A DNA stretch of 64,000 nucleotides from Auricularia sp. M13 (Eukaryota; Basidiomycota; Agaricomycetes; Auriculariales; Auriculariaceae). A model generated the notes under the pieces. It was not told where the DNA came from. It worked only from the letters and a program-made list of their open reading frames with translations, and did no database searches. The position numbers were made by a program, and so were the translations under genes. Each line of letters opens with the position of its first letter. Within the stretch, counting starts at the first letter, position 1. The DNA is taken from positions 2,170,001-2,234,000 of the forward strand of contig CM073195.1 of NCBI GenBank assembly GCA_037042915.1, read 5' to 3'. Positions 1-64,000 of this stretch are shown one piece after another.

Positions 1-2
1 GC

Positions 3-3000
3 GTGCAGGAGGAGTCGCGCTTTCCGGACTGGCACGTACCCGGTCGTTGGCACATGGCATTCATCCCGACAGAAACTCACGGCCTCGTGCACAAAATGGA
101 ACACAGCTCGATCCACCGCAATATGATGTTCTATGTACCGGACTTCAATCGCGATTTCCGCTCATTCGACGGCGGGAGAAGCTTCGCGCTGACAGATGCA
201 CTCAAGAAGGCGCTGCAAAGCGCCTGGGACGCAGTGCTGAAGATGCGCGCCGACATGGAGATCCCCGCATCGAGGAGGATGCATCAACCTTACGAGGCAG
301 AACAACGTGGACGCATCGCCATGCGTTTCCTCTTCAGCCAGCATCTGTCAGCGCGTCACATCCACGAGACCCTGGCGGCTTGGCAGCGCGCTGTTGCTGA
401 GATGATGGGCTGGAACAACTACATGCGTTCCCTCGTCTATCTGACCAAGTGGTCTGTTCAGTCCAGAAATCGCATTCTCCCTGTCCCGTGTGATCTCCGT
501 CTCGAGCACCATCGCAAGCATTTTCGCGGTGTGTTCACCGACAACGAAGCCGTTGCCAACCACTACGCCCAGTTCGGAGTCCCGGTCTGGCTTGTGCGCC
601 TCGAAACGACCTAGGGAATGTCTGGTGCCCAGGAGGCAATGCGGACAAGGTCGACATCACTCCGTTCGTGTGCGAGATGCGTGTCTACAACGAGATGGAG
701 TACTCCCAGCCGGCCTACCTGCAATCGACGTACGAGACGCGCTCACACCCCACGAACTATTTCGACTCGCGCGATGACGATGACTACGTCGGACACCAAA
801 ACGACATCGACTACCGGTCGTCAGGTAATACCTTTGACCGTGAATGTGTTGAATGTAGGCTAATTTCTCACAGCTGCACCTGCATGGACTGCCAACCTGC
901 CGGAAAATCCAAGAAAACGCGCAGGTGCGATCTTCAATTGTTGGGCGTGCGCGACTCAATTCTTAATTCATGTTGCAGGCCAGGCCAACGCCGAAGAACC
1001 TGCAAGTAAGAAGGCCAAGGCCGGCAAGAACAGGCCTGCCGCGTTGAATCTGCCGCGGTTCCCAGTCGAGCGATCGGCGGGCTATCCTTCTTGGTGGCCC
1101 TCGCAGTGGTCCATTGCTCTCGACATCGTATCCTCGATCAATCGGAATGCGGCACGTGTTCGCGAGCTGAAGGTCGACCCGATCCATCCAGTGCCTGAAG
1201 TCGCGCATCTCATGGGTCGTTATGCTTCTCCCGTTGTCACACATTTCGCCGGGGAAATTAATCCCAAATCAGTACCGGGCAACATCACGAAGCTTTTCGC
1301 TTCAGTATGTCATGCTGCGCCCGCGACTGCTATTCGCACTGGGACGGTCTCCTCCTGCTGAGTTTGCGACATTTACCTCTGTGGAGTGGAAGGAGATCCT
1401 CAACGACCATATCCCATTGAAGAATCAGGTCGTCTTCGCTAAGCAACTCGGTATCGATGTTGCGCCACCAGCCGAGGTTGTGCATGCCAACGACGCAGCC
1501 TTCGAAATCGGGCATACTGACCGAATTCCGGCGAGCCTCGCTCTGCAACCCGTGGTCGATAATCCGTCTGCAAATTCCGCCGCATCTACAGCGACAAGCC
1601 CGGTCTCGTTGGCGTCGGAGCTGCCTCCTCTACTGCGCCAACCTCGCGTGCGCCATCACCCAGTACCGGCGTTGTATCTGACGACGACATCGACATGACT
1701 CCTGTCCACGGTAGCATCGCGCCGACGGTGCCTTATTTCGTACCGCATGATGCTGAGATTGATCCTCCTCTGGCCCGCGAGGAGCAGCGCTACCTCTATG
1801 AGCCGTCTGCATGGCGTTTCACTGCTCGCGGTCGGAAGCGCGCCCAAAAGGACCTGACTTGGTTCGTTGAGAGCGAAAGATCTGCTGGAGAGCCGTTGCA
1901 GTTCGTTATCGCGGGCAGTGAGAAGCACAAGGACTTCTTTGAGGACAATGAAGACGCAGATGTGTGGTGGGACTATGAACGGGCTTGGGCGTTGATTTTT
2001 GCCGAGTCTCCAGCGGAATCCGAGGGCAGCTGCTTCGGGCAAAGACTTACGCAACCTCTATGCGTGTTCATGTGGGATGGGCAGAGGTCTCTCTCCAGAG
2101 CCAAGTACCTTCACGGCACGCAGGATGGAAAGACTCTGCAGTTGCGTCTCTGGCACAGCCAATCCTGGGATTCACCGTAAGTCGCTGCTGTTGTCTCGTG
2201 AACCATTACTCATGCATCCCAGTGTGCATGTTCCCAGGGAGCCGCTTGGTCCTGTGGGATGTCTCTCAGCACGGCGGTGGGATCTTGATGATGTCGATTA
2301 TCGCTTCTTCTTCCCGAACGCGCCGCGCCATCTTCCAATCCCCCTGCCAGAGCAACTCGCGCCTCCGCGGAACTCCAACCCACCGCCGGAGACTTCCTTG
2401 GCACCTGTCGCGCCACCGGGTTCTGCACAGTCTCAGCAGCTCGTCGCGGTCACCACAGCGGGAGCGTCTTCGGCGGCGGCGACAACCTCGTCCTCCGGCG
2501 CGTCTTTGGCGTCTTCGGCGGCGGCGACAAGCTCGTCCTCCGGCGCGTCTTTGGCGTCTTCGGCGGCGGCGACAATCTCGTCCTCCGGCGCGTCTTTGGC
2601 CCCTACACGAAGTGCGGCGGCGGCAGTGAGCTTTCCCACTAGTCTGGCCTCGTTGTGGCCACTGCGCGATGCCCTCGCACCACAGCGCATCATGACGTTC
2701 AACGACAAGGCGCTCACACCCTACGAGCCGCCCGAAGATGCAGAAAGCAGCCGTCAGTATCGGTGGCCAACAGATCAAGAGCGTGCGCTGATCGTGTGGG
2801 ACCTGAGTGAGCTGTCGTTCCGGCTGGAGCTGGCGCTGCTGGACAACAGGCTTCGGATGCTGTATCGCGACGACGTCAAACTGAACGGTCAGTCCAACAT
2901 CGAGCGTCAAAACATGCTTTTCAAGGTCTGGGGCTCGTCCAGCTTCGTGCCGACGACTGCAAGCCCGCTCACCGCGCACGAGTGGACTCTCCGCATCGAG

Positions 3001-3207
3001 TCGATACTCGCGTTCTATGCACTGGTATCCACTTGGCCTCGAAGCTCGATCACACCGCCGCCCGATGTTTTTGCGAGTGAAGCACAGTTCCTCGCGTTCG
3101 AGAAAGAAGTGTGGCGAACTTACGCGCAGACTCAATTGGACTATTGTTTCCGTCAGGCTGCCGTGCCACTCGAGCATCCTCAACTCCCCGATGTCGAAAT
3201 GTCTTGA
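3..3207 (+). CDS. Multi-exon orphan protein, 5' partial
   Basis: Function not recognised. Coding blocks run from 3 to about 611, about 602-824, about 979-1232, about 1306-1690 and on to the stop at 3207. A likely intron spans 825-978 (GT...TTGCAG), and another lies near 1233-1305. The first block ends in FGVPVWLVR, a phrase I associate from memory with a repeated agaricomycete hypothetical family; that link is unverified. The middle part is basic and disordered. The last part carries an Ala/Ser repeat and then a helical, tryptophan-containing C-terminus. Around 600 the frame changes without room for a normal intron, so this copy may carry a frameshift. The gene continues left of the window. 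The overlapping frames from 1695 to 2180 and from 1999 onward must also be joined by splicing or a shift. Exact exon ends are uncertain. Confidence 0.5.
2464..2598 (+). repeat. 45-bp in-frame tandem repeat, 3 copies
   Basis: Three consecutive 45-bp units start at 2464, 2509 and 2554. They encode a 15-residue Ala/Ser unit (SSAAATxSSSGASLA) with single-residue changes. The period is a multiple of three, so the frame is kept. This looks like slippage-driven expansion of a low-complexity linker in the orphan protein. Confidence 0.85.
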
Positions 3208-3669
3208 TCTCACTCGCTCATGTAATGTTTGATATGCTCTTGATCTGACTTTTTCTTGTAGCCTGAAAGTAGTTTGAACTCACCCCCGCTCAGTCAATGT
3301 TACGTCTTTACACTCGTGGTCTTGCCAGTAAGTCTTCAAGGGTAAAAACTCTTAACTCAAGTTCAACTCATCATATGCACGAGCCATGTCAAGTGGCAAA
3401 GCAAACTACTTATCTCAGAGTGCTCAGTTGTACTCATGACGTCGCCGGGTCCGACAATGAAGGACTTGGGCATCTTGCACTGTTCCGCAGTTTGATTCCG
3501 GGATTCTTGCACCGTGAGGCTTCTTGCACCACCTCCGGGCTTCTCGCACTAGCTCCGGGCTTCTTGCACAGCTGTCCGCTGTTGCCCGCTCTGTGCCGAC
3601 AGTGGTCGCACATGGGCCCCAGTAGAACTGGGGACCCTCATGCACGGGGTACCACTTTACAGGGGCCCC
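3208..3669. other. Gene-free stretch with a 20-bp tandem repeat
   Basis: This stretch separates the orphan gene from the Gag stop codon. Between about 3496 and 3571 a unit close to TCCGGGCTTCTTGCAC plus a 4-nt spacer recurs about four times, imperfectly. On the minus strand, the Gag reading frame stays open past its TGA stop down to 3424. No pol domain or convincing LTR border was seen. Confidence 0.6.
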
Positions 3670-6600
3670 TCATACTTGGGGGAGTTTCCCCAGAAAGTGC
3701 ATCCTTAGGATATCCGAGTTGTCGAGGCAGGCACGGAGCTGAGCGCGGCGGATTTCGATGCCTTGCGCCTCTGGCGCAGCGAGGTGGACGGTGGCGCGGA
3801 CGTAGCTGGTGAGTCCATCCCACTGAATCGACGTGCTCATTACGCGCACGGCAGCAGAGGGCAGGGACTTCACCTGCCGTCTGACTTTCGGTTTATGAGG
3901 CTTCGACTTCGCCTCGATCGTGGGATCGCCCTTGGTGAGTCCGGCTGCCGCAGCACGCACTCCGGGTTTTCCGGAGTGTTTCCCATGCTTGCATTGACTC
4001 GACTCGTGTCCCTGCTCATGACAGGTATAGCATCTCTTCTGCGCGCGGTGCTCGGCCATCTGCTGACGCGTCAGGCGTGTACCCACGGCGAGAGAGGCAA
4101 TGTTGTCCGCCGCTCGATGGCGACGAGCACCAGCACCTGCGGGCCTTGATGCAGCCAGAGTAGCGGATTGTGGCTGGTGAGTACCGCTTCTCCTTTGTTC
4201 ATCCGCAGCTGAATCACGCACGGAATCGCCGCGAGGAGTCCATGTTCGGGGGCCATGCGATGCATGAGCACTTCGATTCAGGGTCGCGCGCCGGCGCTCC
4301 ATGCGCTTGCGTTCCTGTTCTCGGCGCTCCACACGATACGCATAGTACACCAGAGTTTCCAACGAGCTGTATTCCTGCCTAAGGCCCTTGTCCAACCAAT
4401 AAATCTTGATGTAGTCATCCACACCATCCCAAAATATCCGTTTAATGGATGTTGCTTCAATATCCGCATACCGGATGGCCAGATTCTCGAGATCCTTGGC
4501 ATAATCTTTCACCGGCCTTCCCTTCTGTGTCGCAGACATCAGTTTCTCACGCAAATCTTCGCGGAAACTGGCAGGAAAGCAATATTCGTAAAGTTCCTGA
4601 TATAACTTCTTAATCGTCCAGCTGCTCTCTTGCAGGGACACATGCTTAGTATACCATATACTTGCCTTGCCCTTGAGCGCATGCTGAAACATTTCGACGG
4701 CGTCTGTGCCTTTGAGGCCGTGGGAGCGAGCAAATGAGTCCCATTTGCTAATGAATGCTTCGTACGTATCATAGTCATCAATCCCTGTGTACGTGGGCAT
4801 GGGAATCTTTAGGTCACGCAATATCTTTTGTTTTCGAAGCTTTCGTGCCTTGCGACGCTTGCGCCGTCGGCGGCGATGCCGCTTTGAGTTATTGGAACTG
4901 CCCGAACCACCGGTCGAAGAACTCGTGCTACTGCTGTCGGACGAGCTATCCTCACTGTCCGAGGAGCTACTGGAGCTGCTGCTCTCGTCGGAGGAGTCGC
5001 TAGAGGAACTCGAGCTCGAGCTGCTCCTTGAACTCGAGCTACTGGAGCTGGGCTCGTCACTGCTCTCCTGCAGCTGCCGAATCTCGGCCTTGCCCAACCG
5101 CCGAGATAACAAGCCTCCCGGCGGAGGAGCGGACGCTGCGCGGTCTTTCCTAGCCTTCTGAAGCTGCGGGTCGCCCGGGCGCGGGATCACAAGGTCCTCT
5201 CTCCTGAGGCGACCCTGAGGCTTCTTGTGATGCTTCCTATCTGGGACATCACGCGTAGATCGGAGTGCACCCGCCCGGGGTGACTTGTGGCGGTGCTTAC
5301 TCCGCACCTTGTCCTCATCCCATTTTGTCTTGCCGGCCGATTTGTCACCCCGCGCCTGACCGCTCGCGACTGCTCCGCCTGATGCAGACGCCGGTCCAGT
5401 CGGACCGTGGTGCACTGGCGCAGCAATCTGAGCTTCGTGGCGCGGATGAGGAGGACTGGCTTCGGTCAACTGGACTGGCTGTGGTACTACTGGCAAGCTG
5501 GCGGCACTAGCGCGCGATTCTGGCCGCTGCAGTAGCGATACGGCGTCTAACGGGGACTCTGGCTGGGCCGTGAAATAACGGGTTTGGGTTCTTCTCGGGC
5601 CGATCTTAGTGCTCGTGACTGGCCGACCCCATCCGTTGAACAGACGGCCATAGTGCGGGTCAAACACCAGGTGGCTCTGTTTTCGGTCGTCAGGCACATC
5701 CCCGGACTCGGGGATGCGCACGGCCGAGCTTGCAGACTGTGAAGCTATGTCGTGGCGCCAGCTGTCTATTCGCGAACCGACTTGACTCGGTGCTCTAGAC
5801 CGAGTAACTTGCGGACTCTGATGGTCTGAAACCTCAGGGGTTCCGCCAGCGGGCGCGGTATATTTCCCATGACTCGACTGGGTCATCTGGGGGGAGGCTA
5901 CTGGTTGGAGAGGAGAAGCCTCCAACAAAATGGCAGACCGGCCCGACGACAATGCCAGCTGGCTGATCGTGTCTTGCGAGTCAGTGATCGTCTGTACGGT
6001 CGCCTTCAGATTGTGGTTATCGGGCTCGGGTCGTTCAGACGAAAAGCCCGGTCGGCGCGATTCTGCGGACGGCGGCGGCGCTGGCGTGCGTGCCGCGCGC
6101 GCCGATTCTGTTCCTGCTTGGGACTCGGGCAGTCTTACCGCCGCCGGGTCCCTCGGATTACCTGTCGCCCGCTCGTCAGCGGGCGTAGACTGTACGTCGG
6201 GCAACCCGAACGTAGTAAAGCCTGGCGCGTGGCTCGCGTCGGATGGGAGGAAACTGCGGGGAACCGCAGGCCCCCGATATCCCCAGCTCCCCTTCGCGGG
6301 AGTCTCAAATTCAGGATAAGCGCTCTCGTTCGCGCTCTCCGTGCTATGCACACGGGCTCTAGGCCGCTGAGTCAATATGCTCTGACTCGCGCCCTCCGCT
6401 CCAGGTGTGCGGGATCCCACAGGCGAGAAAAACTCGCCCTCCGCTTCAGTCTGCGGGTCAGGGATTGTAAATGTGCGTGACTCCTCTTTCCATTGCTGAG
6501 GAGTCCGAGTAACATAATATCCCTCAGCGTCACGCTCTAGATGAGCGGGAATCGCTGACGGGAACTGCGGCTGTGGCGCGACGATCCCAGGTGAGTACCC

Positions 6601-6711
6601 GGTCTCCTGGCGCGCGATCGCCGTCAGGCGGTCAGGTGTCTCATGCGCCCAACCGCCCGGCAACGAAAAGCTGACCTGCTCGCGCAGGTCTTCTGGTTCC
6701 TCGGGGATCAC
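3670..6711 (-). CDS. gag: Retrotransposon Gag polyprotein (Ty3/gypsy-like), probably decayed
   Basis: This is a 1013-codon open frame. The first ~500 residues are disordered and Pro/Ser/Arg-rich. A long poly-Ser/acidic tract and a very basic RRRKRRK patch follow. Next comes a retrotransposon Gag core (MPTYTGIDDYDTYEAF ... WYTKHV ... FREDLREKLM ... VKDYAKDLENLA) and a CCHC zinc knuckle, CYTCHEQGHESSQC. The extreme C-terminus (RACLDNS) could be the remnant of a protease start. No reverse transcriptase, RNase H or integrase follows. The frame is open upstream to a stop near 6853 but contains no ATG there; 6711 is a GTG. An ATG at 6851 opens a different frame, so the native start is probably shifted out of frame. 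A TGA at 3670-3672 interrupts a frame that then continues about 80 codons. I read it as an inactive or non-autonomous copy. Confidence 0.8.
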   Translation of the reverse strand: MIPEEPEDLREQVSFSLPGGWAHETPDRLTAIARQETGYSPGIVAPQPQFPSAIPAHLERDAEGYYVTRTPQQWKEESRTFTIPDPQTEAEGEFFSPVGSRTPGAEGASQSILTQRPRARVHSTESANESAYPEFETPAKGSWGYRGPAVPRSFLPSDASHAPGFTTFGLPDVQSTPADERATGNPRDPAAVRLPESQAGTESARAARTPAPPPSAESRRPGFSSERPEPDNHNLKATVQTITDSQDTISQLALSSGRSAILLEASPLQPVASPQMTQSSHGKYTAPAGGTPEVSDHQSPQVTRSRAPSQVGSRIDSWRHDIASQSASSAVRIPESGDVPDDRKQSHLVFDPHYGRLFNGWGRPVTSTKIGPRRTQTRYFTAQPESPLDAVSLLQRPESRASAASLPVVPQPVQLTEASPPHPRHEAQIAAPVHHGPTGPASASGGAVASGQARGDKSAGKTKWDEDKVRSKHRHKSPRAGALRSTRDVPDRKHHKKPQGRLRREDLVIPRPGDPQLQKARKDRAASAPPPGGLLSRRLGKAEIRQLQESSDEPSSSSSSSRSSSSSSSSSDSSDESSSSSSSSDSEDSSSDSSSTSSSTGGSGSSNNSKRHRRRRRKRRKARKLRKQKILRDLKIPMPTYTGIDDYDTYEAFISKWDSFARSHGLKGTDAVEMFQHALKGKASIWYTKHVSLQESSWTIKKLYQELYEYCFPASFREDLREKLMSATQKGRPVKDYAKDLENLAIRYADIEATSIKRIFWDGVDDYIKIYWLDKGLRQEYSSLETLVYYAYRVERREQERKRMERRRATLNRSAHASHGPRTWTPRGDSVRDSAADEQRRSGTHQPQSATLAASRPAGAGARRHRAADNIASLAVGTRLTRQQMAEHRAQKRCYTCHEQGHESSQCKHGKHSGKPGVRAAAAGLTKGDPTIEAKSKPHKPKVRRQVKSLPSAAVRVMSTSIQWDGLTSYVRATVHLAAPEAQGIEIRRAQLRACLDNSDILRMHFLGKLPQV

Positions 6712-7733
6712 AGACGCTCTCGAGAGCGGTCTGCTATCCCCACGAACCGTTCCCCGGCGAGTAACCGTCGGGGTAATCTCTCTTGACGAAGAGGCATTTC
6801 TCGGGTAAAGTGAGTTTTCTTCTTTGGATGGCCTATCCCAGAAGAACTCATATTACTCGAGTAGGATTAGTTAATTGTAATTAGAGGGTGTATACGAACT
6901 CAAAAAGTTGTAAGCTACGGAACTTGTAAGGTCTTAAGTAGCTTGCGGAAATAGAGTCTCTTGCTTTCGGTAGAGCAGATGCTCGGATCGTGAGTTGCTC
7001 AAAGTCTCCAATTGCAAAAGAGCTGCCCGAATTGGGCCAGCAGTGAGCTCCTTAAATACATCTGAAAGATCCCCAAGTCATTACCTAGTCACTATCTACT
7101 ACTGAGTCAAAGGGTGAGTCTTCTCAAGTCACACCTGGTGAGAATGAGTAGGTTAATGACTCCAAAGGATTCTCAGGTGCTATTCGAGGTTCTCAAGCGA
7201 ATTACAATGTGTTGCTACGTAGGGTAAGCGAATTAAAACGTGAGTGACTTGTCTGCCGCTGCGGGACGAGCCCGAGAGCGGTCAGATGCTAACGCGGGCG
7301 GGCGAGTCACGCGTGCGCGCATGACAGGTGCGGCCAGAGGCATATGCATATAAACGCACTGCAGTGGATGGGAAACTCACCACTCGAGGTCAGCCCCTCT
7401 TTGAGCCCTCTGGAAATGTGTTGTGATATGTTATGTGGGATTGGACTGCAGAAAGAGGGATACAAAATTGCATCCTAGGCGGAACTGCTGAGATGCGAGG
7501 AGAGTGCCCGTCGTCCATTATTCTACATGGGCAATGTGTTTGCGCCGGTGTGTTCAAGACCGACGCCGCACGCCATGAGAGGCATGTGGACGAGCGAATA
7601 GTCCTTGAGATGAGACATTCAAAAAGCTGAAGAACACCAAAGATAAGCTACAGAATGCATTCCGAGGCCTGCAGGTCCTTAAATCGGCTCTGGGAAGCGC
7701 GATATGAAATGAAGATCGTGTGTATCCCGACAA
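6712..7733. other. Gene-free stretch upstream of gag
   Basis: This region should contain the 5' leader, and possibly the LTR, of the Gag element on the minus strand. I could not identify matching direct repeats or a clear primer-binding site. Only short frames are present. Confidence 0.4.
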
Positions 7734-8163
7734 TAGATGTCTTGCGGTGCCGCAACATGTCGGCCGACATGTTGCGGTGAAATTCCGCACGCGATTCTAC
7801 TTTTGATAAGAAATATATTTTCCTGAGCTAAAATTAATGCAGGGGGTATCCTACTGACCTTAATATGTCCCTCCACAGCTTTCCTTGTCAATGCCCCCGC
7901 TGGTTGGTGTTCAGGGAAGCCACAGATTGAGAGCCTGATTACGTAATCAATCGGTGATATCCGATTTGCCGCCGCTCAGTGTTGACCGGACTGTGGAGGC
8001 TTTCTCAGGGCCTTTCTGCAACTTTTAGGCATATTTTACCTCCTAACATGATACACCTAGGGATTTGAGGCGATTTTTGTTGGAGGATACAAAACCAGAA
8101 TTTCGTGCGGAATTTCACAGCAACATGTTCCGCAACATGTCGGATGTCACCGCAAGACATCTA
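7734..8163. mobile_element. MITE, Tc1/mariner-like (TA target), ~426 bp
   Basis: The ends are inverted: GATGTCTTGCGGTG at 7736 and its complement ending at 8161. The arms stay similar for about 65 bp, including GTGAAATTCCGCACG. A TA dinucleotide flanks each end (7734-7735 and 8162-8163), as expected for a TA target duplication. The left arm contains a perfect 28-bp palindrome at 7750-7777, built on CCGCAACATGTCGG and its complement. The right arm has related CGCAACATG copies. No transposase frame fits inside, so it must be non-autonomous. Confidence 0.8.
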
Positions 8164-9614
8164 ATGGTCTCATGCGGACGTTTGGCGGGACTCAAATTGT
8201 GTCATAAAACATAAAGGACGGAGATCGCCTGCGGGAATGCGCTCCTTTGCAGGAGCAGAAGCGGGGAATGGGGAGCAGGTGCATGTCGATGGCGGTACCT
8301 CGAATCGATCCTGTAGCGGACGTGCAGGACAAAAGTCGTCTGCAGATGGACGATGTGTTGCGAGAGCGGCAACACAAGTTTGCGATCCAGATGTACACAG
8401 CAGGGAGCAGAAAGTCTTAGTGTGGCAAAAGCAAGTTAATGCAGTCTCCTGAGGGGTTTCCCGAGGGTGAGAAGCATGTGCGCTGCGAAGCATCGCCCCG
8501 TATTTCCTGCGCGACGCCCAGGGTGCCAGGTGCAGACGGCTTTGAAGACAAGAACGCGAACACCGAGCGTGCCAAGAGGAACCCGGCAGATGCGCAGTTG
8601 CTCAAGCCGAACGCTCCGGCGGAAGTTACCATAAAAGGGGAAGTTCATCAAAAGTGGCAGTTTACTATCAATAATTAAATAGTGCGGATTCGCTGGTGTT
8701 GCAGGGCTAAGACCCACTACCAAGGTAGCGGGAATTACTGCCTCTCAATCTCTACTGTACTCGTATCTCTTTCCTGGAATTGCGCGTAATGTTTCTACCG
8801 CTGGAGCCAAAATTACTGTGCTCCTTATAGCAAACCGAGTCTTCACCTAACGTATAGTCACTGTCCGTCATATACGAGGAGAGCCCCTAGCTAACCTTGC
8901 GTACCATCTTCGACCCTTGTCTCTCATATTGGGCCACTTCATGTTTGGGGTGCAGTCCCAGGCCATTGACAGATTCTGGTGTCCGCGAACGGCTTGCCGG
9001 AGTCTCCTCGTCTGCTTTGCGTCGTTGTCAGAGCCATCATGCCACGGATTAGCGGCTCATGGACATGCCAAGTTTTTGCCAGCATCTTGATCTCTTGAAG
9101 CCCACTGTCAACTTTTGAATTGTCCGCGTTTACGATCTTTATTCAAAGCTGGTACAGCGGCTTTCTCAACGGTAATATCACTGGAAGGTCCTCCCGATAC
9201 ATATGCGTGGGGAAAGTCTCACCCAGTACTATAAAATCGGCATCACTTTCTCACGCCTCCAAGTCCAACGTATTGTGGTCGTGTGCACGCAGTGCCAGCC
9301 CTCCGGGTCTGCGGCCACGGTCATCAGGCTGACATCACATTCAACGTCATCAAGGTTCTTGCACTCGCGTTTGACTTCTGGCTGACTTTTCTGTGCTCTG
9401 TCTCTGCGCCCAACGCGATGTCAGGATTGTCGCTACAGCTGATCCATGGGCGGATGCACCCTGAGAATCCGGAGAAGAAAGGAGGATGCGCGCTGGGGCG
9501 GTGTTGAATGCAGTATTACATTAGGAGCCGGTGCGTCATAGATGACCTGAGCACTCGGTTAAAACCGCACGGCCCGCGCTCTTTCTTCCTTTCACCCCCT
9601 CCCCTGCTACCATT
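8164..9614. other. Gene-free stretch
   Basis: Only short, unconvincing frames are present on both strands, the longest 107 codons at 8170-8493 minus. A pyrimidine-rich run at 9578-9610 lies directly before the ATG at 9615 and probably belongs to that gene's promoter or leader. Confidence 0.5.
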
Positions 9615-10535
9615 ATGCCGCTGCACGCCTTCCGCTCGCGCTCGACGTCCAAGACGGGCGTGCGGCCGCGCATGTCGATCGAGTCGCACGACAGCTCCTC
9701 GTCCATCCTCTCCGCAGCCTCCGCTTCGACGTCGTCGACGACAGCCTCAACACCGGACGAGCAGCACGGCCCGCCCAAGTCCGTGCCGCACCCGTCCATG
9801 GCGCTCTACCCGTTCCTCGCCAACCTGCCGCGCTTCAGCGCAGCGCCGGGCGACGACATCGACCTATGGCTCGCGAGCGTCGACGCTGTGGCGCAGCACG
9901 TCGGCGCGCCGCCCGACGCGCCCGTGCCGCTCATCCCGCTCCTTCTGCGCGGCGACGCCTTCCGGCGCTTCGTGCGCATGCACCACGAGACGCGCGGGCG
10001 CCTGACGAGCTGGGACGAGTGGAAAGCGCGGCTGCGGCTCGAGTTCCGCGTGCCGGGCTACCTGGCGGCCAAGGCGGCCGAGCTCACGGCGCGCGCCTGG
10101 CGGCCCACCGAGACGCTCGCGCACTACTTCGACGCGAGGAGAGAGCTGCAGATGGTCGTGATGCCCGAGGCGGACGAGGAGGAGCTCGTGCAGGACATGC
10201 TGAGCGGCGTCCCGCTGCGCCAGCGCCGGCTCGTCGTCGACACGCTCCCGCACGCGCAGCGCGAGGAGCCGACGCTCGCCGTCCTCCGCCGCGCGATGGT
10301 CGACTGCGAGGTCGAGATGCGCGGCCGCGACCGACTGCGCGGCGACCGGCTCGACGAGGACCCACGCCGCGGGCAGAGCCGCTCGCCCGGGCACGCCGTC
10401 CGCACGACCTCCACGCGCGGCCAGGCGCCGCCGAGCGCGTACGCGCGGCTGGCGTCCGCGCCGCTCAGCCCGCCGCAGACGCCGCCCGCGCGCAACGACT
10501 TTCCGCCGCCGCCGACCATCACCATTTCGGGGTGA
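9615..10535 (+). CDS. Stand-alone retrotransposon-Gag-domain protein (possibly domesticated)
   Basis: This is an intact single-exon gene of 306 aa. An ATG at 9615 follows a CT-rich leader typical of fungal promoters. Residues 1-60 are Ser/Thr-rich and disordered. Residues ~65-235 match the retrotransposon Gag fold in layout: LPRFSAAPGDDIDLWLASVD, then SWDEWKARLRLEF, then TLAHYFDARRELQM, then EEELVQDMLSGVP. The C-terminus is Arg/Pro-rich and lacks a CCHC knuckle. No protease, reverse transcriptase or LTR accompanies it. Base composition is strongly GC-rich, like the host-type genes at 33-43 kb and unlike the surrounding repeat DNA. It could be a domesticated Gag or the well-kept head of a broken element. 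I favour domestication because there is no internal stop. Confidence 0.7.
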   Translation: MPLHAFRSRSTSKTGVRPRMSIESHDSSSSILSAASASTSSTTASTPDEQHGPPKSVPHPSMALYPFLANLPRFSAAPGDDIDLWLASVDAVAQHVGAPPDAPVPLIPLLLRGDAFRRFVRMHHETRGRLTSWDEWKARLRLEFRVPGYLAAKAAELTARAWRPTETLAHYFDARRELQMVVMPEADEEELVQDMLSGVPLRQRRLVVDTLPHAQREEPTLAVLRRAMVDCEVEMRGRDRLRGDRLDEDPRRGQSRSPGHAVRTTSTRGQAPPSAYARLASAPLSPPQTPPARNDFPPPPTITISG

Positions 10536-10805
10536 TCGCTCACGGTTCGCCATATCAAGGGGATCTGTACTCTGCCCCCCTCGTTATTATGGACAGTGTC
10601 TCACTGCGGACGTTGACCGCCGCACCTATGTATGTAACAGCATCCCCCACCGCTCTCGCTCTCGTGCACTGCCTGCTCCTCTGTACCGATATATAATGGG
10701 CGAATTCGCTTTGAATGGCAAACACAATTCAATTATGTGTCGCATGCTATCCGAAATCACGGCAGAACTTTAGGAATTTATATCCGAGTCGCACAAATCT
10801 AACTT

Positions 10806-10945
10806 CATCGGGAAAACGCTCCGTTACTTGGGAGTATCCCGGAGCCTCCCGGAGTCGTGAAGTGATGGGAGCTCGGTTAGCGCCTGGCGGGGTCACCAAA
10901 ACTCCGGGAGTCAGCCAGAGCTCCGGGAGTGGCGGCCGGCTCGGG
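10806..10945 (+). repeat. Dispersed CTCCGGGAG repeat, copy 1
   Basis: This copy has the family head at 10806-10818 (CATCGGGAAAACG) followed by several CCCGGAG/CTCCGGGAG blocks up to about 10940. The same order appears at 14995-15095 (minus), 47048-47160 (plus) and 49040-49164 (minus). Confidence 0.65.
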
Positions 10946-11217
10946 CAGCTCTGCTTTCAATTCTTTTCTTTACTTGCAATACACACGAACAGATTACGAA
11001 TCAAAACCAAGTTAAATTGCAAAAACTACCAAACACTAGACACATAGTATCTCCCGTCAAGTGCACGTACTCGGAATCATGGCGCGTCGCTCGCGTTTCC
11101 ACTCGACAATCTGGAATATATTCTAAAGCATATATCAGAGCACTGCGGCGATAATGAGAAAAAAAAAAACGTGCCTGACTGTTAACCACTGCTACAGTTG
11201 AAGCTTGTACTTGACCG

Positions 11218-11598
11218 TAAGATAGGCCCGGCCGGGGACCCGGGATATCACGTGATCTCTCGCAATATAAAAAATGAATTAAATGAGCAATTTCAGCCGC
11301 AGTGAGGGGCTCTATATCCGCTTGAAATGCTGCTCAGAAAGTGTGCCATCGGGGCATGGTCTTGTTGGGCCGCCATTAGCTCGGCAAGCGGGGGTGCTTA
11401 CACCTGTCCATGTTATGGAACTTAAACCAGTCTCAAACTCGAAATTCTGGCCGCAGTGAAGTCTTTACTTTGGTATGATAAAGTATTTGAGAGCCAGAGA
11501 TGCTTTATAAGTCATTTATTCCGGCTGCCAATAGACTCTCATGCTGCCGGGCGTCAGCCATCACGTGATGTCCCGGGTCCCCGGCCGGGCCTATCTTA
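11218..11598. mobile_element. MITE with 37-bp terminal inverted repeats and TA target
   Basis: The left arm 11220-11256 and right arm 11560-11596 are inverted copies with one mismatch, starting AGATAGGCCCGGCCGGGG and ending in the palindrome ATCACGTGAT. TA flanks both ends (11218-11219 and 11597-11598). The 377-bp element has no coding frame. Ends and target suggest a TA-targeting DNA transposon superfamily. Confidence 0.85.
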
Positions 11599-11949
11599 TG
11601 GCACACGAGATGCGGCGAGGGTGCAATACCTAAGAATCAAAACGTAGTGAGCATAACTTCCATGCAGAGCTCCTAGTCCAGGGCCCAGAGAATCAGTGCG
11701 AGTGCAAGCCAAGAACGAGAGCCAGAACCAGAAACCGCGAGCACCAAGAAGAAACAAATGAGCCCACAGTCAAAGCCCGGAGCATCTAAGCCAGCAGCAG
11801 GAAAATCAGAGCAGTACAGCCAGAGCGAGCACAGGGGGCAATCAGAGTCCAGATGCTGCAGCTGCGACAGGGCGGCTCGCGGCGGTGACCTCGGCGATGG
11901 AGCAGCAGCGACCTGCGGCGGGGAAGAGGACGGGGGCATTTTAGACTCC
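11599..11949. other. Short gap between two mobile elements
   Basis: The 351 bp between the MITE and the long-TIR element hold only a GC-poor, repetitive AGCAGCCAGAGC-like stretch and short frames. Nothing is supported as a gene. Confidence 0.5.
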
Positions 11950-11959
11950 GCCCAGCGCC

Positions 11960-12311
11960 ACCCGAGGGTCTAAACACCGGAGCCTAATAAGGCTTGATGT
12001 ACACCGGGGGTGCATCAAGCCAACTCTGGCTCAAATGTGTTCTACTGTATTGCACGTGTGGCATATCTCGATACCTCAAGAGCTCTCGGCCCGCAAGTCA
12101 TCACGGTGTGATCGTGTACCAAGGTGGTTCGGAATGCCGTCCCGCGGCATCACCGCGCGGCAATCCTTCGGCGCCGCTGCCCGCCATCTGTCAGAACCGT
12201 TGGCATCGTCGCCGACGACGTGCAGCACAGAACGGCTGCCCTGCCGTTCAGTGAAGGGAGATATATCGACCCTTATATATTCCGGACCAGAATTTCGAGC
12301 TCTATCTAATG
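11960..12311 (+). repeat. Left 352-bp terminal inverted repeat
   Basis: The outer end reads ACCCGAGGGTCTAAAC and the inner end GAGCTCTATCTAATG. It is the inverted copy of 14281-14632. The open frames seen inside it occur in both arms and are a by-product of the repeat, not genes. Confidence 0.9.
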
Positions 12312-14280
12312 TATTAGTTGTTATTTTGCTAGATGGTTTGTACTGCGGGAGGTAGGGCAATGATGAGTCCAGGACATACTGAGCTGCCTGTAGCCTTTCC
12401 CTGATGGTATCACCAATGCCTAATGCTTGTATTGGACAGAGGATATGGTCAGAAAGTTACCTCAAACAGAGGCCCGGCTGTAGCACGCTGATGTGTATAA
12501 CGGAGTTTTGTCGAGGCATTAATGGTATCAATTCAAGCCTTCTGAGCATCTCAGACACAGGAATGGGTTAAAAAAACTCGAATTACAGTGATTATGCCAC
12601 CCCCAGTATATATAGAGGGTCTGTTAGTCAAGGAACACGTGCGCGGCAACGAGGAGAAGCGGAGTTGGAACTCGTGTTGTTCCAGTTAGTATTTCGATTT
12701 CGCCGTTCAAAGCAGTGGAACAGCTAATACTGAATAAGTTCCACTAGATTTGGGAAGATTATACCTGACTACATGTAGCTGAGATGGGAAAACATGTATT
12801 TGTGGTGCTACAAGCCGACCTTCAGACAACATCTACTGGCCAACAACAGCTCTGTTGCTCTGAAAGGGCTGGTAGAAACAGGCTATAAGGCTCTGAATAC
12901 CATTCTTAAGGGGTAATATGTGCTTATTGCACGTGAGATGTCGTTAAGAGAGAGTTCTAAGTGATGATTGCATCCTAAACCTGCGAAGCCCGCATCTCTT
13001 TATGTGCCTATTATTCTTACTTGAATCAACTTGATATAGATTTAAAAGTCTTTTATACAGTTTAATTGAGTGCCAAATTGAGTATGAAGCTTCCAAGAAC
13101 ATCAATATGCAATGGTCCCCATTATCCACCTGGTGGATCACCGTATTGGATCTACGAAAGATAGACTGTTAGTACTGGTTGGACATGCAATTGTTGAGGT
13201 ATCTAATGGTGCGCCTATATTCTCAGAGTGATTCACGGACTGAGTCACCCAGGATGCACGTTTCGGAGATTTGGTCGCTCTTGTCTTCTACCACAACGAC
13301 GCTCTACCCAAGACTTCAGTTCATCTCGTGCCACCTTGCGACTTTATATAATGTGAGATGGTCCATATGCGATACTGAAACAACTCTTATACTGGCACTA
13401 AGGCTCATTGTCGTCGTCCTGGATGGGTTGCAAGTGCGTCAATTCACCACCATGTTAACATCGCTAACGCGAGCCTACTATTGCACTATGGGCAGTGATA
13501 TGTACCTCAATAAAAGCGCAAACACGTCTAGTATTACGCGCACATGGTCCTGAAGTCTTAGGCATCGTATGGAACCGTCTGGGCCGAGTACGGTGCTGAT
13601 GCAGCCCCTCTGACACCGAACATTGCTCGCCCTCATTGCTGTCGTGCGTACCTCCACTTTCAAGCAATATTAGACGTTGATCTAATGTATATACTTAGTA
13701 TTTTGCTGTCATTGCGATAGCAGGACACGTATGGCCGTGTTTATTCGCATTACGGGCGTGGGAGCAATGACATCGACTTGCACCCTGAACCACCGGCGCA
13801 TTCTATGCAGTCGAAACTGTAGAATAGCACTAGGTAATACTTGCTAGACATATTTGCGCAGGAGGTATGTCTGATAATGAGCTATTTGGTTCTTATATTT
13901 CTTTGCACGGTGTTCAACTAGTTCAGGCCCGCCCCGCTCTTCTACGCGTCAATGCTCAAGGAGATGCGTGTAATGGGCTTTGCCTGAATACATGAATGTA
14001 TTTCCAAAGTTTTTATGGTGTCTGTGCATCTCATTGACCTACAGTTGCTATATTTTATACGGTCTGCCGACATCCACCGCAGATGGCACCCCAGTACACA
14101 CCCTCTTATATTGAAGACATAAGAACACCCCATAAATGAGCTCAAGGAGTTATATGACCAGTCTCCGGTGCCCAAAGTCTCATACAGTCTGTGAATGTCG
14201 AGATCGCGAGGAGCATGTGCGTGTGAATGTTTTCGCCATTTGCCATATATACACGTCAATTGACACTTCTACACCTAATC
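12312..14280. other. Interior of the long-TIR element
   Basis: AT-richer DNA with only short frames. The longest is 124 codons at 13179-13553 plus and resembles nothing I know. A captured, decayed host fragment is possible but not demonstrated. Confidence 0.4.
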
Positions 14281-14632
14281 CATTAGATAGAGCTCGAAAT
14301 TCTGGTCCGGAATATATAAGGGTCGATATATCTCCCTTCACTGAACGGCAGGGCAGCCGTTCTGTGCTGCACGTCGTCGGCGACGATGCCAACGGTTCTG
14401 ACAGATGGCGGGCAGCGGCGCCGAAGGATTGCCGCGCGGTGATGCCGCGGGACGGCATTCCGAACCACCTTGGTACACGATCACACCGTGATGACTTGCG
14501 GGCCGAGAGCTCTTGAGGTATCGAGATATGCCACACGTGCAATACAGTAGAACACATTTGAGCCAGAGTTGGCTTGATGCACCCCCGGTGTACATCAAGC
14601 CTTATTAGGCTCCGGTGTTTAGACCCTCGGGT
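14281..14632 (-). repeat. Right 352-bp terminal inverted repeat
   Basis: Inverted, apparently identical copy of 11960-12311. Similarity continues weakly about 10 bp inward (ATTAG-TGT) before it ends. Confidence 0.9.
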
Positions 14633-14994
14633 GCCCAGCGCAGCGCCAGCATATGTGACTGGCCGTGGGCGGACTTCTAAAGGGTTCCGGCGCCCACCCC
14701 CGCCACAAGCTCAAGCCTCCTAAGTCAGCGATTCTGCTCGAAATTTTATGTTTTTTGCCACTGTGTGAAAATGCAATATTTCAGGGTTCTAAGCACATTT
14801 GTGAGCTATCTTTCTTTCGAGTTCTCGACCGTGTCATCTCCGCTCGAGAGTAATGTTACGACTCCGGCAAGAACGTCCTTTTCGACGCCTTGTGCAACGA
14901 AAGAGCACACTTGCACTGCCGACACCGACTTGGACACGGGCTTGCACTCGGCTGATACTGAATTGGTGGGCGGCATGATTAAACGTGTGCTCCC

Positions 14995-15095
14995 AACACT
15001 TTGCGGACTCCCGGAGCTCCCAGAGTTGCTGGGCATCTTGCAACGACTCCCGGAGTAGCTGGAGCGCGGCTTGCTCCGAAGCCGTTTTCCTGATG
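14995..15095 (-). repeat. Dispersed CTCCGGGAG repeat, copy 2
   Basis: Read on the minus strand it starts CATCAGGAAAACG (15095-15083), then CCGCGCTCC, then two CTCCGGGAGT blocks. It shares this order with the copy at 47048. Confidence 0.7.
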
Positions 15096-15507
15096 TTGTG
15101 TAAAGTTTCGACGTGGTACTGTACTGTAGATACTTGAGTCCCTCGATGACGCGCTTCACTGGCACTTGAGCCATCATAAATCCTCACCGACAGAGAGCTC
15201 GTCTCGTCGGGTGGGTGCTCAGGGGTCTTGAGGGACGGAGGACGCGGGTTTTGAGGGGCAGCATGGCAGCACGGCGGGGACTTCGACACCGTCCGCGCGA
15301 AGGGAGGCGGCGGAGCGCGAGGCAGGCGGTGATGACAGAAGGACAGCGCGGGCGCGGGTCCGAGCGCGTGTGTCTCCGCGAGTGAGGAGGTGCCTGGTAG
15401 TGCGCCCACGGTGCTCCAGTCGACCAGTTCGAGGGCTCCTCAGAGAACAGATGCTCGACCGCGCGCGCGCTCCGTTTTCGTGAGATGGGGAGGGGAACTA
15501 CGGCGGT

Positions 15508-15800
15508 TTACTGATGATGCTGCATGTCGATGTAGTGCAGGTGGACGTTCTCCGGGGCAGAGGTCCTGAGGACGCCGGAAAGCGCCTGATGTGCCGCAGA
15601 TTTTCCAGTAAGGATGTGAGCCTCGTGCGCGGTGTCCGGGTCGGATTGATATAGCATGAGGAAGATATGCTGCAGGTTAGAAAGTGGACCATTGAGCAAT
15701 TCGGCCAGTCCCATAACGCTGCCTGCGTGCAGGTGCAGATAGCGAACGTTTCGGCATGCAGAGAGCACGCGGGCCAGGACAGCCGTTCGATGTCAATCAC
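15508..15800 (-). pseudogene. LRR/F-box-family fragment, decayed
   Basis: The 86-codon frame reads LSACRNVRYLHL and later VHLHYIDM. These align with LTACRNISYLRV and MHLEYVYI of the gene at 49929-50786, in the same order and at similar spacing. There is no start, no C-terminal half and no other supporting exon, so I call it a relic of the same family. It lies head to head with the apparently intact member at 16113. Confidence 0.65.
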
Positions 15801-16112
15801 CCAAGCTGACGACTATTGAGCCTACGCGGTCAGCCACGGAGGGTACCGCAATCAGATCCAGCGTACTGTAGTGTGGCACACAAGTGCCACGCGTAATCGA
15901 CAGAAAGCTGTCATTTTGTTTTGGACGCAGACTTCAGGTTAGCCGCACCGTTTTCTTGACATTAAGCCTGATATTCGGAATATCAAGGCGATACATGCAC
16001 TTGCCTATCTCTGGCTCCAAGTACTGAGCAATATATTTTCCGCCACAGATTGCGATAAGGAAGACTGTCGGACCGGAACCGAACTCCGCACCTCATCCTG
16101 GTCCGAACCACT

Positions 16113-17187
16113 ATGGCAAAAGCGAGGTACGTGCTTCCAACTATCCTAGATTACCTCACGTAGACCCAATTTTAGGGTCCCTGTTGCGCTTTGCGCTCCT
16201 ACGGACATTGCGCGCGCCATCCAGCTGCTGAGAAAATATCAAGATCTCGCAGACTCCATCAGAACCTTCGACGTCGTCAGACGCAACAATGGCGTGTACG
16301 CATGCCGCATCGGCTCACTCTTTGAGTTTCTCTCCCTTTGCGAAAACTTGGACCGCCTATTTCTTGGTGTCGATGCGTCCAGCGACCTCAAATGGTTGTG
16401 TACCCAGCTCAGCATGCGGCAGCCGCAGGGGCTCCCTAATCTGCGCCAACTCACGCTTAGTGACCAGAGCTCTTATGTAGGGCAAGAAGGCCTCCTCGAG
16501 ATACTCAATGTCGTGCCGAACTTACGACGATGTGCTTTGTTTTCTTGTTCGCCCCGCTGGTTTCTTAATGCTGCCAATGCCGGCGCTGCGCTAGTTGACT
16601 CGATGCATTTCGAGTATCTGGAAGTTCACCAAGAATTCACAGAGGTCATTCTCCCGCTGCTCTTGTCTTGCCGCTGGACCGCCCGCGTTCTCGACCTCCC
16701 GCTCGGTTACGAGAGTAACATGCAGCTGCTTTCCGACACGGTCTGGGCGAGCTGTCCCGCGCTGCCTATAACTCGACTTTCTATTCGCCTGGAAATTTCC
16801 CGCGTTTCTACCACGCCTCTCGCATTCTTTGTTTTGAACGCATGCCGTGCATTGCGGAGCCTCGAGATCGAATTCTTGTACCGCGAAGACATGGGCGCAT
16901 TGCTTCATCATATCCTCACCGACGTCAGATTTCGAGTTAAGCAACTGTCGCTGCGGTTTGTTATTGGCAAAGCTCCGCTTGACGTCGTCGACGGCATCAC
17001 TAAAAATCTATCGGTCGTCGTCGAGGTGCTGTCGAGCTTTCCTTGCGGCTTGCGCGCTCTCCGAGCTCTCGATATTACCATATCGTGCACCTCACGCGCG
17101 CGAAACCAGTTAGCACGCCTCTTCGATGACTTGATCACCTTGTGCCGAGGCCGGCGCATCCGTTGCATTGTCCAGAAAACTCTGTAG
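16113..17187 (+). CDS. LRR-type protein of the fungal F-box-like family
   Basis: Predicted 341 aa from two exons: 16113-16126 and 16176-17187. A 49-nt intron (GTACGT...TTTTAG) keeps the frame. The first part, with LLRKYQDLADSIRTFDVV, is the segment that usually follows an F-box in these proteins, but I see no clear F-box itself. It may lie further upstream or be lost. Residues ~60-330 are irregular leucine-rich repeats (LCENLDRLFLGV, GLPNLRQLTL, VVPNLRRCALF). A segment MHFEYLEV...LLLSCRWTARVLDL is shared with the 49929-50786 protein. Such proteins usually recruit substrates to SCF ubiquitin ligases. Without the F-box that role is inference. Confidence 0.65.
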
Positions 17188-18652
17188 GCGACCAACCTCG
17201 GCGAGGAGGATCGGAATCTCGGCAGACTATGATCATGCGCGCTTCCCTCTGGTAGACTGGGGACATTCACATAGGTCCATCTAGCCTCTGGTCACTTTCT
17301 GCTATCATAAGTGCGTGTCGTAAACTTGCCGGTAGTCGTTCATGGCACAAGTCTTCGTATCGGTCATATTTGCGGCGACCTCCTGTCAGCTTATTGCACA
17401 AAATCTCCGTAGAACGGTATCCGGGAGCATCCATTTCGTTATACTCTCTCATCTGACAGACTGACATCGCTGTCATTGTGCGGAGCATATCAAAACTCTT
17501 TGCTGCGCTCGACTGCCGAGCGGGCCGAAACTCCGCCGCGTGCGTCTTTTTTCTCCGTTGCGTTCCTTCATCGCACGCTCAAATCCCGACCGCTATGCAC
17601 TTCACAGCTCATATTGCCGCATCAATATATTCTAGATCTTCCCTAGCTGCATAAATAGCATTGCAAGCTACTTCATGGCACGTGTATGAGCGAAACCCGA
17701 AGTCGCTGCCGTTTTTCCTTTGTGTTCTGATATTACTCGTGCACAGGAAGCCGCTCGCGCACAGAAAGAAGCCTTACAAGCTCATCAGCCGGTCGCGGAA
17801 CGCTCCAGGGCAAACGTGTATTGCGAATGGACCTGGGACACGCGCTCCTCACGGACAGGGCTCCGCGCGTCAGTTGAGCTTCTGACAACTGCACCCGGAC
17901 CTCCGAGGCTTTGCTTTGTCTCTTATCCATTGTCTTCGACCTCAGAGTACGTGCCCGGAATTACCAAAGCTTACTAGTAACCCTTCTTGCGCAGGCGAAC
18001 TCTGTTCTTCGGCAGCTGTAGCTTCCAGTCAATGTGGCTCGATTTAGTCCTCGCGCAGTTCTGGAACGTTCCTTTGACTCTCCCGACTCGCTGCCGCCGC
18101 GGACGAATGTACCTGTACAGTCAGTTGGCGCAAAATGTCGATGCTGCGTTTCGCCGGAGCCCTCCTTTCCTTTCGAATTCCGCGTGAGTGCTCCGTATCC
18201 CGCGCCATCCACCTCTGCTGAACCTGTCCTGCAGTGCCTGCCCCGCTTCTGTCCCTCAGGCTTCGAGAGCTGTCACAGGGGCTGCCGTCACCTCGGCTGC
18301 CATCGCCCTGTATAGCCTTGCGACATCCCACGCTGCGGGCGTCGTCTTCCCGCGACGTAGGATATACGGGCCCGCGTGCGCGCTGTGCAGTAGGTACGCC
18401 TTCGCCGGCGCTAGCGGTGATGCTTTAGATCTTGAGCATTGTTCACACAGCATCTGCACAATCGCCGCTGGCGCTGGTAGCCGCCGCTGACGTTTATTTC
18501 AAATTGCTCAAGCCAGGATCGAGGGCCCTGCCCCTCGTCCGCAGGCGATGAAAAACGACGCAATGTTCGATTACACCGAGCGTCCCTCTGGATCATATAC
18601 AAGATGGTACTCGGACCGTGGACTCTCCTTCTCCGCGCCGGCCGGCAGTGGC
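17188..18652. other. Gene-free stretch
   Basis: Short overlapping frames at 17661-17977 and 18034-18490 show no recognisable domain. Splice-like motifs occur, but no set of exons gave a protein I could support. Confidence 0.4.
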
Positions 18653-19282
18653 TCACGGCACTCCCTCGCCATCATCTGCGGGCTCGTGAAGCTCAAGCCG
18701 GAGCACGTTCGCGGCATCCCCCAGCCGCGTGTCAGGTCTGCTCGAGGGCTGCCTCTGGTTAGCACAATAGCTGTCTTGTAGATTGATGGCGCGAACTTAC
18801 GGGCATCTGTTCCTCGCTCTTCAGGTGCACATCTCCCGGGCTGGCAGACGTGCCCCCAGGTCCGAGCTTCGTCCGGTCCGCGGCTACAGGTGGATAAGGC
18901 GTCGGAGAGCGGGACAGGTCGAGCTGCTCGCTCAGGGCCCGCACGCGGTCTTCGAGCTCGGCTACCTGCTTCCTCATCGCAGCGAGCGCCTGTGAGTCCC
19001 GGCCCCTTCGCTTGTCGGGCTCTGCTGAATATTCGCACTAGAGGGTACGAGCGTCAGCAGCGTCCTTCATTCATACATGCTACAGGGCGCACCTGTAAGC
19101 CGTGGACGACGCAGGTGCCGCAAGCTGGCTCGGCCCCGTTGCATTTCGTTTTCCTATGCGACGTCAACTGTAGATTGCGACATAGTTGAACCGACTCACC
19201 GGCGTCTGCAGACCACACAAGCTCTGCTGACGTGGGGAGAGTGGCGACGATCGACAGTGCTCTCGACTGATGAATCCTTCAT
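18653..19282 (-). CDS. Small Zn2Cys6/coiled-coil protein (copy A)
   Basis: Four exons on the minus strand: 19282-19200, 19153-19093 (61 nt), 19037-18801, 18754-18653 (102 nt). All phases agree and give 160 aa. The zinc cluster fits CX2CX6CX6CX2CX6C (CVVC...CNGAEPAC...C) and is interrupted by introns after CRRR and after HGLQ. A basic linker (EPDKRRGRD) follows, then a coiled coil (MRKQVAELEDRVRALSEQL), a Pro-rich tail, and a final exon with a hydrophobic strand (NVLRLEL) ending in acidic residues. Zn2Cys6 domains bind DNA as transcription regulators in the nucleus. This protein lacks the fungal transcription-factor regulatory domain. Full-length family members are usually 500-1000 aa. Paralogs lie at 24485 and 46185. 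Confidence 0.8.
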
Positions 19283-19335
19283 CTGATGGTTTGCTCTACC
19301 GTCGTGAATAAGGTAGAAGCTCCATTTGTAGGGCC

Positions 19336-19342
19336 TTTTATA
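19336..19342 (-). promoter_or_regulatory. TATA box of small Zn2Cys6 copy A
   Basis: The minus strand reads TATAAAA 54 bp upstream of the ATG at 19282. Similar boxes precede both paralogs at comparable distance. Confidence 0.6.
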
Positions 19343-20590
19343 CTCTAAATTACGGATTCTCTACGGATATGAAAACCCGCAGGAAAATGCACGCCAATCA
19401 ATGATTCATGGCTTTTCCCTGCTGTCCGCGCTGCACTGCCGCTCTGTTATTCACTAGACTGTCTCTCAGTAGTATTAGCAGGATCCGCCGAGTAGGAGTC
19501 AGCCACGGTGAAAGGACGGGCTTCCTGTCGATTCAATTGCATTGCAAAATGTCGAAGGAATACAGGTAGCCTGCGGAAATTGCAGCTTCTAAGCACCGCA
19601 CCTGAGGAGGCTCGGCGGGTCATCTAGGCTCATCTGATTGTAATATTCATGCGCGGGGCGGACCAATGTGAGCCGCTAGCAGTTTACATTGTATTTAACC
19701 GTGAAGAGTGTTTAAATTTTGAGGTCCAGTTGCACAACGCTGTGCCTGCATAGAGATGCCATCGGAGCGGGAGCATCGTACTTAACACCGAGCCATCGCC
19801 CACCAAATCTGTGGTCATGAGAGAACGCCAGACGGAATTTCGTGAGACAAGGTACATCGCGCGGAATATTAAGCAGGGAAATCTCATTGTATGTCAGACA
19901 ATGAATACGGAACAATGTAGGACTGCGAGCGTGCCGATTGTCCGTCCACCCACAGTGGATTATCTGCTTGCAAACTGGTATAGGATGAAGCTGCAGAGGG
20001 TGATGATACAATGCTCGCAACATTGGATGGACCCAGATTCCCTTTACGGCACTGCATTTTCGCCATGGCTAGGTGAGCGGTCTCGGTAGTATTCTCAGCT
20101 TGTTCACAGCTGACGGAGGATGCCCGCCTGTAGGCGGGCGCTTGATGGGCGTTTTTCTCGGTTCGCATGCCGGACATTCGGAATTCGATAATGATAGCTC
20201 AATCGCACGGTCCAATACTGATATCGAGTCATACCGACAAGTACAACTTCTGAAACCATTACAATGCCGTTCCCGAGTGTCTAGCATGGAGGATTGAACT
20301 AGCAGGCAGGCGCGCGTAATTTAAGCCACCATACTATCTCAAAGGTTCACGATTTTCTAGCATGGAGGACTGTTTCATGTGCATAAGTATACTTGAATCC
20401 ATTAGTGTCGACGGGCCGCGTCGACAGGCTCAGCAATCCTTCGCCTGGAAGGTCTGCCGAGACAGATCGAAGTCGCATGTGGCCCGGGAGGCCTATGTAT
20501 TACGCCTATGAGTCACATGTTGTAGCCTTTCCCACCTTGTCTTACCGTTTGGAGGAGATTGCGGCGCCACATTCACGTATGAAGTAGTGT
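19343..20590. other. Gene-free stretch
   Basis: No supported gene. Contains a 20-bp hairpin GCCCGCCTGTAGGCGGGC near 20120 and a 14-bp direct repeat, TCTAGCATGGAGGA, near 20280 and 20357. Confidence 0.45.
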
Positions 20591-23118
20591 CTAAAGAAAT
20601 GTCGTTTGCGGAGGGGTGAAGACCTCCAGGGTCATGGGGAATGATGGTAGATGCGATGCATCGGGTGAGGGTAGTGGGAATTGTGGTAATGCGCCTATCC
20701 TGGCGTACAGGATTTCGGCGAAGCCTTTGGCACACGGCCAGATCTCCTGTACAGACTGAAGAAAAACGCAGACCTGTAGGGCGTATTCGACCATCTCGTA
20801 CTCGAACTGGGAATTAGGAGGTGATGATACTGCAAGGCCGGATTCTGCTTGCAGCAGGAGGGCAAGGCCACCAGCGAATGCCATGTCGACGAGCACGCAT
20901 GGAATGGAAGTTGCAGGGTGGTTGTCCTTGAATGTGCTGACGATCTCAACGAGACGTTTAGCGGCGCTCTTATGTCTCTAATATATGCACCCAATCAGTA
21001 TCGGTGCATAGACTCGTATTTCCAGGCAGTTAACGTACCTCGCGCGAGGAATCTCGCATTGGTGGATGGTGCAGAATGAGACAAGCCCACGCTGACGCTG
21101 CGCGAAGCATCGCAAACTGAGCATCTTCTACCCCCATTCCACTACTCGGCGGAGAGATGCTCATGTAATGGTCCTGGGGGCTGCAGACAGACGGTGTTCA
21201 TGCATCGCATTCGCTTCGAGAGCTTGCGAAATGTCGAGGAACATCTTCGATGTGAAGATAAAGGGATGGCTCGCCATGACGTTTTGCAGTGCTCTTTCGC
21301 GCTCGTGTGCCCGACTAATCATAGGGTGAGACGTGGGAATCGGCCAAGGCGGTGGAAGGGAGATTTCCTGCCCCGTGTACACCGCGATCTCAACGCTCTA
21401 TGAGCAATCTATTAGAATTGGTGCTCGTGTTAAGGAACAAACGACTTGCCTGGTTGAACAGGGAAGTGTAACACCACAAGCGCTCCAAGCTCTCGTCTGC
21501 TGGACCGCTATACTTCGCCGGATCCATGTGCATGCCGGCCGTAAGAGCCAGGTGTCCTGCCATGCCGATCGTGAGATACGCCATGCGAGCCCCTCCCGGC
21601 GTTGCGAGATGGTATCGAGCGAGAACCGTTAGCCCTAGAATGGCAGGAAGAATGCGCTTGTTGTCTCCGCAGTCAGCAGCTATCCATTCGCGAGCTGACG
21701 TGGCCAAACATGTTCGAACGCTAAACTCCAGAAGCGCTGTCCCACGAGCCAATGTGCAAGCTGCCGCGAGAATGGCGCAATGAAGACCGGGGCTGTAATG
21801 GAGTGTATGAATCGCCGAAGAAGGCCCGAGAGCCCGTTCCATGTCCGTGAGGAACAATTGCCGGATGACGGGAGTCTGCCAGATTTCCGCGTGTACGAAA
21901 TAGAGGTTGAGGGCGCGGTCGTGATCCGCGCGGGTCAAGATTGCCCGCACTGACTCGGGAATATGTCGGTTCCATTCGTAGACAGCAGGCGGCGCTACAG
22001 CATAATACGGTAGCTGAAGCGATGATTGTATGACGCCGGATTCCAAGCTACCATCACGTGGGACATGCACATACTGGCGCTGAGTATTTCCCGCGTGCAC
22101 CAGCGTAGAGGTGCGTCGCACTGCCAGAGGCTCGCGGCCGTGGAACTATTGATTATCTCAGTTGAGGTCGGGAACCGCGCGGGAATGAGCTCACCGGAAT
22201 CATGACCCTCTCCGTGGAGAAATACTTGAAGTGCGTGACAGACGTCATGTCCCAAGCGCTCGAACCGCTTTCACTCGTGTGGCTGTTTATAGGACTAGGG
22301 TTTCCTTGATCAGGAGACGTTCCGCCAGGTGAGGAGGTGAGGAAGTGGGAGAACGGCAGGTCACGAGGGACATTCAGATACTGATCGGTGTCGAAATGCG
22401 CGAGTCCAGAGTGGGAGTTGGAAAGGCTGGAGAGTGATGCAGCAGAGGAAGCTTGCTGCGGGCTGAGGCCCTGTGGAAGCGGAATGGTGCAGAGATTGGA
22501 AGTCATGATGCCTTCTAAATAGACGCGAGCGCGAAGAGCACTGGCATGTCTATTGTGGGGATTATGCTCGTCCGTGAGTGGCGAATCGTAGGATATGGGA
22601 CAGTTGAACCCGTCGACACCGAATTGGTCTGTTGAAGAGTGGTAGGACCTTTCGTTCTGCATGTCGAGGATCGGCTTGTATAGGGCATCAATGCTGCTTG
22701 GCGGCTCGGTGATGGTTGAAGGACCATCAACTGAGGAAGCCGGCTCTGAAGGCGAGAGCTGGCCACCATAAGCTAGAAGCTTGTTCTTGTAGTATGCGAC
22801 ATTTTCCTGGAGAGATTGAATGATTTGCGCCATGTCGTCAACTTTTGCCTTCCAGCTTTTCGATCGACCATCAGGAATGCTTGAGTAATGGCACTGACCG
22901 CGCCCGTCAACACAAGGTTAGAGATGTTGTTCTCAAGCACGTACCTGAGTCCCGTGGACCTTGCAAGTAGCGCACGGCTTCTCGGTACTACACTTTGTCT
23001 TTCTGCACCGAAATCAGCACCGCAGCCGACATGTCCACGCGGCTGACCGTTGTCGACATGCATCGCAAGCATGACTAACATGTTTTGCCCGTCGACCCTG
23101 AGCCATAGGCTCCTTCAT
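20591..23118 (-). CDS. Zn2Cys6 transcription factor with fungal regulatory domain
   Basis: The start is the ATG at 23118. Well-supported exons: 23118-23048, 23002-22945, 22893-22195, 22145-21450; then a block starting 21388, a block 21173-21039, and 20977-20591. The zinc cluster is CX2CX6CX5CX2CX6C (CDAC...CSTEKPCATC...C) with a dimerisation helix (KVDDMAQIIQSLQEN) after it. The middle part has the layout of the fungal-specific transcription factor domain: ARYHLATPGGARMAYLTIGMA...GMHMD, then GQEISLPPP. The C-terminal block (LVDMAFAGGLALLLQ ... VQEIWPCAKGFAEIL) is typical of its tail. The intron after 21450 starts with GC (CAG|GCAAGT). The join between the 21388 block and 21173 is unsettled. 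Likely a nuclear regulator; targets unknown. Its zinc-cluster introns sit where those of the small copies sit. Confidence 0.85.
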
Positions 23119-24484
23119 ACTCAATGTGAGCACAACTAGGGGACGTGAACGAGGGGGACAGGCACGTACAGCACATTCGTTGTTTTATGTGACGGAGCGG
23201 CTTTGGAAAGCCGTGCCCTCAATCTCCCGATGCTGAAAACGCCACAGTGCGCGAACAGCCCAGCAAGTGCTTAAAGCGCAGCTGGAGGAAGTCCACGGAA
23301 GTGTCATCTACAATCGCGTACCTCACGCGCTGAGAGACTCAACCCAGCGTGGCCTTTTCGCACTGGCCGTCTCAGACGCATATCGGGCTCCGTGAAATGC
23401 CGCAAGAACGATGCAAGTCTGCGAGAAAATCAAGGTTCAATTGGTCATCGAAATGCGTCAGAGCCCTCAGGATGGAAGCGGGTATCCAACGCAATCGGAT
23501 TTTTACTATCCCGTGCGCGGTAATCGGGCCGTTCCAATTCCGAATGGACGACATACCTGCCAGATCTTTCCCGTCCGTCCCAAGAGCGAGGATTCAGTAA
23601 TATCCGCGGGTTTTAGATGAGTATTGGTGGGGCATTGTTACCTTGCCGTTACCGGATGGAAAAAGGTTGCAGCGGACTTCAAATTCACGGACACGGCCGC
23701 GCGCGCGGATGAAAACGCGGAGGTCAACTTTGCCTCACACGCTCGAGCTCAAGCTGTACCGGACGGCGGCCATATGTGGTGTTATTAGTCGAACACTTGT
23801 GCTTCGGGGGTCTATCAGCTTGCGCGCAACCTACTCATCGGTCAGCCTTGTATAAACCGCCGTGTCTCTCGACTTTTGCTTCAGCTTTAAGATTCCCCGA
23901 CGCGGCAGCTGGACTGTCTTCATTTTCTAGGACCTGCTTGTTGGGACAGTCTGATTCTGCCTCGCAATTTGCCTTCTACCCCGTCCTCTTCTTGCCGTAG
24001 TATCCGGTCTTTAAACCTCACGATAACGAACTTCGTGAGCACCTGAAGATTGCCGGTTGAAGCTCACTTCGAAGATGTTCCTCAGATATTTGACGATCTC
24101 TTGCCTGGGACGACGATGCAAAAAATTATACCACCATCGTCGACTGTGACTATTGCCGTGCAGGTATGTACGCATGGTCAGTGTGTTTCGACCTTCCCTT
24201 GCAGCATCTCTACGACTCGCTGCTCACAAGACATATTAGGCATAGAAGTTTGCGCTAGAGATCATCGACTTCGTCGCTCCTAGGCACATGTCCTATCGCG
24301 GTCAACTCAGGCTGAAACGTATTTCATCACTACATATTTCTGGCGCGTGTCTACATTCTACCTATCAATGTGTATAGCTGAATCCAATTACGCACTGCAG
24401 AACGGGCTACTCGAAACCGGAGGTGTTTAGTAATTATCTGAAGTTGAACATCGTGCAAGCGTCTTTCTGGGGGAGAGTCTGCGC
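23119..24484. other. Gene-free stretch upstream of the regulator
   Basis: Contains the likely promoter of the 23118 gene, but no TATA box was seen. Short frames at 23349-24283 have no recognisable domain. Confidence 0.45.
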
Positions 24485-25256
24485 TCACTTCATGGAGAGC
24501 GGAAGATCTTCGCTATCCATGTCGTCCGCGTTCAGTTTCCCCGTCTGGCTCTTGGCAATGGCCCGACTCGAGACCGTCTCGGCAAACGGTCGCTGCAAAT
24601 TGTCGGTGACTTCAACAATTAGGAATCTGTCACACACAAACCTCCAACGATCGCTTCTCCGCACCATCCTCGCGTTGCAATTCAGCTCCGCTGGCCTTGA
24701 GCACGCAGCAGAGTAGTGGCCATAACTGCTCCTCGCTGCAGGACAGCAGGACCCTGAGCTTGTTTTCCAGTTCCGCTATCACCATGTCGCAGATTTGCGG
24801 TACAGGCTGGACGCGCCGCTCGAGTTCTTCAACCTGCTGTGTTACGGGCTGCACCTGCCGCTTGAGCTCTTTGACCTCATCCTTCAGGTCGGCGATGGCA
24901 GCGTGTGCGTCCCGCGTCTTGCGCCTGTCGGGTTCAGCAGACCAGATGCACTATAGACACGATCTCAGACGTTGAAATGGCCGGGTACAATTTCGGTACC
25001 CTTGACAAAGTGTGCTCACATCTGTCCCATGAACACGGCACGTCCCGCACAGTGGCTCGATGCCGTCGCACTTCGACTTCCTGGAAAGAACCGCTTAGTT
25101 TGCGTAGGAAAACACTATTTTATCTCACCTTTGTCTGCAGATGGCGCATGCGCGGCTGACGTGCGTAGAGCGGCGCCCTCCGGTACAGCCTCCCGTGTCA
25201 TACGGTTCAAAACGGGTTGTGTCCGTTGGGTCAGAGTCCGTTAAAGCATGCTTCAT
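24485..25256 (-). CDS. Small Zn2Cys6/coiled-coil protein (copy B)
   Basis: Four exons: 25256-25129, 25080-25020 (61 nt), 24950-24642, 24592-24485, giving 201 aa with consistent phases. The zinc cluster (CAIC...CDGIEPLC...C, CX2CX6CX6CX2CX6C) is split by introns at the same two places as copies A and C. EPDRRKTRD follows, then a long coiled coil (LKDEVKELKRQV ... VEELERRV), then WPLLCCVLKASG, which matches WPLLSCTLKAND in copy C. The last intron (GTTTGT...TTGCAG, 49 nt) is less consensus-like than the others. No regulatory domain is present. Probably a DNA-binding protein, perhaps dimerising with itself or a relative; that is inference. Confidence 0.75.
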
Positions 25257-25322
25257 AGCTCTTGTGCGTGTTGAAGAGGATGTGAGCATGTAGTCCAGCG
25301 TACAGTCTTGCTGACGCGGGGT

Positions 25323-25329
25323 CTTTATA
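25323..25329 (-). promoter_or_regulatory. TATA box of small Zn2Cys6 copy B
   Basis: The minus strand reads GTATAAAGAC, 67 bp upstream of the ATG at 25256. Confidence 0.6.
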
Positions 25330-28300
25330 CTTCAACGTTTGGCTGTTTCCGGACAGCAGCGGGAATCTATCCGGCGTACAGTTCCGAGCCGCTTTCCCGC
25401 GGGTTTGTCGAGTGTTAGCATGCACGTGGTAGCATGCTGTATGAAGGCTCCTACAAAAGGGTAATACCACCTTGTTATATCGGGTCCGTTAGTAATTCGC
25501 GCTTTCTGGATAATGATTGACTCGAACTTTTGCCGCGGATCCCAGTTTCGGATTCCTCACTACAGGCCTAGCGGGCACCGCTTTGAGATTACGAGTTTCC
25601 CAGCTCCTGCAGCTCAATGGAGCGTAAGTGCGCAGCTCAGTGGAGGACTCATTCCCGTTCAAGCGTCCAGAAGGTTCGAATCATCATCGACCCTGGAGAC
25701 GCCCGCCTGTGGCGGTCCGACAACGAAGCAATGGTCATTCCAAACAGCACAGTGGTGCTACTTTTCCGGTAGTGTTGCCGATGAGCAAACACCCGCAACT
25801 GCAGTGCTTGAGTAGCAGGACCCTTGATTGTGTGGCGGAACCCCTTTTGTCCTTCAGCGCGTAACTCGCGGGTTCGCTTCCGCGGGAATGTCAATGACGC
25901 AGCACAAATGTCATTCCACACTGGGAACGGATAATGATGCCTCGGGCCCGCGAAAACGGATCGAATCTCATTTGCTAATTTGTCTAAGTCACCGACTCCT
26001 TATTAGGTGAGACGGAGTCTTACCTGATAAGGTAATAGTCGGTTCTTCCTTGGGGGGGGGGGGGGGGGTTCGTTGAAACGCTGAAACATCCGCTCCGTGT
26101 CGCGGTCCGAAAGCCGACCCAATGGGATTTTGAGAACTGCTTCCGCGAGGCTTGCCTTTTTAGTAAATCACCTTCAAGTGCGCTCTCGCTCGCGCGCCCG
26201 AGCCCCTCACAACACCGCTGCCCAGTGGCAGCTCCTTTAAAAACCTAGCTGTGCGTCTCATACTTATTTTTCGTCAATATATCTCGGTTTTGTCTAAGAA
26301 CGGCATTGGTGTCCTAAACGCAGTCCTTGCCTCTCGTGAGACCTGATGAATATGTATTACATGTCATTATGTGTGTAATATAAGCCTTGTATGGCGTCCT
26401 GCATATTTATTCACGCACAGTTCGCCCCGTGAGGCTGGTGCTGAGGCTAGGGTTGAACTCCGCATCGGCCTGTTATGTACACTCTCCTCTGAGCGCGCAC
26501 CTGGGCGCTGGCTTTCGGCGGATGAGCTGCTCAGTATGTTTTTTCACAAACTTTCACAGCCGGCTATACCAGCTCCTGGTTGGGCACCATTTGCTAGCAA
26601 GGAATTCGGTGGCTTCGATGCTGTCGAGTCACGACGGGGCTGTCAAGGGGGGGCCGGAAGCAAAATGACGGCATGGGGTCGGTAACCTCTGCAAGCTGCA
26701 GAGGCTGAGGGTATCCATCCTATATCCGCGGAAATGCTTCCGTATCCGCGGATATACTTCCGCATGTTCCGGTTTTGATCATTGCCAGAGCCAGCAAGTG
26801 TTATTGACAAGTTAAAGCTTGGTTGCTGCACATTTGCTGCACACAGGGAGCTTCAAAACTTCATGAATTGTTGGATTATAGCTCTCAGTCAACCTCAGCA
26901 TGCAGACATGTAGTCCACTGGGTCTATGATGCACCGGACCGGCCTCCGGCTCCGCCGGAGCCCGGGGTCAGCAACCTCTGCAGCGCAAGTTCGGAGGACC
27001 CATCCATAGTAACGTGATGTACCGGATTTTGCCGGCTGCCCCCCCTTGGGGGCTGTATCAATCCGGACGATGTCGCTGCATGGCTTTTTTGACCAGTTCG
27101 GGAGCGGGCTCATCCAGACTCTGGCTAGCTGCTGCCGCTGGTTTGTCTCAATGATTGGGACGTTGCTTTGGTACTGGTTGCGTGTCCGCTTCCCCCGAGT
27201 CTGGTGCACTGGAGCGGCGAGCATCTGCCTCTGATTGCGTGCACATTATCGACAAGTCTACGGGTCCACCTGCTGTGTCACCGAACTCAGGACCGTTTCT
27301 ATCGTAAGATATGTGGATGACTTGCACTCGATGGCCCAGGTCCAAATTGCGAGATTGTAGTCATTCTTCTCGGGGTGCGACCAATGTATATGCCACATCG
27401 TCAGCACATTAACCAACTGTGCCAACTGCTTGCGACATCCCCATGCCGGTGCCACAATGACAATGTAAATTGGAGCGGCACGAGCGGCGAGGCGCGAAGC
27501 GACCTCGCGCGAGTGCCGCGACCATCCGGTTATCTTTTTACCGTCAACTCTGGATATTTATCACATCGATGCTCGTCTGGTTGTGACAATTTAAACAGAA
27601 CAGGAAATACCACGAGAGTCAACTTCCGGAGTTGCACGACCCGCTTGTTGGCGATTTCAATTTGTATGCGGTCTCAGCTTGAGCTTGCTTGAGCTCAGAA
27701 AATAGTTCTGCGGCGTGGTCTGGCTTCTTGTGGGCTCAGACGTCGCCAAACCGCCCAGGATCCAGCACCGGGCTGACAAGCTGCTCCGCATAGCGTTAAG
27801 CGGATTTGTGAATTCACGACTGTCCACTAAGTTGTCAATATGCATCCGTGCTCAGCTCATTTTGAATTGTCTTGCTCTCGTTGGAGAGCATCATTCTCAA
27901 TGACTGTTTGTGCGAAATGAGTTCCTCTAGCCCCTGTAATCCTGGCCGCCCCCTCGCAAGGAGTCGGTGACTGCCGCAAATCCAGCGGCGCTACGATTAG
28001 GTGATACAAATTAAAAAAATGGATTTACCCAAGGCGAGAGAAGGAAGTGAAAATCCGGGTCTAAGCTCAGTCCGCTTCTTCCCCACTCTTATTTTGTTTC
28101 AGAGAAAGGGCCACAAACCCCTCCTTTAGACTTGACACATTGTTCACGCAGTGGTGGCTACCTGAAGTCTGCACGAGGAAGGCAAACTGGATTGTTAGTC
28201 CTTATATTGCCCGAAATGGGTAGCATACTTCTGTCATTTGAATTGATCTATGCGAAGGCTGTGTCGCACATGATACAGTGTGATGATCGCAACCATCCGG

Positions 28301-28397
28301 CGGAGCTATCTATCTCTCTTCCACCCAGATTCACACTTTCCCGGACGCTCAGCCGCGAGCGAGCCCCCGGCGCTCTGAGCGCTCCCTTTAACGCGCC
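25330..28397. other. 3-kb intergenic region rich in repeats
   Basis: No supported gene. It holds a 17-base G run at 26052-26068, directly after an imperfect hairpin (ACCGACT...AGTCGGT, about 25988-26043). A doubled 20-bp CCGCGGA unit lies at 26721-26760, and a possible 400-bp MITE at 26646-27047. The last ~50 bp before 28398 are GC-rich and probably promoter or leader. Confidence 0.45.
26646..27047. mobile_element. Possible MITE with imperfect inverted ends
   Basis: The left end AGGGGGGGCCGGAAGCAAAAT and the complement of the right end, AGGGGGGGCAGCCGGCAAAAT, match with small indels. GGGGCTGT(AT)CA lies just outside both ends (26636-26645 and 27049-27060) and could be a target duplication. 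The subterminal phrase GGGGTC-G-AACCTCTGCA occurs near both ends, but in the same orientation, which is unexpected for simple inverted ends. Confidence 0.4.
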
Positions 28398-30359
28398 ATG
28401 GGTCACGGTCACGACCATGCCAACGACGGCACGCGCAGCAGCGCGTTCCGCACGCTGTGCTTCGTCGTCGTCATCCTGGGCGGGCAGGTGCTCCTGCTGC
28501 CCGTCCTGCTCACCTTCATTTTCGCGAAAACCGTCCAGCGCCAACCCAGCCTAGTCTCGTTCTGCTCGGCCTGGGTCGCATTTTCCATCTTTGCGTCCCT
28601 CCTGTACGCTTCTTCGCACCGCGTAAATGACCCGTCGGCGCTGACAACCCTGCAATTGCTAGACTGTACGCCGGCCAGATTAACCATCCGGACCCGCCAA
28701 CGGCGCTCTGCCTTGTTCAGATATGCGGCATGCTGGGGTCGTACATACTGTGGGTGCACTTTCGTACTCTTCAGGCGCGAAAGCTGACCAGCATCGCGTT
28801 CACAGAGCCGGATTCGCGGCTGTTTGCTTGTCAATCCAGGTGCGCCTCAGAGACTTCAGACATGACGCGCCTTTGAGAGCTATTGGCGCAGGTATACTGG
28901 GCGACGCCCAACGGCGACAGGCCCCGGCCGCTGCGTCGATTCGAGCCCGTGGTACGACGCGTATTCTTGCCGCAACAGGTCTAGCCTGGGCCGCTGATGC
29001 TTCGCCATAGCTCGCCTATATCCCGCCTGGGGCATGGTTGCTGCACCAGTTGATCTTCATCATCGTGAGCGCCGCGTCATGCTGTCCGTCGAAGGCCAAA
29101 GCTGAATGAGCCCAGTACCATTTCGCGCGCAAAGGCGGGATTGTCGTCGAGCGGCGCGATCAGCTCTGCGTCATCGAGGAGCCGCACAAGATGTACGCAG
29201 ACGCGCTGATGAGCTGCTTATCGCCCGCCCTGACCTAGTAAATGCAGCACGCGCATAACGCAAATGGTCGCGGCTGCGTGCGCAACGGCAAGCATCGGCA
29301 TTACGGTCTTCATGACCGTGCGCGCCGTGGGGTACCTGCGCGCGCAGAACCTGTCTTTCCGCCGTCTGCTGCTATCGCGCCGTCGGTCAGGCAGCACGGC
29401 GACGTGGCTTCGCATCCTCGTCCGGCTGTGCGTCTTTGAGTTTTACTGTATCGTTGTCGTGCTGTGAGTGGATTCCGTTGGGCTATGCTTCATCGTTCTG
29501 ATCAGGTTCTAGCATCGTGTAAGCCAGTACTGTCCGGGCCAGCGCGCGTACTCACCTGTATGCAGCGTCGTCATGGCCGCGCGGCGCCCGCCTGCAATCA
29601 TCCGGCAGACAATCGACTTCATCGTCGACACAGGTACGCGTCCGTCCAACATCGCCCAATCACTCGAAAGCCTGACCGACCCACGACGCGCAGTGCCGCT
29701 CGTCACATTCCTCGTCTTCGGGACGTCGAACGTGCCTCATTGCCTTTGCTTGCGCACTGGATGCAGCGCTGACCCATGGACAGGACATCCTCCGTGCGTG
29801 GGGCCTGCGAAAAGCCGACTTCGAGCGCACGACGACCACGACGACCACTAGCGCGACGCTCACGCGCAAGGACACGCTTGGCGCGCCGCCGCCCGTGCCG
29901 CCAAAGGACGAGAGCTACGCGCTCTCGGGCATCGCCTCGCCGTACACGCCCGGTGCTGACTGGGGCGGCAAGCACTCGCCCACGACCCCGGTGTCTGCGC
30001 GCACTCCGACGACGCCGAGCTCAGCGCGCTCGAGGCTGGCGCCGCCGCCGCCCATCGGCACGCCGACGTTATACAGCGAGCAAACGCGGCGCGACCCCGC
30101 CCTGTGCTCGTCGCCCGGCTTCGCTATGCTGCACTTCGCGCACGCGCAGCAGCAGGCGCCCGTGCCGTCGTCGGCGACGACCGCGACGTACAGCCTGCCG
30201 CCGTCGGCCGCGGCGTCCGTGCAGTCCTTCGCGTCCAGCGATCCGCTCGTGCCCGCGTGGCGGCGAGAGTGGGGCGAGCCTGTGCGCCGTCCGCCGCAGG
30301 ATGACGAGGGTGCGCCGGCGTACACTGGCTATCCGCCGTCCAGGCCGGGGTACCGGTAG
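28398..30359 (+). CDS. Multi-exon membrane protein, GPCR-like fungal family
   Basis: ATG at 28398 in good context (GCCATGG). Exon 1, 28398-28603, has an N-terminal His-rich tail and two hydrophobic segments (FVVVILGGQVLLLPVLLTF, SFCSAWVAFSIFASLL). Exon 2 from 28663 continues YAGQINHPDPPTALCLVQ and a third segment. Later blocks: VYWATPNGDRPRPLRRF near 28890, LAYIPPGAWLLHQLIFIIV near 29010, TASIGITVFMTVRAV near 29290, and FEFYCIVVVL near 29440. Then comes RQTIDFIVD, LVTFLVFGTSN near 29700, and a Pro/Ser-rich cytoplasmic tail ending at 30357-30359. This layout resembles uncharacterised seven-helix basidiomycete proteins. At least six introns are needed. One join near 29462-29560 needs a 6-nt micro-exon, so I cannot exclude local decay. 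Ligand and role unknown. Confidence 0.6.
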
Positions 30360-30736
30360 CGCGGTTGCGCTGGCGCAGGCCAGCCTTCGTATTCCCCATT
30401 TCGCTTCTTGATACCGCGGCATGTCGTTTTTGTTTTGCATTGCTCTTCTGTCGTCGTTTGGTCGCATTCGTTCATTTGGTTGGGTCGCCCTTCGCATATT
30501 TATTGTACTTATACATTGAACTTGAACTTGAGGTTGGAGTAGGTCGAGACAATTACGATGGACGGTTCGTTCTGGGCGCCCTATTCAATGAGTCAATTGA
30601 ATACCGTTCTCAGATGAGGAAAGATGCGCATACCAACGCTAGTGTCAAGGATTGATTGGCTGTAGCTGCGCCTGAAGGAATTATCACTGACTAATCGTCC
30701 AGCTGCCGGCCGTTTGTTAAGTACCCGTATCTTTCG
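30360..30736. other. Intergenic region between convergent genes
   Basis: 3' flanks of the membrane protein (plus) and the LRR-type gene (minus). T-rich; no RNA gene or other feature seen. Confidence 0.5.
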
Positions 30737-31789
30737 TCAAAAATGATACAGACGCACCAGTTCCAGAGTGAAGCGAATCTTCCCTGCGTCACAGAATCCC
30801 GCGAGAGGTTCGAACGCGGCTCTATCGTCCATAATATAATCCGGCGTGACGATCACGAGCGCGCGCAGGGCTACCAAACTCGGGCTCCTGAGCAAGCGCA
30901 CCAGCGTGCCGACGAACTCGCGCTCAGTCGCATGCCACATCCGCGGTTTCAACACAATCCTCAGATTCCGCAATCTGCTAGCACCTAGCCCCTGGAACAT
31001 CGCGCGGAGCGTCTCGGCGTCGGCGGTGCCGCGCGTGTCGAACGCCAGCCGCTCCAGCCGAGGACATGCCAGGACCATCTGCACGACGGTCTGCGGGAGC
31101 TGCTCGAGCGCCGCGCCCCATGTGACGTACCGCTCGACGGATAGCTCACGCACGCTCCCGCCACACTGTGGGAGTTGGAGGACGGAGACCAGCGTGCGTT
31201 GGCGTTCGTACAGGTCCTGGAAGAAGCGTACGCTGAGGGTGTGTAGGGTGCCGCGCGAGGAGAGCAGCGGTTGCTCAAAGCCGTCGAAGAGCGGTTCCAC
31301 GACATAGGTGTCAAGTTTGAACGGAAGCGGTGATGCTGCATGGCCGTGGATGTAGTGCGTCATGCCCGTCTGCGCGTATGAAATTCGCAGTTTGCGAAGA
31401 TTCGGGGAGTTTGCGAGGAACAGGAAGACAAAGGATTGGTCGGGGCGGCTTAAAGTCAGCGAGCAGCCGGCGACGAGCGTCAGATCGGTGAGATGGGCGA
31501 ATGCCGGCGCGCGCAGAGGACGGCCGGACGGTGCAACAAAAACTATTGCCAGGGTTGCGGTCTTTATATTAGGCGCGACAGCGCAGAGGACCGACAGATC
31601 GTCAGATGAAGCCTGGCGCACGTGGGCGTGGGAACTACTGAGAGCTTGGAAGTGAAAATTGACCACGTGGCAGGCTACAGCTGGTTTACGAGCCAGTATG
31701 GTCGCGCATTCGAGGAGCGATTTGAATTCAAAGCGGCCTTCGTGAAATGCCACAGGACTATTCCCGATACAGCGACTCGGAGCTGGCAT
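30737..31789 (-). CDS. LRR-type protein of the fungal F-box-like family
   Basis: A 350-aa single frame from ATG at 31789. The start region (GRFEFKSLLECATILARKP...VVNFHFQAL) is the helix-strand unit that usually follows an F-box. The rest is irregular leucine-rich repeats (FAHLTDLTLVAG, NSPNLRKLRISY, ACPRLERLAFDT, GASRLRNLRIVL). No F-box is visible in this frame. In another frame just upstream, ALLHASSESLYRE resembles the usual end of an F-box region, so an upstream exon or a frameshift is possible. A substrate-recognition role is inferred from the family. Confidence 0.65.
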   Translation of the reverse strand: MPAPSRCIGNSPVAFHEGRFEFKSLLECATILARKPAVACHVVNFHFQALSSSHAHVRQASSDDLSVLCAVAPNIKTATLAIVFVAPSGRPLRAPAFAHLTDLTLVAGCSLTLSRPDQSFVFLFLANSPNLRKLRISYAQTGMTHYIHGHAASPLPFKLDTYVVEPLFDGFEQPLLSSRGTLHTLSVRFFQDLYERQRTLVSVLQLPQCGGSVRELSVERYVTWGAALEQLPQTVVQMVLACPRLERLAFDTRGTADAETLRAMFQGLGASRLRNLRIVLKPRMWHATEREFVGTLVRLLRSPSLVALRALVIVTPDYIMDDRAAFEPLAGFCDAGKIRFTLELVRLYHF

Positions 31790-32988
31790 GGAGAAGAGCG
31801 ATAAGGTTTGTCACGGCAATATCCGCGTTTCTTCTTCGTTTTCAATGTTCGTACCCTCCGAGTCCTCTGTCAGTGCGCTCAGTGCGCACCAGCCGGTAAA
31901 TCTTCCTTAGATGCACGCACTATGGACGCGCGCGTTCTTGGCGCGTTCCGATCCACAAGAAGTCCTCCACGGTGATTTTGCACGCACTGGCCGCCAACTC
32001 GATCTCTGATGACTTCGCGAACGACGCCGGGAACTTAACCGGGGCATTTGACTTTCTGATAACAATTGACAGGTGCAACACTGGACGTCCGGTATGTCAA
32101 ATTCAACATGTCCATGCCGAACAAGTGATGATACAGATTTTCTTCCGACGCAGTGGCAGGACAGTCTGCTCGTAGTTGTAGTGCGCAATCCATTCCGCCC
32201 GGCTTAGTGGCTGTCAATTTCTGGCAGTGCAAATTTCAGAATGACTGGTGGGTACTGGCAGAGCGCTCTGATGGAATTGCGCCGCTCTCGACGATTGCTT
32301 CAACCATTTCAACCAAGGCGCATCCCTATCTTCTGACATTGCACACCAACGACGATTCATGGAACCGTCCGAGACAGCTGTACCTCGTCCCTGTGTCTGG
32401 AGATGGTGACATTTAGACGTCGGTTATGAACGTTCAGCCGGTACCACTTTCACTCGTCATCGCAGCCACACGACACATACGCGTTGTCTTGGGCATTGCA
32501 GTGACACTCTGGACGTGCGCACCTCCTTCCGTTTCGGGGAACGTTTGGGCTACTGAAGGCGTGAAACAGCATGATGGCAGCCCAATAGTCTTTTAGCATG
32601 AAGCGCGCCCGCCGGTCCAGCTCGCTTCTACCCGAATAGGACGCAACCCCGTTCTCGCGCTCTCACTCACTGCCCGGCAACACACTGTCGATCGCTCTAT
32701 CTGGAAGACATGGGTCTTCGGTGTAACAGAGCATCAGTGCGCGGGTGCGGGGAGCACGTGAGCGCCGCCGGTTCTCGCGCTTCTTTGTCGCACGATGGAT
32801 GGACCCGCACCAGCAACGCCCGACTTTGGGCTCAATCTGATCTCGTCATGCCCCCATGATGCATGACCCGCCCCGGCCCCGCCACTGTACTTAATGAGCC
32901 CGGGCTCATCCGCCTTCTCCTGTCCTGCTTCCTTCTCCGACCCCTCTTAGTCCTCCTTCGTCTCCTTCAGCCACACCCGGACGATACG
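31790..32988. other. Gene-free stretch
   Basis: A frame at 32153-32416 (87 codons, two Trp-rich patches) is not recognised. The last ~120 bp are rich in pyrimidine blocks and lead into the ATG at 32989. Confidence 0.4.
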
Positions 32989-35568
32989 ATGGTCAGCGTG
33001 ACGATCCCAGCGCATACGACGGGCGCCGCGCCGCGTCCGCACATCCTCTACGAGCTGCACGTCGTCTCCGGCGGCGACGAGCACGTCGTCCTGCGGCGCT
33101 ACTCTGAGGTGCGTCACCACGCCACTCCTAATTTCATGTGGCTGACATCGCGCATTTGGGAAGTTCGTCGCGCTGCACGCCGCGTTGGGCGACGACTTCA
33201 GCCTTCCGCCGAAGCGCGTGCTCACGACGGTGTTCACGCCGTCCGCGTGGGCAGACGCCGCGCTCATCGAGGAGCGCAAGGCCGGGCTCTACTCCTATCT
33301 CGAGTCGGTGCTCGCCGTGCCCGAGTATGCGGGCAACGCCGCGCTGAAGGAGTTTCTCGAGGAGAGCGAGACGACGGGTGGCGCTTTTGACCCTGAGGAC
33401 GCCGTGCCGTCCACGCTGTCGCGCGCCGCTGCGCTCGAGCTGCTCGAGGAGGCTGCCAAGAATGATCAGGCGGATGCGCCGGAGGGCGAGGTCCAGGCGC
33501 AGGCTGTCCAGTTGCACGGCACGTACTACCCTGGTGCGTCCGTCCTCAACCCTTCCTCGTCCTGCGAAACTGATCTGACACGTGTAGATTGGGCGAGTGG
33601 AGGGCTGCCGCCGGAGAGCCTGTGGTTTGGCAAGTTCGACATCATCTACTTCGGTGCGTCACCGTTGTTCTCTTCCCGTGCACGCTGGCCACGTGCTCAA
33701 GCTGTCTGGGTGTGCAGCATTCGCAACGCCCAACTCATCGAGCACGATCTCGTGGGACTCGGGCGCGACGAGCCTGCTGAAGCGGCTCGTGTCGGCTGCG
33801 AAGAAAGCTGGCAAGGGCACGCGTGTCGTGCTCTCTGTAGGTGGCTGGGGCGGTTCCAAGTGGTTCAGGTGCGTCTGCAACCCTGTATACGTCATCCACT
33901 TTGCATCCCTTCTGAATCTGATCGCGGATCTCTTTCATATTCTGCGACCCCTCGTGCCACAGCCAAGCCTGCAGCACCGCCGCGAACAGGTCCAGGTTTG
34001 TCAACGCGCTCGTCGGCGCCGTCAACACCTACGGTCTCGCTGGTCCGTTCTCTCTGTTCCTCCCTCGCGTTGTTCCTGCATTCTCACCGACCAATGTTGA
34101 CGTTTAGGCATCGACATCGATTGGGTATGTATACGCTATATTCCTCAGCCCGCATTCCTTGAGCTTGAATTACACAGGAATATCCCAACTCTGCGGGAGC
34201 TGGCAATCCGCACAGCCCAAATGATGCCGCGAACCTACTCACCCTCGTCACCGCACTCCGGTCCGCGCTCGGTGCGTCCGATTCGCCCTTATTCTCACTC
34301 TGCAACCATTCCCGCTCGCCCTTGCCCATTTGCCCCGCTCGCACCTCCTGTTCATTTCCATTGTCACCCTCTGCTTCTGCCTCTTTGGTCACTGTGTGCG
34401 TTTGCTCATAGTCTCGCAGGGTCGTCCAAGATCATCTCCGCGGCGGTGCCGCATCTGCCCTGGCTGGGGTCCAACGGCAAGCCGCTGACGAACGTTGCGG
34501 CGTACGCGAAGCAGATGAGCTGGGTCAACATCATGTGCGTTGCTTTCTCGGCTTCCCTTTGCACGCGAACTCCTCGTTGACGCCAAGTCGAAGGAACTAC
34601 GACGTATGGGGTGCCTCGAGCTCTCCTGGACCTAATGCGCCCCTCGGTACGTCCCTCTTCCCCGTCCTTTCTATTCCCGTCCATCTGAGGCGAGATAAAG
34701 GCAATTTGTGCGGCACATCCAAGCAGCCGCAGGCCAACGCGCAAGCTGCGCTGAACCAGTGGACCAAAGCCGGTTTCCCGGCGAACAAGCTCTTCCTCGG
34801 GCTGCCGCTGTACGGGTACGTCAGCAAGAGCACGAAGACGGTGCTCCAGGGGAGCTTCGTGCTCCCTGACACCATCGGCGCGGCGAACCTCATCGTTCAG
34901 GAGGACGAGGATGGCAACTTTTTGAACGGCGCGCATCCGCGGGATGGGTACAAGAGCCCCGCCGACGCGGATAAGGTTCCAGAGGGCGCTGGTGAGAATA
35001 CGGAAGACGGAGCGGGTGAGGTGCCGAAGGAGGGAGAGGAGGACGACGAGGTTCACGCGCTTGCGAGCCTCACGGGCTGGTACAACCAGCAGATCCCGTT
35101 CGGCAAGATCGTCAGTGCCGGCGCGCTCAAGCGTAATGCGGATGGGAGCTATCCTGCCGCGGGCGGGTTTAGTCGCGGTGCGTTTTGTTTTCCTTTCGTG
35201 TTGGGAAGGAAGAGGCTGACACTCCCATTTTCTCGCGGACAGGATGGGATAAGTGCAGCATGACGCCGTTCTTGTATAACACTGCGCAGAATACGGTCGT
35301 CACTTACGATGGTGCGTTTCTCGTTCGCTTTCCGTGTCCCTGGTGCGATGTTGATATGGACGTGTGGTGTAGACCCGGAGAGTCTGGCAGAGAAGGCCAA
35401 GTGGGCGCGCAGCGTCAATATGGCGGGCACGTTTACGTGGTCGATTGATGAGGTGCGGCGTTCTCTTGCCCTCTGAATGCAGCGACTGACATTGAGTAGG
35501 ACCATGTGCACTACTTGACCGACGCCATCCGCACCGCCGGCGGCCGCGCGCCGCCGCCTTCGTCGTAA
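32989..35568 (+). CDS. PX-domain/GH18 chitinase-like fusion protein
   Basis: Thirteen exons with consistent phases: 32989-33108, 33164-33533, 33588-33653, 33718-33868, 33963-34042, 34108-34124 (17 nt), 34178-34271, 34420-34534, 34594-34646, 34701-35177, 35243-35311, 35373-35452, 35500-35568; 586 aa. Residues ~15-125 look like a phosphoinositide-binding PX domain (ILYELHVVSGGDEHVVLRRYSEF, PPKRV, LESVLAVPEY, LKEFLE). From ~165 on there is a GH18 barrel: YYPDWASG, FDIIYFAFA, RVVLSVGGWGGSKWF, GIDIDWEYPN, GLPLYGYV, MAGTFTWSIDED. The catalytic Glu is present. The first Asp of the DxxDxDxE motif is Ala (LAGIDIDWE), so activity may be changed. There is no signal peptide. With the PX domain, this points to an intracellular, membrane-associated protein rather than a secreted chitinase. 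Confidence 0.85.
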
Positions 35569-36087
35569 GCGACGACGCAACGCTGTCAGCTTGCAGCACT
35601 AGCGAGGGGCGAACGTCTGCGACAGTTACGTTTTCTCTCATCCCGTCGCACATCTCCATTGCCTTCTACATCCCTCGATCCGCCTCCCATTTCCGCTGTT
35701 CCATTCGGTTTCTGAGTCTCCCCTGATTCGTTTATGATTGATTGCTCTACGACAAGTCATGACGCGACGAGCACGAGCGCGCAATGTTTATACATCCCAC
35801 AGGCAGTCCCATTGCATATCTGAGAAACACGGCTTTCTGAATGTTTGAAGCTTAGATCGTTCCGTCGTGGTACTTTCATCCTAGATGAGGTACAAGAGTT
35901 CCATTTGCGACAGCTCTAGATGGTGGGAGGCATGATCTGGGCATTGCTCGGAGTGATATACGTCATGGTAAAAAGTTGTTCGTGTAGTACAGTATGTGCA
36001 TTACCAATTCAATCGCGTCTCAGTGGGGGGAAACGGTATTCACGTCATCATGATTCTGTGCGGCTTGCTACAACAGATACGAGCGTG
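35569..36087. other. Intergenic region between convergent genes
   Basis: 3' flanks of the PX-GH18 gene and of the Rho-like gene. No feature recognised. Confidence 0.5.
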
Positions 36088-36339
36088 CTATAACACGACG
36101 CACAATGGGTACGTGTGGCGCGTGGCGACTGCGCTCAGTGAGGCTATGGCGGCGCGCAGGAAGACGTCGTGCACGCCGGCGCCGGTCTTGGCGCTGCACT
36201 CGACGTAGGCGAGCGCGTGGGCTTCGGCTTCCGCGCACGAGACGGCGCGCGAGACGAGGTCGGACTTGCAGCCGACTAGGAGACGCGGGACGGTGGGAAG
36301 GTAGTGCATGAGTTCGGGGAGCCACTGTTGGTGGGTGTG

Positions 36340-36389
<50 letters not shown>

Positions 36390-36916
36390 CGTGAGAGTGG
36401 GAGTGAGAGTGAGCGTGGGAGTGGGGCTGACCTTTTCGCTGACGCTTGCGAACGAGGCGCGGTCGTCCAGCGCGAAGCAGAGCAGAAGCACGTCCGTCTG
36501 CGGGTAGCGCAGCGCGCGTTGCAAGTGGCGGCCGTCGGCCGCAGGCAGGTCCCACAGCGAGAGCTCGACCCGCCGCCCGTCCGGAAGCTGGATGTCGGCG
36601 ACGGACTCGGACTCGGATTCGGAGATTGTAGGGACCATGGTGAGTTCGATTTCCTGCCCATGCGCATGTACTGTAAGTTTGGCGGGGAGCGAGGAGGAGG
36701 AGGAGAAAGTACGCGACGACTCGGACTCGGAGACGTACTTCGGTGAATGTCCCGCGCCCGCGCGCAAAGACCTGCAGGAGCGTCGTCTTGCCGCACCCTC
36801 CGTCGCCCACTATTTGTTTTTGCACGGTGATCGATGAGCTTCAGCCATACAGCGTAGCATGTACCCGTCCACGCACCAATGACGAGCTTGCGGCGACCAG
36901 CGAGCGGCGCGGCCAT
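36088..36916 (-). CDS. Atypical Rho-family small GTPase
   Basis: Four exons: 36916-36877, 36809-36739, 36653-36432, 36324-36088; 189 aa, normal Rho length. G1 is [12 protein letters not shown]. The switch I threonine context is kept as MVPT but is followed by an unusual SESESES run before [18 protein letters not shown]. Switch II reads DLPAADG where Rho proteins have DTAGQED, so both the invariant Gly and the catalytic Gln are replaced by Ala. [42 protein letters not shown] (G4) and VECSAKTG (G5) are typical. It ends CVVL, a CAAX box predicted to receive geranylgeranyl. The second intron starts with GTACGT and I place its acceptor after GGGCAG; the other nearby acceptor shifts the frame. Expected to sit on membranes and signal to polarity or actin, with impaired GTP hydrolysis. 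Confidence 0.85.
36339..36425. repeat. GAGAGT-type microsatellite in an intron
   Basis: A near-uniform run of GAGAGT hexamers, imperfect toward its right end, fills most of the third intron (36325-36431) of the Rho-like gene. Confidence 0.9.
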
Positions 36917-39016
36917 CGTGAAATCGGGGAGTGGGGCGGGGGGAGTGGGGGCACTGCGAGCGCGGAGGATTCGATAAAGTCCAACTTGAATGCGGCGGGC
37001 GAATATAAGCTGGCGATGGCGATGGGCGGTGCCGAAGAATGATCATGAGGCTCTGGGCGGGGCCGGTGACACCCCTTGACTGCGGCAGCGCGCGCGCGCT
37101 GTGTTTGGGCGCGCCTGTTAGTGTATAGTAGGTCCTGTCATTTTTGTGTATGAGCTTGAGAGCCCACGAGCCCCGACCAGCCTCGGGAGCGGAACAACGC
37201 TTTGGCGATGAGTGAGTGGGTCTACTGTATACTCCGGGGGCCGTGCGAAGCGGTGGGCGAGAGAGCAGTGTTCGTGGGTGCCTGAGAGGATGTACTGTAG
37301 ATTCTACTTAGAATGGAAAGGAGTTGAAGAGCAACGGTGCACGTATGATCGCCGGCGGACTCGGGTGCAAGGCACATTGACAAGACCCAGTCACTGTAAG
37401 TTCGATCCCCAGACGGGCGAGCATGAGATAAAGCTCTTAGCAGACTGCATGGAGAAGACGCCGTGACGAACTGGCAAGTGGTGCGCGGGAATGCAAAGTC
37501 CGCGACGCGGAATTCAAGAGAGGACGGGAGAACTTGATCTTGATATCGATTGCGCATAGGCTTGTCGTGGATGAGCACATATTGAGAGTAAGTATAACGA
37601 GCAACGACCAATCTGTTGAGCTTGATGTGGCTCCGAGTCGTGCTGTTCTCGATGAGTCTACGCACGGAATATAATGGCATGAATGTATGTACCCTGCCTG
37701 AAGACCTAGGCTGTATGAAAATTCTGCGGGCGACTGACTGGATCAGGGCTATCCGATCAGCTGCCAGTGGGGAGCGTTAGCAGAACGAGCTCGATGGGTC
37801 CAGGGATCGTTGCGGAGAAAGCAGAGGTAACCCAGAACAGAAGTCCGAGTCGAAACAGCGATCATTGGCATTACTCTCCTCTCGTCGTCGGTCCAATGAG
37901 TGCGAATTGTGAACTGTGGACTGTCGAGGGTGTGAATGCGAGGCTCTCACTGGCAGGATAACAGGCTCCCGCCGGACAGACCATCATTCTCCAATCTCTG
38001 CGCCTGTGGTAAACGCGGCGATCGTACGGGTGCGGGGGAAGCGTGCTGTGTTGTGCGTAACGGTAGAGTCGGATGCACTTGCACCGTGACGAGCGATATC
38101 GGTGGGACAGTAGTACAGCAGGGCATTCGCAACAAAGCAAGATAAACGAACGAACGGGCACCTGATAGAAAGGGCGGGGTGGGATTAATATGGATGGAGG
38201 GGAGAGCCGGACTCCCGTGGCGCGGCGGAGAATGTTTGGCTGGGAGGTTGCTCAGGGAATCTGGAGATTGACAGTCGGCCTCCGATTCGCTGGCAGGTCT
38301 ATCATTGGACGACTCGCGCACTCGGGCTCTCCAGGTCCAGAGGGCACAGTGGCAGGCTTGCAGTAGAGTGAATGCGTAGCGGGTTCGAGTACGGCTGGCA
38401 ACTGCAGCATCCTAAGCCATTGCGTGCCGATGACAGGCGATTGTTGCAGGCCGGCGTGGGAAACGAAGACTTTGGGTAGCGTGCAGTAGGTAATCGGTGA
38501 GCCCATCGCGAAGCGAAGCCGGCGGGACGAGTTGCCCAGCAAGGCAAGCGGAGGGAAATGAAAAGGGGCCGGGCCGGGCCGGGATCGGCGTTGATCGGGG
38601 CTTGCTCTCGTCCATGTGGCCGACGACGACAACAGCAGCGCCCCTCCACTGACCGGCGCGGGCGGTCTTTTCGGATTGGCGCCGGCGCCACAGAGCGCGC
38701 AGATTGGCGTCGTGTTGCTATATGCAGCGCGGGACCAGTCCTGACGCGGGGGAATTCGTGCTTCTCGGGCACGCGTTTGCCACAGGTTCTCTCTGCGTCT
38801 GCGTCTGCGCGCCCGAGATGCGGGCTCGGCTGGATCGCCCGGCCCCGGCCCCGGTGACGACGACCATTGAATATTGAGCACGGGGCGTGTTTGGCGGCCG
38901 AGCGGAGGGCCGGCGGTGATTGGGACCTGCTCGCGAAGAAGCCGTCGAGCTCGTGCTCTCTGTCAGTGTTTACTCGAATATTTGCCACTCCGCCTGGACC
39001 TTGATTCGCACCATCG
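36917..39016. other. 2.1-kb intergenic region between divergent genes
   Basis: Promoters of the Rho-like gene (minus) and the F-box gene (plus) should lie here. Long minus frames near 38252-39912 are GC-rich shadows. No RNA gene, repeat or TATA box was convincing. Confidence 0.5.
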
Positions 39017-40384
39017 ATGGCGGCGACGGTGGCGGCGCTGCGGCTGCCGGCGGAGCTGTGGACGCTGATCCTGGAGGACGTCGTCGGCTGGTCGGCCCGG
39101 CGCATCGACGTGCCCGCGCTCGAAGAGGCGCGCGTGCGCAACGGCCGCCTGCTCCCGCTGACGCTCGTCTGCCGCGCCCTGCGCCCGCTCGCACAGGAGC
39201 TGCTCTTCCGCGAGCTTGCCACCGGCGCCCGCCGCGCCGCCCGCTGGACCCGCTCAGACCTCCAGCACGCCGCGCTGCTGCGCACTTTACAAGACCTCAC
39301 CGCCCGGGGCAGCCCGCTCCCCGCCCGCGTGCGCTGCCTGTACGTCGTCGTCGGCGTCGGCGGCACGGACCACGCGCAGCGGCTGCAGGGCGGCAAGGAC
39401 ATGGCGTTCGTCGGCCAGCTGCTCGCGCTGTGCCCCGCGCTGCGCTTCCTCGACGTCCTCCTCGCCGACCCGTACCCGCACGGCGACGCGCTGTCCATCC
39501 CGCCCGACGCGCTGCCCGCCGTCCGCGCCGTGCCGCTGCGCCAGCTGCTCGTGCGCATCGACGACGCGCTCCCGCGCGCGTGGACGCTGCCCGCGCCCTG
39601 GGCCGTGTTCGACTTCGTGCTGCAGGCGCTGGCAGAATGGCCCGCGCTGCACACGCTGCTGCTGCGCGTGCCCGCGCAGGCGGACGGCGCGCTCGGCGCG
39701 CCGCCCCCCGCGCCGTTCCCCGGCCTGAAGGAACTGCGCGTCGCCGGCGTGCCCCCGCGCGCGCTCATGCTGGCCGCCACGGGCCTCCAGACGCTCGTGC
39801 TCGTCGACCCCGCGCTCGCCGAGCACCCCGCCGACACGGTGTTCGGCGAGGCGCTCCATGTGCCCGCGGCGACGCGCGAGCTCGTCTTCCTCGCCGACTG
39901 CGGCGCGTACACCGCGCTCGACCTCTCCGCCGCGCACGGCCTGCGCGTCCTCAGCGTCGAGTGGGCCGAGTGCGCGGACGATACCGCCCTAGATAGACTC
40001 GTGCGCGTGCTGGACGAGGCGGAGTACCTCCCCGGCGGGCTGAGGCTGCATACGCTGCGCTTGCCGCTGGCTATGTGCGTCTTTGCGGATTTGGCGGACG
40101 CGTTGAGGACGGGGCTCGTTGCGCTGCGGAGGACCCTTGGGGAGGTCCTGCGCGTCGTGTTGGCGGAGGTGTCGTCTGGTGTTGGTGTGGGCGGATTGTT
40201 GGAGAGGCTGGGGAGCAGTCAGGATGAGATGCGTGCTACGATACGCGCGATTTTTGAGGGCGCTGAGGTCGAGTTTACGCGTGAGGTGCGTGAGGGAGTC
40301 ACAGTGTGATTGTATACTGATGCTCGTTTTGATTTGTAGCGGTTCGTCGATCCCGAGTGGAAGTCGCTCCCGCGCGTCAACTGA
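39017..40384 (+). CDS. F-box protein, GC-rich
   Basis: Two exons: 39017-40285 and 40340-40384. The 54-nt intron (GTGCGT...TTGTAG) replaces an alternative stop at 40307 and adds the ending RFVDPEWKSLPRVN. Total 437 aa. The N-terminal F-box is LRLPAELWTLILEDVV ... LLPLTLVCRALRPLAQELLFREL. The rest is a leucine-rich, LRR-like region (ALLRTLQDL, ALRFLDVLL, GLKELRVAG, GLRVLSVEW). F-box proteins bind Skp1 in SCF ubiquitin ligases and select substrates through the C-terminal part. The substrate is unknown. GC content is far higher than in neighbouring intergenic DNA, as also in the PX-GH18 and RTA1-like genes. Confidence 0.85.
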
Positions 40385-40679
40385 ACCCCACGCGCCCACC
40401 AACAAAGCAAAAACAACAGAATTTCCAACCCGCAAGGAATGGGCCACAGGCTTCACGATCCCCCTCAAAACTGCTCCCATCGCTTGTCATTCAGCGCTTC
40501 ATACATCTGCTTTCCGACCCGCTTTACCACTTGCACTTGTTGTGCACATCGTTATTTTTCGCTCGCCCGCCTCACCCCAGCTTTCGCGCCGTCACATGGA
40601 CATTTTCTTTTCCGCTCGCTCTGCTATCTCCCCGTCCACGTCCACGTCCACGTTTTCTGCTTCGCTCGCTCTACAAGTT
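40385..40679. other. 3' flank of the F-box gene
   Basis: Pyrimidine-rich, with a GTCCAC-type short repeat at 40633-40655 next to the minisatellite. Confidence 0.5.
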
Positions 40680-40820
40680 GTTGATATCTCTGCGCTGTGC
40701 CAGTCGATGTCTCTGCGCCGCCAGTTGATATCTCTGCGCTCTGCCAGTCGATATCGCTGCGCTCCGCCAGTTGATATCTCTGCGCTCTGCCATTCTTCGA
40801 TATATCTGCGCTCTGGAATC
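40680..40820. repeat. 23-bp minisatellite, about 6 units
   Basis: Units alternate between GTTGATATCTCTGCGCTCTG and GTCGATATCGCTGCGCTCCG types, each followed by CCA, so a 46-bp higher-order period is visible. It produces spurious frames on both strands. Confidence 0.85.
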
Positions 40821-41575
40821 TGGTGTACTTTCGTCGCCTCCTTGCTTGCTTGCTCTGAGATTCGCTCAATCGTTTATTGGTTGTCTATCATTCCGAATGT
40901 TCAGGTGACGCGCGGCAACTCAGACGGGTTTGAGGACCATACATCGTTCGAATCCGATGGATCTTCGCGCTGTGCACACCATTTCGACCAGCTCGTTGAT
41001 TCCCTTGCCAAGGCCGGATACTTGCATAGTATCACCACGACGTCGGAATGTGCCACACGACGTGGAATTAAAGATGGCAGGCGCGCGATTGAGAAAGTCT
41101 ACTGTGAAGGGGAGAAACCGGCGCGCTATCGCAGATGCACAGCAGTATGTGATGTGTTCGCTGTGCGAGTGGAGTTTTGTATGACTGGAAGGCGATATCG
41201 GGATCCTGCTCGTCATCGTCCATGATCAGGTACGCCCGAGGTCGCCGAGCACAGCCACGTCCGGAAGCCCGTTCGCGGAGGCAATCATTGACAGAATGAC
41301 TTTGAAGGGTGGCGTTGGCTTCGGTCTCAGCCACCCGTCTGCAAACTCAGCCTGTTACGCACAGCAAGGCCCTGAGCGAGCGAGGCGATGGGCGGCCTCG
41401 TCGGCGCGCTGTTCTGCGCTCTGATTGGCTGGCACGCGTGGTTCGGGCGCCGGATGCGCGGGGCGCTGGGGTTATATCCGTGCCGGCGCGTGCGGGCCAC
41501 CGTCATCAGCCCCTCGACCATCTGCCACCCGCGCTTTGTCATTCCTTTGCTCGCTTTCTGCTTCCTACTACTCTA

Positions 41576-43274
41576 ATGTCTTCAGCGCTCGTTGTATTAC
41601 TGTTGCCCGTCCTCGCCGACGCCGCGCGGCACGATGGCCTGCCGCCGCCGCCGGCGGACCCGTTCGCGGACCCCAAGCACGACTACACGAACCCGCTGCG
41701 CTACATCGCGAGCAACACGCTCACCAGCATCTCCCTCGCGCTCGTCCTCGCTGTGGGTATTGCACAGAGCGTGCTGCTGTGGCGCTACAAGACGCGCTTC
41801 ATGCTCGCCATGACCATCGGCTGCTACAGTGCGTCCTCCGCACTCACCATCTGCAATCAATGCTAACTCGTTGAACTTGCAGCATTCGCCATCGGCCTGG
41901 CGACGCGCTACGGGCTGCACAGCCAGCCGCGCAACCACGGGATCTACATCGCGCAGTACCTCTTCGTCGTGCTCTCCCCGTGCGCCTTCATCGCCGCCGA
42001 GTATGTCCTGCTCGGCCGCCTCGCGCACTGGCTCCGCGCCAGCGAGCACCTGCTCATCCGCCCCGAGCGCATCACCCGCGTCTTCGTCCTCAGCGACTTG
42101 TCGACCTTCCTCATCCAGGTCCGCCCCCCCTTGCGCCCTCCCCCTTCTCCCCTGTTTGCTCACCGCTCATCGATTGACAGGCAATAGGCGGCGGCATTAG
42201 CGCCGCTGCTAACACGCTCAAGATGAACAAAGTCGGCTCGCGCGTGCGTTCTCCTGTCTATACTTGACCCCTTGCTTGCATCGGCGTACTCATCCTTGCT
42301 GTTGCTTCTGTGCAGATTTTCCTCGTGGGCCTGATACTGCAGCTCGTCTCGTTCGCCATCTTCGTCGCCGTCTTTGCGCTCTTTTTGCACCGCCTGCGCA
42401 CGCGCGCGCCGGCGACGTGGGCCGCGAAGGGCTGGAAGGTCCTGCTGGGCGCGATGGGCGTGTCGTTCGTCGGCATCATGGTGCGTTGGGATTCTATACT
42501 CTGCATCACATCCTCCACCCGATCGTGCCATCGCATACCTCTACGCTGCTATTTCTCTCTCCAATATTCTTCGCCTGCGCCTGTTGTTTGCGTCGATGAG
42601 GTGTACTTTGCTGTGGTCTTCGATCCTGTCGATCGCAACGCCACATACCGGACCGTGGCCCTCACCTTCCATCTGCCGCGACTTCGCTCATTCAGAATTT
42701 CGCCGACGCCGCTTCACTGCCTTCTCTGTGATCCATCGTAGCGCCTGCGCCACAGTGCTCATCCATTATTTCGCCAACGCCGCTTCCGTCTCGCCGTCAC
42801 TGCCTGGGCTGTCATCCGCTGTCGCGCCTGCGCCACAGTGCCCGTCTACTCTTCCTTTCACTTCCGCACCCCATCTCCTCCTCACCCGCAATTCACATAC
42901 CTTTCTGCGCCCACCATCCACAAGCCTCTCTCCACTCCACTAACTACCCATCCTCACCGCTCTCATCCTCCCGCATCTCCGCTAATCCCACTTTCCCACC
43001 ATCCCCGCAGGTGCGCTCGGTCTACCGCGTGATCGAGCTGAGCGAGGGCTTCGCGGGCCACCTCGCGACGACGGAATGGTACTTCTACGCGCTCGACACC
43101 CTCCCGCTCTTCGTCGCCGTCGCCGTTTATGTCCCCTTCTGGCCGGGGAGGTATATTACGAGTCCTGATGCAAGGTTGGAGGGTGTGGAGGAGAAGGAGA
43201 AGGAGCTGGAGGAGAGGGGGAGGGGGAGGGGGAGGGAGGAGAGGAGTGAGGATAGTGAGGGGACGCGGGCGTAA
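41576..43274 (+). CDS. RTA1-like seven-helix membrane protein
   Basis: Five exons: 41576-41828, 41883-42118, 42181-42243, 42316-42480, 43011-43274; 326 aa with consistent phases. The N-terminus has a signal-like hydrophobic stretch (ALVVLLLPVLADAA) and a loop, followed by helices ISLALVLAVGIAQSVLLW, IAQYLFVVLSPCAFIAAEYVL, QAIGGGISAAANTLK, IFLVGLILQLVSFAIFVAVF and LLGAMGVSFVGIMVRS. The family signature VRSVYRVIELSEGF...EWYFYALD is clear. The C-terminus is Glu-rich and cytosolic. RTA1-like proteins are fungal lipid-translocating or stress-resistance membrane proteins at the plasma membrane. The last intron is 530 nt, about ten times the others, and contains an imperfect tandem duplication. Confidence 0.9.
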
Positions 43275-46114
43275 GCGTACGCGTCGGGTTATGTCAATGT
43301 GGTGGGTGTTTGGCTGGGGGAGGTAGAGAGTGCGATGGTATAGGGACGCGGCGCTTACTTTACATTTTGGTGTTGTATACATAGGTCACCTCGAATGCAA
43401 ATGCGGATGCGGCTCGGTGCATAGAAGAACTTCCCGCGGCTCCGTTTGGCGACGCGATCTCAGCTTGGAGTCTATTCTCGATGCTGAGCAGAACGTTTTG
43501 GTTTGTGTCTGTGAGGCTTGATCGAGCTGACGACGCAATTGTGCCATTTGGAGGTGCTGGTTTGCGCTTGGTCCTGGTGCTGGTGCTTGTCGTGCTGGTG
43601 CTTGTTATGCTTTTTGCGATGCTGTGCTTGATGTTTGACGACGGACAGTACGGTGGCGGCTCGGCTGCTGGTGCTCGATGGCGTTGACGACTGACTCACG
43701 GAGCTATTCGTCTTGCTTACTTCTCTGTTCGTAAATAGTCGACGCTGGACTGGACTCCCTCGTAATGCTCAACTGGACTACCTGTGTGCGCGAATGCTCG
43801 AGGCGCTCGATGCTGCTTTCTGGCGTACTGTGCGTGCGCGTGCTGGGTTGTCTGGGTGGTTTAGATCACAAGGACCGTCCGACGCCAACAGCGCGCATTC
43901 TCTGTGACACGCGTTCAGGGATGGATGGACTGGCACCACTGAACCCTGATGACCCGCACCTGGTCGTCGCTACTTTCCGCCCGTAGCAGTATAGTAGCTG
44001 TAGGACGGACGCTTGACGGGGACTCCCGCAGTGAAGCTCTCCGATGGGAAAGCTGGCGTACTCTGCCGGTGAGCTTCGCATGCGGAATCTAGACGTTGTG
44101 TGGTAGTGCAGTTCGCGCTTACCGTGATGGACCGTGGACGGTCCCGATCTGCTGCCTGCATCCGAGTACTAAGCGTTGGTGCTGGGAGCCTGGTAATATG
44201 AATGTACTGTATGTTCGCATCCGTGGGAAGATACGTGCCACGCGTCTCCGCCAGTGACGAGGCAACGCACGGGACTGGCAGACCTCAGCCTGTGGCCGGA
44301 GCTGAGTCAATCTGGACCTTCCGAGCGCCGGCCGGTAGACCAAGTGGAAGCGGGACTCAGGTACTATGCATTGTCTAGCCGGATTGAGGCCGCAAAGGGA
44401 GCTGAGATGAGGGAGAGAACCCCCTTTCTGAGCTGGGCGCTGCGGAGAGCGTTTCACCTAGTGAATTCGCAATGTTGATCCTTTTGACTCACCTCGAGTG
44501 CGCGGGCGCCGATTTCCTGTCGAGCGAGTCATGAACGCTGAACGTTTGTTGAACTTTCGATTCTGACTCGGTCGGAGAAGGACGAGACTCGGAACACCGG
44601 CTTTTCGGGATGCGGGTACCTTTTTTTTTAGTTTGTGCGGTGTGCTTTGCTTCGCCGGAAAACATTGCTTTTTACCAGCACGCTGCGCATGATGCGTTTA
44701 GTGAGCGACGGTGCCTGTGCGTCCGGAATCTGGTGATTGGTGATTTAGACCATGGGACGGCGCCCGATCTGGGCGCGGGAATCCCAACCCGCGGGAATCC
44801 GGGTTGACTCCTGAACACAGACTCAGAGACTGGGCGCTTACTGCCAGGTCCGCATTATGAGCGCCCAGCACTGCTTGCGCGTGCTTGAGGAGAACATATG
44901 CTGGCATGCTCCTCGGCACCGGAGTGAACTCCCGCAGCGGCGCTTGGGTGCAGAACCCTGATAGACGCTCCTGTACGCGGGGCAGACGTCCGAGAAAAAA
45001 GGACTCTTGCTTTCCAGGAGGCGTTCTCCCTGTTCCAGCACCGCAAAACTTATGAGGCGTAGTAGAGGCGAGAGCTGAGGGCATTCACGCGCGAACTTCA
45101 CGGAGAGTCGGGTGCTGAAGACTGAGGGTTGGTGAGGATTGGAAGGGGCTACAGGAGTCATTCCTCATGTAGTGAACCCCGCTCCTGAAAAGGTGCGCGC
45201 ACGTGTGAACGGGTGCGCAGGGCTGCGGCTCAACTTCCGCGTACAAACTTCCCGAAGAGAGATCCTTCGCAGGCCTGATGAGTCATTTGCACCGATTGCA
45301 GGCCGAGGTCGATTTAGAGCGCTTGAACTGGTACTGAGTTTCCGACGCGGATGTCCGTAGGTGACTGACGCTGTGTGCTGCAGCTTTTCACGGCTATGAT
45401 GTTGTTCAGAGCTTGGCTGAGAACTGGCATTACGTCTGAGAATTACCACAAACTCGAAGGTGAGAAAGCAGTTCGATGCGACTCGGCCCACCTGATTCGC
45501 ATCCTTTGCGCCAATTTCGCAAAGCAAACAGTGCAGAGATCTTTTCAATCTCACCTCAGTTGCATGTGTACTGCTAGAAATATGATCCACTGCACGTTTA
45601 GGGACGGAACCCGTTTCCGCAGCGCGTGCGTGTTGCTGAAGGGTGCCGATTGCGCGGGACGCAGTCGATGAGCACCTCCATGGATGTCCCAGATTAGTTA
45701 GCTGAGTGGAAGAGCCAACACTACTTCCTGTTTCTGGCCTGTCCCACCGTCCGCTGCGCAGGTTACCCCCGTAGGATTTAGACCGCGACTGACTGACTAG
45801 GCATCAAGGGGAAGATGTTCATCGCTTAGCACAGCTGCAGTGCACTACTTACCACGTGAACCAGTCAGGAGGGCCGAGGGACGTTGTGCTAATCGGGAGC
45901 AGACTCGTCACGTGCCACTGGCAGCTACATACCACTGGTAAGCGAATCTTACGTTCACAGACGACCGGGACCGAGCCCACTGCCCGGAGCGTATGAGGCT
46001 GTGCGGGGAATGTTTGAGTGCGTAGAAGGCGGGCACACGCCAACCGAGATGCACGGGAAATGACGGGCGCTGCATCCAGAGACCTTTTGTTTTCCCGGCG
46101 AGCTACTAGTAGAA
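43275..46114. other. 2.8-kb gene-free stretch
   Basis: Many short frames, none recognised. Contains a GGTGCTGGTGCTTGTCGT-type simple repeat near 43555-43615 and a T run near 44621-44630. The last 100 bp are the promoter of the 46185 gene. Confidence 0.45.
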
Positions 46115-46120
46115 TATAAG
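46115..46120 (+). promoter_or_regulatory. TATA box of small Zn2Cys6 copy C
   Basis: GAATATAAGAG, with TATAAG starting 70 bp before the ATG at 46185. Confidence 0.55.
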
Positions 46121-46184
46121 AGACCTGAGTTTATTTCGCATCTGCCTCGAACGGTTCGAGAGACCATTCTACGCCTCAATCTCG

Positions 46185-46838
46185 ATGAAGGAAGAAAGCT
46201 CATCCGCAGGCATTCGTGAGCATATCAACGACAGGCCCATCAGTCGTCATTCGCGTCATGTTACTCGCGCGTGCGCCGTGTGTCGACGTAGGTGAGAAAT
46301 AAGTTCCAAGCGACGCTGTAGCTGTGCTGAGATTGCGTATAACCTTTTAGGAAGACAAAATGCGACGGTGCGGAGCCAACGTGCGGAACTTGCATCGTTC
46401 AGGGCCAGCAGGTGAGCATCACGTGCGACTTTATTGACCAGATGAGCTAACACTTGAGAAAAGTGTGAATACTCCTCAGAGCCGGACAGACGAAGGACCA
46501 AAGATGCGAACGTTATCGACCTCACTCGCAAGGTCGCCGAACTCGAGAGGCAGTTGCGCGCTCTCCTAGCAAGAGAGCAGCAGTGGCCGCTGCTGAGCTG
46601 CACGCTCAAGGCCAACGATTCTAAATTCACGCGCGAAGACGCCGTTGTCATTTCCTGCGTTCCGCGGAGCGAGAAGCTTACACAGGTATATTATCGCCAG
46701 ACTATCAACGTTTCACCGGATTTACATGCCCTCTAGACGCTGAGCGGTAAACGAGTAGTCTTTGTCATTGAAGATGATATTCCGGTTTCCGAAGACGTGG
46801 ATGAGCTCCAGAGCGACATGGATGAAGATTCACAATAG
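46185..46838 (+). CDS. Small Zn2Cys6/coiled-coil protein (copy C)
   Basis: Four exons: 46185-46291, 46351-46411 (61 nt), 46464-46685, 46737-46838 (102 nt); 163 aa, all phases consistent. The zinc cluster is CAVC...CDGAEPTC...C (CX2CX6CX6CX2CX6C), preceded by a basic/His segment and interrupted by introns after CRRR and after QGQQ. EYSSEPDRRRTKD and a coiled coil (LTRKVAELERQLRALLAREQQ) follow, then WPLLSCTLKAND. The last exon has a hydrophobic strand (KRVVFVIEDD) and an acidic tail (DELQSDMDED). There is no middle homology domain. The acidic tail could activate transcription, or the protein could block full-length relatives. Both are inference. It is the cleanest of the three copies. Confidence 0.85.
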
Positions 46839-47047
46839 AGGAATCTGTCGTATTCCTTCTGGATAAGCCTACTGGCACATGTCGTGGCAGGAGCATTTTC
46901 ATGGACACCTCTCAATCCTTCTTACTGCGATCTAGAGATAAATAATTGTTAGATTCTGTAACTAATTACACGAGTACGCATCTATGCCGCATTCCTGTAT
47001 CACGTAGTCCTCACAGCAAGCGAGACTCTTCGGCGAGCCCTATTCCA

Positions 47048-47160
47048 CATCAGGAAAACGTGTTCGGTGTCAGCCGCGCTCCGCGGCCTCCGGGAGTAGG
47101 CAGAGTGAAGCAAATGGTGAGGGAGCCTCCCGGAGCGACCAGAGTGATCGGAGTGAGTGT
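47048..47160 (+). repeat. Dispersed CTCCGGGAG repeat, copy 3
   Basis: Starts CATCAGGAAAACG (47048-47060), then CCGCGCTCC, CTCCGGGAGT and CCTCCCGGAGC. Same order as the copy at 14995-15095. Confidence 0.7.
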
Positions 47161-47536
47161 TTGGCGTGATGTCGTGCCATTCATCCTTGCAGCTGTTGGA
47201 GGCCAAAGTTATCATCTGAGGTCATTGAATGGCCTCTCACAATCGCACTCCTAAGAGGCCGCGTGAGAGCGGCTCCGTTGATTGCTCCAATGTTCGTATC
47301 ACCGACGGTTCACGCTTCGAGGTCGAGGGATCGCGAATTAGTCGAATTATGAGTATTTATGAGCCACAGTTCACAGAGAGATAACAAAAAATTGGAGCTG
47401 TATATGTAGTCGCTGCGGCAAAAGTATTGCACCGCAGTAGAGCTGGCGGACTTGGTGTCTGGCTGCGCGCACTGCGGAAGTTACAAGTCCGCCAACCGCC
47501 TGCAACCGGCTTTCCCGCAAAATTTTCTCAAGTCCT

Positions 47537-48530
47537 GTGCTCGACAGCCGGCGCGTTCTGCTCGCCGTGCTCACCTCCGCCGCGGCGCTCGGGCAGCAGC
47601 AGCTGCAGCAGGTGCTCGAGTACGAGGACGACTTTGCGCAGCGCAAGTGGAGCGCGCTGCCCGACGCCGGGCGGCCGACGTGTGTGGTGTACCCGCCACC
47701 GGGCGTGAGCGACACGTTCGACCCGTCCAAGGTCTTCCCGACCCCGAAGCAGTATCTCGACCCCGTTCAACGAGCACAACCTGGGCGCCCCTGCTTGTGA
47801 CGCCGGCTGACGGCGAGCATCGGACAGCCGGCGACGAGGCGACCGCCGCGGCCAATGACGACTACCCGCCGCCGCTGCAGGGTCCGCTCGTGGCGCCAGT
47901 GCGCGTGCGTGACGGCTCGGTGAGTGCGCCCAGACGCGCCTGCAAAGCCTGACGCTGACGGCCGCCGCCAGGAAACACTTTGACGCACCCGCGCTGGCGC
48001 CACACCGTACCTAGGCCTTCCGCGTCGTCGCGCCCTATGCCATCACACTTATCATTGCCGTGCTCACCTTCCCACTGCGCAAAGTCCGACCATCATCGCA
48101 GAATGCTGGAGCTTGCGAGTGTGCTGGTGCGTCGCCAGCTCGGTCTCGGCTGCTAACTCATGTTAATCGCTGCTACGGCCGTCTTCCAGTCCGTGTGCAA
48201 GGTACACAGTTCAGTTTTACCCCGCTCTCGAGCTTATCCTGAACTATAACTAGGTACGCTTTTTTTTGTAGACTAGCTGTTCTCCAGGCTGACAGACGGG
48301 GAACACGGCCACTCAGGCCCGCGCAAGTATTCGAGGCATATCCAGGTGTGTTTACCAATGTCTTATCCAGCACTATCTCAACTATCATTTTAGCCAGGCA
48401 GCTGAGCCAGTCAGCACGCGCGAGGCTCTGACGCGAAAGGCCGTGATGTACTACGCCGCCGCAACCGCGCGCACCGCGCGCTTCGACCCGTTACGGCTGG
48501 TGGCAGGCAGGTGCGGAACTTGTCATTTCT
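47537..48530 (+). pseudogene. Decayed protein gene with signal-like N-terminus
   Basis: The first frame (47537-47800) encodes a signal-like start (VLLAVLTSAAALG), then YEDDFAQRKWSALP and VFPTPKQYLDP. Coding character then switches frame near 47760 (NEHNLGAP / PLLVTPADG), passes a stop, and resumes around 48015 with a hydrophobic segment (FRVVAPYAITLIIAVLTF). Another piece lies at 48400-48510 (EALTRKAVMYYAAATARTARFDPLRLV). GC-rich coding-like DNA with no continuous spliced frame suggests a broken gene for a small membrane or secreted protein. Family not recognised. Confidence 0.45.
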
Positions 48531-48786
48531 ACACCGTTTTATATTGACATCTCTCCAGCGAAACGATACGCACTAGGATCGCACGAGGTTATGGAGGTCT
48601 GGTCGGGACGGTATATCTGCGGCTGTTTCTGCACGGGTTGTGCTATAATATACTGTTGTATCTTATTGTCTTACTGTAGTAGCCAATATAACTTTTTTTT
48701 CCATTATCTTGTTCATTTTTGACTGCAAGCAAGAATAACATAACAAGCACAAGTGGTGCAAGTGGAGTTCCCTCAGCATCTGGAGT

Positions 48787-49029
48787 GACAGCTGTTCTCA
48801 AATGTGAGAGAATTCTACAGCTGTGTGTGTTCGGGCTCGTGGATTCGCGCTCCAACGAGATGCTCCACTTCACCATACAGATTTTACTCCCGAAGACGGC
48901 CTATGCTCTCTAAGTCCGCCCCGCGCGCAAATTCATATGGCGGCACTGCGAGCGCCCGTGGAGCGCAAATCCACCAGCCCGAACACACACAGCTGTGGAA
49001 TTCTCTCACATTTGCGAACAGCTGGAACG
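48787..49029. repeat. Inverted repeat with ~70-bp arms
   Basis: The left arm 48787-48857 (CAGCTGTTCTCAAATGTGAG...) and right arm 48959-49029 are inverted copies with a few mismatches, separated by ~100 bp. Frames on the two strands therefore translate almost identically (KCERI-QLCVFGLVD). It abuts repeat copy 4 on its right side. Confidence 0.8.
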
Positions 49030-49039
49030 CAGCTCCCGG

Positions 49040-49164
49040 AGCTCCGGACACTTTGCTGACTCCGCGAAGCAGCCAGAGACGACCTATTCCTTAGCGAGCT
49101 CCGATCACTCCACAGCCCGTGGAGACTCCCGGAGTCTCCACAGCACAGGCGCGTTTTCCTGATG
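49040..49164 (-). repeat. Dispersed CTCCGGGAG repeat, copy 4
   Basis: On the minus strand it starts CATCAGGAAAACG (49164-49152), then CTCCGGGAGTCTCC, and later CCGGAGCTCCGGGAGC next to the inverted repeat. Confidence 0.65.
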
Positions 49165-49928
49165 CATGACACAGCTTCCACATGCGTTCAGAATCCGGAG
49201 AGTTTACGAAAAGCGTAGACGTGAAATTCAAAACATTCTTCGCAGTAAGCCTAGTCCATTCAACAGTGGAAGACCTGGATCATCGGCGGGACGCGGGTTG
49301 GAGGGTCCGGACGGGATCGGTCCGAATTGGGGTGAAGACAGAGCACTGGAGGGACTGAAAGCGGCTTCGAGATTGTGAGTCTCGGCCTTTCATGCTATTG
49401 CTCATTTAATCGAGGTATTGGGCACACGAATCACACAGTTTCTCTGTCTCTCAAAAAGGAAAGACAATAAAGTTTGTCGGAGTTTGGAGAACCTTCGACG
49501 CTTGTTCTCCGCCATCCACATTCGGCGCTGATACTCCCTAATGCTGGACCGCGTAGATGCCCTGATAGCAGATGACGCGGACTTGACGACCTGAAGGTTG
49601 ATGTTGAAGGGCAGTGGCAGTAAAACCATCGTTTTCCTGCGTGAGCACGAATTTCACATTAAGAAACGGGCACACCTGGTGCCCAATTTACCCGTGAGAG
49701 AAAGAGTGAACAAGAGACCGAAGTCGGAGCACTGCTGTCTTGCTGTCCGATTCCCCGTTACGCGGCTATTTTGACGCCGTTTGTGGGCGCGTTCAATAGA
49801 TAGTCTGGGAATTCGAAAAAGTAAAGAAAGTGTCGGTAAATAGTGGGACATGTTACAGTCGGTCTGGTCGCTACTACTGTGTCGAGCCATTGGCTATCTT
49901 CTCGAACGACGTCTCGCGGTCGTCTGGC
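49165..49928. other. Gene-free stretch
   Basis: Only short frames; one of 75 codons at 49402-49629 minus has no recognisable feature. Confidence 0.45.
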
Positions 49929-50786
49929 TTATTGGACCGAGCAAGCGACGCGACGCCTTCGGCAGTCCAGAACCAAGTCTGCCAGCAGGTGCACGTATCT
50001 AGAGGCGGATATATCAAGCATACGCAGCGTGTTCAAGGTTGGCAAAGCACCGCGCAACAGCTCGGCGACTGCGAGGACGTGTTCCGGGCTAGTTGAAGAC
50101 GGCCAGAGGGTCAGGTCCAACCGCTGCAGAGCACTGCAGTTCCTAAGAATCCGAGGGAGCATATAGCACATATCGGCTCCTGAGGTTTCGAGCTGAAGGC
50201 TGCGCAGCGCAGGGTAAAGGGCAATGAGACGTAGCGCGGGCGCTGGAGTGAGCTCGCCGGAGTAATCGGCCTGCATGTGCACGCGGAGCGAGGTGGTTTC
50301 GGGCAAAGATTTGGCCGCCGTCCAGTCGATGCGTTCTAGAAAATTAGACATGGACAGGGAGATCCGAACCTCTACAGTGCGCGCGGTCCATTGTCGCGAG
50401 ATGAGCAGAGGAAGCGTCTCCATGCCGTAGCCATATGTGATGTAGACATATTCGAGATGCATATTGTCTGGGCCTTGAAGCGGGTCAGATACCCGGGGAA
50501 GCAGAGCTGCGCGACGCAGGTTCGGCATCTGCTTCAGCAAGTCCGCGAGCTCGTGGGCTGGAAGTCCATCTCCGAACATAGTGATGTCAATATGTCGCAG
50601 GCGGAGCAGCGGTACTTGGAGCTGAGTAGCAAGTCCCCGTATGCTTGTCGTACTAACCCGCAGGTAGCTGATATTGCGGCATGCTGTAAGGAGACCAGCC
50701 AGAGCAACCGCTGGACGTCGAACGTCATCGCCAATGTAGAGGTCCAGAGAGCCAGCACAATCTTTCAGTACTGGTGCTACTTCCAT
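49929..50786 (-). CDS. LRR-type protein of the fungal F-box-like family, F-box not seen
   Basis: From the ATG at 50786 the frame encodes 285 aa. It is also open upstream to about 50868 without another ATG, so an upstream exon is likely. Leucine-rich units: LTACRNISYLRV, LLRLRHIDITMF, QMPNLRRAALLP, YPALRSLQLETS, NCSALQRLDLTL, TLNTLRMLDISA. The segment MHLEYVYI ... LISRQWTARTVEV matches MHFEYLEV ... LLSCRWTARVLDL of the 16113 gene, which shows common descent. Probably a substrate adaptor that has lost, or not yet shown, its F-box. Confidence 0.65.
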   Translation of the reverse strand: MEVAPVLKDCAGSLDLYIGDDVRRPAVALAGLLTACRNISYLRVSTTSIRGLATQLQVPLLRLRHIDITMFGDGLPAHELADLLKQMPNLRRAALLPRVSDPLQGPDNMHLEYVYITYGYGMETLPLLISRQWTARTVEVRISLSMSNFLERIDWTAAKSLPETTSLRVHMQADYSGELTPAPALRLIALYPALRSLQLETSGADMCYMLPRILRNCSALQRLDLTLWPSSTSPEHVLAVAELLRGALPTLNTLRMLDISASRYVHLLADLVLDCRRRRVACSVQ

Positions 50787-51813
50787 ATCAATGAGGTTGT
50801 GTCCAACTAACGCAACGCACAACCTAGACAGCAGTATCAATTGCCGTGCGCATGGCAGAAGAATGCATTAGCCCCTCACCGTTGTATGGGCACGTCTTTA
50901 CGTCGCAGCGCAGTCATTTATATGAAGGACCGAATATCCGTCCTTTTCAGCTCGAAGAATTTTGTGAACGGTGGCCGGCACGGGCCGCACGACGAGGACG
51001 CGTTCGAGGTCAAGAGTCGGACTTGAATCAAAGTCCGAACCTCTTCAACTTCCGTGTATCTCGACTGCGCAAATTTTCAATACTGATGCCAATCGCCTGC
51101 AGGTGAATTCGAGCCGCATATGGACAAGCCTTTCTGCTGCGGTGCACGATTCACGTTTAAATCTCTGTGAAATTCTTATTGCACTTAAATTGACGCAGAT
51201 TGTCGCCGTGGCGTACCTCGGGTTACATGAGAGTTAGGCGACAACGCTGTAGTCAACGGGGCCCCTAATCACCTTCTATCTATAATCAACAGCGTTGCGC
51301 ATTGCCTGGGACTGCGCATCCCAAACCAATTGGTTCTAGGCCGTCGGCCCGGCAATCAGGATGCTGTGCTCGCCTGACTGTCTCTGTCGAATCACAATAT
51401 ACATCCGCTGGACACTTACGGTTAGCCAGTGGGTGGTGCTCAAGCACCAGCCGCACAATACACGTATGCACGGAGAACTGGCTGCACGAAACAGCCTGAT
51501 CCTCATGATGAACTGTCGTGGACCGGAAAACGCTGGAGATGAGTGACCTTCGTGTAAATTAATCCTGCCAAAAAGAATGGATACCTGCTGTGCGAGGCTC
51601 TCGTCTCGGACTCGCAGGAGCGGGGAAGATGATAGTTCCAAGTTGCATCCGAGGGCCAAGCTGCGCACGCCGCAGATCGCAATTTCCGAAGTCCAGATTA
51701 AACTCAGCCAGCTCCCACTTCTCCAGCTCGCATCTACCTCATCCTCCACGGGGCACAAACTTTTCACACCGCGCCATTGCCCTTCGGGAGCGATGAACAT
51801 TTGATGTAACATT
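50787..51813. other. Gene-free stretch
   Basis: Minus frames at 51286-51812 show no family I recognise. An upstream exon of the 49929 gene may lie here but was not identified. Confidence 0.4.
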
Positions 51814-52489
51814 AGGGGGTTTCACGGTAGGCTTTTCAGGCCGTTTCTGGGCCGTTTTGATGCCGTTTCTGGAGTCATTTTACGGCCATTTCGAGCTGAG
51901 AAAAGGCATCAAAAACGACCTGAACTGTGAAACCCCCCTCCAGAAATCCATTTTACGGTCAGTTTGATGTCTTTTTCCCCATCCCGAGAACGAGTCCCTA
52001 CTCCCCTCCAGGCCCCTATCTATGTCGATGAACTTGTTCCGAAGGCTTGAATAGTTATATAGACATATCCCGAGTTCTTCTATGATTTGTACAGATAGTA
52101 TTTAGCAGGGCAAAGTCGAATAGAGTGAGAAAACTATAGCATAGGGTGCTTTAGAACTTATGTACCAATATATGCACCAGAGGGGACCTTCAGCCTGGTT
52201 CTTTGCTGCATCACGAGGAGCGGAACAGCTTTACGGCGGGTCTACAGCGTGGGAACTCTGAGGCTTTGCCGCTGGGGCACCAGTAACCGCGGACCGCACG
52301 CAAGGGAAAAATGGAAATGTACAAAAAACGACCGCAGAAACAACTTGAAGCCGTTTCTGCAAAAGCCGTTTCTAGGCCGTTTCCGGTACTGTTTCGTGTG
52401 TTCCGGGGTCCCGTTTTTGCAGAAATGGACAAACAAAACGCCGTTAGAAATGGCGTAGAAACGGCCCAGAAACGCTACCGTGAAACCCT
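51814..52489. mobile_element. TIR element rich in CCGTTTC motifs, with a nested 126-bp foldback
   Basis: The left end AGGGGGTTTCACGGTAG (51814-51830) is the inverse of the right end CTACCGTGAAACCCT (52475-52489). CGTTTCTGGGCCGTTT follows on both sides after a small indel. Within it, 51814-51939 is itself bounded by AGGGGGTTTCAC and GTGAAACCCCCCT, so a shorter foldback unit is nested at the left end. CCGTTTC occurs many times in both halves. No coding frame and no clear target duplication. Confidence 0.65.
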
Positions 52490-53256
52490 CTATTGCAAGC
52501 TCGCAGGCTCGCCACAGTGCTCTTGCTAGGCTTCTGGCGTCTTTGCAGCAGATTTACGGCCTCGCCTGTGTTTCCGCTAACGCGTACCCGGGGAAAATTA
52601 GTTCCTTCATCGCCGCCAGTGGACTCCGACGCTGCGCCGATGCGCTATCGATGTGCAACAGTCTTATATCTGACTAACAAGCCCTCTCTGTTATCCTACC
52701 GTACCACTCGCAGGCTAAGATCTGGTTCTCCTGCCGCTGGTGCCTTCTAGGCTGTTGAGCAAGAATCCATCCTTACAGGCAAGACACCAACTCTCGGTTG
52801 CTGGCTCGTAGGACTCGGATGCTCGCCGCGGAAATATCTCAGTATCTGCTCAACCCATGCACATTTCTTATCAACCTTTATGCGCGGACGGTGCTCTGTT
52901 GATCACTCAACTAATATATCGGGGAGCCTGATTAGGCTCGCATCGGGGGGTCATGGTTGATGTCGATCTTCTCGAGCACGTGGACGGGCCATGGATTGGC
53001 AGTGGCATACCTGGATGCAGGGTCAGGAGGATGCACCGACGCATATGCGTCTGGCAGACCGGTGGCGGATTGAATGGTGCTTTATTTGTCTCAGCTTCCG
53101 CGGCTCTTCACCGACACCATGCAGCACCCGGGCCGCCTCCACACGACTTCGCGACGGTCACGCGAGCTACGCAGACGTCCATAATGCCACTGAGCAATCC
53201 CTTAAGAGCCCCGTGGGCATCCGCACGCTGGCCATCGCGCTCCGCTCCCTCTGCCC
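52490..53256. other. Upstream region of the alginate-lyase-like gene
   Basis: No gene supported. Frames from 52953 onward overlap the following gene and are shadows. Confidence 0.45.
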
Positions 53257-54798
53257 ATGCGCTGCCGGTCCTCGTTCGTCGCTGCGCTGGTCTGCGCCGC
53301 CCGCGCGCTCGCGCACAACAAGCCGCCCGCGACGGTTGTCATTGACGGCGGACGCATGTACGCTGCGCGCGCGCAGATTATGGCGGGCACGGCGTGCGCA
53401 CCGCTCAGGGATTCGCTGGCTGCGCTGCAGAAGTACGCGGACTCGTGGTTGACGCAGGGCCCGTGGAGCGTCGTCGACAAGGGCGTCGCTGCGCCTGGCG
53501 GGACCATCCACGACTACGTGAGCAAGGCGCCGTACTTCTGGCCGTCGAAGAATAAGACGGCGGACAACGTGCGTTGCTTTTACGTCTTATATTCACTCGC
53601 CTCACGCTGACGCGCCGAGCAGCCGCAGGGGTGCCCGTACACAGAGCGAGGTGCGCTCTACGCGTCCGTCTCCTGCTCTTGCTGACCCTGCGTGCGCAGA
53701 TGGTGTGCGCAACCCCGAGGTAGATGTAGGCACGGACCGCCAGGCGATCGGCAGCGTCTGCTACGCCGTGCCGTCTCTCGCCTTCGCGTGGTACTACACG
53801 AATAACAGCGCGTACGCTGTCCACGCGGGCGACATCGTGCGCCGCTGGTTCCTCGACCCCGCGACGGCGATGAACCCAAACATCGACCACGGTCAGGTGC
53901 GCGCCCCGCGCCAGCTCACGCTTGCTTCTTGCAAATATCCTGCTTCTGCCATCTGACACCGCGCCCGCGCAGGTCATCACATGCTCCAACACGGGACGCA
54001 GCATTGGCATCATCGACTTCAGGCGCGTTGTCCGTCGCGTCCGCATGCGATGCTTTTGTTCTGACGCGCCGCGGCAACTGTAGCCAGATGTACACCTCCG
54101 TGCTGGACGCAGTCGCCGTGCTTGACGCGGGGCCCGCGCCGGGATGGACGGCGGCAGACTCGGCGGCGTTCGTGGCGTGGAACAAGAAGTTCTACACTTG
54201 GCTGGCGAACAGCACGTTCGGCGTGCAGGAGCGCGCGCAGGGCAACAACCACGGCACATTCGCCGACATGCAGCTCGCGGCCATCGCGCTCTTCGTCGGC
54301 GACAGCACCGGCGCGGCGACCATCGCCGCGTCGTCCAAGGCCGCACGCATCGACAAGCAGATCGCGAGCGACGGGAGCCAGCCGCAGGAGCTCGCGCGCA
54401 CGAGGTCGTTCCATTACTCCACGTTCAGCCTGGTGGCGTATACGCGCCTCGCGCAGGTCGCGCGCAAGGTTGGCGTGGATCTGTGGAGCTATGCCGGCGC
54501 GCAGGGGCAGAGCATCAATAAGGCCGTCGAGTTTATCGTACCCACTGCGAGCGGCGCGCAAGCGTGGACGTACCCTGAGCTCAACTTCACTAGGTGCCGT
54601 CCTTCGATCCTCGCTGCTGATTTGACGACTGAACTGTGCGTCGCACGCAGATTCTCCGCATCCGACATAGTCCACGCCGCCGCGGACGCTGGGAACGCCG
54701 TCGCGGCCGCCGGGGTCTCTAAGCTCGAGACGCCGCCCAAGGGCGACATGTGGTGGGTGCGCCCCGCGACGGAACAGCTCGACTCGATCGCGGGCTGA
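53257..54798 (+). CDS. Secreted alginate-lyase-like polysaccharide lyase
   Basis: Six exons: 53257-53568, 53623-53650, 53700-53896, 53973-54026, 54088-54593, 54651-54798; 414 aa with consistent phases. The first ~19 residues form a signal peptide (SFVAALVCAARALA). Motifs of the alginate_lyase Pfam type (PF05426): APYFWPSKN, NPQGCPY, DGVRNPEVD, GRSIGIID, and the hallmark QGNNHGTFADMQ followed by FHYSTFSLVAYTRLA. Enzymes of this fold cleave uronic-acid polysaccharides by beta-elimination, using the Asn-His pair and a Tyr/His. In fungi the substrate may be a glucuronan-like polymer rather than alginate. Expected to act outside the cell. The first 28-nt exon and the acceptor before ATGTAC (54088) were chosen because they keep the frame and the family sequence. 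Confidence 0.85.
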
Positions 54799-55656
54799 GC
54801 ATGCCGGTGCTCTACTTCGCGCTGCCTCGTGGGACGTAGGATACTCGGACTACCGGGGTAATCTGTCGTTAACGCTACTGCTGCTCGCTCGGCTTATGAC
54901 GCTCATGATCACGCTCTTTGCCTCACTGCTGGTCCTCCCTCCGGCTCCATTTACAGTGCAGATCAAGACTGGCGCAAGTGCGGTAGTCTTTTTGCTTATA
55001 TGCAGTCTTTGGCATCGCCGGTTGCGCCCTCTTGTCTTTGGTTGTGCGGATTGTGCTTCGCGCATGTCCGGTGGCGTTGCGTTTTGTTGTACTGCAGCTT
55101 ATGGGCCCCGATTCTCACTCAGCTTGTTTCGACTACTCGCGCAGGCAATGCACAGCGTTTTGTTGCACAAGCTTCCTCACGTCGCTTTCAGTCGTAGGAA
55201 AGCGTCCAGCGTTCTGCGGGACGCCGGTGGGTTTGAATGCTCACAGGGGATAAGTAGTACTTATACTTAGCAAAACCTGTGAGGACAGCGTCATGAACCC
55301 GCCTTAGACGTTTTCGCCGGACTGTGTTGAAACAGTGAAGATGCAACGTATATGAATGCTGGAAATGATGACGAGGGGAAGAGCGTTCGGAATTCGAGTC
55401 TTGCTACATGCTGGTCCGTGCGCTCGCGCCCGATGACGCTTGAGGCTGTCGTTATTAAACCTGACACCCGTCCAGCGCTACCATAGTGGAACATGGACGC
55501 GGTTCTGTCACGCCGAGAGACGAAGGCGGGAAGGCGGGATGAACAGTGGTGGATGATGACTTTCAGAACGTGAGAGGACGCTAGTCTCCTTCGCAGACTT
55601 TGACGTTCGAAGATAATCGTTCGAAGTAAAGTCTGCATCAATACGCGCCCCCCTGA
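54799..55656. other. Gene-free stretch
   Basis: Downstream region of the lyase gene. A 161-codon minus frame (55291-55776) overlaps the MITE and shows no family features. Confidence 0.5.
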
Positions 55657-55903
55657 TAGAGAGCCCCCAATTCGGAGGCAATCGCTGATCCGCCCTGATC
55701 CGTGACCGGCGCTTAGTTCTTTGGGACGGTCGTGCGCTTCGTAGAGAAGTCCCAATCCTGCAGGTGGGCAGCACAACCTGAGATGAGTTGCAATCCCCCT
55801 CGAATTCCCGTTTTAAATATAGGAGAGATTTTGTTTTGGTGACTTGGACACGACGCGTCTGGATCACGTGCATCACGGCCCCAGCCGAATTGGGGGCTCT
55901 CTA
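55657..55903. mobile_element. Small MITE with 17-bp inverted ends and TA target
   Basis: GAGAGCCCCCAATTCGG at 55659-55675 and its exact complement at 55885-55901, with TA flanking both ends (55657-55658 and 55902-55903). The 243-bp element is too short to code. Confidence 0.75.
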
Positions 55904-56341
55904 TTAGGCAGGTGTGATTTGATACAGACTAAGAGGACGCACGAGTGTGTTTACTGTAGGATGAGCACACTCGTTAATGGTATCGATCATCTAGGAGATT
56001 TGTATTCGGAAGCGTTGGCATTTATCAAATTGTGCCTATTCACGGTTATCGTACCTTCCCCGAGCGCGACGAGCACTTGCCAGGTTGTAGCTGCCTGCAG
56101 TGAGCCAGTTGCCGACTATCAGCAAGTTTACGCACATTTTTGGCGTGATGTAGCGCATTGAATTAGTTTTCACAGCTTGCCGCGAATTCAATGTAATTAC
56201 TGAACAGATGACTCGGGATCAAATTTGCGACAAGCGAGAGATCGGCAAACAGCGCTTCTTGGCTTGCACCTCACCGACCTGGACCGCCAGCACGACCAAA
56301 AGACCCGCATTAATTCATGGCGAAGCCCAAATACTGCTCGG
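55904..56341. other. Upstream region of F-box gene 56342
   Basis: The downstream frame is open back to about 56225 but has no ATG there. Promoter elements were not recognised. Confidence 0.45.
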
Positions 56342-57919
56342 ATGTGTACTCCAACGTGCACCATGCTCTTTGCAGCGCTCTTAGCGGTGTCAATGAGTGC
56401 GTGGAAATTTTTCACTTGTTCGGTCCCGCAGCTAACAAACTCACGCTGCAGAGCGCGCACTGCCATAAACAGGATTGATAGCATTCTGCAGTCTATCTCT
56501 GAAGCGGTTGCAGATGTTTCTGAACTTTGGAACGCCTCGAACAACGCGCTGCGTCGTCTGCCGGCCGAAGTGCTGGGACAGTTCTTTTTACCGCTTCGGT
56601 TCTCGGAGTGCGTTTCGGCTTCTGGGGTCTGTCGGACATGGCGTGCCGCTGCGCTCGCGGAGCATGCACTTTGGACCGAGCTGCAAATTACGTATCGGCG
56701 CAGCGACCGCTCGATTGTGGACACTATGCTCGCTCGCTCTGGCTCATTGCCTCTATCGATTATATGGTTTGGCCCGCCAGACTTGGACGACGAGTACTGG
56801 AGCCTCCTGGTCAACAACATGGCGCGGATTGAGAGCCTGTCATTCCACAACGACTTGACGGACGTCAGCGTCCTGAACCGTCCCGCACCTCTGCTGAAGA
56901 GCTTCATAGCAAACAAGGGCACATTCTCGGTTCCTGCTGAATTGGGGGATGGTGGTGCACCGCAGCTGGATTTCTTATTTCTGAAGAATTTCACGTTAGC
57001 CAACGCGCGTCGCATGCCGTCCGTTACTAGTCTGATTGGCACTCCACTCACCCCCGACGAGATTGACGAGCACGAATCTCTCAATGAATCGAAACTTTTT
57101 GAGCTATTTCCTTCGATTTTGCGTCTCCAGCTGTGCGACATCTGGGAAGACTCGTACCTTCCTGAAGGAAATCTTCCGTCCGGGATACGCTTCATTTCTT
57201 TGCGCTGCGCCCCCAGCACACACTATTTACAATATGGTCTCTGGCTCTCTCGGTGGTCAGGATATCCCTCGGAATGTCTTGATATCAATGACCCAGCGGA
57301 CTTGGGCGGGCCTCTGGAATATTTTGTGCGGACGAACCGGAACTCATTCAGCATGTCGATCTGGATCCGCCCCGATGTTCAGTATGCCGCCATCAAGGCG
57401 CAGGAGAACGGCTCCAAAGCGCATCTCAAAATCTCAATGAAAACCGTAGACCTTACGATCCCGCATTTCTTCGGTTCGGCGGCGCCGTATTTCCATGCCC
57501 TCACCCACCTTGCATGTCCTGTCAGGCAGATGTTATATATCGCCTCCGATGTGCAGACGCTACCGACACTCACGTCGCTCACGATCACCGTCCGCTCGTC
57601 CCAGGACGTCACGTTGCTGGAGACGCTGGACGTCGCACCCGCCATCCAGCTACGCGCGCCGCAGCTGGACACACTGCGCTTCGACACCGGGAATCCTGAT
57701 GCTACACCGCGCCTGGCGCTCTGGTTCGCGTATACACTCCCGCTCAAGCTGAGGTCGTGGCTACTTTTCGACCGCTCGAAGCTGTACAGCGCTGTGCTGC
57801 GCACGTTGAAATGCGACGTGATCTACCAGGAGAACTTCAGCACGGAGGCCGTCCTTCAAATTGCAGAATCTAGAAACATCCATTTTCGGATGGATATCGA
57901 CGGAGATCTCATGGCTTGA
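56342..57919 (+). CDS. F-box protein with degenerate LRR region
   Basis: 525 aa from the ATG at 56342; a second ATG lies at 56363. A hydrophobic N-terminal piece precedes a helix (AINRIDSILQSISEAVADV) that usually leads into the F-box in agaricomycete proteins. The F-box is RRLPAEVLGQFFLPLRF ... SGVCRTWRAAALAEHALWTEL. About 360 residues of leucine-rich sequence follow (ARIESLSFHN, SILRLQLCDIW, TLPTLTSLTITV, RAPQLDTLRFDT). Predicted SCF substrate adaptor; target unknown. A true start in an upstream exon is possible, since the segment before the helix is not typical. Confidence 0.8.
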   Translation: MCTPTCTMLFAALLAVSMSAWKFFTCSVPQLTNSRCRARTAINRIDSILQSISEAVADVSELWNASNNALRRLPAEVLGQFFLPLRFSECVSASGVCRTWRAAALAEHALWTELQITYRRSDRSIVDTMLARSGSLPLSIIWFGPPDLDDEYWSLLVNNMARIESLSFHNDLTDVSVLNRPAPLLKSFIANKGTFSVPAELGDGGAPQLDFLFLKNFTLANARRMPSVTSLIGTPLTPDEIDEHESLNESKLFELFPSILRLQLCDIWEDSYLPEGNLPSGIRFISLRCAPSTHYLQYGLWLSRWSGYPSECLDINDPADLGGPLEYFVRTNRNSFSMSIWIRPDVQYAAIKAQENGSKAHLKISMKTVDLTIPHFFGSAAPYFHALTHLACPVRQMLYIASDVQTLPTLTSLTITVRSSQDVTLLETLDVAPAIQLRAPQLDTLRFDTGNPDATPRLALWFAYTLPLKLRSWLLFDRSKLYSAVLRTLKCDVIYQENFSTEAVLQIAESRNIHFRMDIDGDLMA

Positions 57920-58082
57920 GTCGGGGACGTACTCGATAGACCTGTCGCTCGTATCTGTGTCTCTCGGTTTCTTTATCGCATCTGCGCAATTCACATTGTG
58001 TTGATGACAACTTAAGATCTGATTAACGCTATTTTATTGGCTGTTATAGCAGATACGACTCCTCAGGGCTCTAAAAGCGAGA

Positions 58083-58949
58083 TCATCCTTGTAGCGGGTC
58101 TGGACGCGTCTCGCGATCCATAAGTAGATAGGAAATGACGACAAGATCCTGAATGTCTACCGCTCTCGGCGTCAACCAGAGCGTAGCGTTGGCGGGTCTG
58201 GGCGAGCTCGAGTGCTCCTGCATGGCGTACGGGAGCGGGGGCGAGACACTCGAGTACAGCGGCAAGCCCTCGCCGCTCCAATCCGCCACTGTGTCGCGCT
58301 GCGGCGCTACGGAAGAATCCTCCTGCATGGGTCCGAGTCCGTGCCCTTTTCGAGCAAATGCGATGGGTTCGTAGAAATCTGGTTCGTACAGCTAGGCTCG
58401 ATTAGCAGTTGCTTGCGCGCAGAGAGGCGCCGAGGCCTCGCGACGTAACGCGCCTCATACTGGAATGAGAGTCCCTGCAGTACTTTGTGCCATTCGCAGC
58501 GTATGCCACCGCCGTTCACGGGAAAAGAGTGCACGTTCCTGGATATCATCGAGATGTAACACAGGCAGTACGGGTTGTTAGCTGACGCACGTTGCCGTTC
58601 CATGGAGCCAGTTCTTCAGCTTGAGCTGCCGTCCGCCCAGGATCGAGACCTTGCTGGATCGAATGTCATGCAACTCGAGACGTGCTACCGTTTTGGAGCC
58701 GCGGGTGATGGTAACGACTTCGGTATGATCTTCATATGTCTGAACCATGGTGTACGGCTCGTCGGATCCAGTGACATGAACCGTACGAAGGTCGGGAGAG
58801 GAGACAGTCAAAACAAGAGCTCCAGAGGACGGAATACGGTGCGCGCTATCGCGATATGGCAGCGTGCATACGGGGAGCTCGCGCTCTGGCATGAAACCTG
58901 TGCCGGGTGAAGACGGCGAGTGAGACGTAGGCGACGAGTGCTCATGCAT
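58083..58949 (-). CDS. DUF6593-like basidiomycete protein
   Basis: Three exons: 58949-58591, 58538-58390, 58306-58083; 243 aa with consistent phases. The disordered start (HSSPTSHSPSSPG) is followed by a beta-rich domain: ALVLTVSSPDLRTVHVTG, MVQTYEDHTEVVTITRG, VARLELHD, KVSILGGRQLKLKNWL, then the FPVNGGGIRCEWHK strand pair. The last exon ends with DLVVISYLLMDRETR, the hydrophobic closing strand expected for this family. Function unknown in the literature I recall; the family is multi-copy in Agaricomycetes. The second intron (GTACGA...CCGTAG, 83 nt) was chosen because the first in-frame stop would otherwise cut off that closing strand. Confidence 0.7.
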
Positions 58950-59016
58950 CTCTGCAGCCGTTGGATTGTGCGATTGTAAGTGCTTGTGAGTCGGCTGATG
59001 GATCCGACTGCCTGTC

Positions 59017-59024
59017 CTTTATAT
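59017..59024 (-). promoter_or_regulatory. TATA box of the DUF6593-like gene
   Basis: The minus strand reads ATATAAAG 68 bp upstream of the ATG at 58949. Confidence 0.6.
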
Positions 59025-59455
59025 CGACCTTGACGTCACGTGCTGATCAGCTGACGCCTCGGCCGGTGGCGCGAGCACTTGCCGCGACGCTGCGGTAGTA
59101 GTAGCAGTCTGCCCGGCCGCATCTAGAGTTGCGACTGGATCGGGTTGCAATGGAAGCGCCCCTTATCGGCTGCTTTGCTTGGCGTGGGAACACACAACAC
59201 GGTCGCGATAACGTTCTATAACCTGTGGATATCTCTCCAGGAACAGCAGCTGCCAGTGAAAGCTCAAAGGAAAAATACCACAATTTATTGTGATGAATTG
59301 CGTAGATAGCATGAACGTATCAGGGCGGGGCGGGGCGTTCCAGTCGTCAATGACTCGAAGAATGCCCTGTAGAACTTCGGAACGCGAACTATTGAGTTTG
59401 TTTAGGTGACATGAACTATGTGGAGGCTAGACTTCACCTTCAGATGCGCCCCCGA

Positions 59456-60382
59456 CTATCGCGAGAGTGTGACGGACCAGGAGCCACCCAGCGTTGTAAG
59501 CGTGACCAGTCTGCTTTGATTCGCAGATCCATGTGTGGAGAATGTGAGACTGGCATTGCAAAGGGTGGCCTGAAGAACGTCGCTAAATTCGGCGACGGAG
59601 ATGCCATCGAGGACATTGCGCAGGCGTCCGCGCGACAGGCCGGAGAAACGGATGTTTGGGATCGGTCGAAGAACATCGACCAAACTTCCAGGCACGGCTC
59701 TACACTCGTTTTCGCCAGCGTAGCCCAGGTTCAGTCGCAGATCCTGGAGGTTGGGACACGCAGAGACAATTTCATGGATGTAGGTGAGCCGCGGGATCGT
59801 CATCGACAGAGAACGCAACGCGCGAAATATAGCAGAGGGAGATGGTAGCAGCAGTTTCTCGGCGAGAACTAAACGCTCCAAGGAAGGTAGTCGGCTAGCA
59901 TCTTGCGTAAACGGGTAGAAGTCGTAATACTGCATACCGCCTTCAGTCGTTATGGAGCGAAGCTTTGCGAGACCCGGCAGCTTGTCGAGGAGCGCCGAAA
60001 CGTTGTGTGCGCGACCACGGTAATGCAGCGCGACGAGTCGTTCAGCGTGAGGCTCGAGCGCGGTGACGAGACTAGGAATCACGCCCTCGGCGCCGAAGTG
60101 AACGTGCAGCGAGATAGTCAGTGGAAGGCCCGCGCTGCGCTGCAGGATGTCCATGAAGAGAGGGAGATTCGATCGAGTAGTATACGCATCGGCGCGGAAT
60201 TGGCCTGGAGGACATCCGTCGTAATTACTCTTGGCGACGAATTCGATGCTGGTCCAGAAGCTCCGCATTCTCAGTGCGGTAGCGCGCCAGGACCGACATG
60301 TTTGTGAGACGGAAAGTCGGTCTTTAGGCCTCAGAAGGTCGCAGACGCAAAGCCAGATCTCCGTGGGCACTGTGTCGTTCAT
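59456..60382 (-). CDS. F-box protein, short
   Basis: Single exon of 308 aa from the ATG at 60382; the frame extends only three codons further to a TTG. The F-box starts almost at the N-terminus: VPTEIWLCVCDLLRPKDRLSVSQTCRSWRATALRMRSFW. Leucine-rich segments follow (LPGLAKLRSITTE, RLPSLERLVLAE, ACPNLQDLRLNL). It ends after a short beta-rich tail. Predicted Skp1-binding substrate adaptor. It shares layout, but not close sequence, with the F-box genes at 39017 and 56342. Confidence 0.85.
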   Translation of the reverse strand: MNDTVPTEIWLCVCDLLRPKDRLSVSQTCRSWRATALRMRSFWTSIEFVAKSNYDGCPPGQFRADAYTTRSNLPLFMDILQRSAGLPLTISLHVHFGAEGVIPSLVTALEPHAERLVALHYRGRAHNVSALLDKLPGLAKLRSITTEGGMQYYDFYPFTQDASRLPSLERLVLAEKLLLPSPSAIFRALRSLSMTIPRLTYIHEIVSACPNLQDLRLNLGYAGENECRAVPGSLVDVLRPIPNIRFSGLSRGRLRNVLDGISVAEFSDVLQATLCNASLTFSTHGSANQSRLVTLTTLGGSWSVTLSR

Positions 60383-60715
60383 GTGTGCCAAAGTAAGCTG
60401 AAGCCGGTGTCAATGAAGACTGCGTCGCAGCAGACGGCGACACCGTAACGCACCTCGTCCCCGGAGGGCGCAACCAAGACGACGAAGAGATGTAGAGCGA
60501 GAGAGAGAAGGTTCGCGGAGATGAAAGCACAGCATCGCTTCATGAACGCAATCCCGAAATTCAATCACACTGGCAGCGTCACCGGCGAACCGAATCAAAA
60601 TTCAAGGTTGGACAAGGCCGGTAAACTTCCTAATACGGACAAAGAGGCGTGCATAACGAAGAGTCGAGTCTGTTGTGGATGGTGAATGACCAGACGCCGC
60701 GTCTTGACGGGAAGA

Positions 60716-62869
60716 TTATTCGCAGGCGCGCGAGAGAGCACCGGCAAGTCCATTGAATGCTACGGCGCGATCCTTTGCCAGCTTCTCCAGTACAGCACCA
60801 ATTGGCACGATATCCTACCAGGTGTCAGCCTGCGTCGCCGTAACGAGATCAAATCAGACGCACCTGAATGACCACGCAGTGCGGTACATAAAGTTCGGCC
60901 GTCTGTGTAGCCGCGCACTCTTTCATTCCCGCGGCCACACGTTTAATGCCTTCCTGCAGACGGGCGCGCACAGCTCGGATTGGCTATCCGATCCGAAGGG
61001 GACATCATTAGTAGAGCGACGCCGGCGAATGCGACTGAACGTACCACAGAAGCTTTTTTCTTCGCTTTCTTTCCCAGACTCGACGTCAAGATGTTGAAAA
61101 ATACGTAACGCTTTCGCCTGCGTCAGTCATGCGTGCAGCAACCACACAAAAGATGGGTACCTCGTGTAAAAGCGCTGCGACATGTAAAATCTCGCCTGCG
61201 AGTATCCCACCGTCCTTGAGCATATTCTTGCATTGGGAGACGTCAGCTTGAACCGCGTGTCAGGACGAGGACGATTGCAGAAGAGAACAAGTGACAAACA
61301 TTCGAAGGATCGCACGATCGCCTCGGCCTCCTCCTCGCGCGTGCCCGCGGTTAACCACGTTCGTACACCATCCACAAATGAGACAAGGCCACGCTCATGC
61401 ACTGTCAACTTCACAGCATAAACGTCAGATCTTGAACAAAATGCACACGGGCGCGCGTGCACGTACCTCCGCGAGCTCATCTTCGGTAGTGTTTGCGACG
61501 CGATCGACCAGGGTTGGGTCCTCAGACGCCGCAAACACGCGCAGGTACAGTTTGACAAATGCGTTCCTCCAACCAGCCTTTGCAACAGTTAACGCATCAG
61601 CATCTCATCGCGAACGCGGGAGGGAAAGGAGAACATACGCCGGGAGCACACACACCGCCCAAACTCGTCTGCTCCAGGAACGACGCGCCGCCGACAGGCT
61701 GGTAATTCACAAGTAACGCAAAGTCGCGCGTATCGTGCGCCTCTGCAATTGCGAGTGAACTGTCAGCGGTCGGCGGGCACAGTGAAGGAGAACGCGTACC
61801 ATAGTCCAGCATGCGCTTCATCTCCTTCAGCTCGGCCTCGATAGTCTCCATCGTCGGCTTGGCCGCACCGAGCAGCGCAATACGCATACGCTCGATGGTG
61901 ACAAGATCTCCGTGCAGCGAGCGCTCGAGACGCTCGCGGAACGTGACCATCTCGGAGACCTGAACCCGCTACATGAGCAAGATGTCAATGGGAGCAACAT
62001 AGACACAACGTACGCTCTCATAGTTCTCTTGCAGGAAGAGGCTCACAATGACGTCCGCCATCTAAGGTCACGATGAGCGAAGCGAAACCTCTCCAGTACG
62101 AAAGGCATATACGTGAGAACTATCCACATCAGCCCGCTTGCACATCTTCACCAAGCGCCGCCCAACGTCGTCCTCTAAATTCCAAGTCAGCTGCGCCTCA
62201 GCAGCTCACCAAGACCAAGCTCACCAGGCGCAGCATCCAGCGGAGCACCATACGCAAACGCCCCGGCGCGCTCGAGCACCCAATGACCCATCGTGGGCGC
62301 TTCAGCGTCCCCAATCTTGATCTTGTTGTAGTGATCGAGCGCGAGGCCGGCACCACATCCCAGCAGGCGGTACACGCGCACGAGGTGCAGCCGCACCGCG
62401 TACGAGTGTGGCGAGTGGCGTGCGGCGGCTTCCAGGACGCATACCGCGGGCAGCAGGTACGCGGGATCGCCTGCAGCGAGGCGTGGATGGTCAGCATCGA
62501 GCCGCGGTGAGGGCAAGCGTTGGGTAGCAACGCGACGAGGAAGGGAACGTTGGACGCGGGCTACGACGCGCCGCGCGGAATGATATGCAAAATATGGGGT
62601 GGAACGGGAAGCTGGGAGTAGAATGGGATGGGATAATCGGTGCGCGGGACATACCAGACATCTTCCACGCGCCAACGAACGCCTGCGCCGAGAGGATCGC
62701 CAGGTCGTCGGCGGGGTGCAGCTCCCCGCGTTCATCGACGAGCTCGACGTGCTCGCGGTCTGCAGAGTCGCCATGTCCGTCCAGCGTCGCTGAAGACTCG
62801 CGGTTAGCAACGCGCCTGAGCGACGAAGATAAAAGGAACGGGCACCAGCATCCACTGCGACCTGCTCAT
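60716..62869 (-). CDS. NatB auxiliary subunit (MDM20/NAA25-like), N-terminally truncated
   Basis: Minus-strand exons include 62869-62862 (possible ATG start), 62815-62655, 62470-62225, 62174-62089, 62061-62014, 61968-61800, one starting 61742, and further ones to the stop at 60716-60718. Diagnostic parts: ILSAQAFVGAWKM, then HSPHSYAVRLHLVRVYRLLG and ALDHYNKIKI; VIVSLFLQENYE; and VTFRERLERSLHGDLVTIERMR. These correspond to the middle and later part of the auxiliary subunit of the NatB N-terminal acetyltransferase, which anchors the catalytic subunit to ribosomes. The N-terminal TPR half (a few hundred residues) has no counterpart before the neighbouring gene, only ~130 bp away. Either the gene is truncated, or upstream exons are very diverged or include the 63002-64000 frame. 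Confidence 0.65.
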
Positions 62870-63001
62870 GCGCAGCACTGACAACCCGCTCTTGCGCTGC
62901 TGGCCATATCACAGCGTCCTGCCGTCCTGCGAGCGCAACATTAATTGATGCAGCAGACAGCACCGGAGCCGTACGCACTCGCAAAGAAGCTAGGCATGGG
63001 C

Positions 63002-64000
63002 TCAAGCTGGGGGACCGCGCCCTTGCCTGCCGTATCTGCGTGAAATACAGTAAGGTTCGCGCGCAACGCAACCGTCGCTCACGTACCATCCGGGATGATA
63101 ACGCTCGGCTCCTTCCCTGCCTTCGGTATCAGCAAAAAAGACGACAGGCGGGGACGAGGACGACGCACGCGCAAAGAAAGACGGCATAGGCTCCTTCATC
63201 TTATCCTCCGTCTTGCTCTGCATCTTCTTCCCAGGCCCGTCGCCCGTCTTCGTCACGCCCAGCGCCTCCTCGTGCAACCCAATTTCGCGGTTCATCGCCT
63301 CCAGACGCGCGCGCAGCGTCTTTTCCAGCGCCGCGCCGCGCACGCGAGCGTCTTCATTCTCCAGCGGCGCAGGGAGCGTGCGTCCGTCGGCACCGTCTTC
63401 TCGGCCGACATCGGCCCGCGGCTCGCGCGACACGCGCACTTCGGGCGGGCTGGCCTCCTCGAGCAGCACGCCCGGCGTGCGCGGCGCCGAGCGCGCAGGG
63501 CGGCAGAGCTCCGCGCCGTCCTCGTCGTCCGTCTCTTCCACGAATACGCGCGGCACCTCTGAGATGCGCAGCACCGATGTGCCAGCGTCGGCGTCGGCGC
63601 CGCCCAAGACCGTGAAGCCACCATCGCCGTCGGTCTCGCGCAATGCCACGTAATCTTCGTCAGCAGCGCTGGCTCCTTCATCAGCACGCGTCCCCGCGCC
63701 GTCAGCGCCTGCGTCCAGATCCGCGCCAGGACTGGCAGCGACACGACTGGACGGCCGCTCGCGCACGTCCTCGAGCAGCTCGCCCGGGCTATGCGGCCTC
63801 GATCCCAGCGTGCGACACCACGGTTCACCGTCTGCGTCGGGCGCGTCCTCAAGCGTCGCGCGGCGCGGGTGCAGCAAGTGCGGCGATGGCGCGCGCCGGA
63901 CAGGCTGGTCGTCGTCAGCGCGGTGTACGATGGATGGCGGCATGCTGAGCTGGGGAATACGTTGGTTGTCGTCCAACTGGAGTAATGGAGCGCGCTGGCT
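63002..64000 (-). CDS. Disordered, acidic coiled-coil protein, partial at right edge
   Basis: The frame is open from the right edge (64000) to a stop at 63002. It is Pro/Ala/Asp/Glu-rich and low in hydrophobic residues. A helical segment (LEKTLRARLEAMNREIGLHEEAL) and the basic stretch KKMQSKTEDKMKEPMP lie near the end. A donor-like GTACGTGAG follows HPG near 63085; splicing there would give an early stop. No known domain. It could be an independent gene or the upstream part of the NatB-like gene. The start lies outside the window. Confidence 0.5.
   Translation of the reverse strand, partial: SQRAPLLQLDDNQRIPQLSMPPSIVHRADDDQPVRRAPSPHLLHPRRATLEDAPDADGEPWCRTLGSRPHSPGELLEDVRERPSSRVAASPGADLDAGADGAGTRADEGASAADEDYVALRETDGDGGFTVLGGADADAGTSVLRISEVPRVFVEETDDEDGAELCRPARSAPRTPGVLLEEASPPEVRVSREPRADVGREDGADGRTLPAPLENEDARVRGAALEKTLRARLEAMNREIGLHEEALGVTKTGDGPGKKMQSKTEDKMKEPMPSFFARASSSSPPVVFFADTEGREGAERYHPGWYVSDGCVAREPYCISRRYGRQGRGPPA

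Follow-up and report, generated by a model that had tools for sequence, protein, structure and literature searches.

Three very small zinc-cluster genes lie within a 64,000-nucleotide stretch of the Auricularia sp. M13 genome, which was analysed as a whole and is referred to here as the window (G000:C3:2170001-2234000, in a searched genome of 52.1 Mb and 14 contigs). A preliminary description had proposed that these genes form a family with a fixed exon plan, and this raises the question of whether they are functional genes, whether their exon structure sets them apart and what kind of protein they might encode. Our results suggest that the three genes are probably real, selected and ordinary in kind. 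We consider it fairly likely that they are diverged local paralogs in a wider class of Zn2Cys6 genes with the same introns, each encoding a minimal coiled-coil DNA-binding regulator of the CGG type without a detectable Fungal_trans domain.

Gene models and protein domains of the three small genes

The three genes were confirmed at their places and strands, copies 1 and 2 on the reverse strand and copy 3 on the forward strand, and the coordinates, four-exon frames, protein sizes of 160-201 amino acids and 61-nt exon 2 given in the preliminary description were all reproduced. Copy 1 encodes 160 amino acids in exons of 83 nt (19200..19282), 61 nt (19093..19153, containing the second half of the zinc cluster), 237 nt (18801..19037, containing Cys6, the linker and the coiled coil) and 102 nt (putative exon 4, 18653..18754). 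Copy 2 encodes 201 amino acids in exons of 128 nt (25129..25256), 61 nt (25020..25080), 309 nt (24642..24950, containing Cys6, the linker, a long coiled coil and, at 24666..24734, a post-coil segment termed here the WPLL module) and 108 nt (putative exon 4, 24485..24592). Copy 3 encodes 163 amino acids in exons of 107 nt (46185..46291), 61 nt (46351..46411), 222 nt (46464..46685, containing Cys6, the linker, the coiled coil and a WPLL module at 46572..46640) and 102 nt (putative exon 4 with an acidic tail, 46737..46838). All introns of the three copies are GT-AG introns of 46-69 nt, and two intron sites are common to all of them, a phase-2 site that splits the R codon of CRxR|K and a phase-0 site immediately before Cys6, in agreement with the earlier claim that introns occur at the same two zinc-cluster positions. 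A TATA box before the ATG had also been claimed and is present in all three copies (19335..19342, 25322..25329 and 46115..46122, on the strand of the respective gene), but its distances from the start, -60, -73 and -70, respectively, do not quite correspond to the 54-70 bp first given. The expectation for TATAAR in the window is 0.012 per 46-nt span, for a motif that was picked after the sites were seen.

The Pfam family Zn_clus (PF00172) matched copies 1-3 with 43.1, 36.5 and 39.5 bits, respectively (cut-off 21). Six cysteines in zinc-cluster spacing and a canonical CRxRKxKC loop are found in every copy, and a profile built from the three copies matched the solved DNA-binding domains of HAP1, LAC9, GAL4 and PUT3. 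Downstream of the cluster, heptad runs of L/I/V/M extend over 7, 10 and 6 positions in copies 1, 2 and 3, beginning 17, 18 and 16 residues past Cys6, and these runs were equalled in none of 5000 shuffles for copy 1, in none of 5000 for copy 2 and with p = 0.004 for copy 3. When exon 3 alone was modelled with AlphaFold in single-sequence mode, copy 2 gave helices at 9-47, 50-69 and 73-87 (mean pLDDT 86) and copy 3 a single weak helix at 10-37 (pLDDT 63); thus the coiled coil described for each copy is seen as heptads in all three and as predicted helices in both copies modelled. A Foldseek search with the copy 2 exon 3 model returned no PDB match. The Pfam scan found no Fungal_trans domain (PF04082) in any of the three small proteins, and none was detected in the 20 downstream frames scanned out of 43 (see below), in line with the earlier statement that the middle domain of fungal transcription factors is lacking.

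The post-coil module, EQxWPLLxCxLKA...RED, is common to copies 2 and 3, whose alignment over it scored 80 as compared with a shuffle maximum of 51 (n = 5,000), and residues 69-117 of copy 3 matched copy 2 in a genome-wide search (E = 5.6e-5). Copy 1 gave no sign of the module (p = 0.30 and 0.18), and among the zinc-cluster loci examined the motif WPLLxCxLK was found in copies 2 and 3 only.

Several other features were noted in the window. A 1,060-codon frame at 3673-6852 (-), with a Retrotrans_gag (PF03732) match and a CCHC knuckle recognised by eye, is probably a retrotransposon; an Alginate_lyase (PF05426) match lies at 53806-54795 (+) (E = 5e-47) and a GH18 match under the cut-off at 34412-35260 (+). 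Five long single-frame ORFs are present at 56204-57916 (+), 59459-60409 (-), 16150-17184 (+), 30740-31810 (-) and 49932-50867 (-), two of them with a Pfam F-box match and the other three similar by eye without a Pfam match.

The exon plan in other zinc-cluster genes of the genome

The distribution of the two introns was examined with a spliced aligner that allowed introns anywhere, using a 39-residue composite zinc-cluster query against 24 loci, i.e. the three small genes, the longer regulator that separates copy 1 from copy 2 and a further 20 zinc-cluster loci, a selection from the hits of the genome searches. Both introns were also present in the neighbouring regulator and in three of the 20 other loci (C1:1097k, C3:1839k and C7:3849k), the remaining 17 being without the plan. 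With two later additions, C3:1824k (L093) and C3:1819k (L094), the plan was found in a total of nine genes, the three small ones and six others. In these genes the phase-2 intron interrupts the codon for R or K in CRxR|K, and the phase-0 intron precedes Cys6. Exon 2 is 61 nt long in seven of the nine, 58 nt in the neighbour and 64 nt at C3:1839k. The exact length of 61 nt is no independent regularity, as it results from two introns at fixed places with a cysteine spacing between them that hardly varies.

The neighbouring regulator (20600..23118, reverse strand, 3' end approximate) carries a Fungal_trans match at 21468..21908 (-) that scores 23.2 bits (cut-off 23). The second same-plan gene with such a match was C1:1097k, which scored 24.1 bits, over the cut-off, and 19.9 bits, below it, with a hand-entered stretch. 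For four further same-plan genes (L091-L094), 17 frames out of 34 with at least 75 amino acids were scanned and showed no Fungal_trans, though a diverged domain, or for L094 one beyond the 1.5 kb covered, is possible. Besides their common intron positions and phases, several of the six other genes resemble the three copies in having a stretch past Cys6 that looks coil-like by eye; they differ from them in that open coding past Cys6 is longer in most, that two contain PF04082 and that WPLLxCxLK is absent from the sequence examined. An exon plan private to the small genes was thus rejected, and the plan, which had been put forward as the mark of a family, is instead the structure of a wider Zn2Cys6 class.

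Other observations were made in the same searches. Three of the same-plan genes (L091, L093 and L094) constitute a second local group at G000:C3:1819400-1839600, about 350 kb from copy 1, and here too the scanned frames gave no Fungal_trans match. Of three weak hits that were checked, only L072 contained a zinc cluster, which follows a different plan; L033 and L071 contained none. At G000:C8:2956805-2957020 (L004) a tandem pair of zinc-cluster matches was found in one open frame, an unusual double Zn2Cys6. The contig pairs C9/C12 and C5/C13 had regulator matches with identical or near-identical scores and are possibly second-haplotype or duplicated stretches of the assembly.

Selection, 3' ends and origin of the copies

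Selection was estimated by a codon model with kappa and branch lengths free and a single omega, which was tested against an omega of 1. Omega was 0.034 in the zinc block (52 codons, 2dlnL = 78.5) and 0.22 in the WPLL block of copies 2 and 3 (23 codons, 2dlnL = 4.45), and it did not depart significantly from 1 in the tail block (17 codons, omega 0.55, 2dlnL = 0.43), all of these values being orders of magnitude only, given the very long fitted branches (some at the bound) and blocks picked for alignability; for the coil block (15 codons) 2dlnL was 11.3. Between copies 1 and 3 the zinc block differed at 12, 7 and 32 of 52 sites at codon positions 1, 2 and 3, respectively. The likeness between copies was above that of shuffled sequences in exon 2 (z = 8.2-12.3) and exon 3 (z = 4.7-7.3) and mixed in exon 1 (z = 3.0, 6.9 and 1.4), while introns were at shuffle level (z = -1.4 to 0.9) and the 150 nt upstream showed no clear likeness (z = 2.2, -0.8 and 0.9). 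In neutral simulations, which comprised substitutions alone and scored the start codon, stops and the 12 intron-end bases, the share of gene models still intact, out of 400 runs per copy, was 4-7% at 0.1 substitutions per site and zero at 0.3 or 0.5. The zinc cluster is under clear purifying selection and the likeness of cluster and coil between the copies exceeds chance. The intact frames of the diverged copies had been taken as a sign of selection, for which dN/dS among the paralogs was the check proposed, and a ratio far below 1 in the zinc block bears this out. Part of the selection on the cluster could be older than the shortening of the genes.

These results bear on whether the small genes might be truncated, decaying and non-functional pieces of longer regulators. 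Their small size, the lack of the WPLL module in copy 1 and the unconserved exon-4 peptides would fit such an origin, but open frames, GT-AG introns and a strong third-position bias have been kept despite the high divergence of the paralogs. If the copies were the ends of longer regulators, a middle domain would be expected downstream. Frames of at least 50 amino acids on the same strand numbered 43, counted as far as the next gene for copy 2 and over 3 kb for the other two copies. The 20 that were scanned (all 3 for copy 2 and the longest ones for copy 1, 7 out of 17, and for copy 3, 10 out of 23) contained no Fungal_trans match, so that the preliminary description's own caveat, that exons of longer regulators had been missed, found no support in them. 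We judge decay to be very unlikely. A less drastic alternative, compatible with the reading of the copies as minimal regulators, is that the genes are real and only their 3' ends are wrong, either because there is no exon 4 and translation stops a few codons past exon 3 or because the tail is spliced in another way. The short last exon had been described as a recurring feature, and the reading frame is indeed kept at 102, 108 and 102 nt, but the peptides are not conserved, their likeness between copies being at shuffle level (p = 0.86, 0.55 and 0.42), and the donors of copy 2 (GTTTGT) and copy 3 (GTATAT) are unusual. The choice of exon-4 model had been free in all three copies, and among 2,997 random stops a model of this type could be built after 19.7%. 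On the other side, all three copies permit a phase-0 intron followed by an exon of 102-108 nt, whereas an exon of 95-110 nt was available after only 3.5% of the random stops, and at the DNA level exon 4 shows some likeness between copies 2 and 3 (z = 3.3; remaining pairs -1.3 and 0.1). Given these random-stop rates the agreement in length is suggestive only, and the case for exon 4, made from splice signals and a recurring length without conservation at the protein level, is weak. Wrong 3' ends are accordingly a serious possibility, though one that we place somewhat short of probable.

The searches for further copies recovered the three copies from one another together with other zinc clusters, and no fourth copy was seen among the best-scoring genome matches listed. 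A weak match over most of copy 3 at C3:497407 (E = 0.16) was rejected since it contains no cysteine cluster. A tree of the zinc-plus-coil region did not resolve the three copies as a single clade (7% of bootstrap trees with one change), which leaves room for separate shortenings. Judged from position and similarity, one origin of the three copies is likely.

Possible roles of the small proteins

Gal4-type proteins recognise a CGG-type triplet through their cluster and are paired through their coil, with the linker determining the spacing; a linker and a coiled coil after the Zn2Cys6 cluster are common, though not universal. The three copies resemble these proteins (PF00172) in their six-cysteine cluster, CRxRKxKC loop, linker and coiled coil, and differ in being only 160-201 amino acids long, with no Fungal_trans found. 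That the small proteins are expressed, and how they dimerise, choose a DNA target and act on transcription, is inferred here, the mechanism by analogy with these solved relatives. The coil would join the proteins into homo- or heterodimers, and the two clusters of a dimer would read paired CGG-type triplets. With linkers of nearly equal length, the copies may recognise similar spacings and perhaps pair together. The short C-terminal part, i.e. the WPLL module in copies 2 and 3, and in copy 3 the acidic tail if exon 4 is real, might set the transcriptional effect. With D or E at 11 of its 33 residues, the putative exon 4 of copy 3 would be a plausible activation region, but only if that exon exists.

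The preliminary description had suggested a modulating function, and one alternative is that the small proteins act mainly by interference, dimerising with longer regulators of the same class, such as that at 20600-23118, or occupying their sites. The coiled coil, the middle domain not found in the small proteins and the location, between copies 1 and 2, of a regulator that has the plan and matches Fungal_trans speak for this. Against it, the zinc cluster of that neighbour differs and its exon 2 is one codon shorter, and Fungal_trans was likewise unseen in the scanned frames of four other same-plan genes, so that its absence does not imply interference. We regard this alternative as unlikely. 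Slightly less likely still is a narrower proposal drawn from the sequences, in which copies 2 and 3, with copy 1 as a looser relative, would be a locally evolved, purpose-built set of short Zn2Cys6 proteins that use the coil and the WPLL module to dimerise with the neighbouring regulator and tune it. If true, such a set would be the fungal counterpart, encoded by genes of its own, of interfering short transcription factors.

For A. nidulans AN1569, intron retention has been proposed to give a Zn2Cys6-only peptide (PMC8396895), which resembles the three copies in having the zinc cluster without the remainder of the regulator; that peptide is, however, a splice form of a longer gene, whereas the copies are separate genes with their own TATA boxes. 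The same paper states that fungal-specific domains mostly accompany zinc clusters (PMC8396895). Elsewhere, PF00172 and PF04082 proteins are treated as separate large classes that are more expanded in ascomycetes than in basidiomycetes (PMC3998117), zinc clusters are given as about 20% of basidiomycete transcription factors (PMC5415576), and a basidiomycete cellulase regulator is described with both domains (PMC12997857). In the open-licence literature, searched by titles and opening lines of abstracts, nothing was found on short Zn2Cys6 proteins as a family or on introns that interrupt the cluster in basidiomycetes.

We thus favour the reading of the three genes as diverged local paralogs encoding minimal regulators. 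Short selected zinc-cluster genes are easily overlooked because two small introns split the domain: of the nine same-plan genes, none was listed by a six-frame genome search with PF00172, which gave 35 matches from 116 candidates at an E-value of 0.001 or better. The shared exon plan marks a wider class of Zn2Cys6 genes and does not in itself testify to a new gene family.
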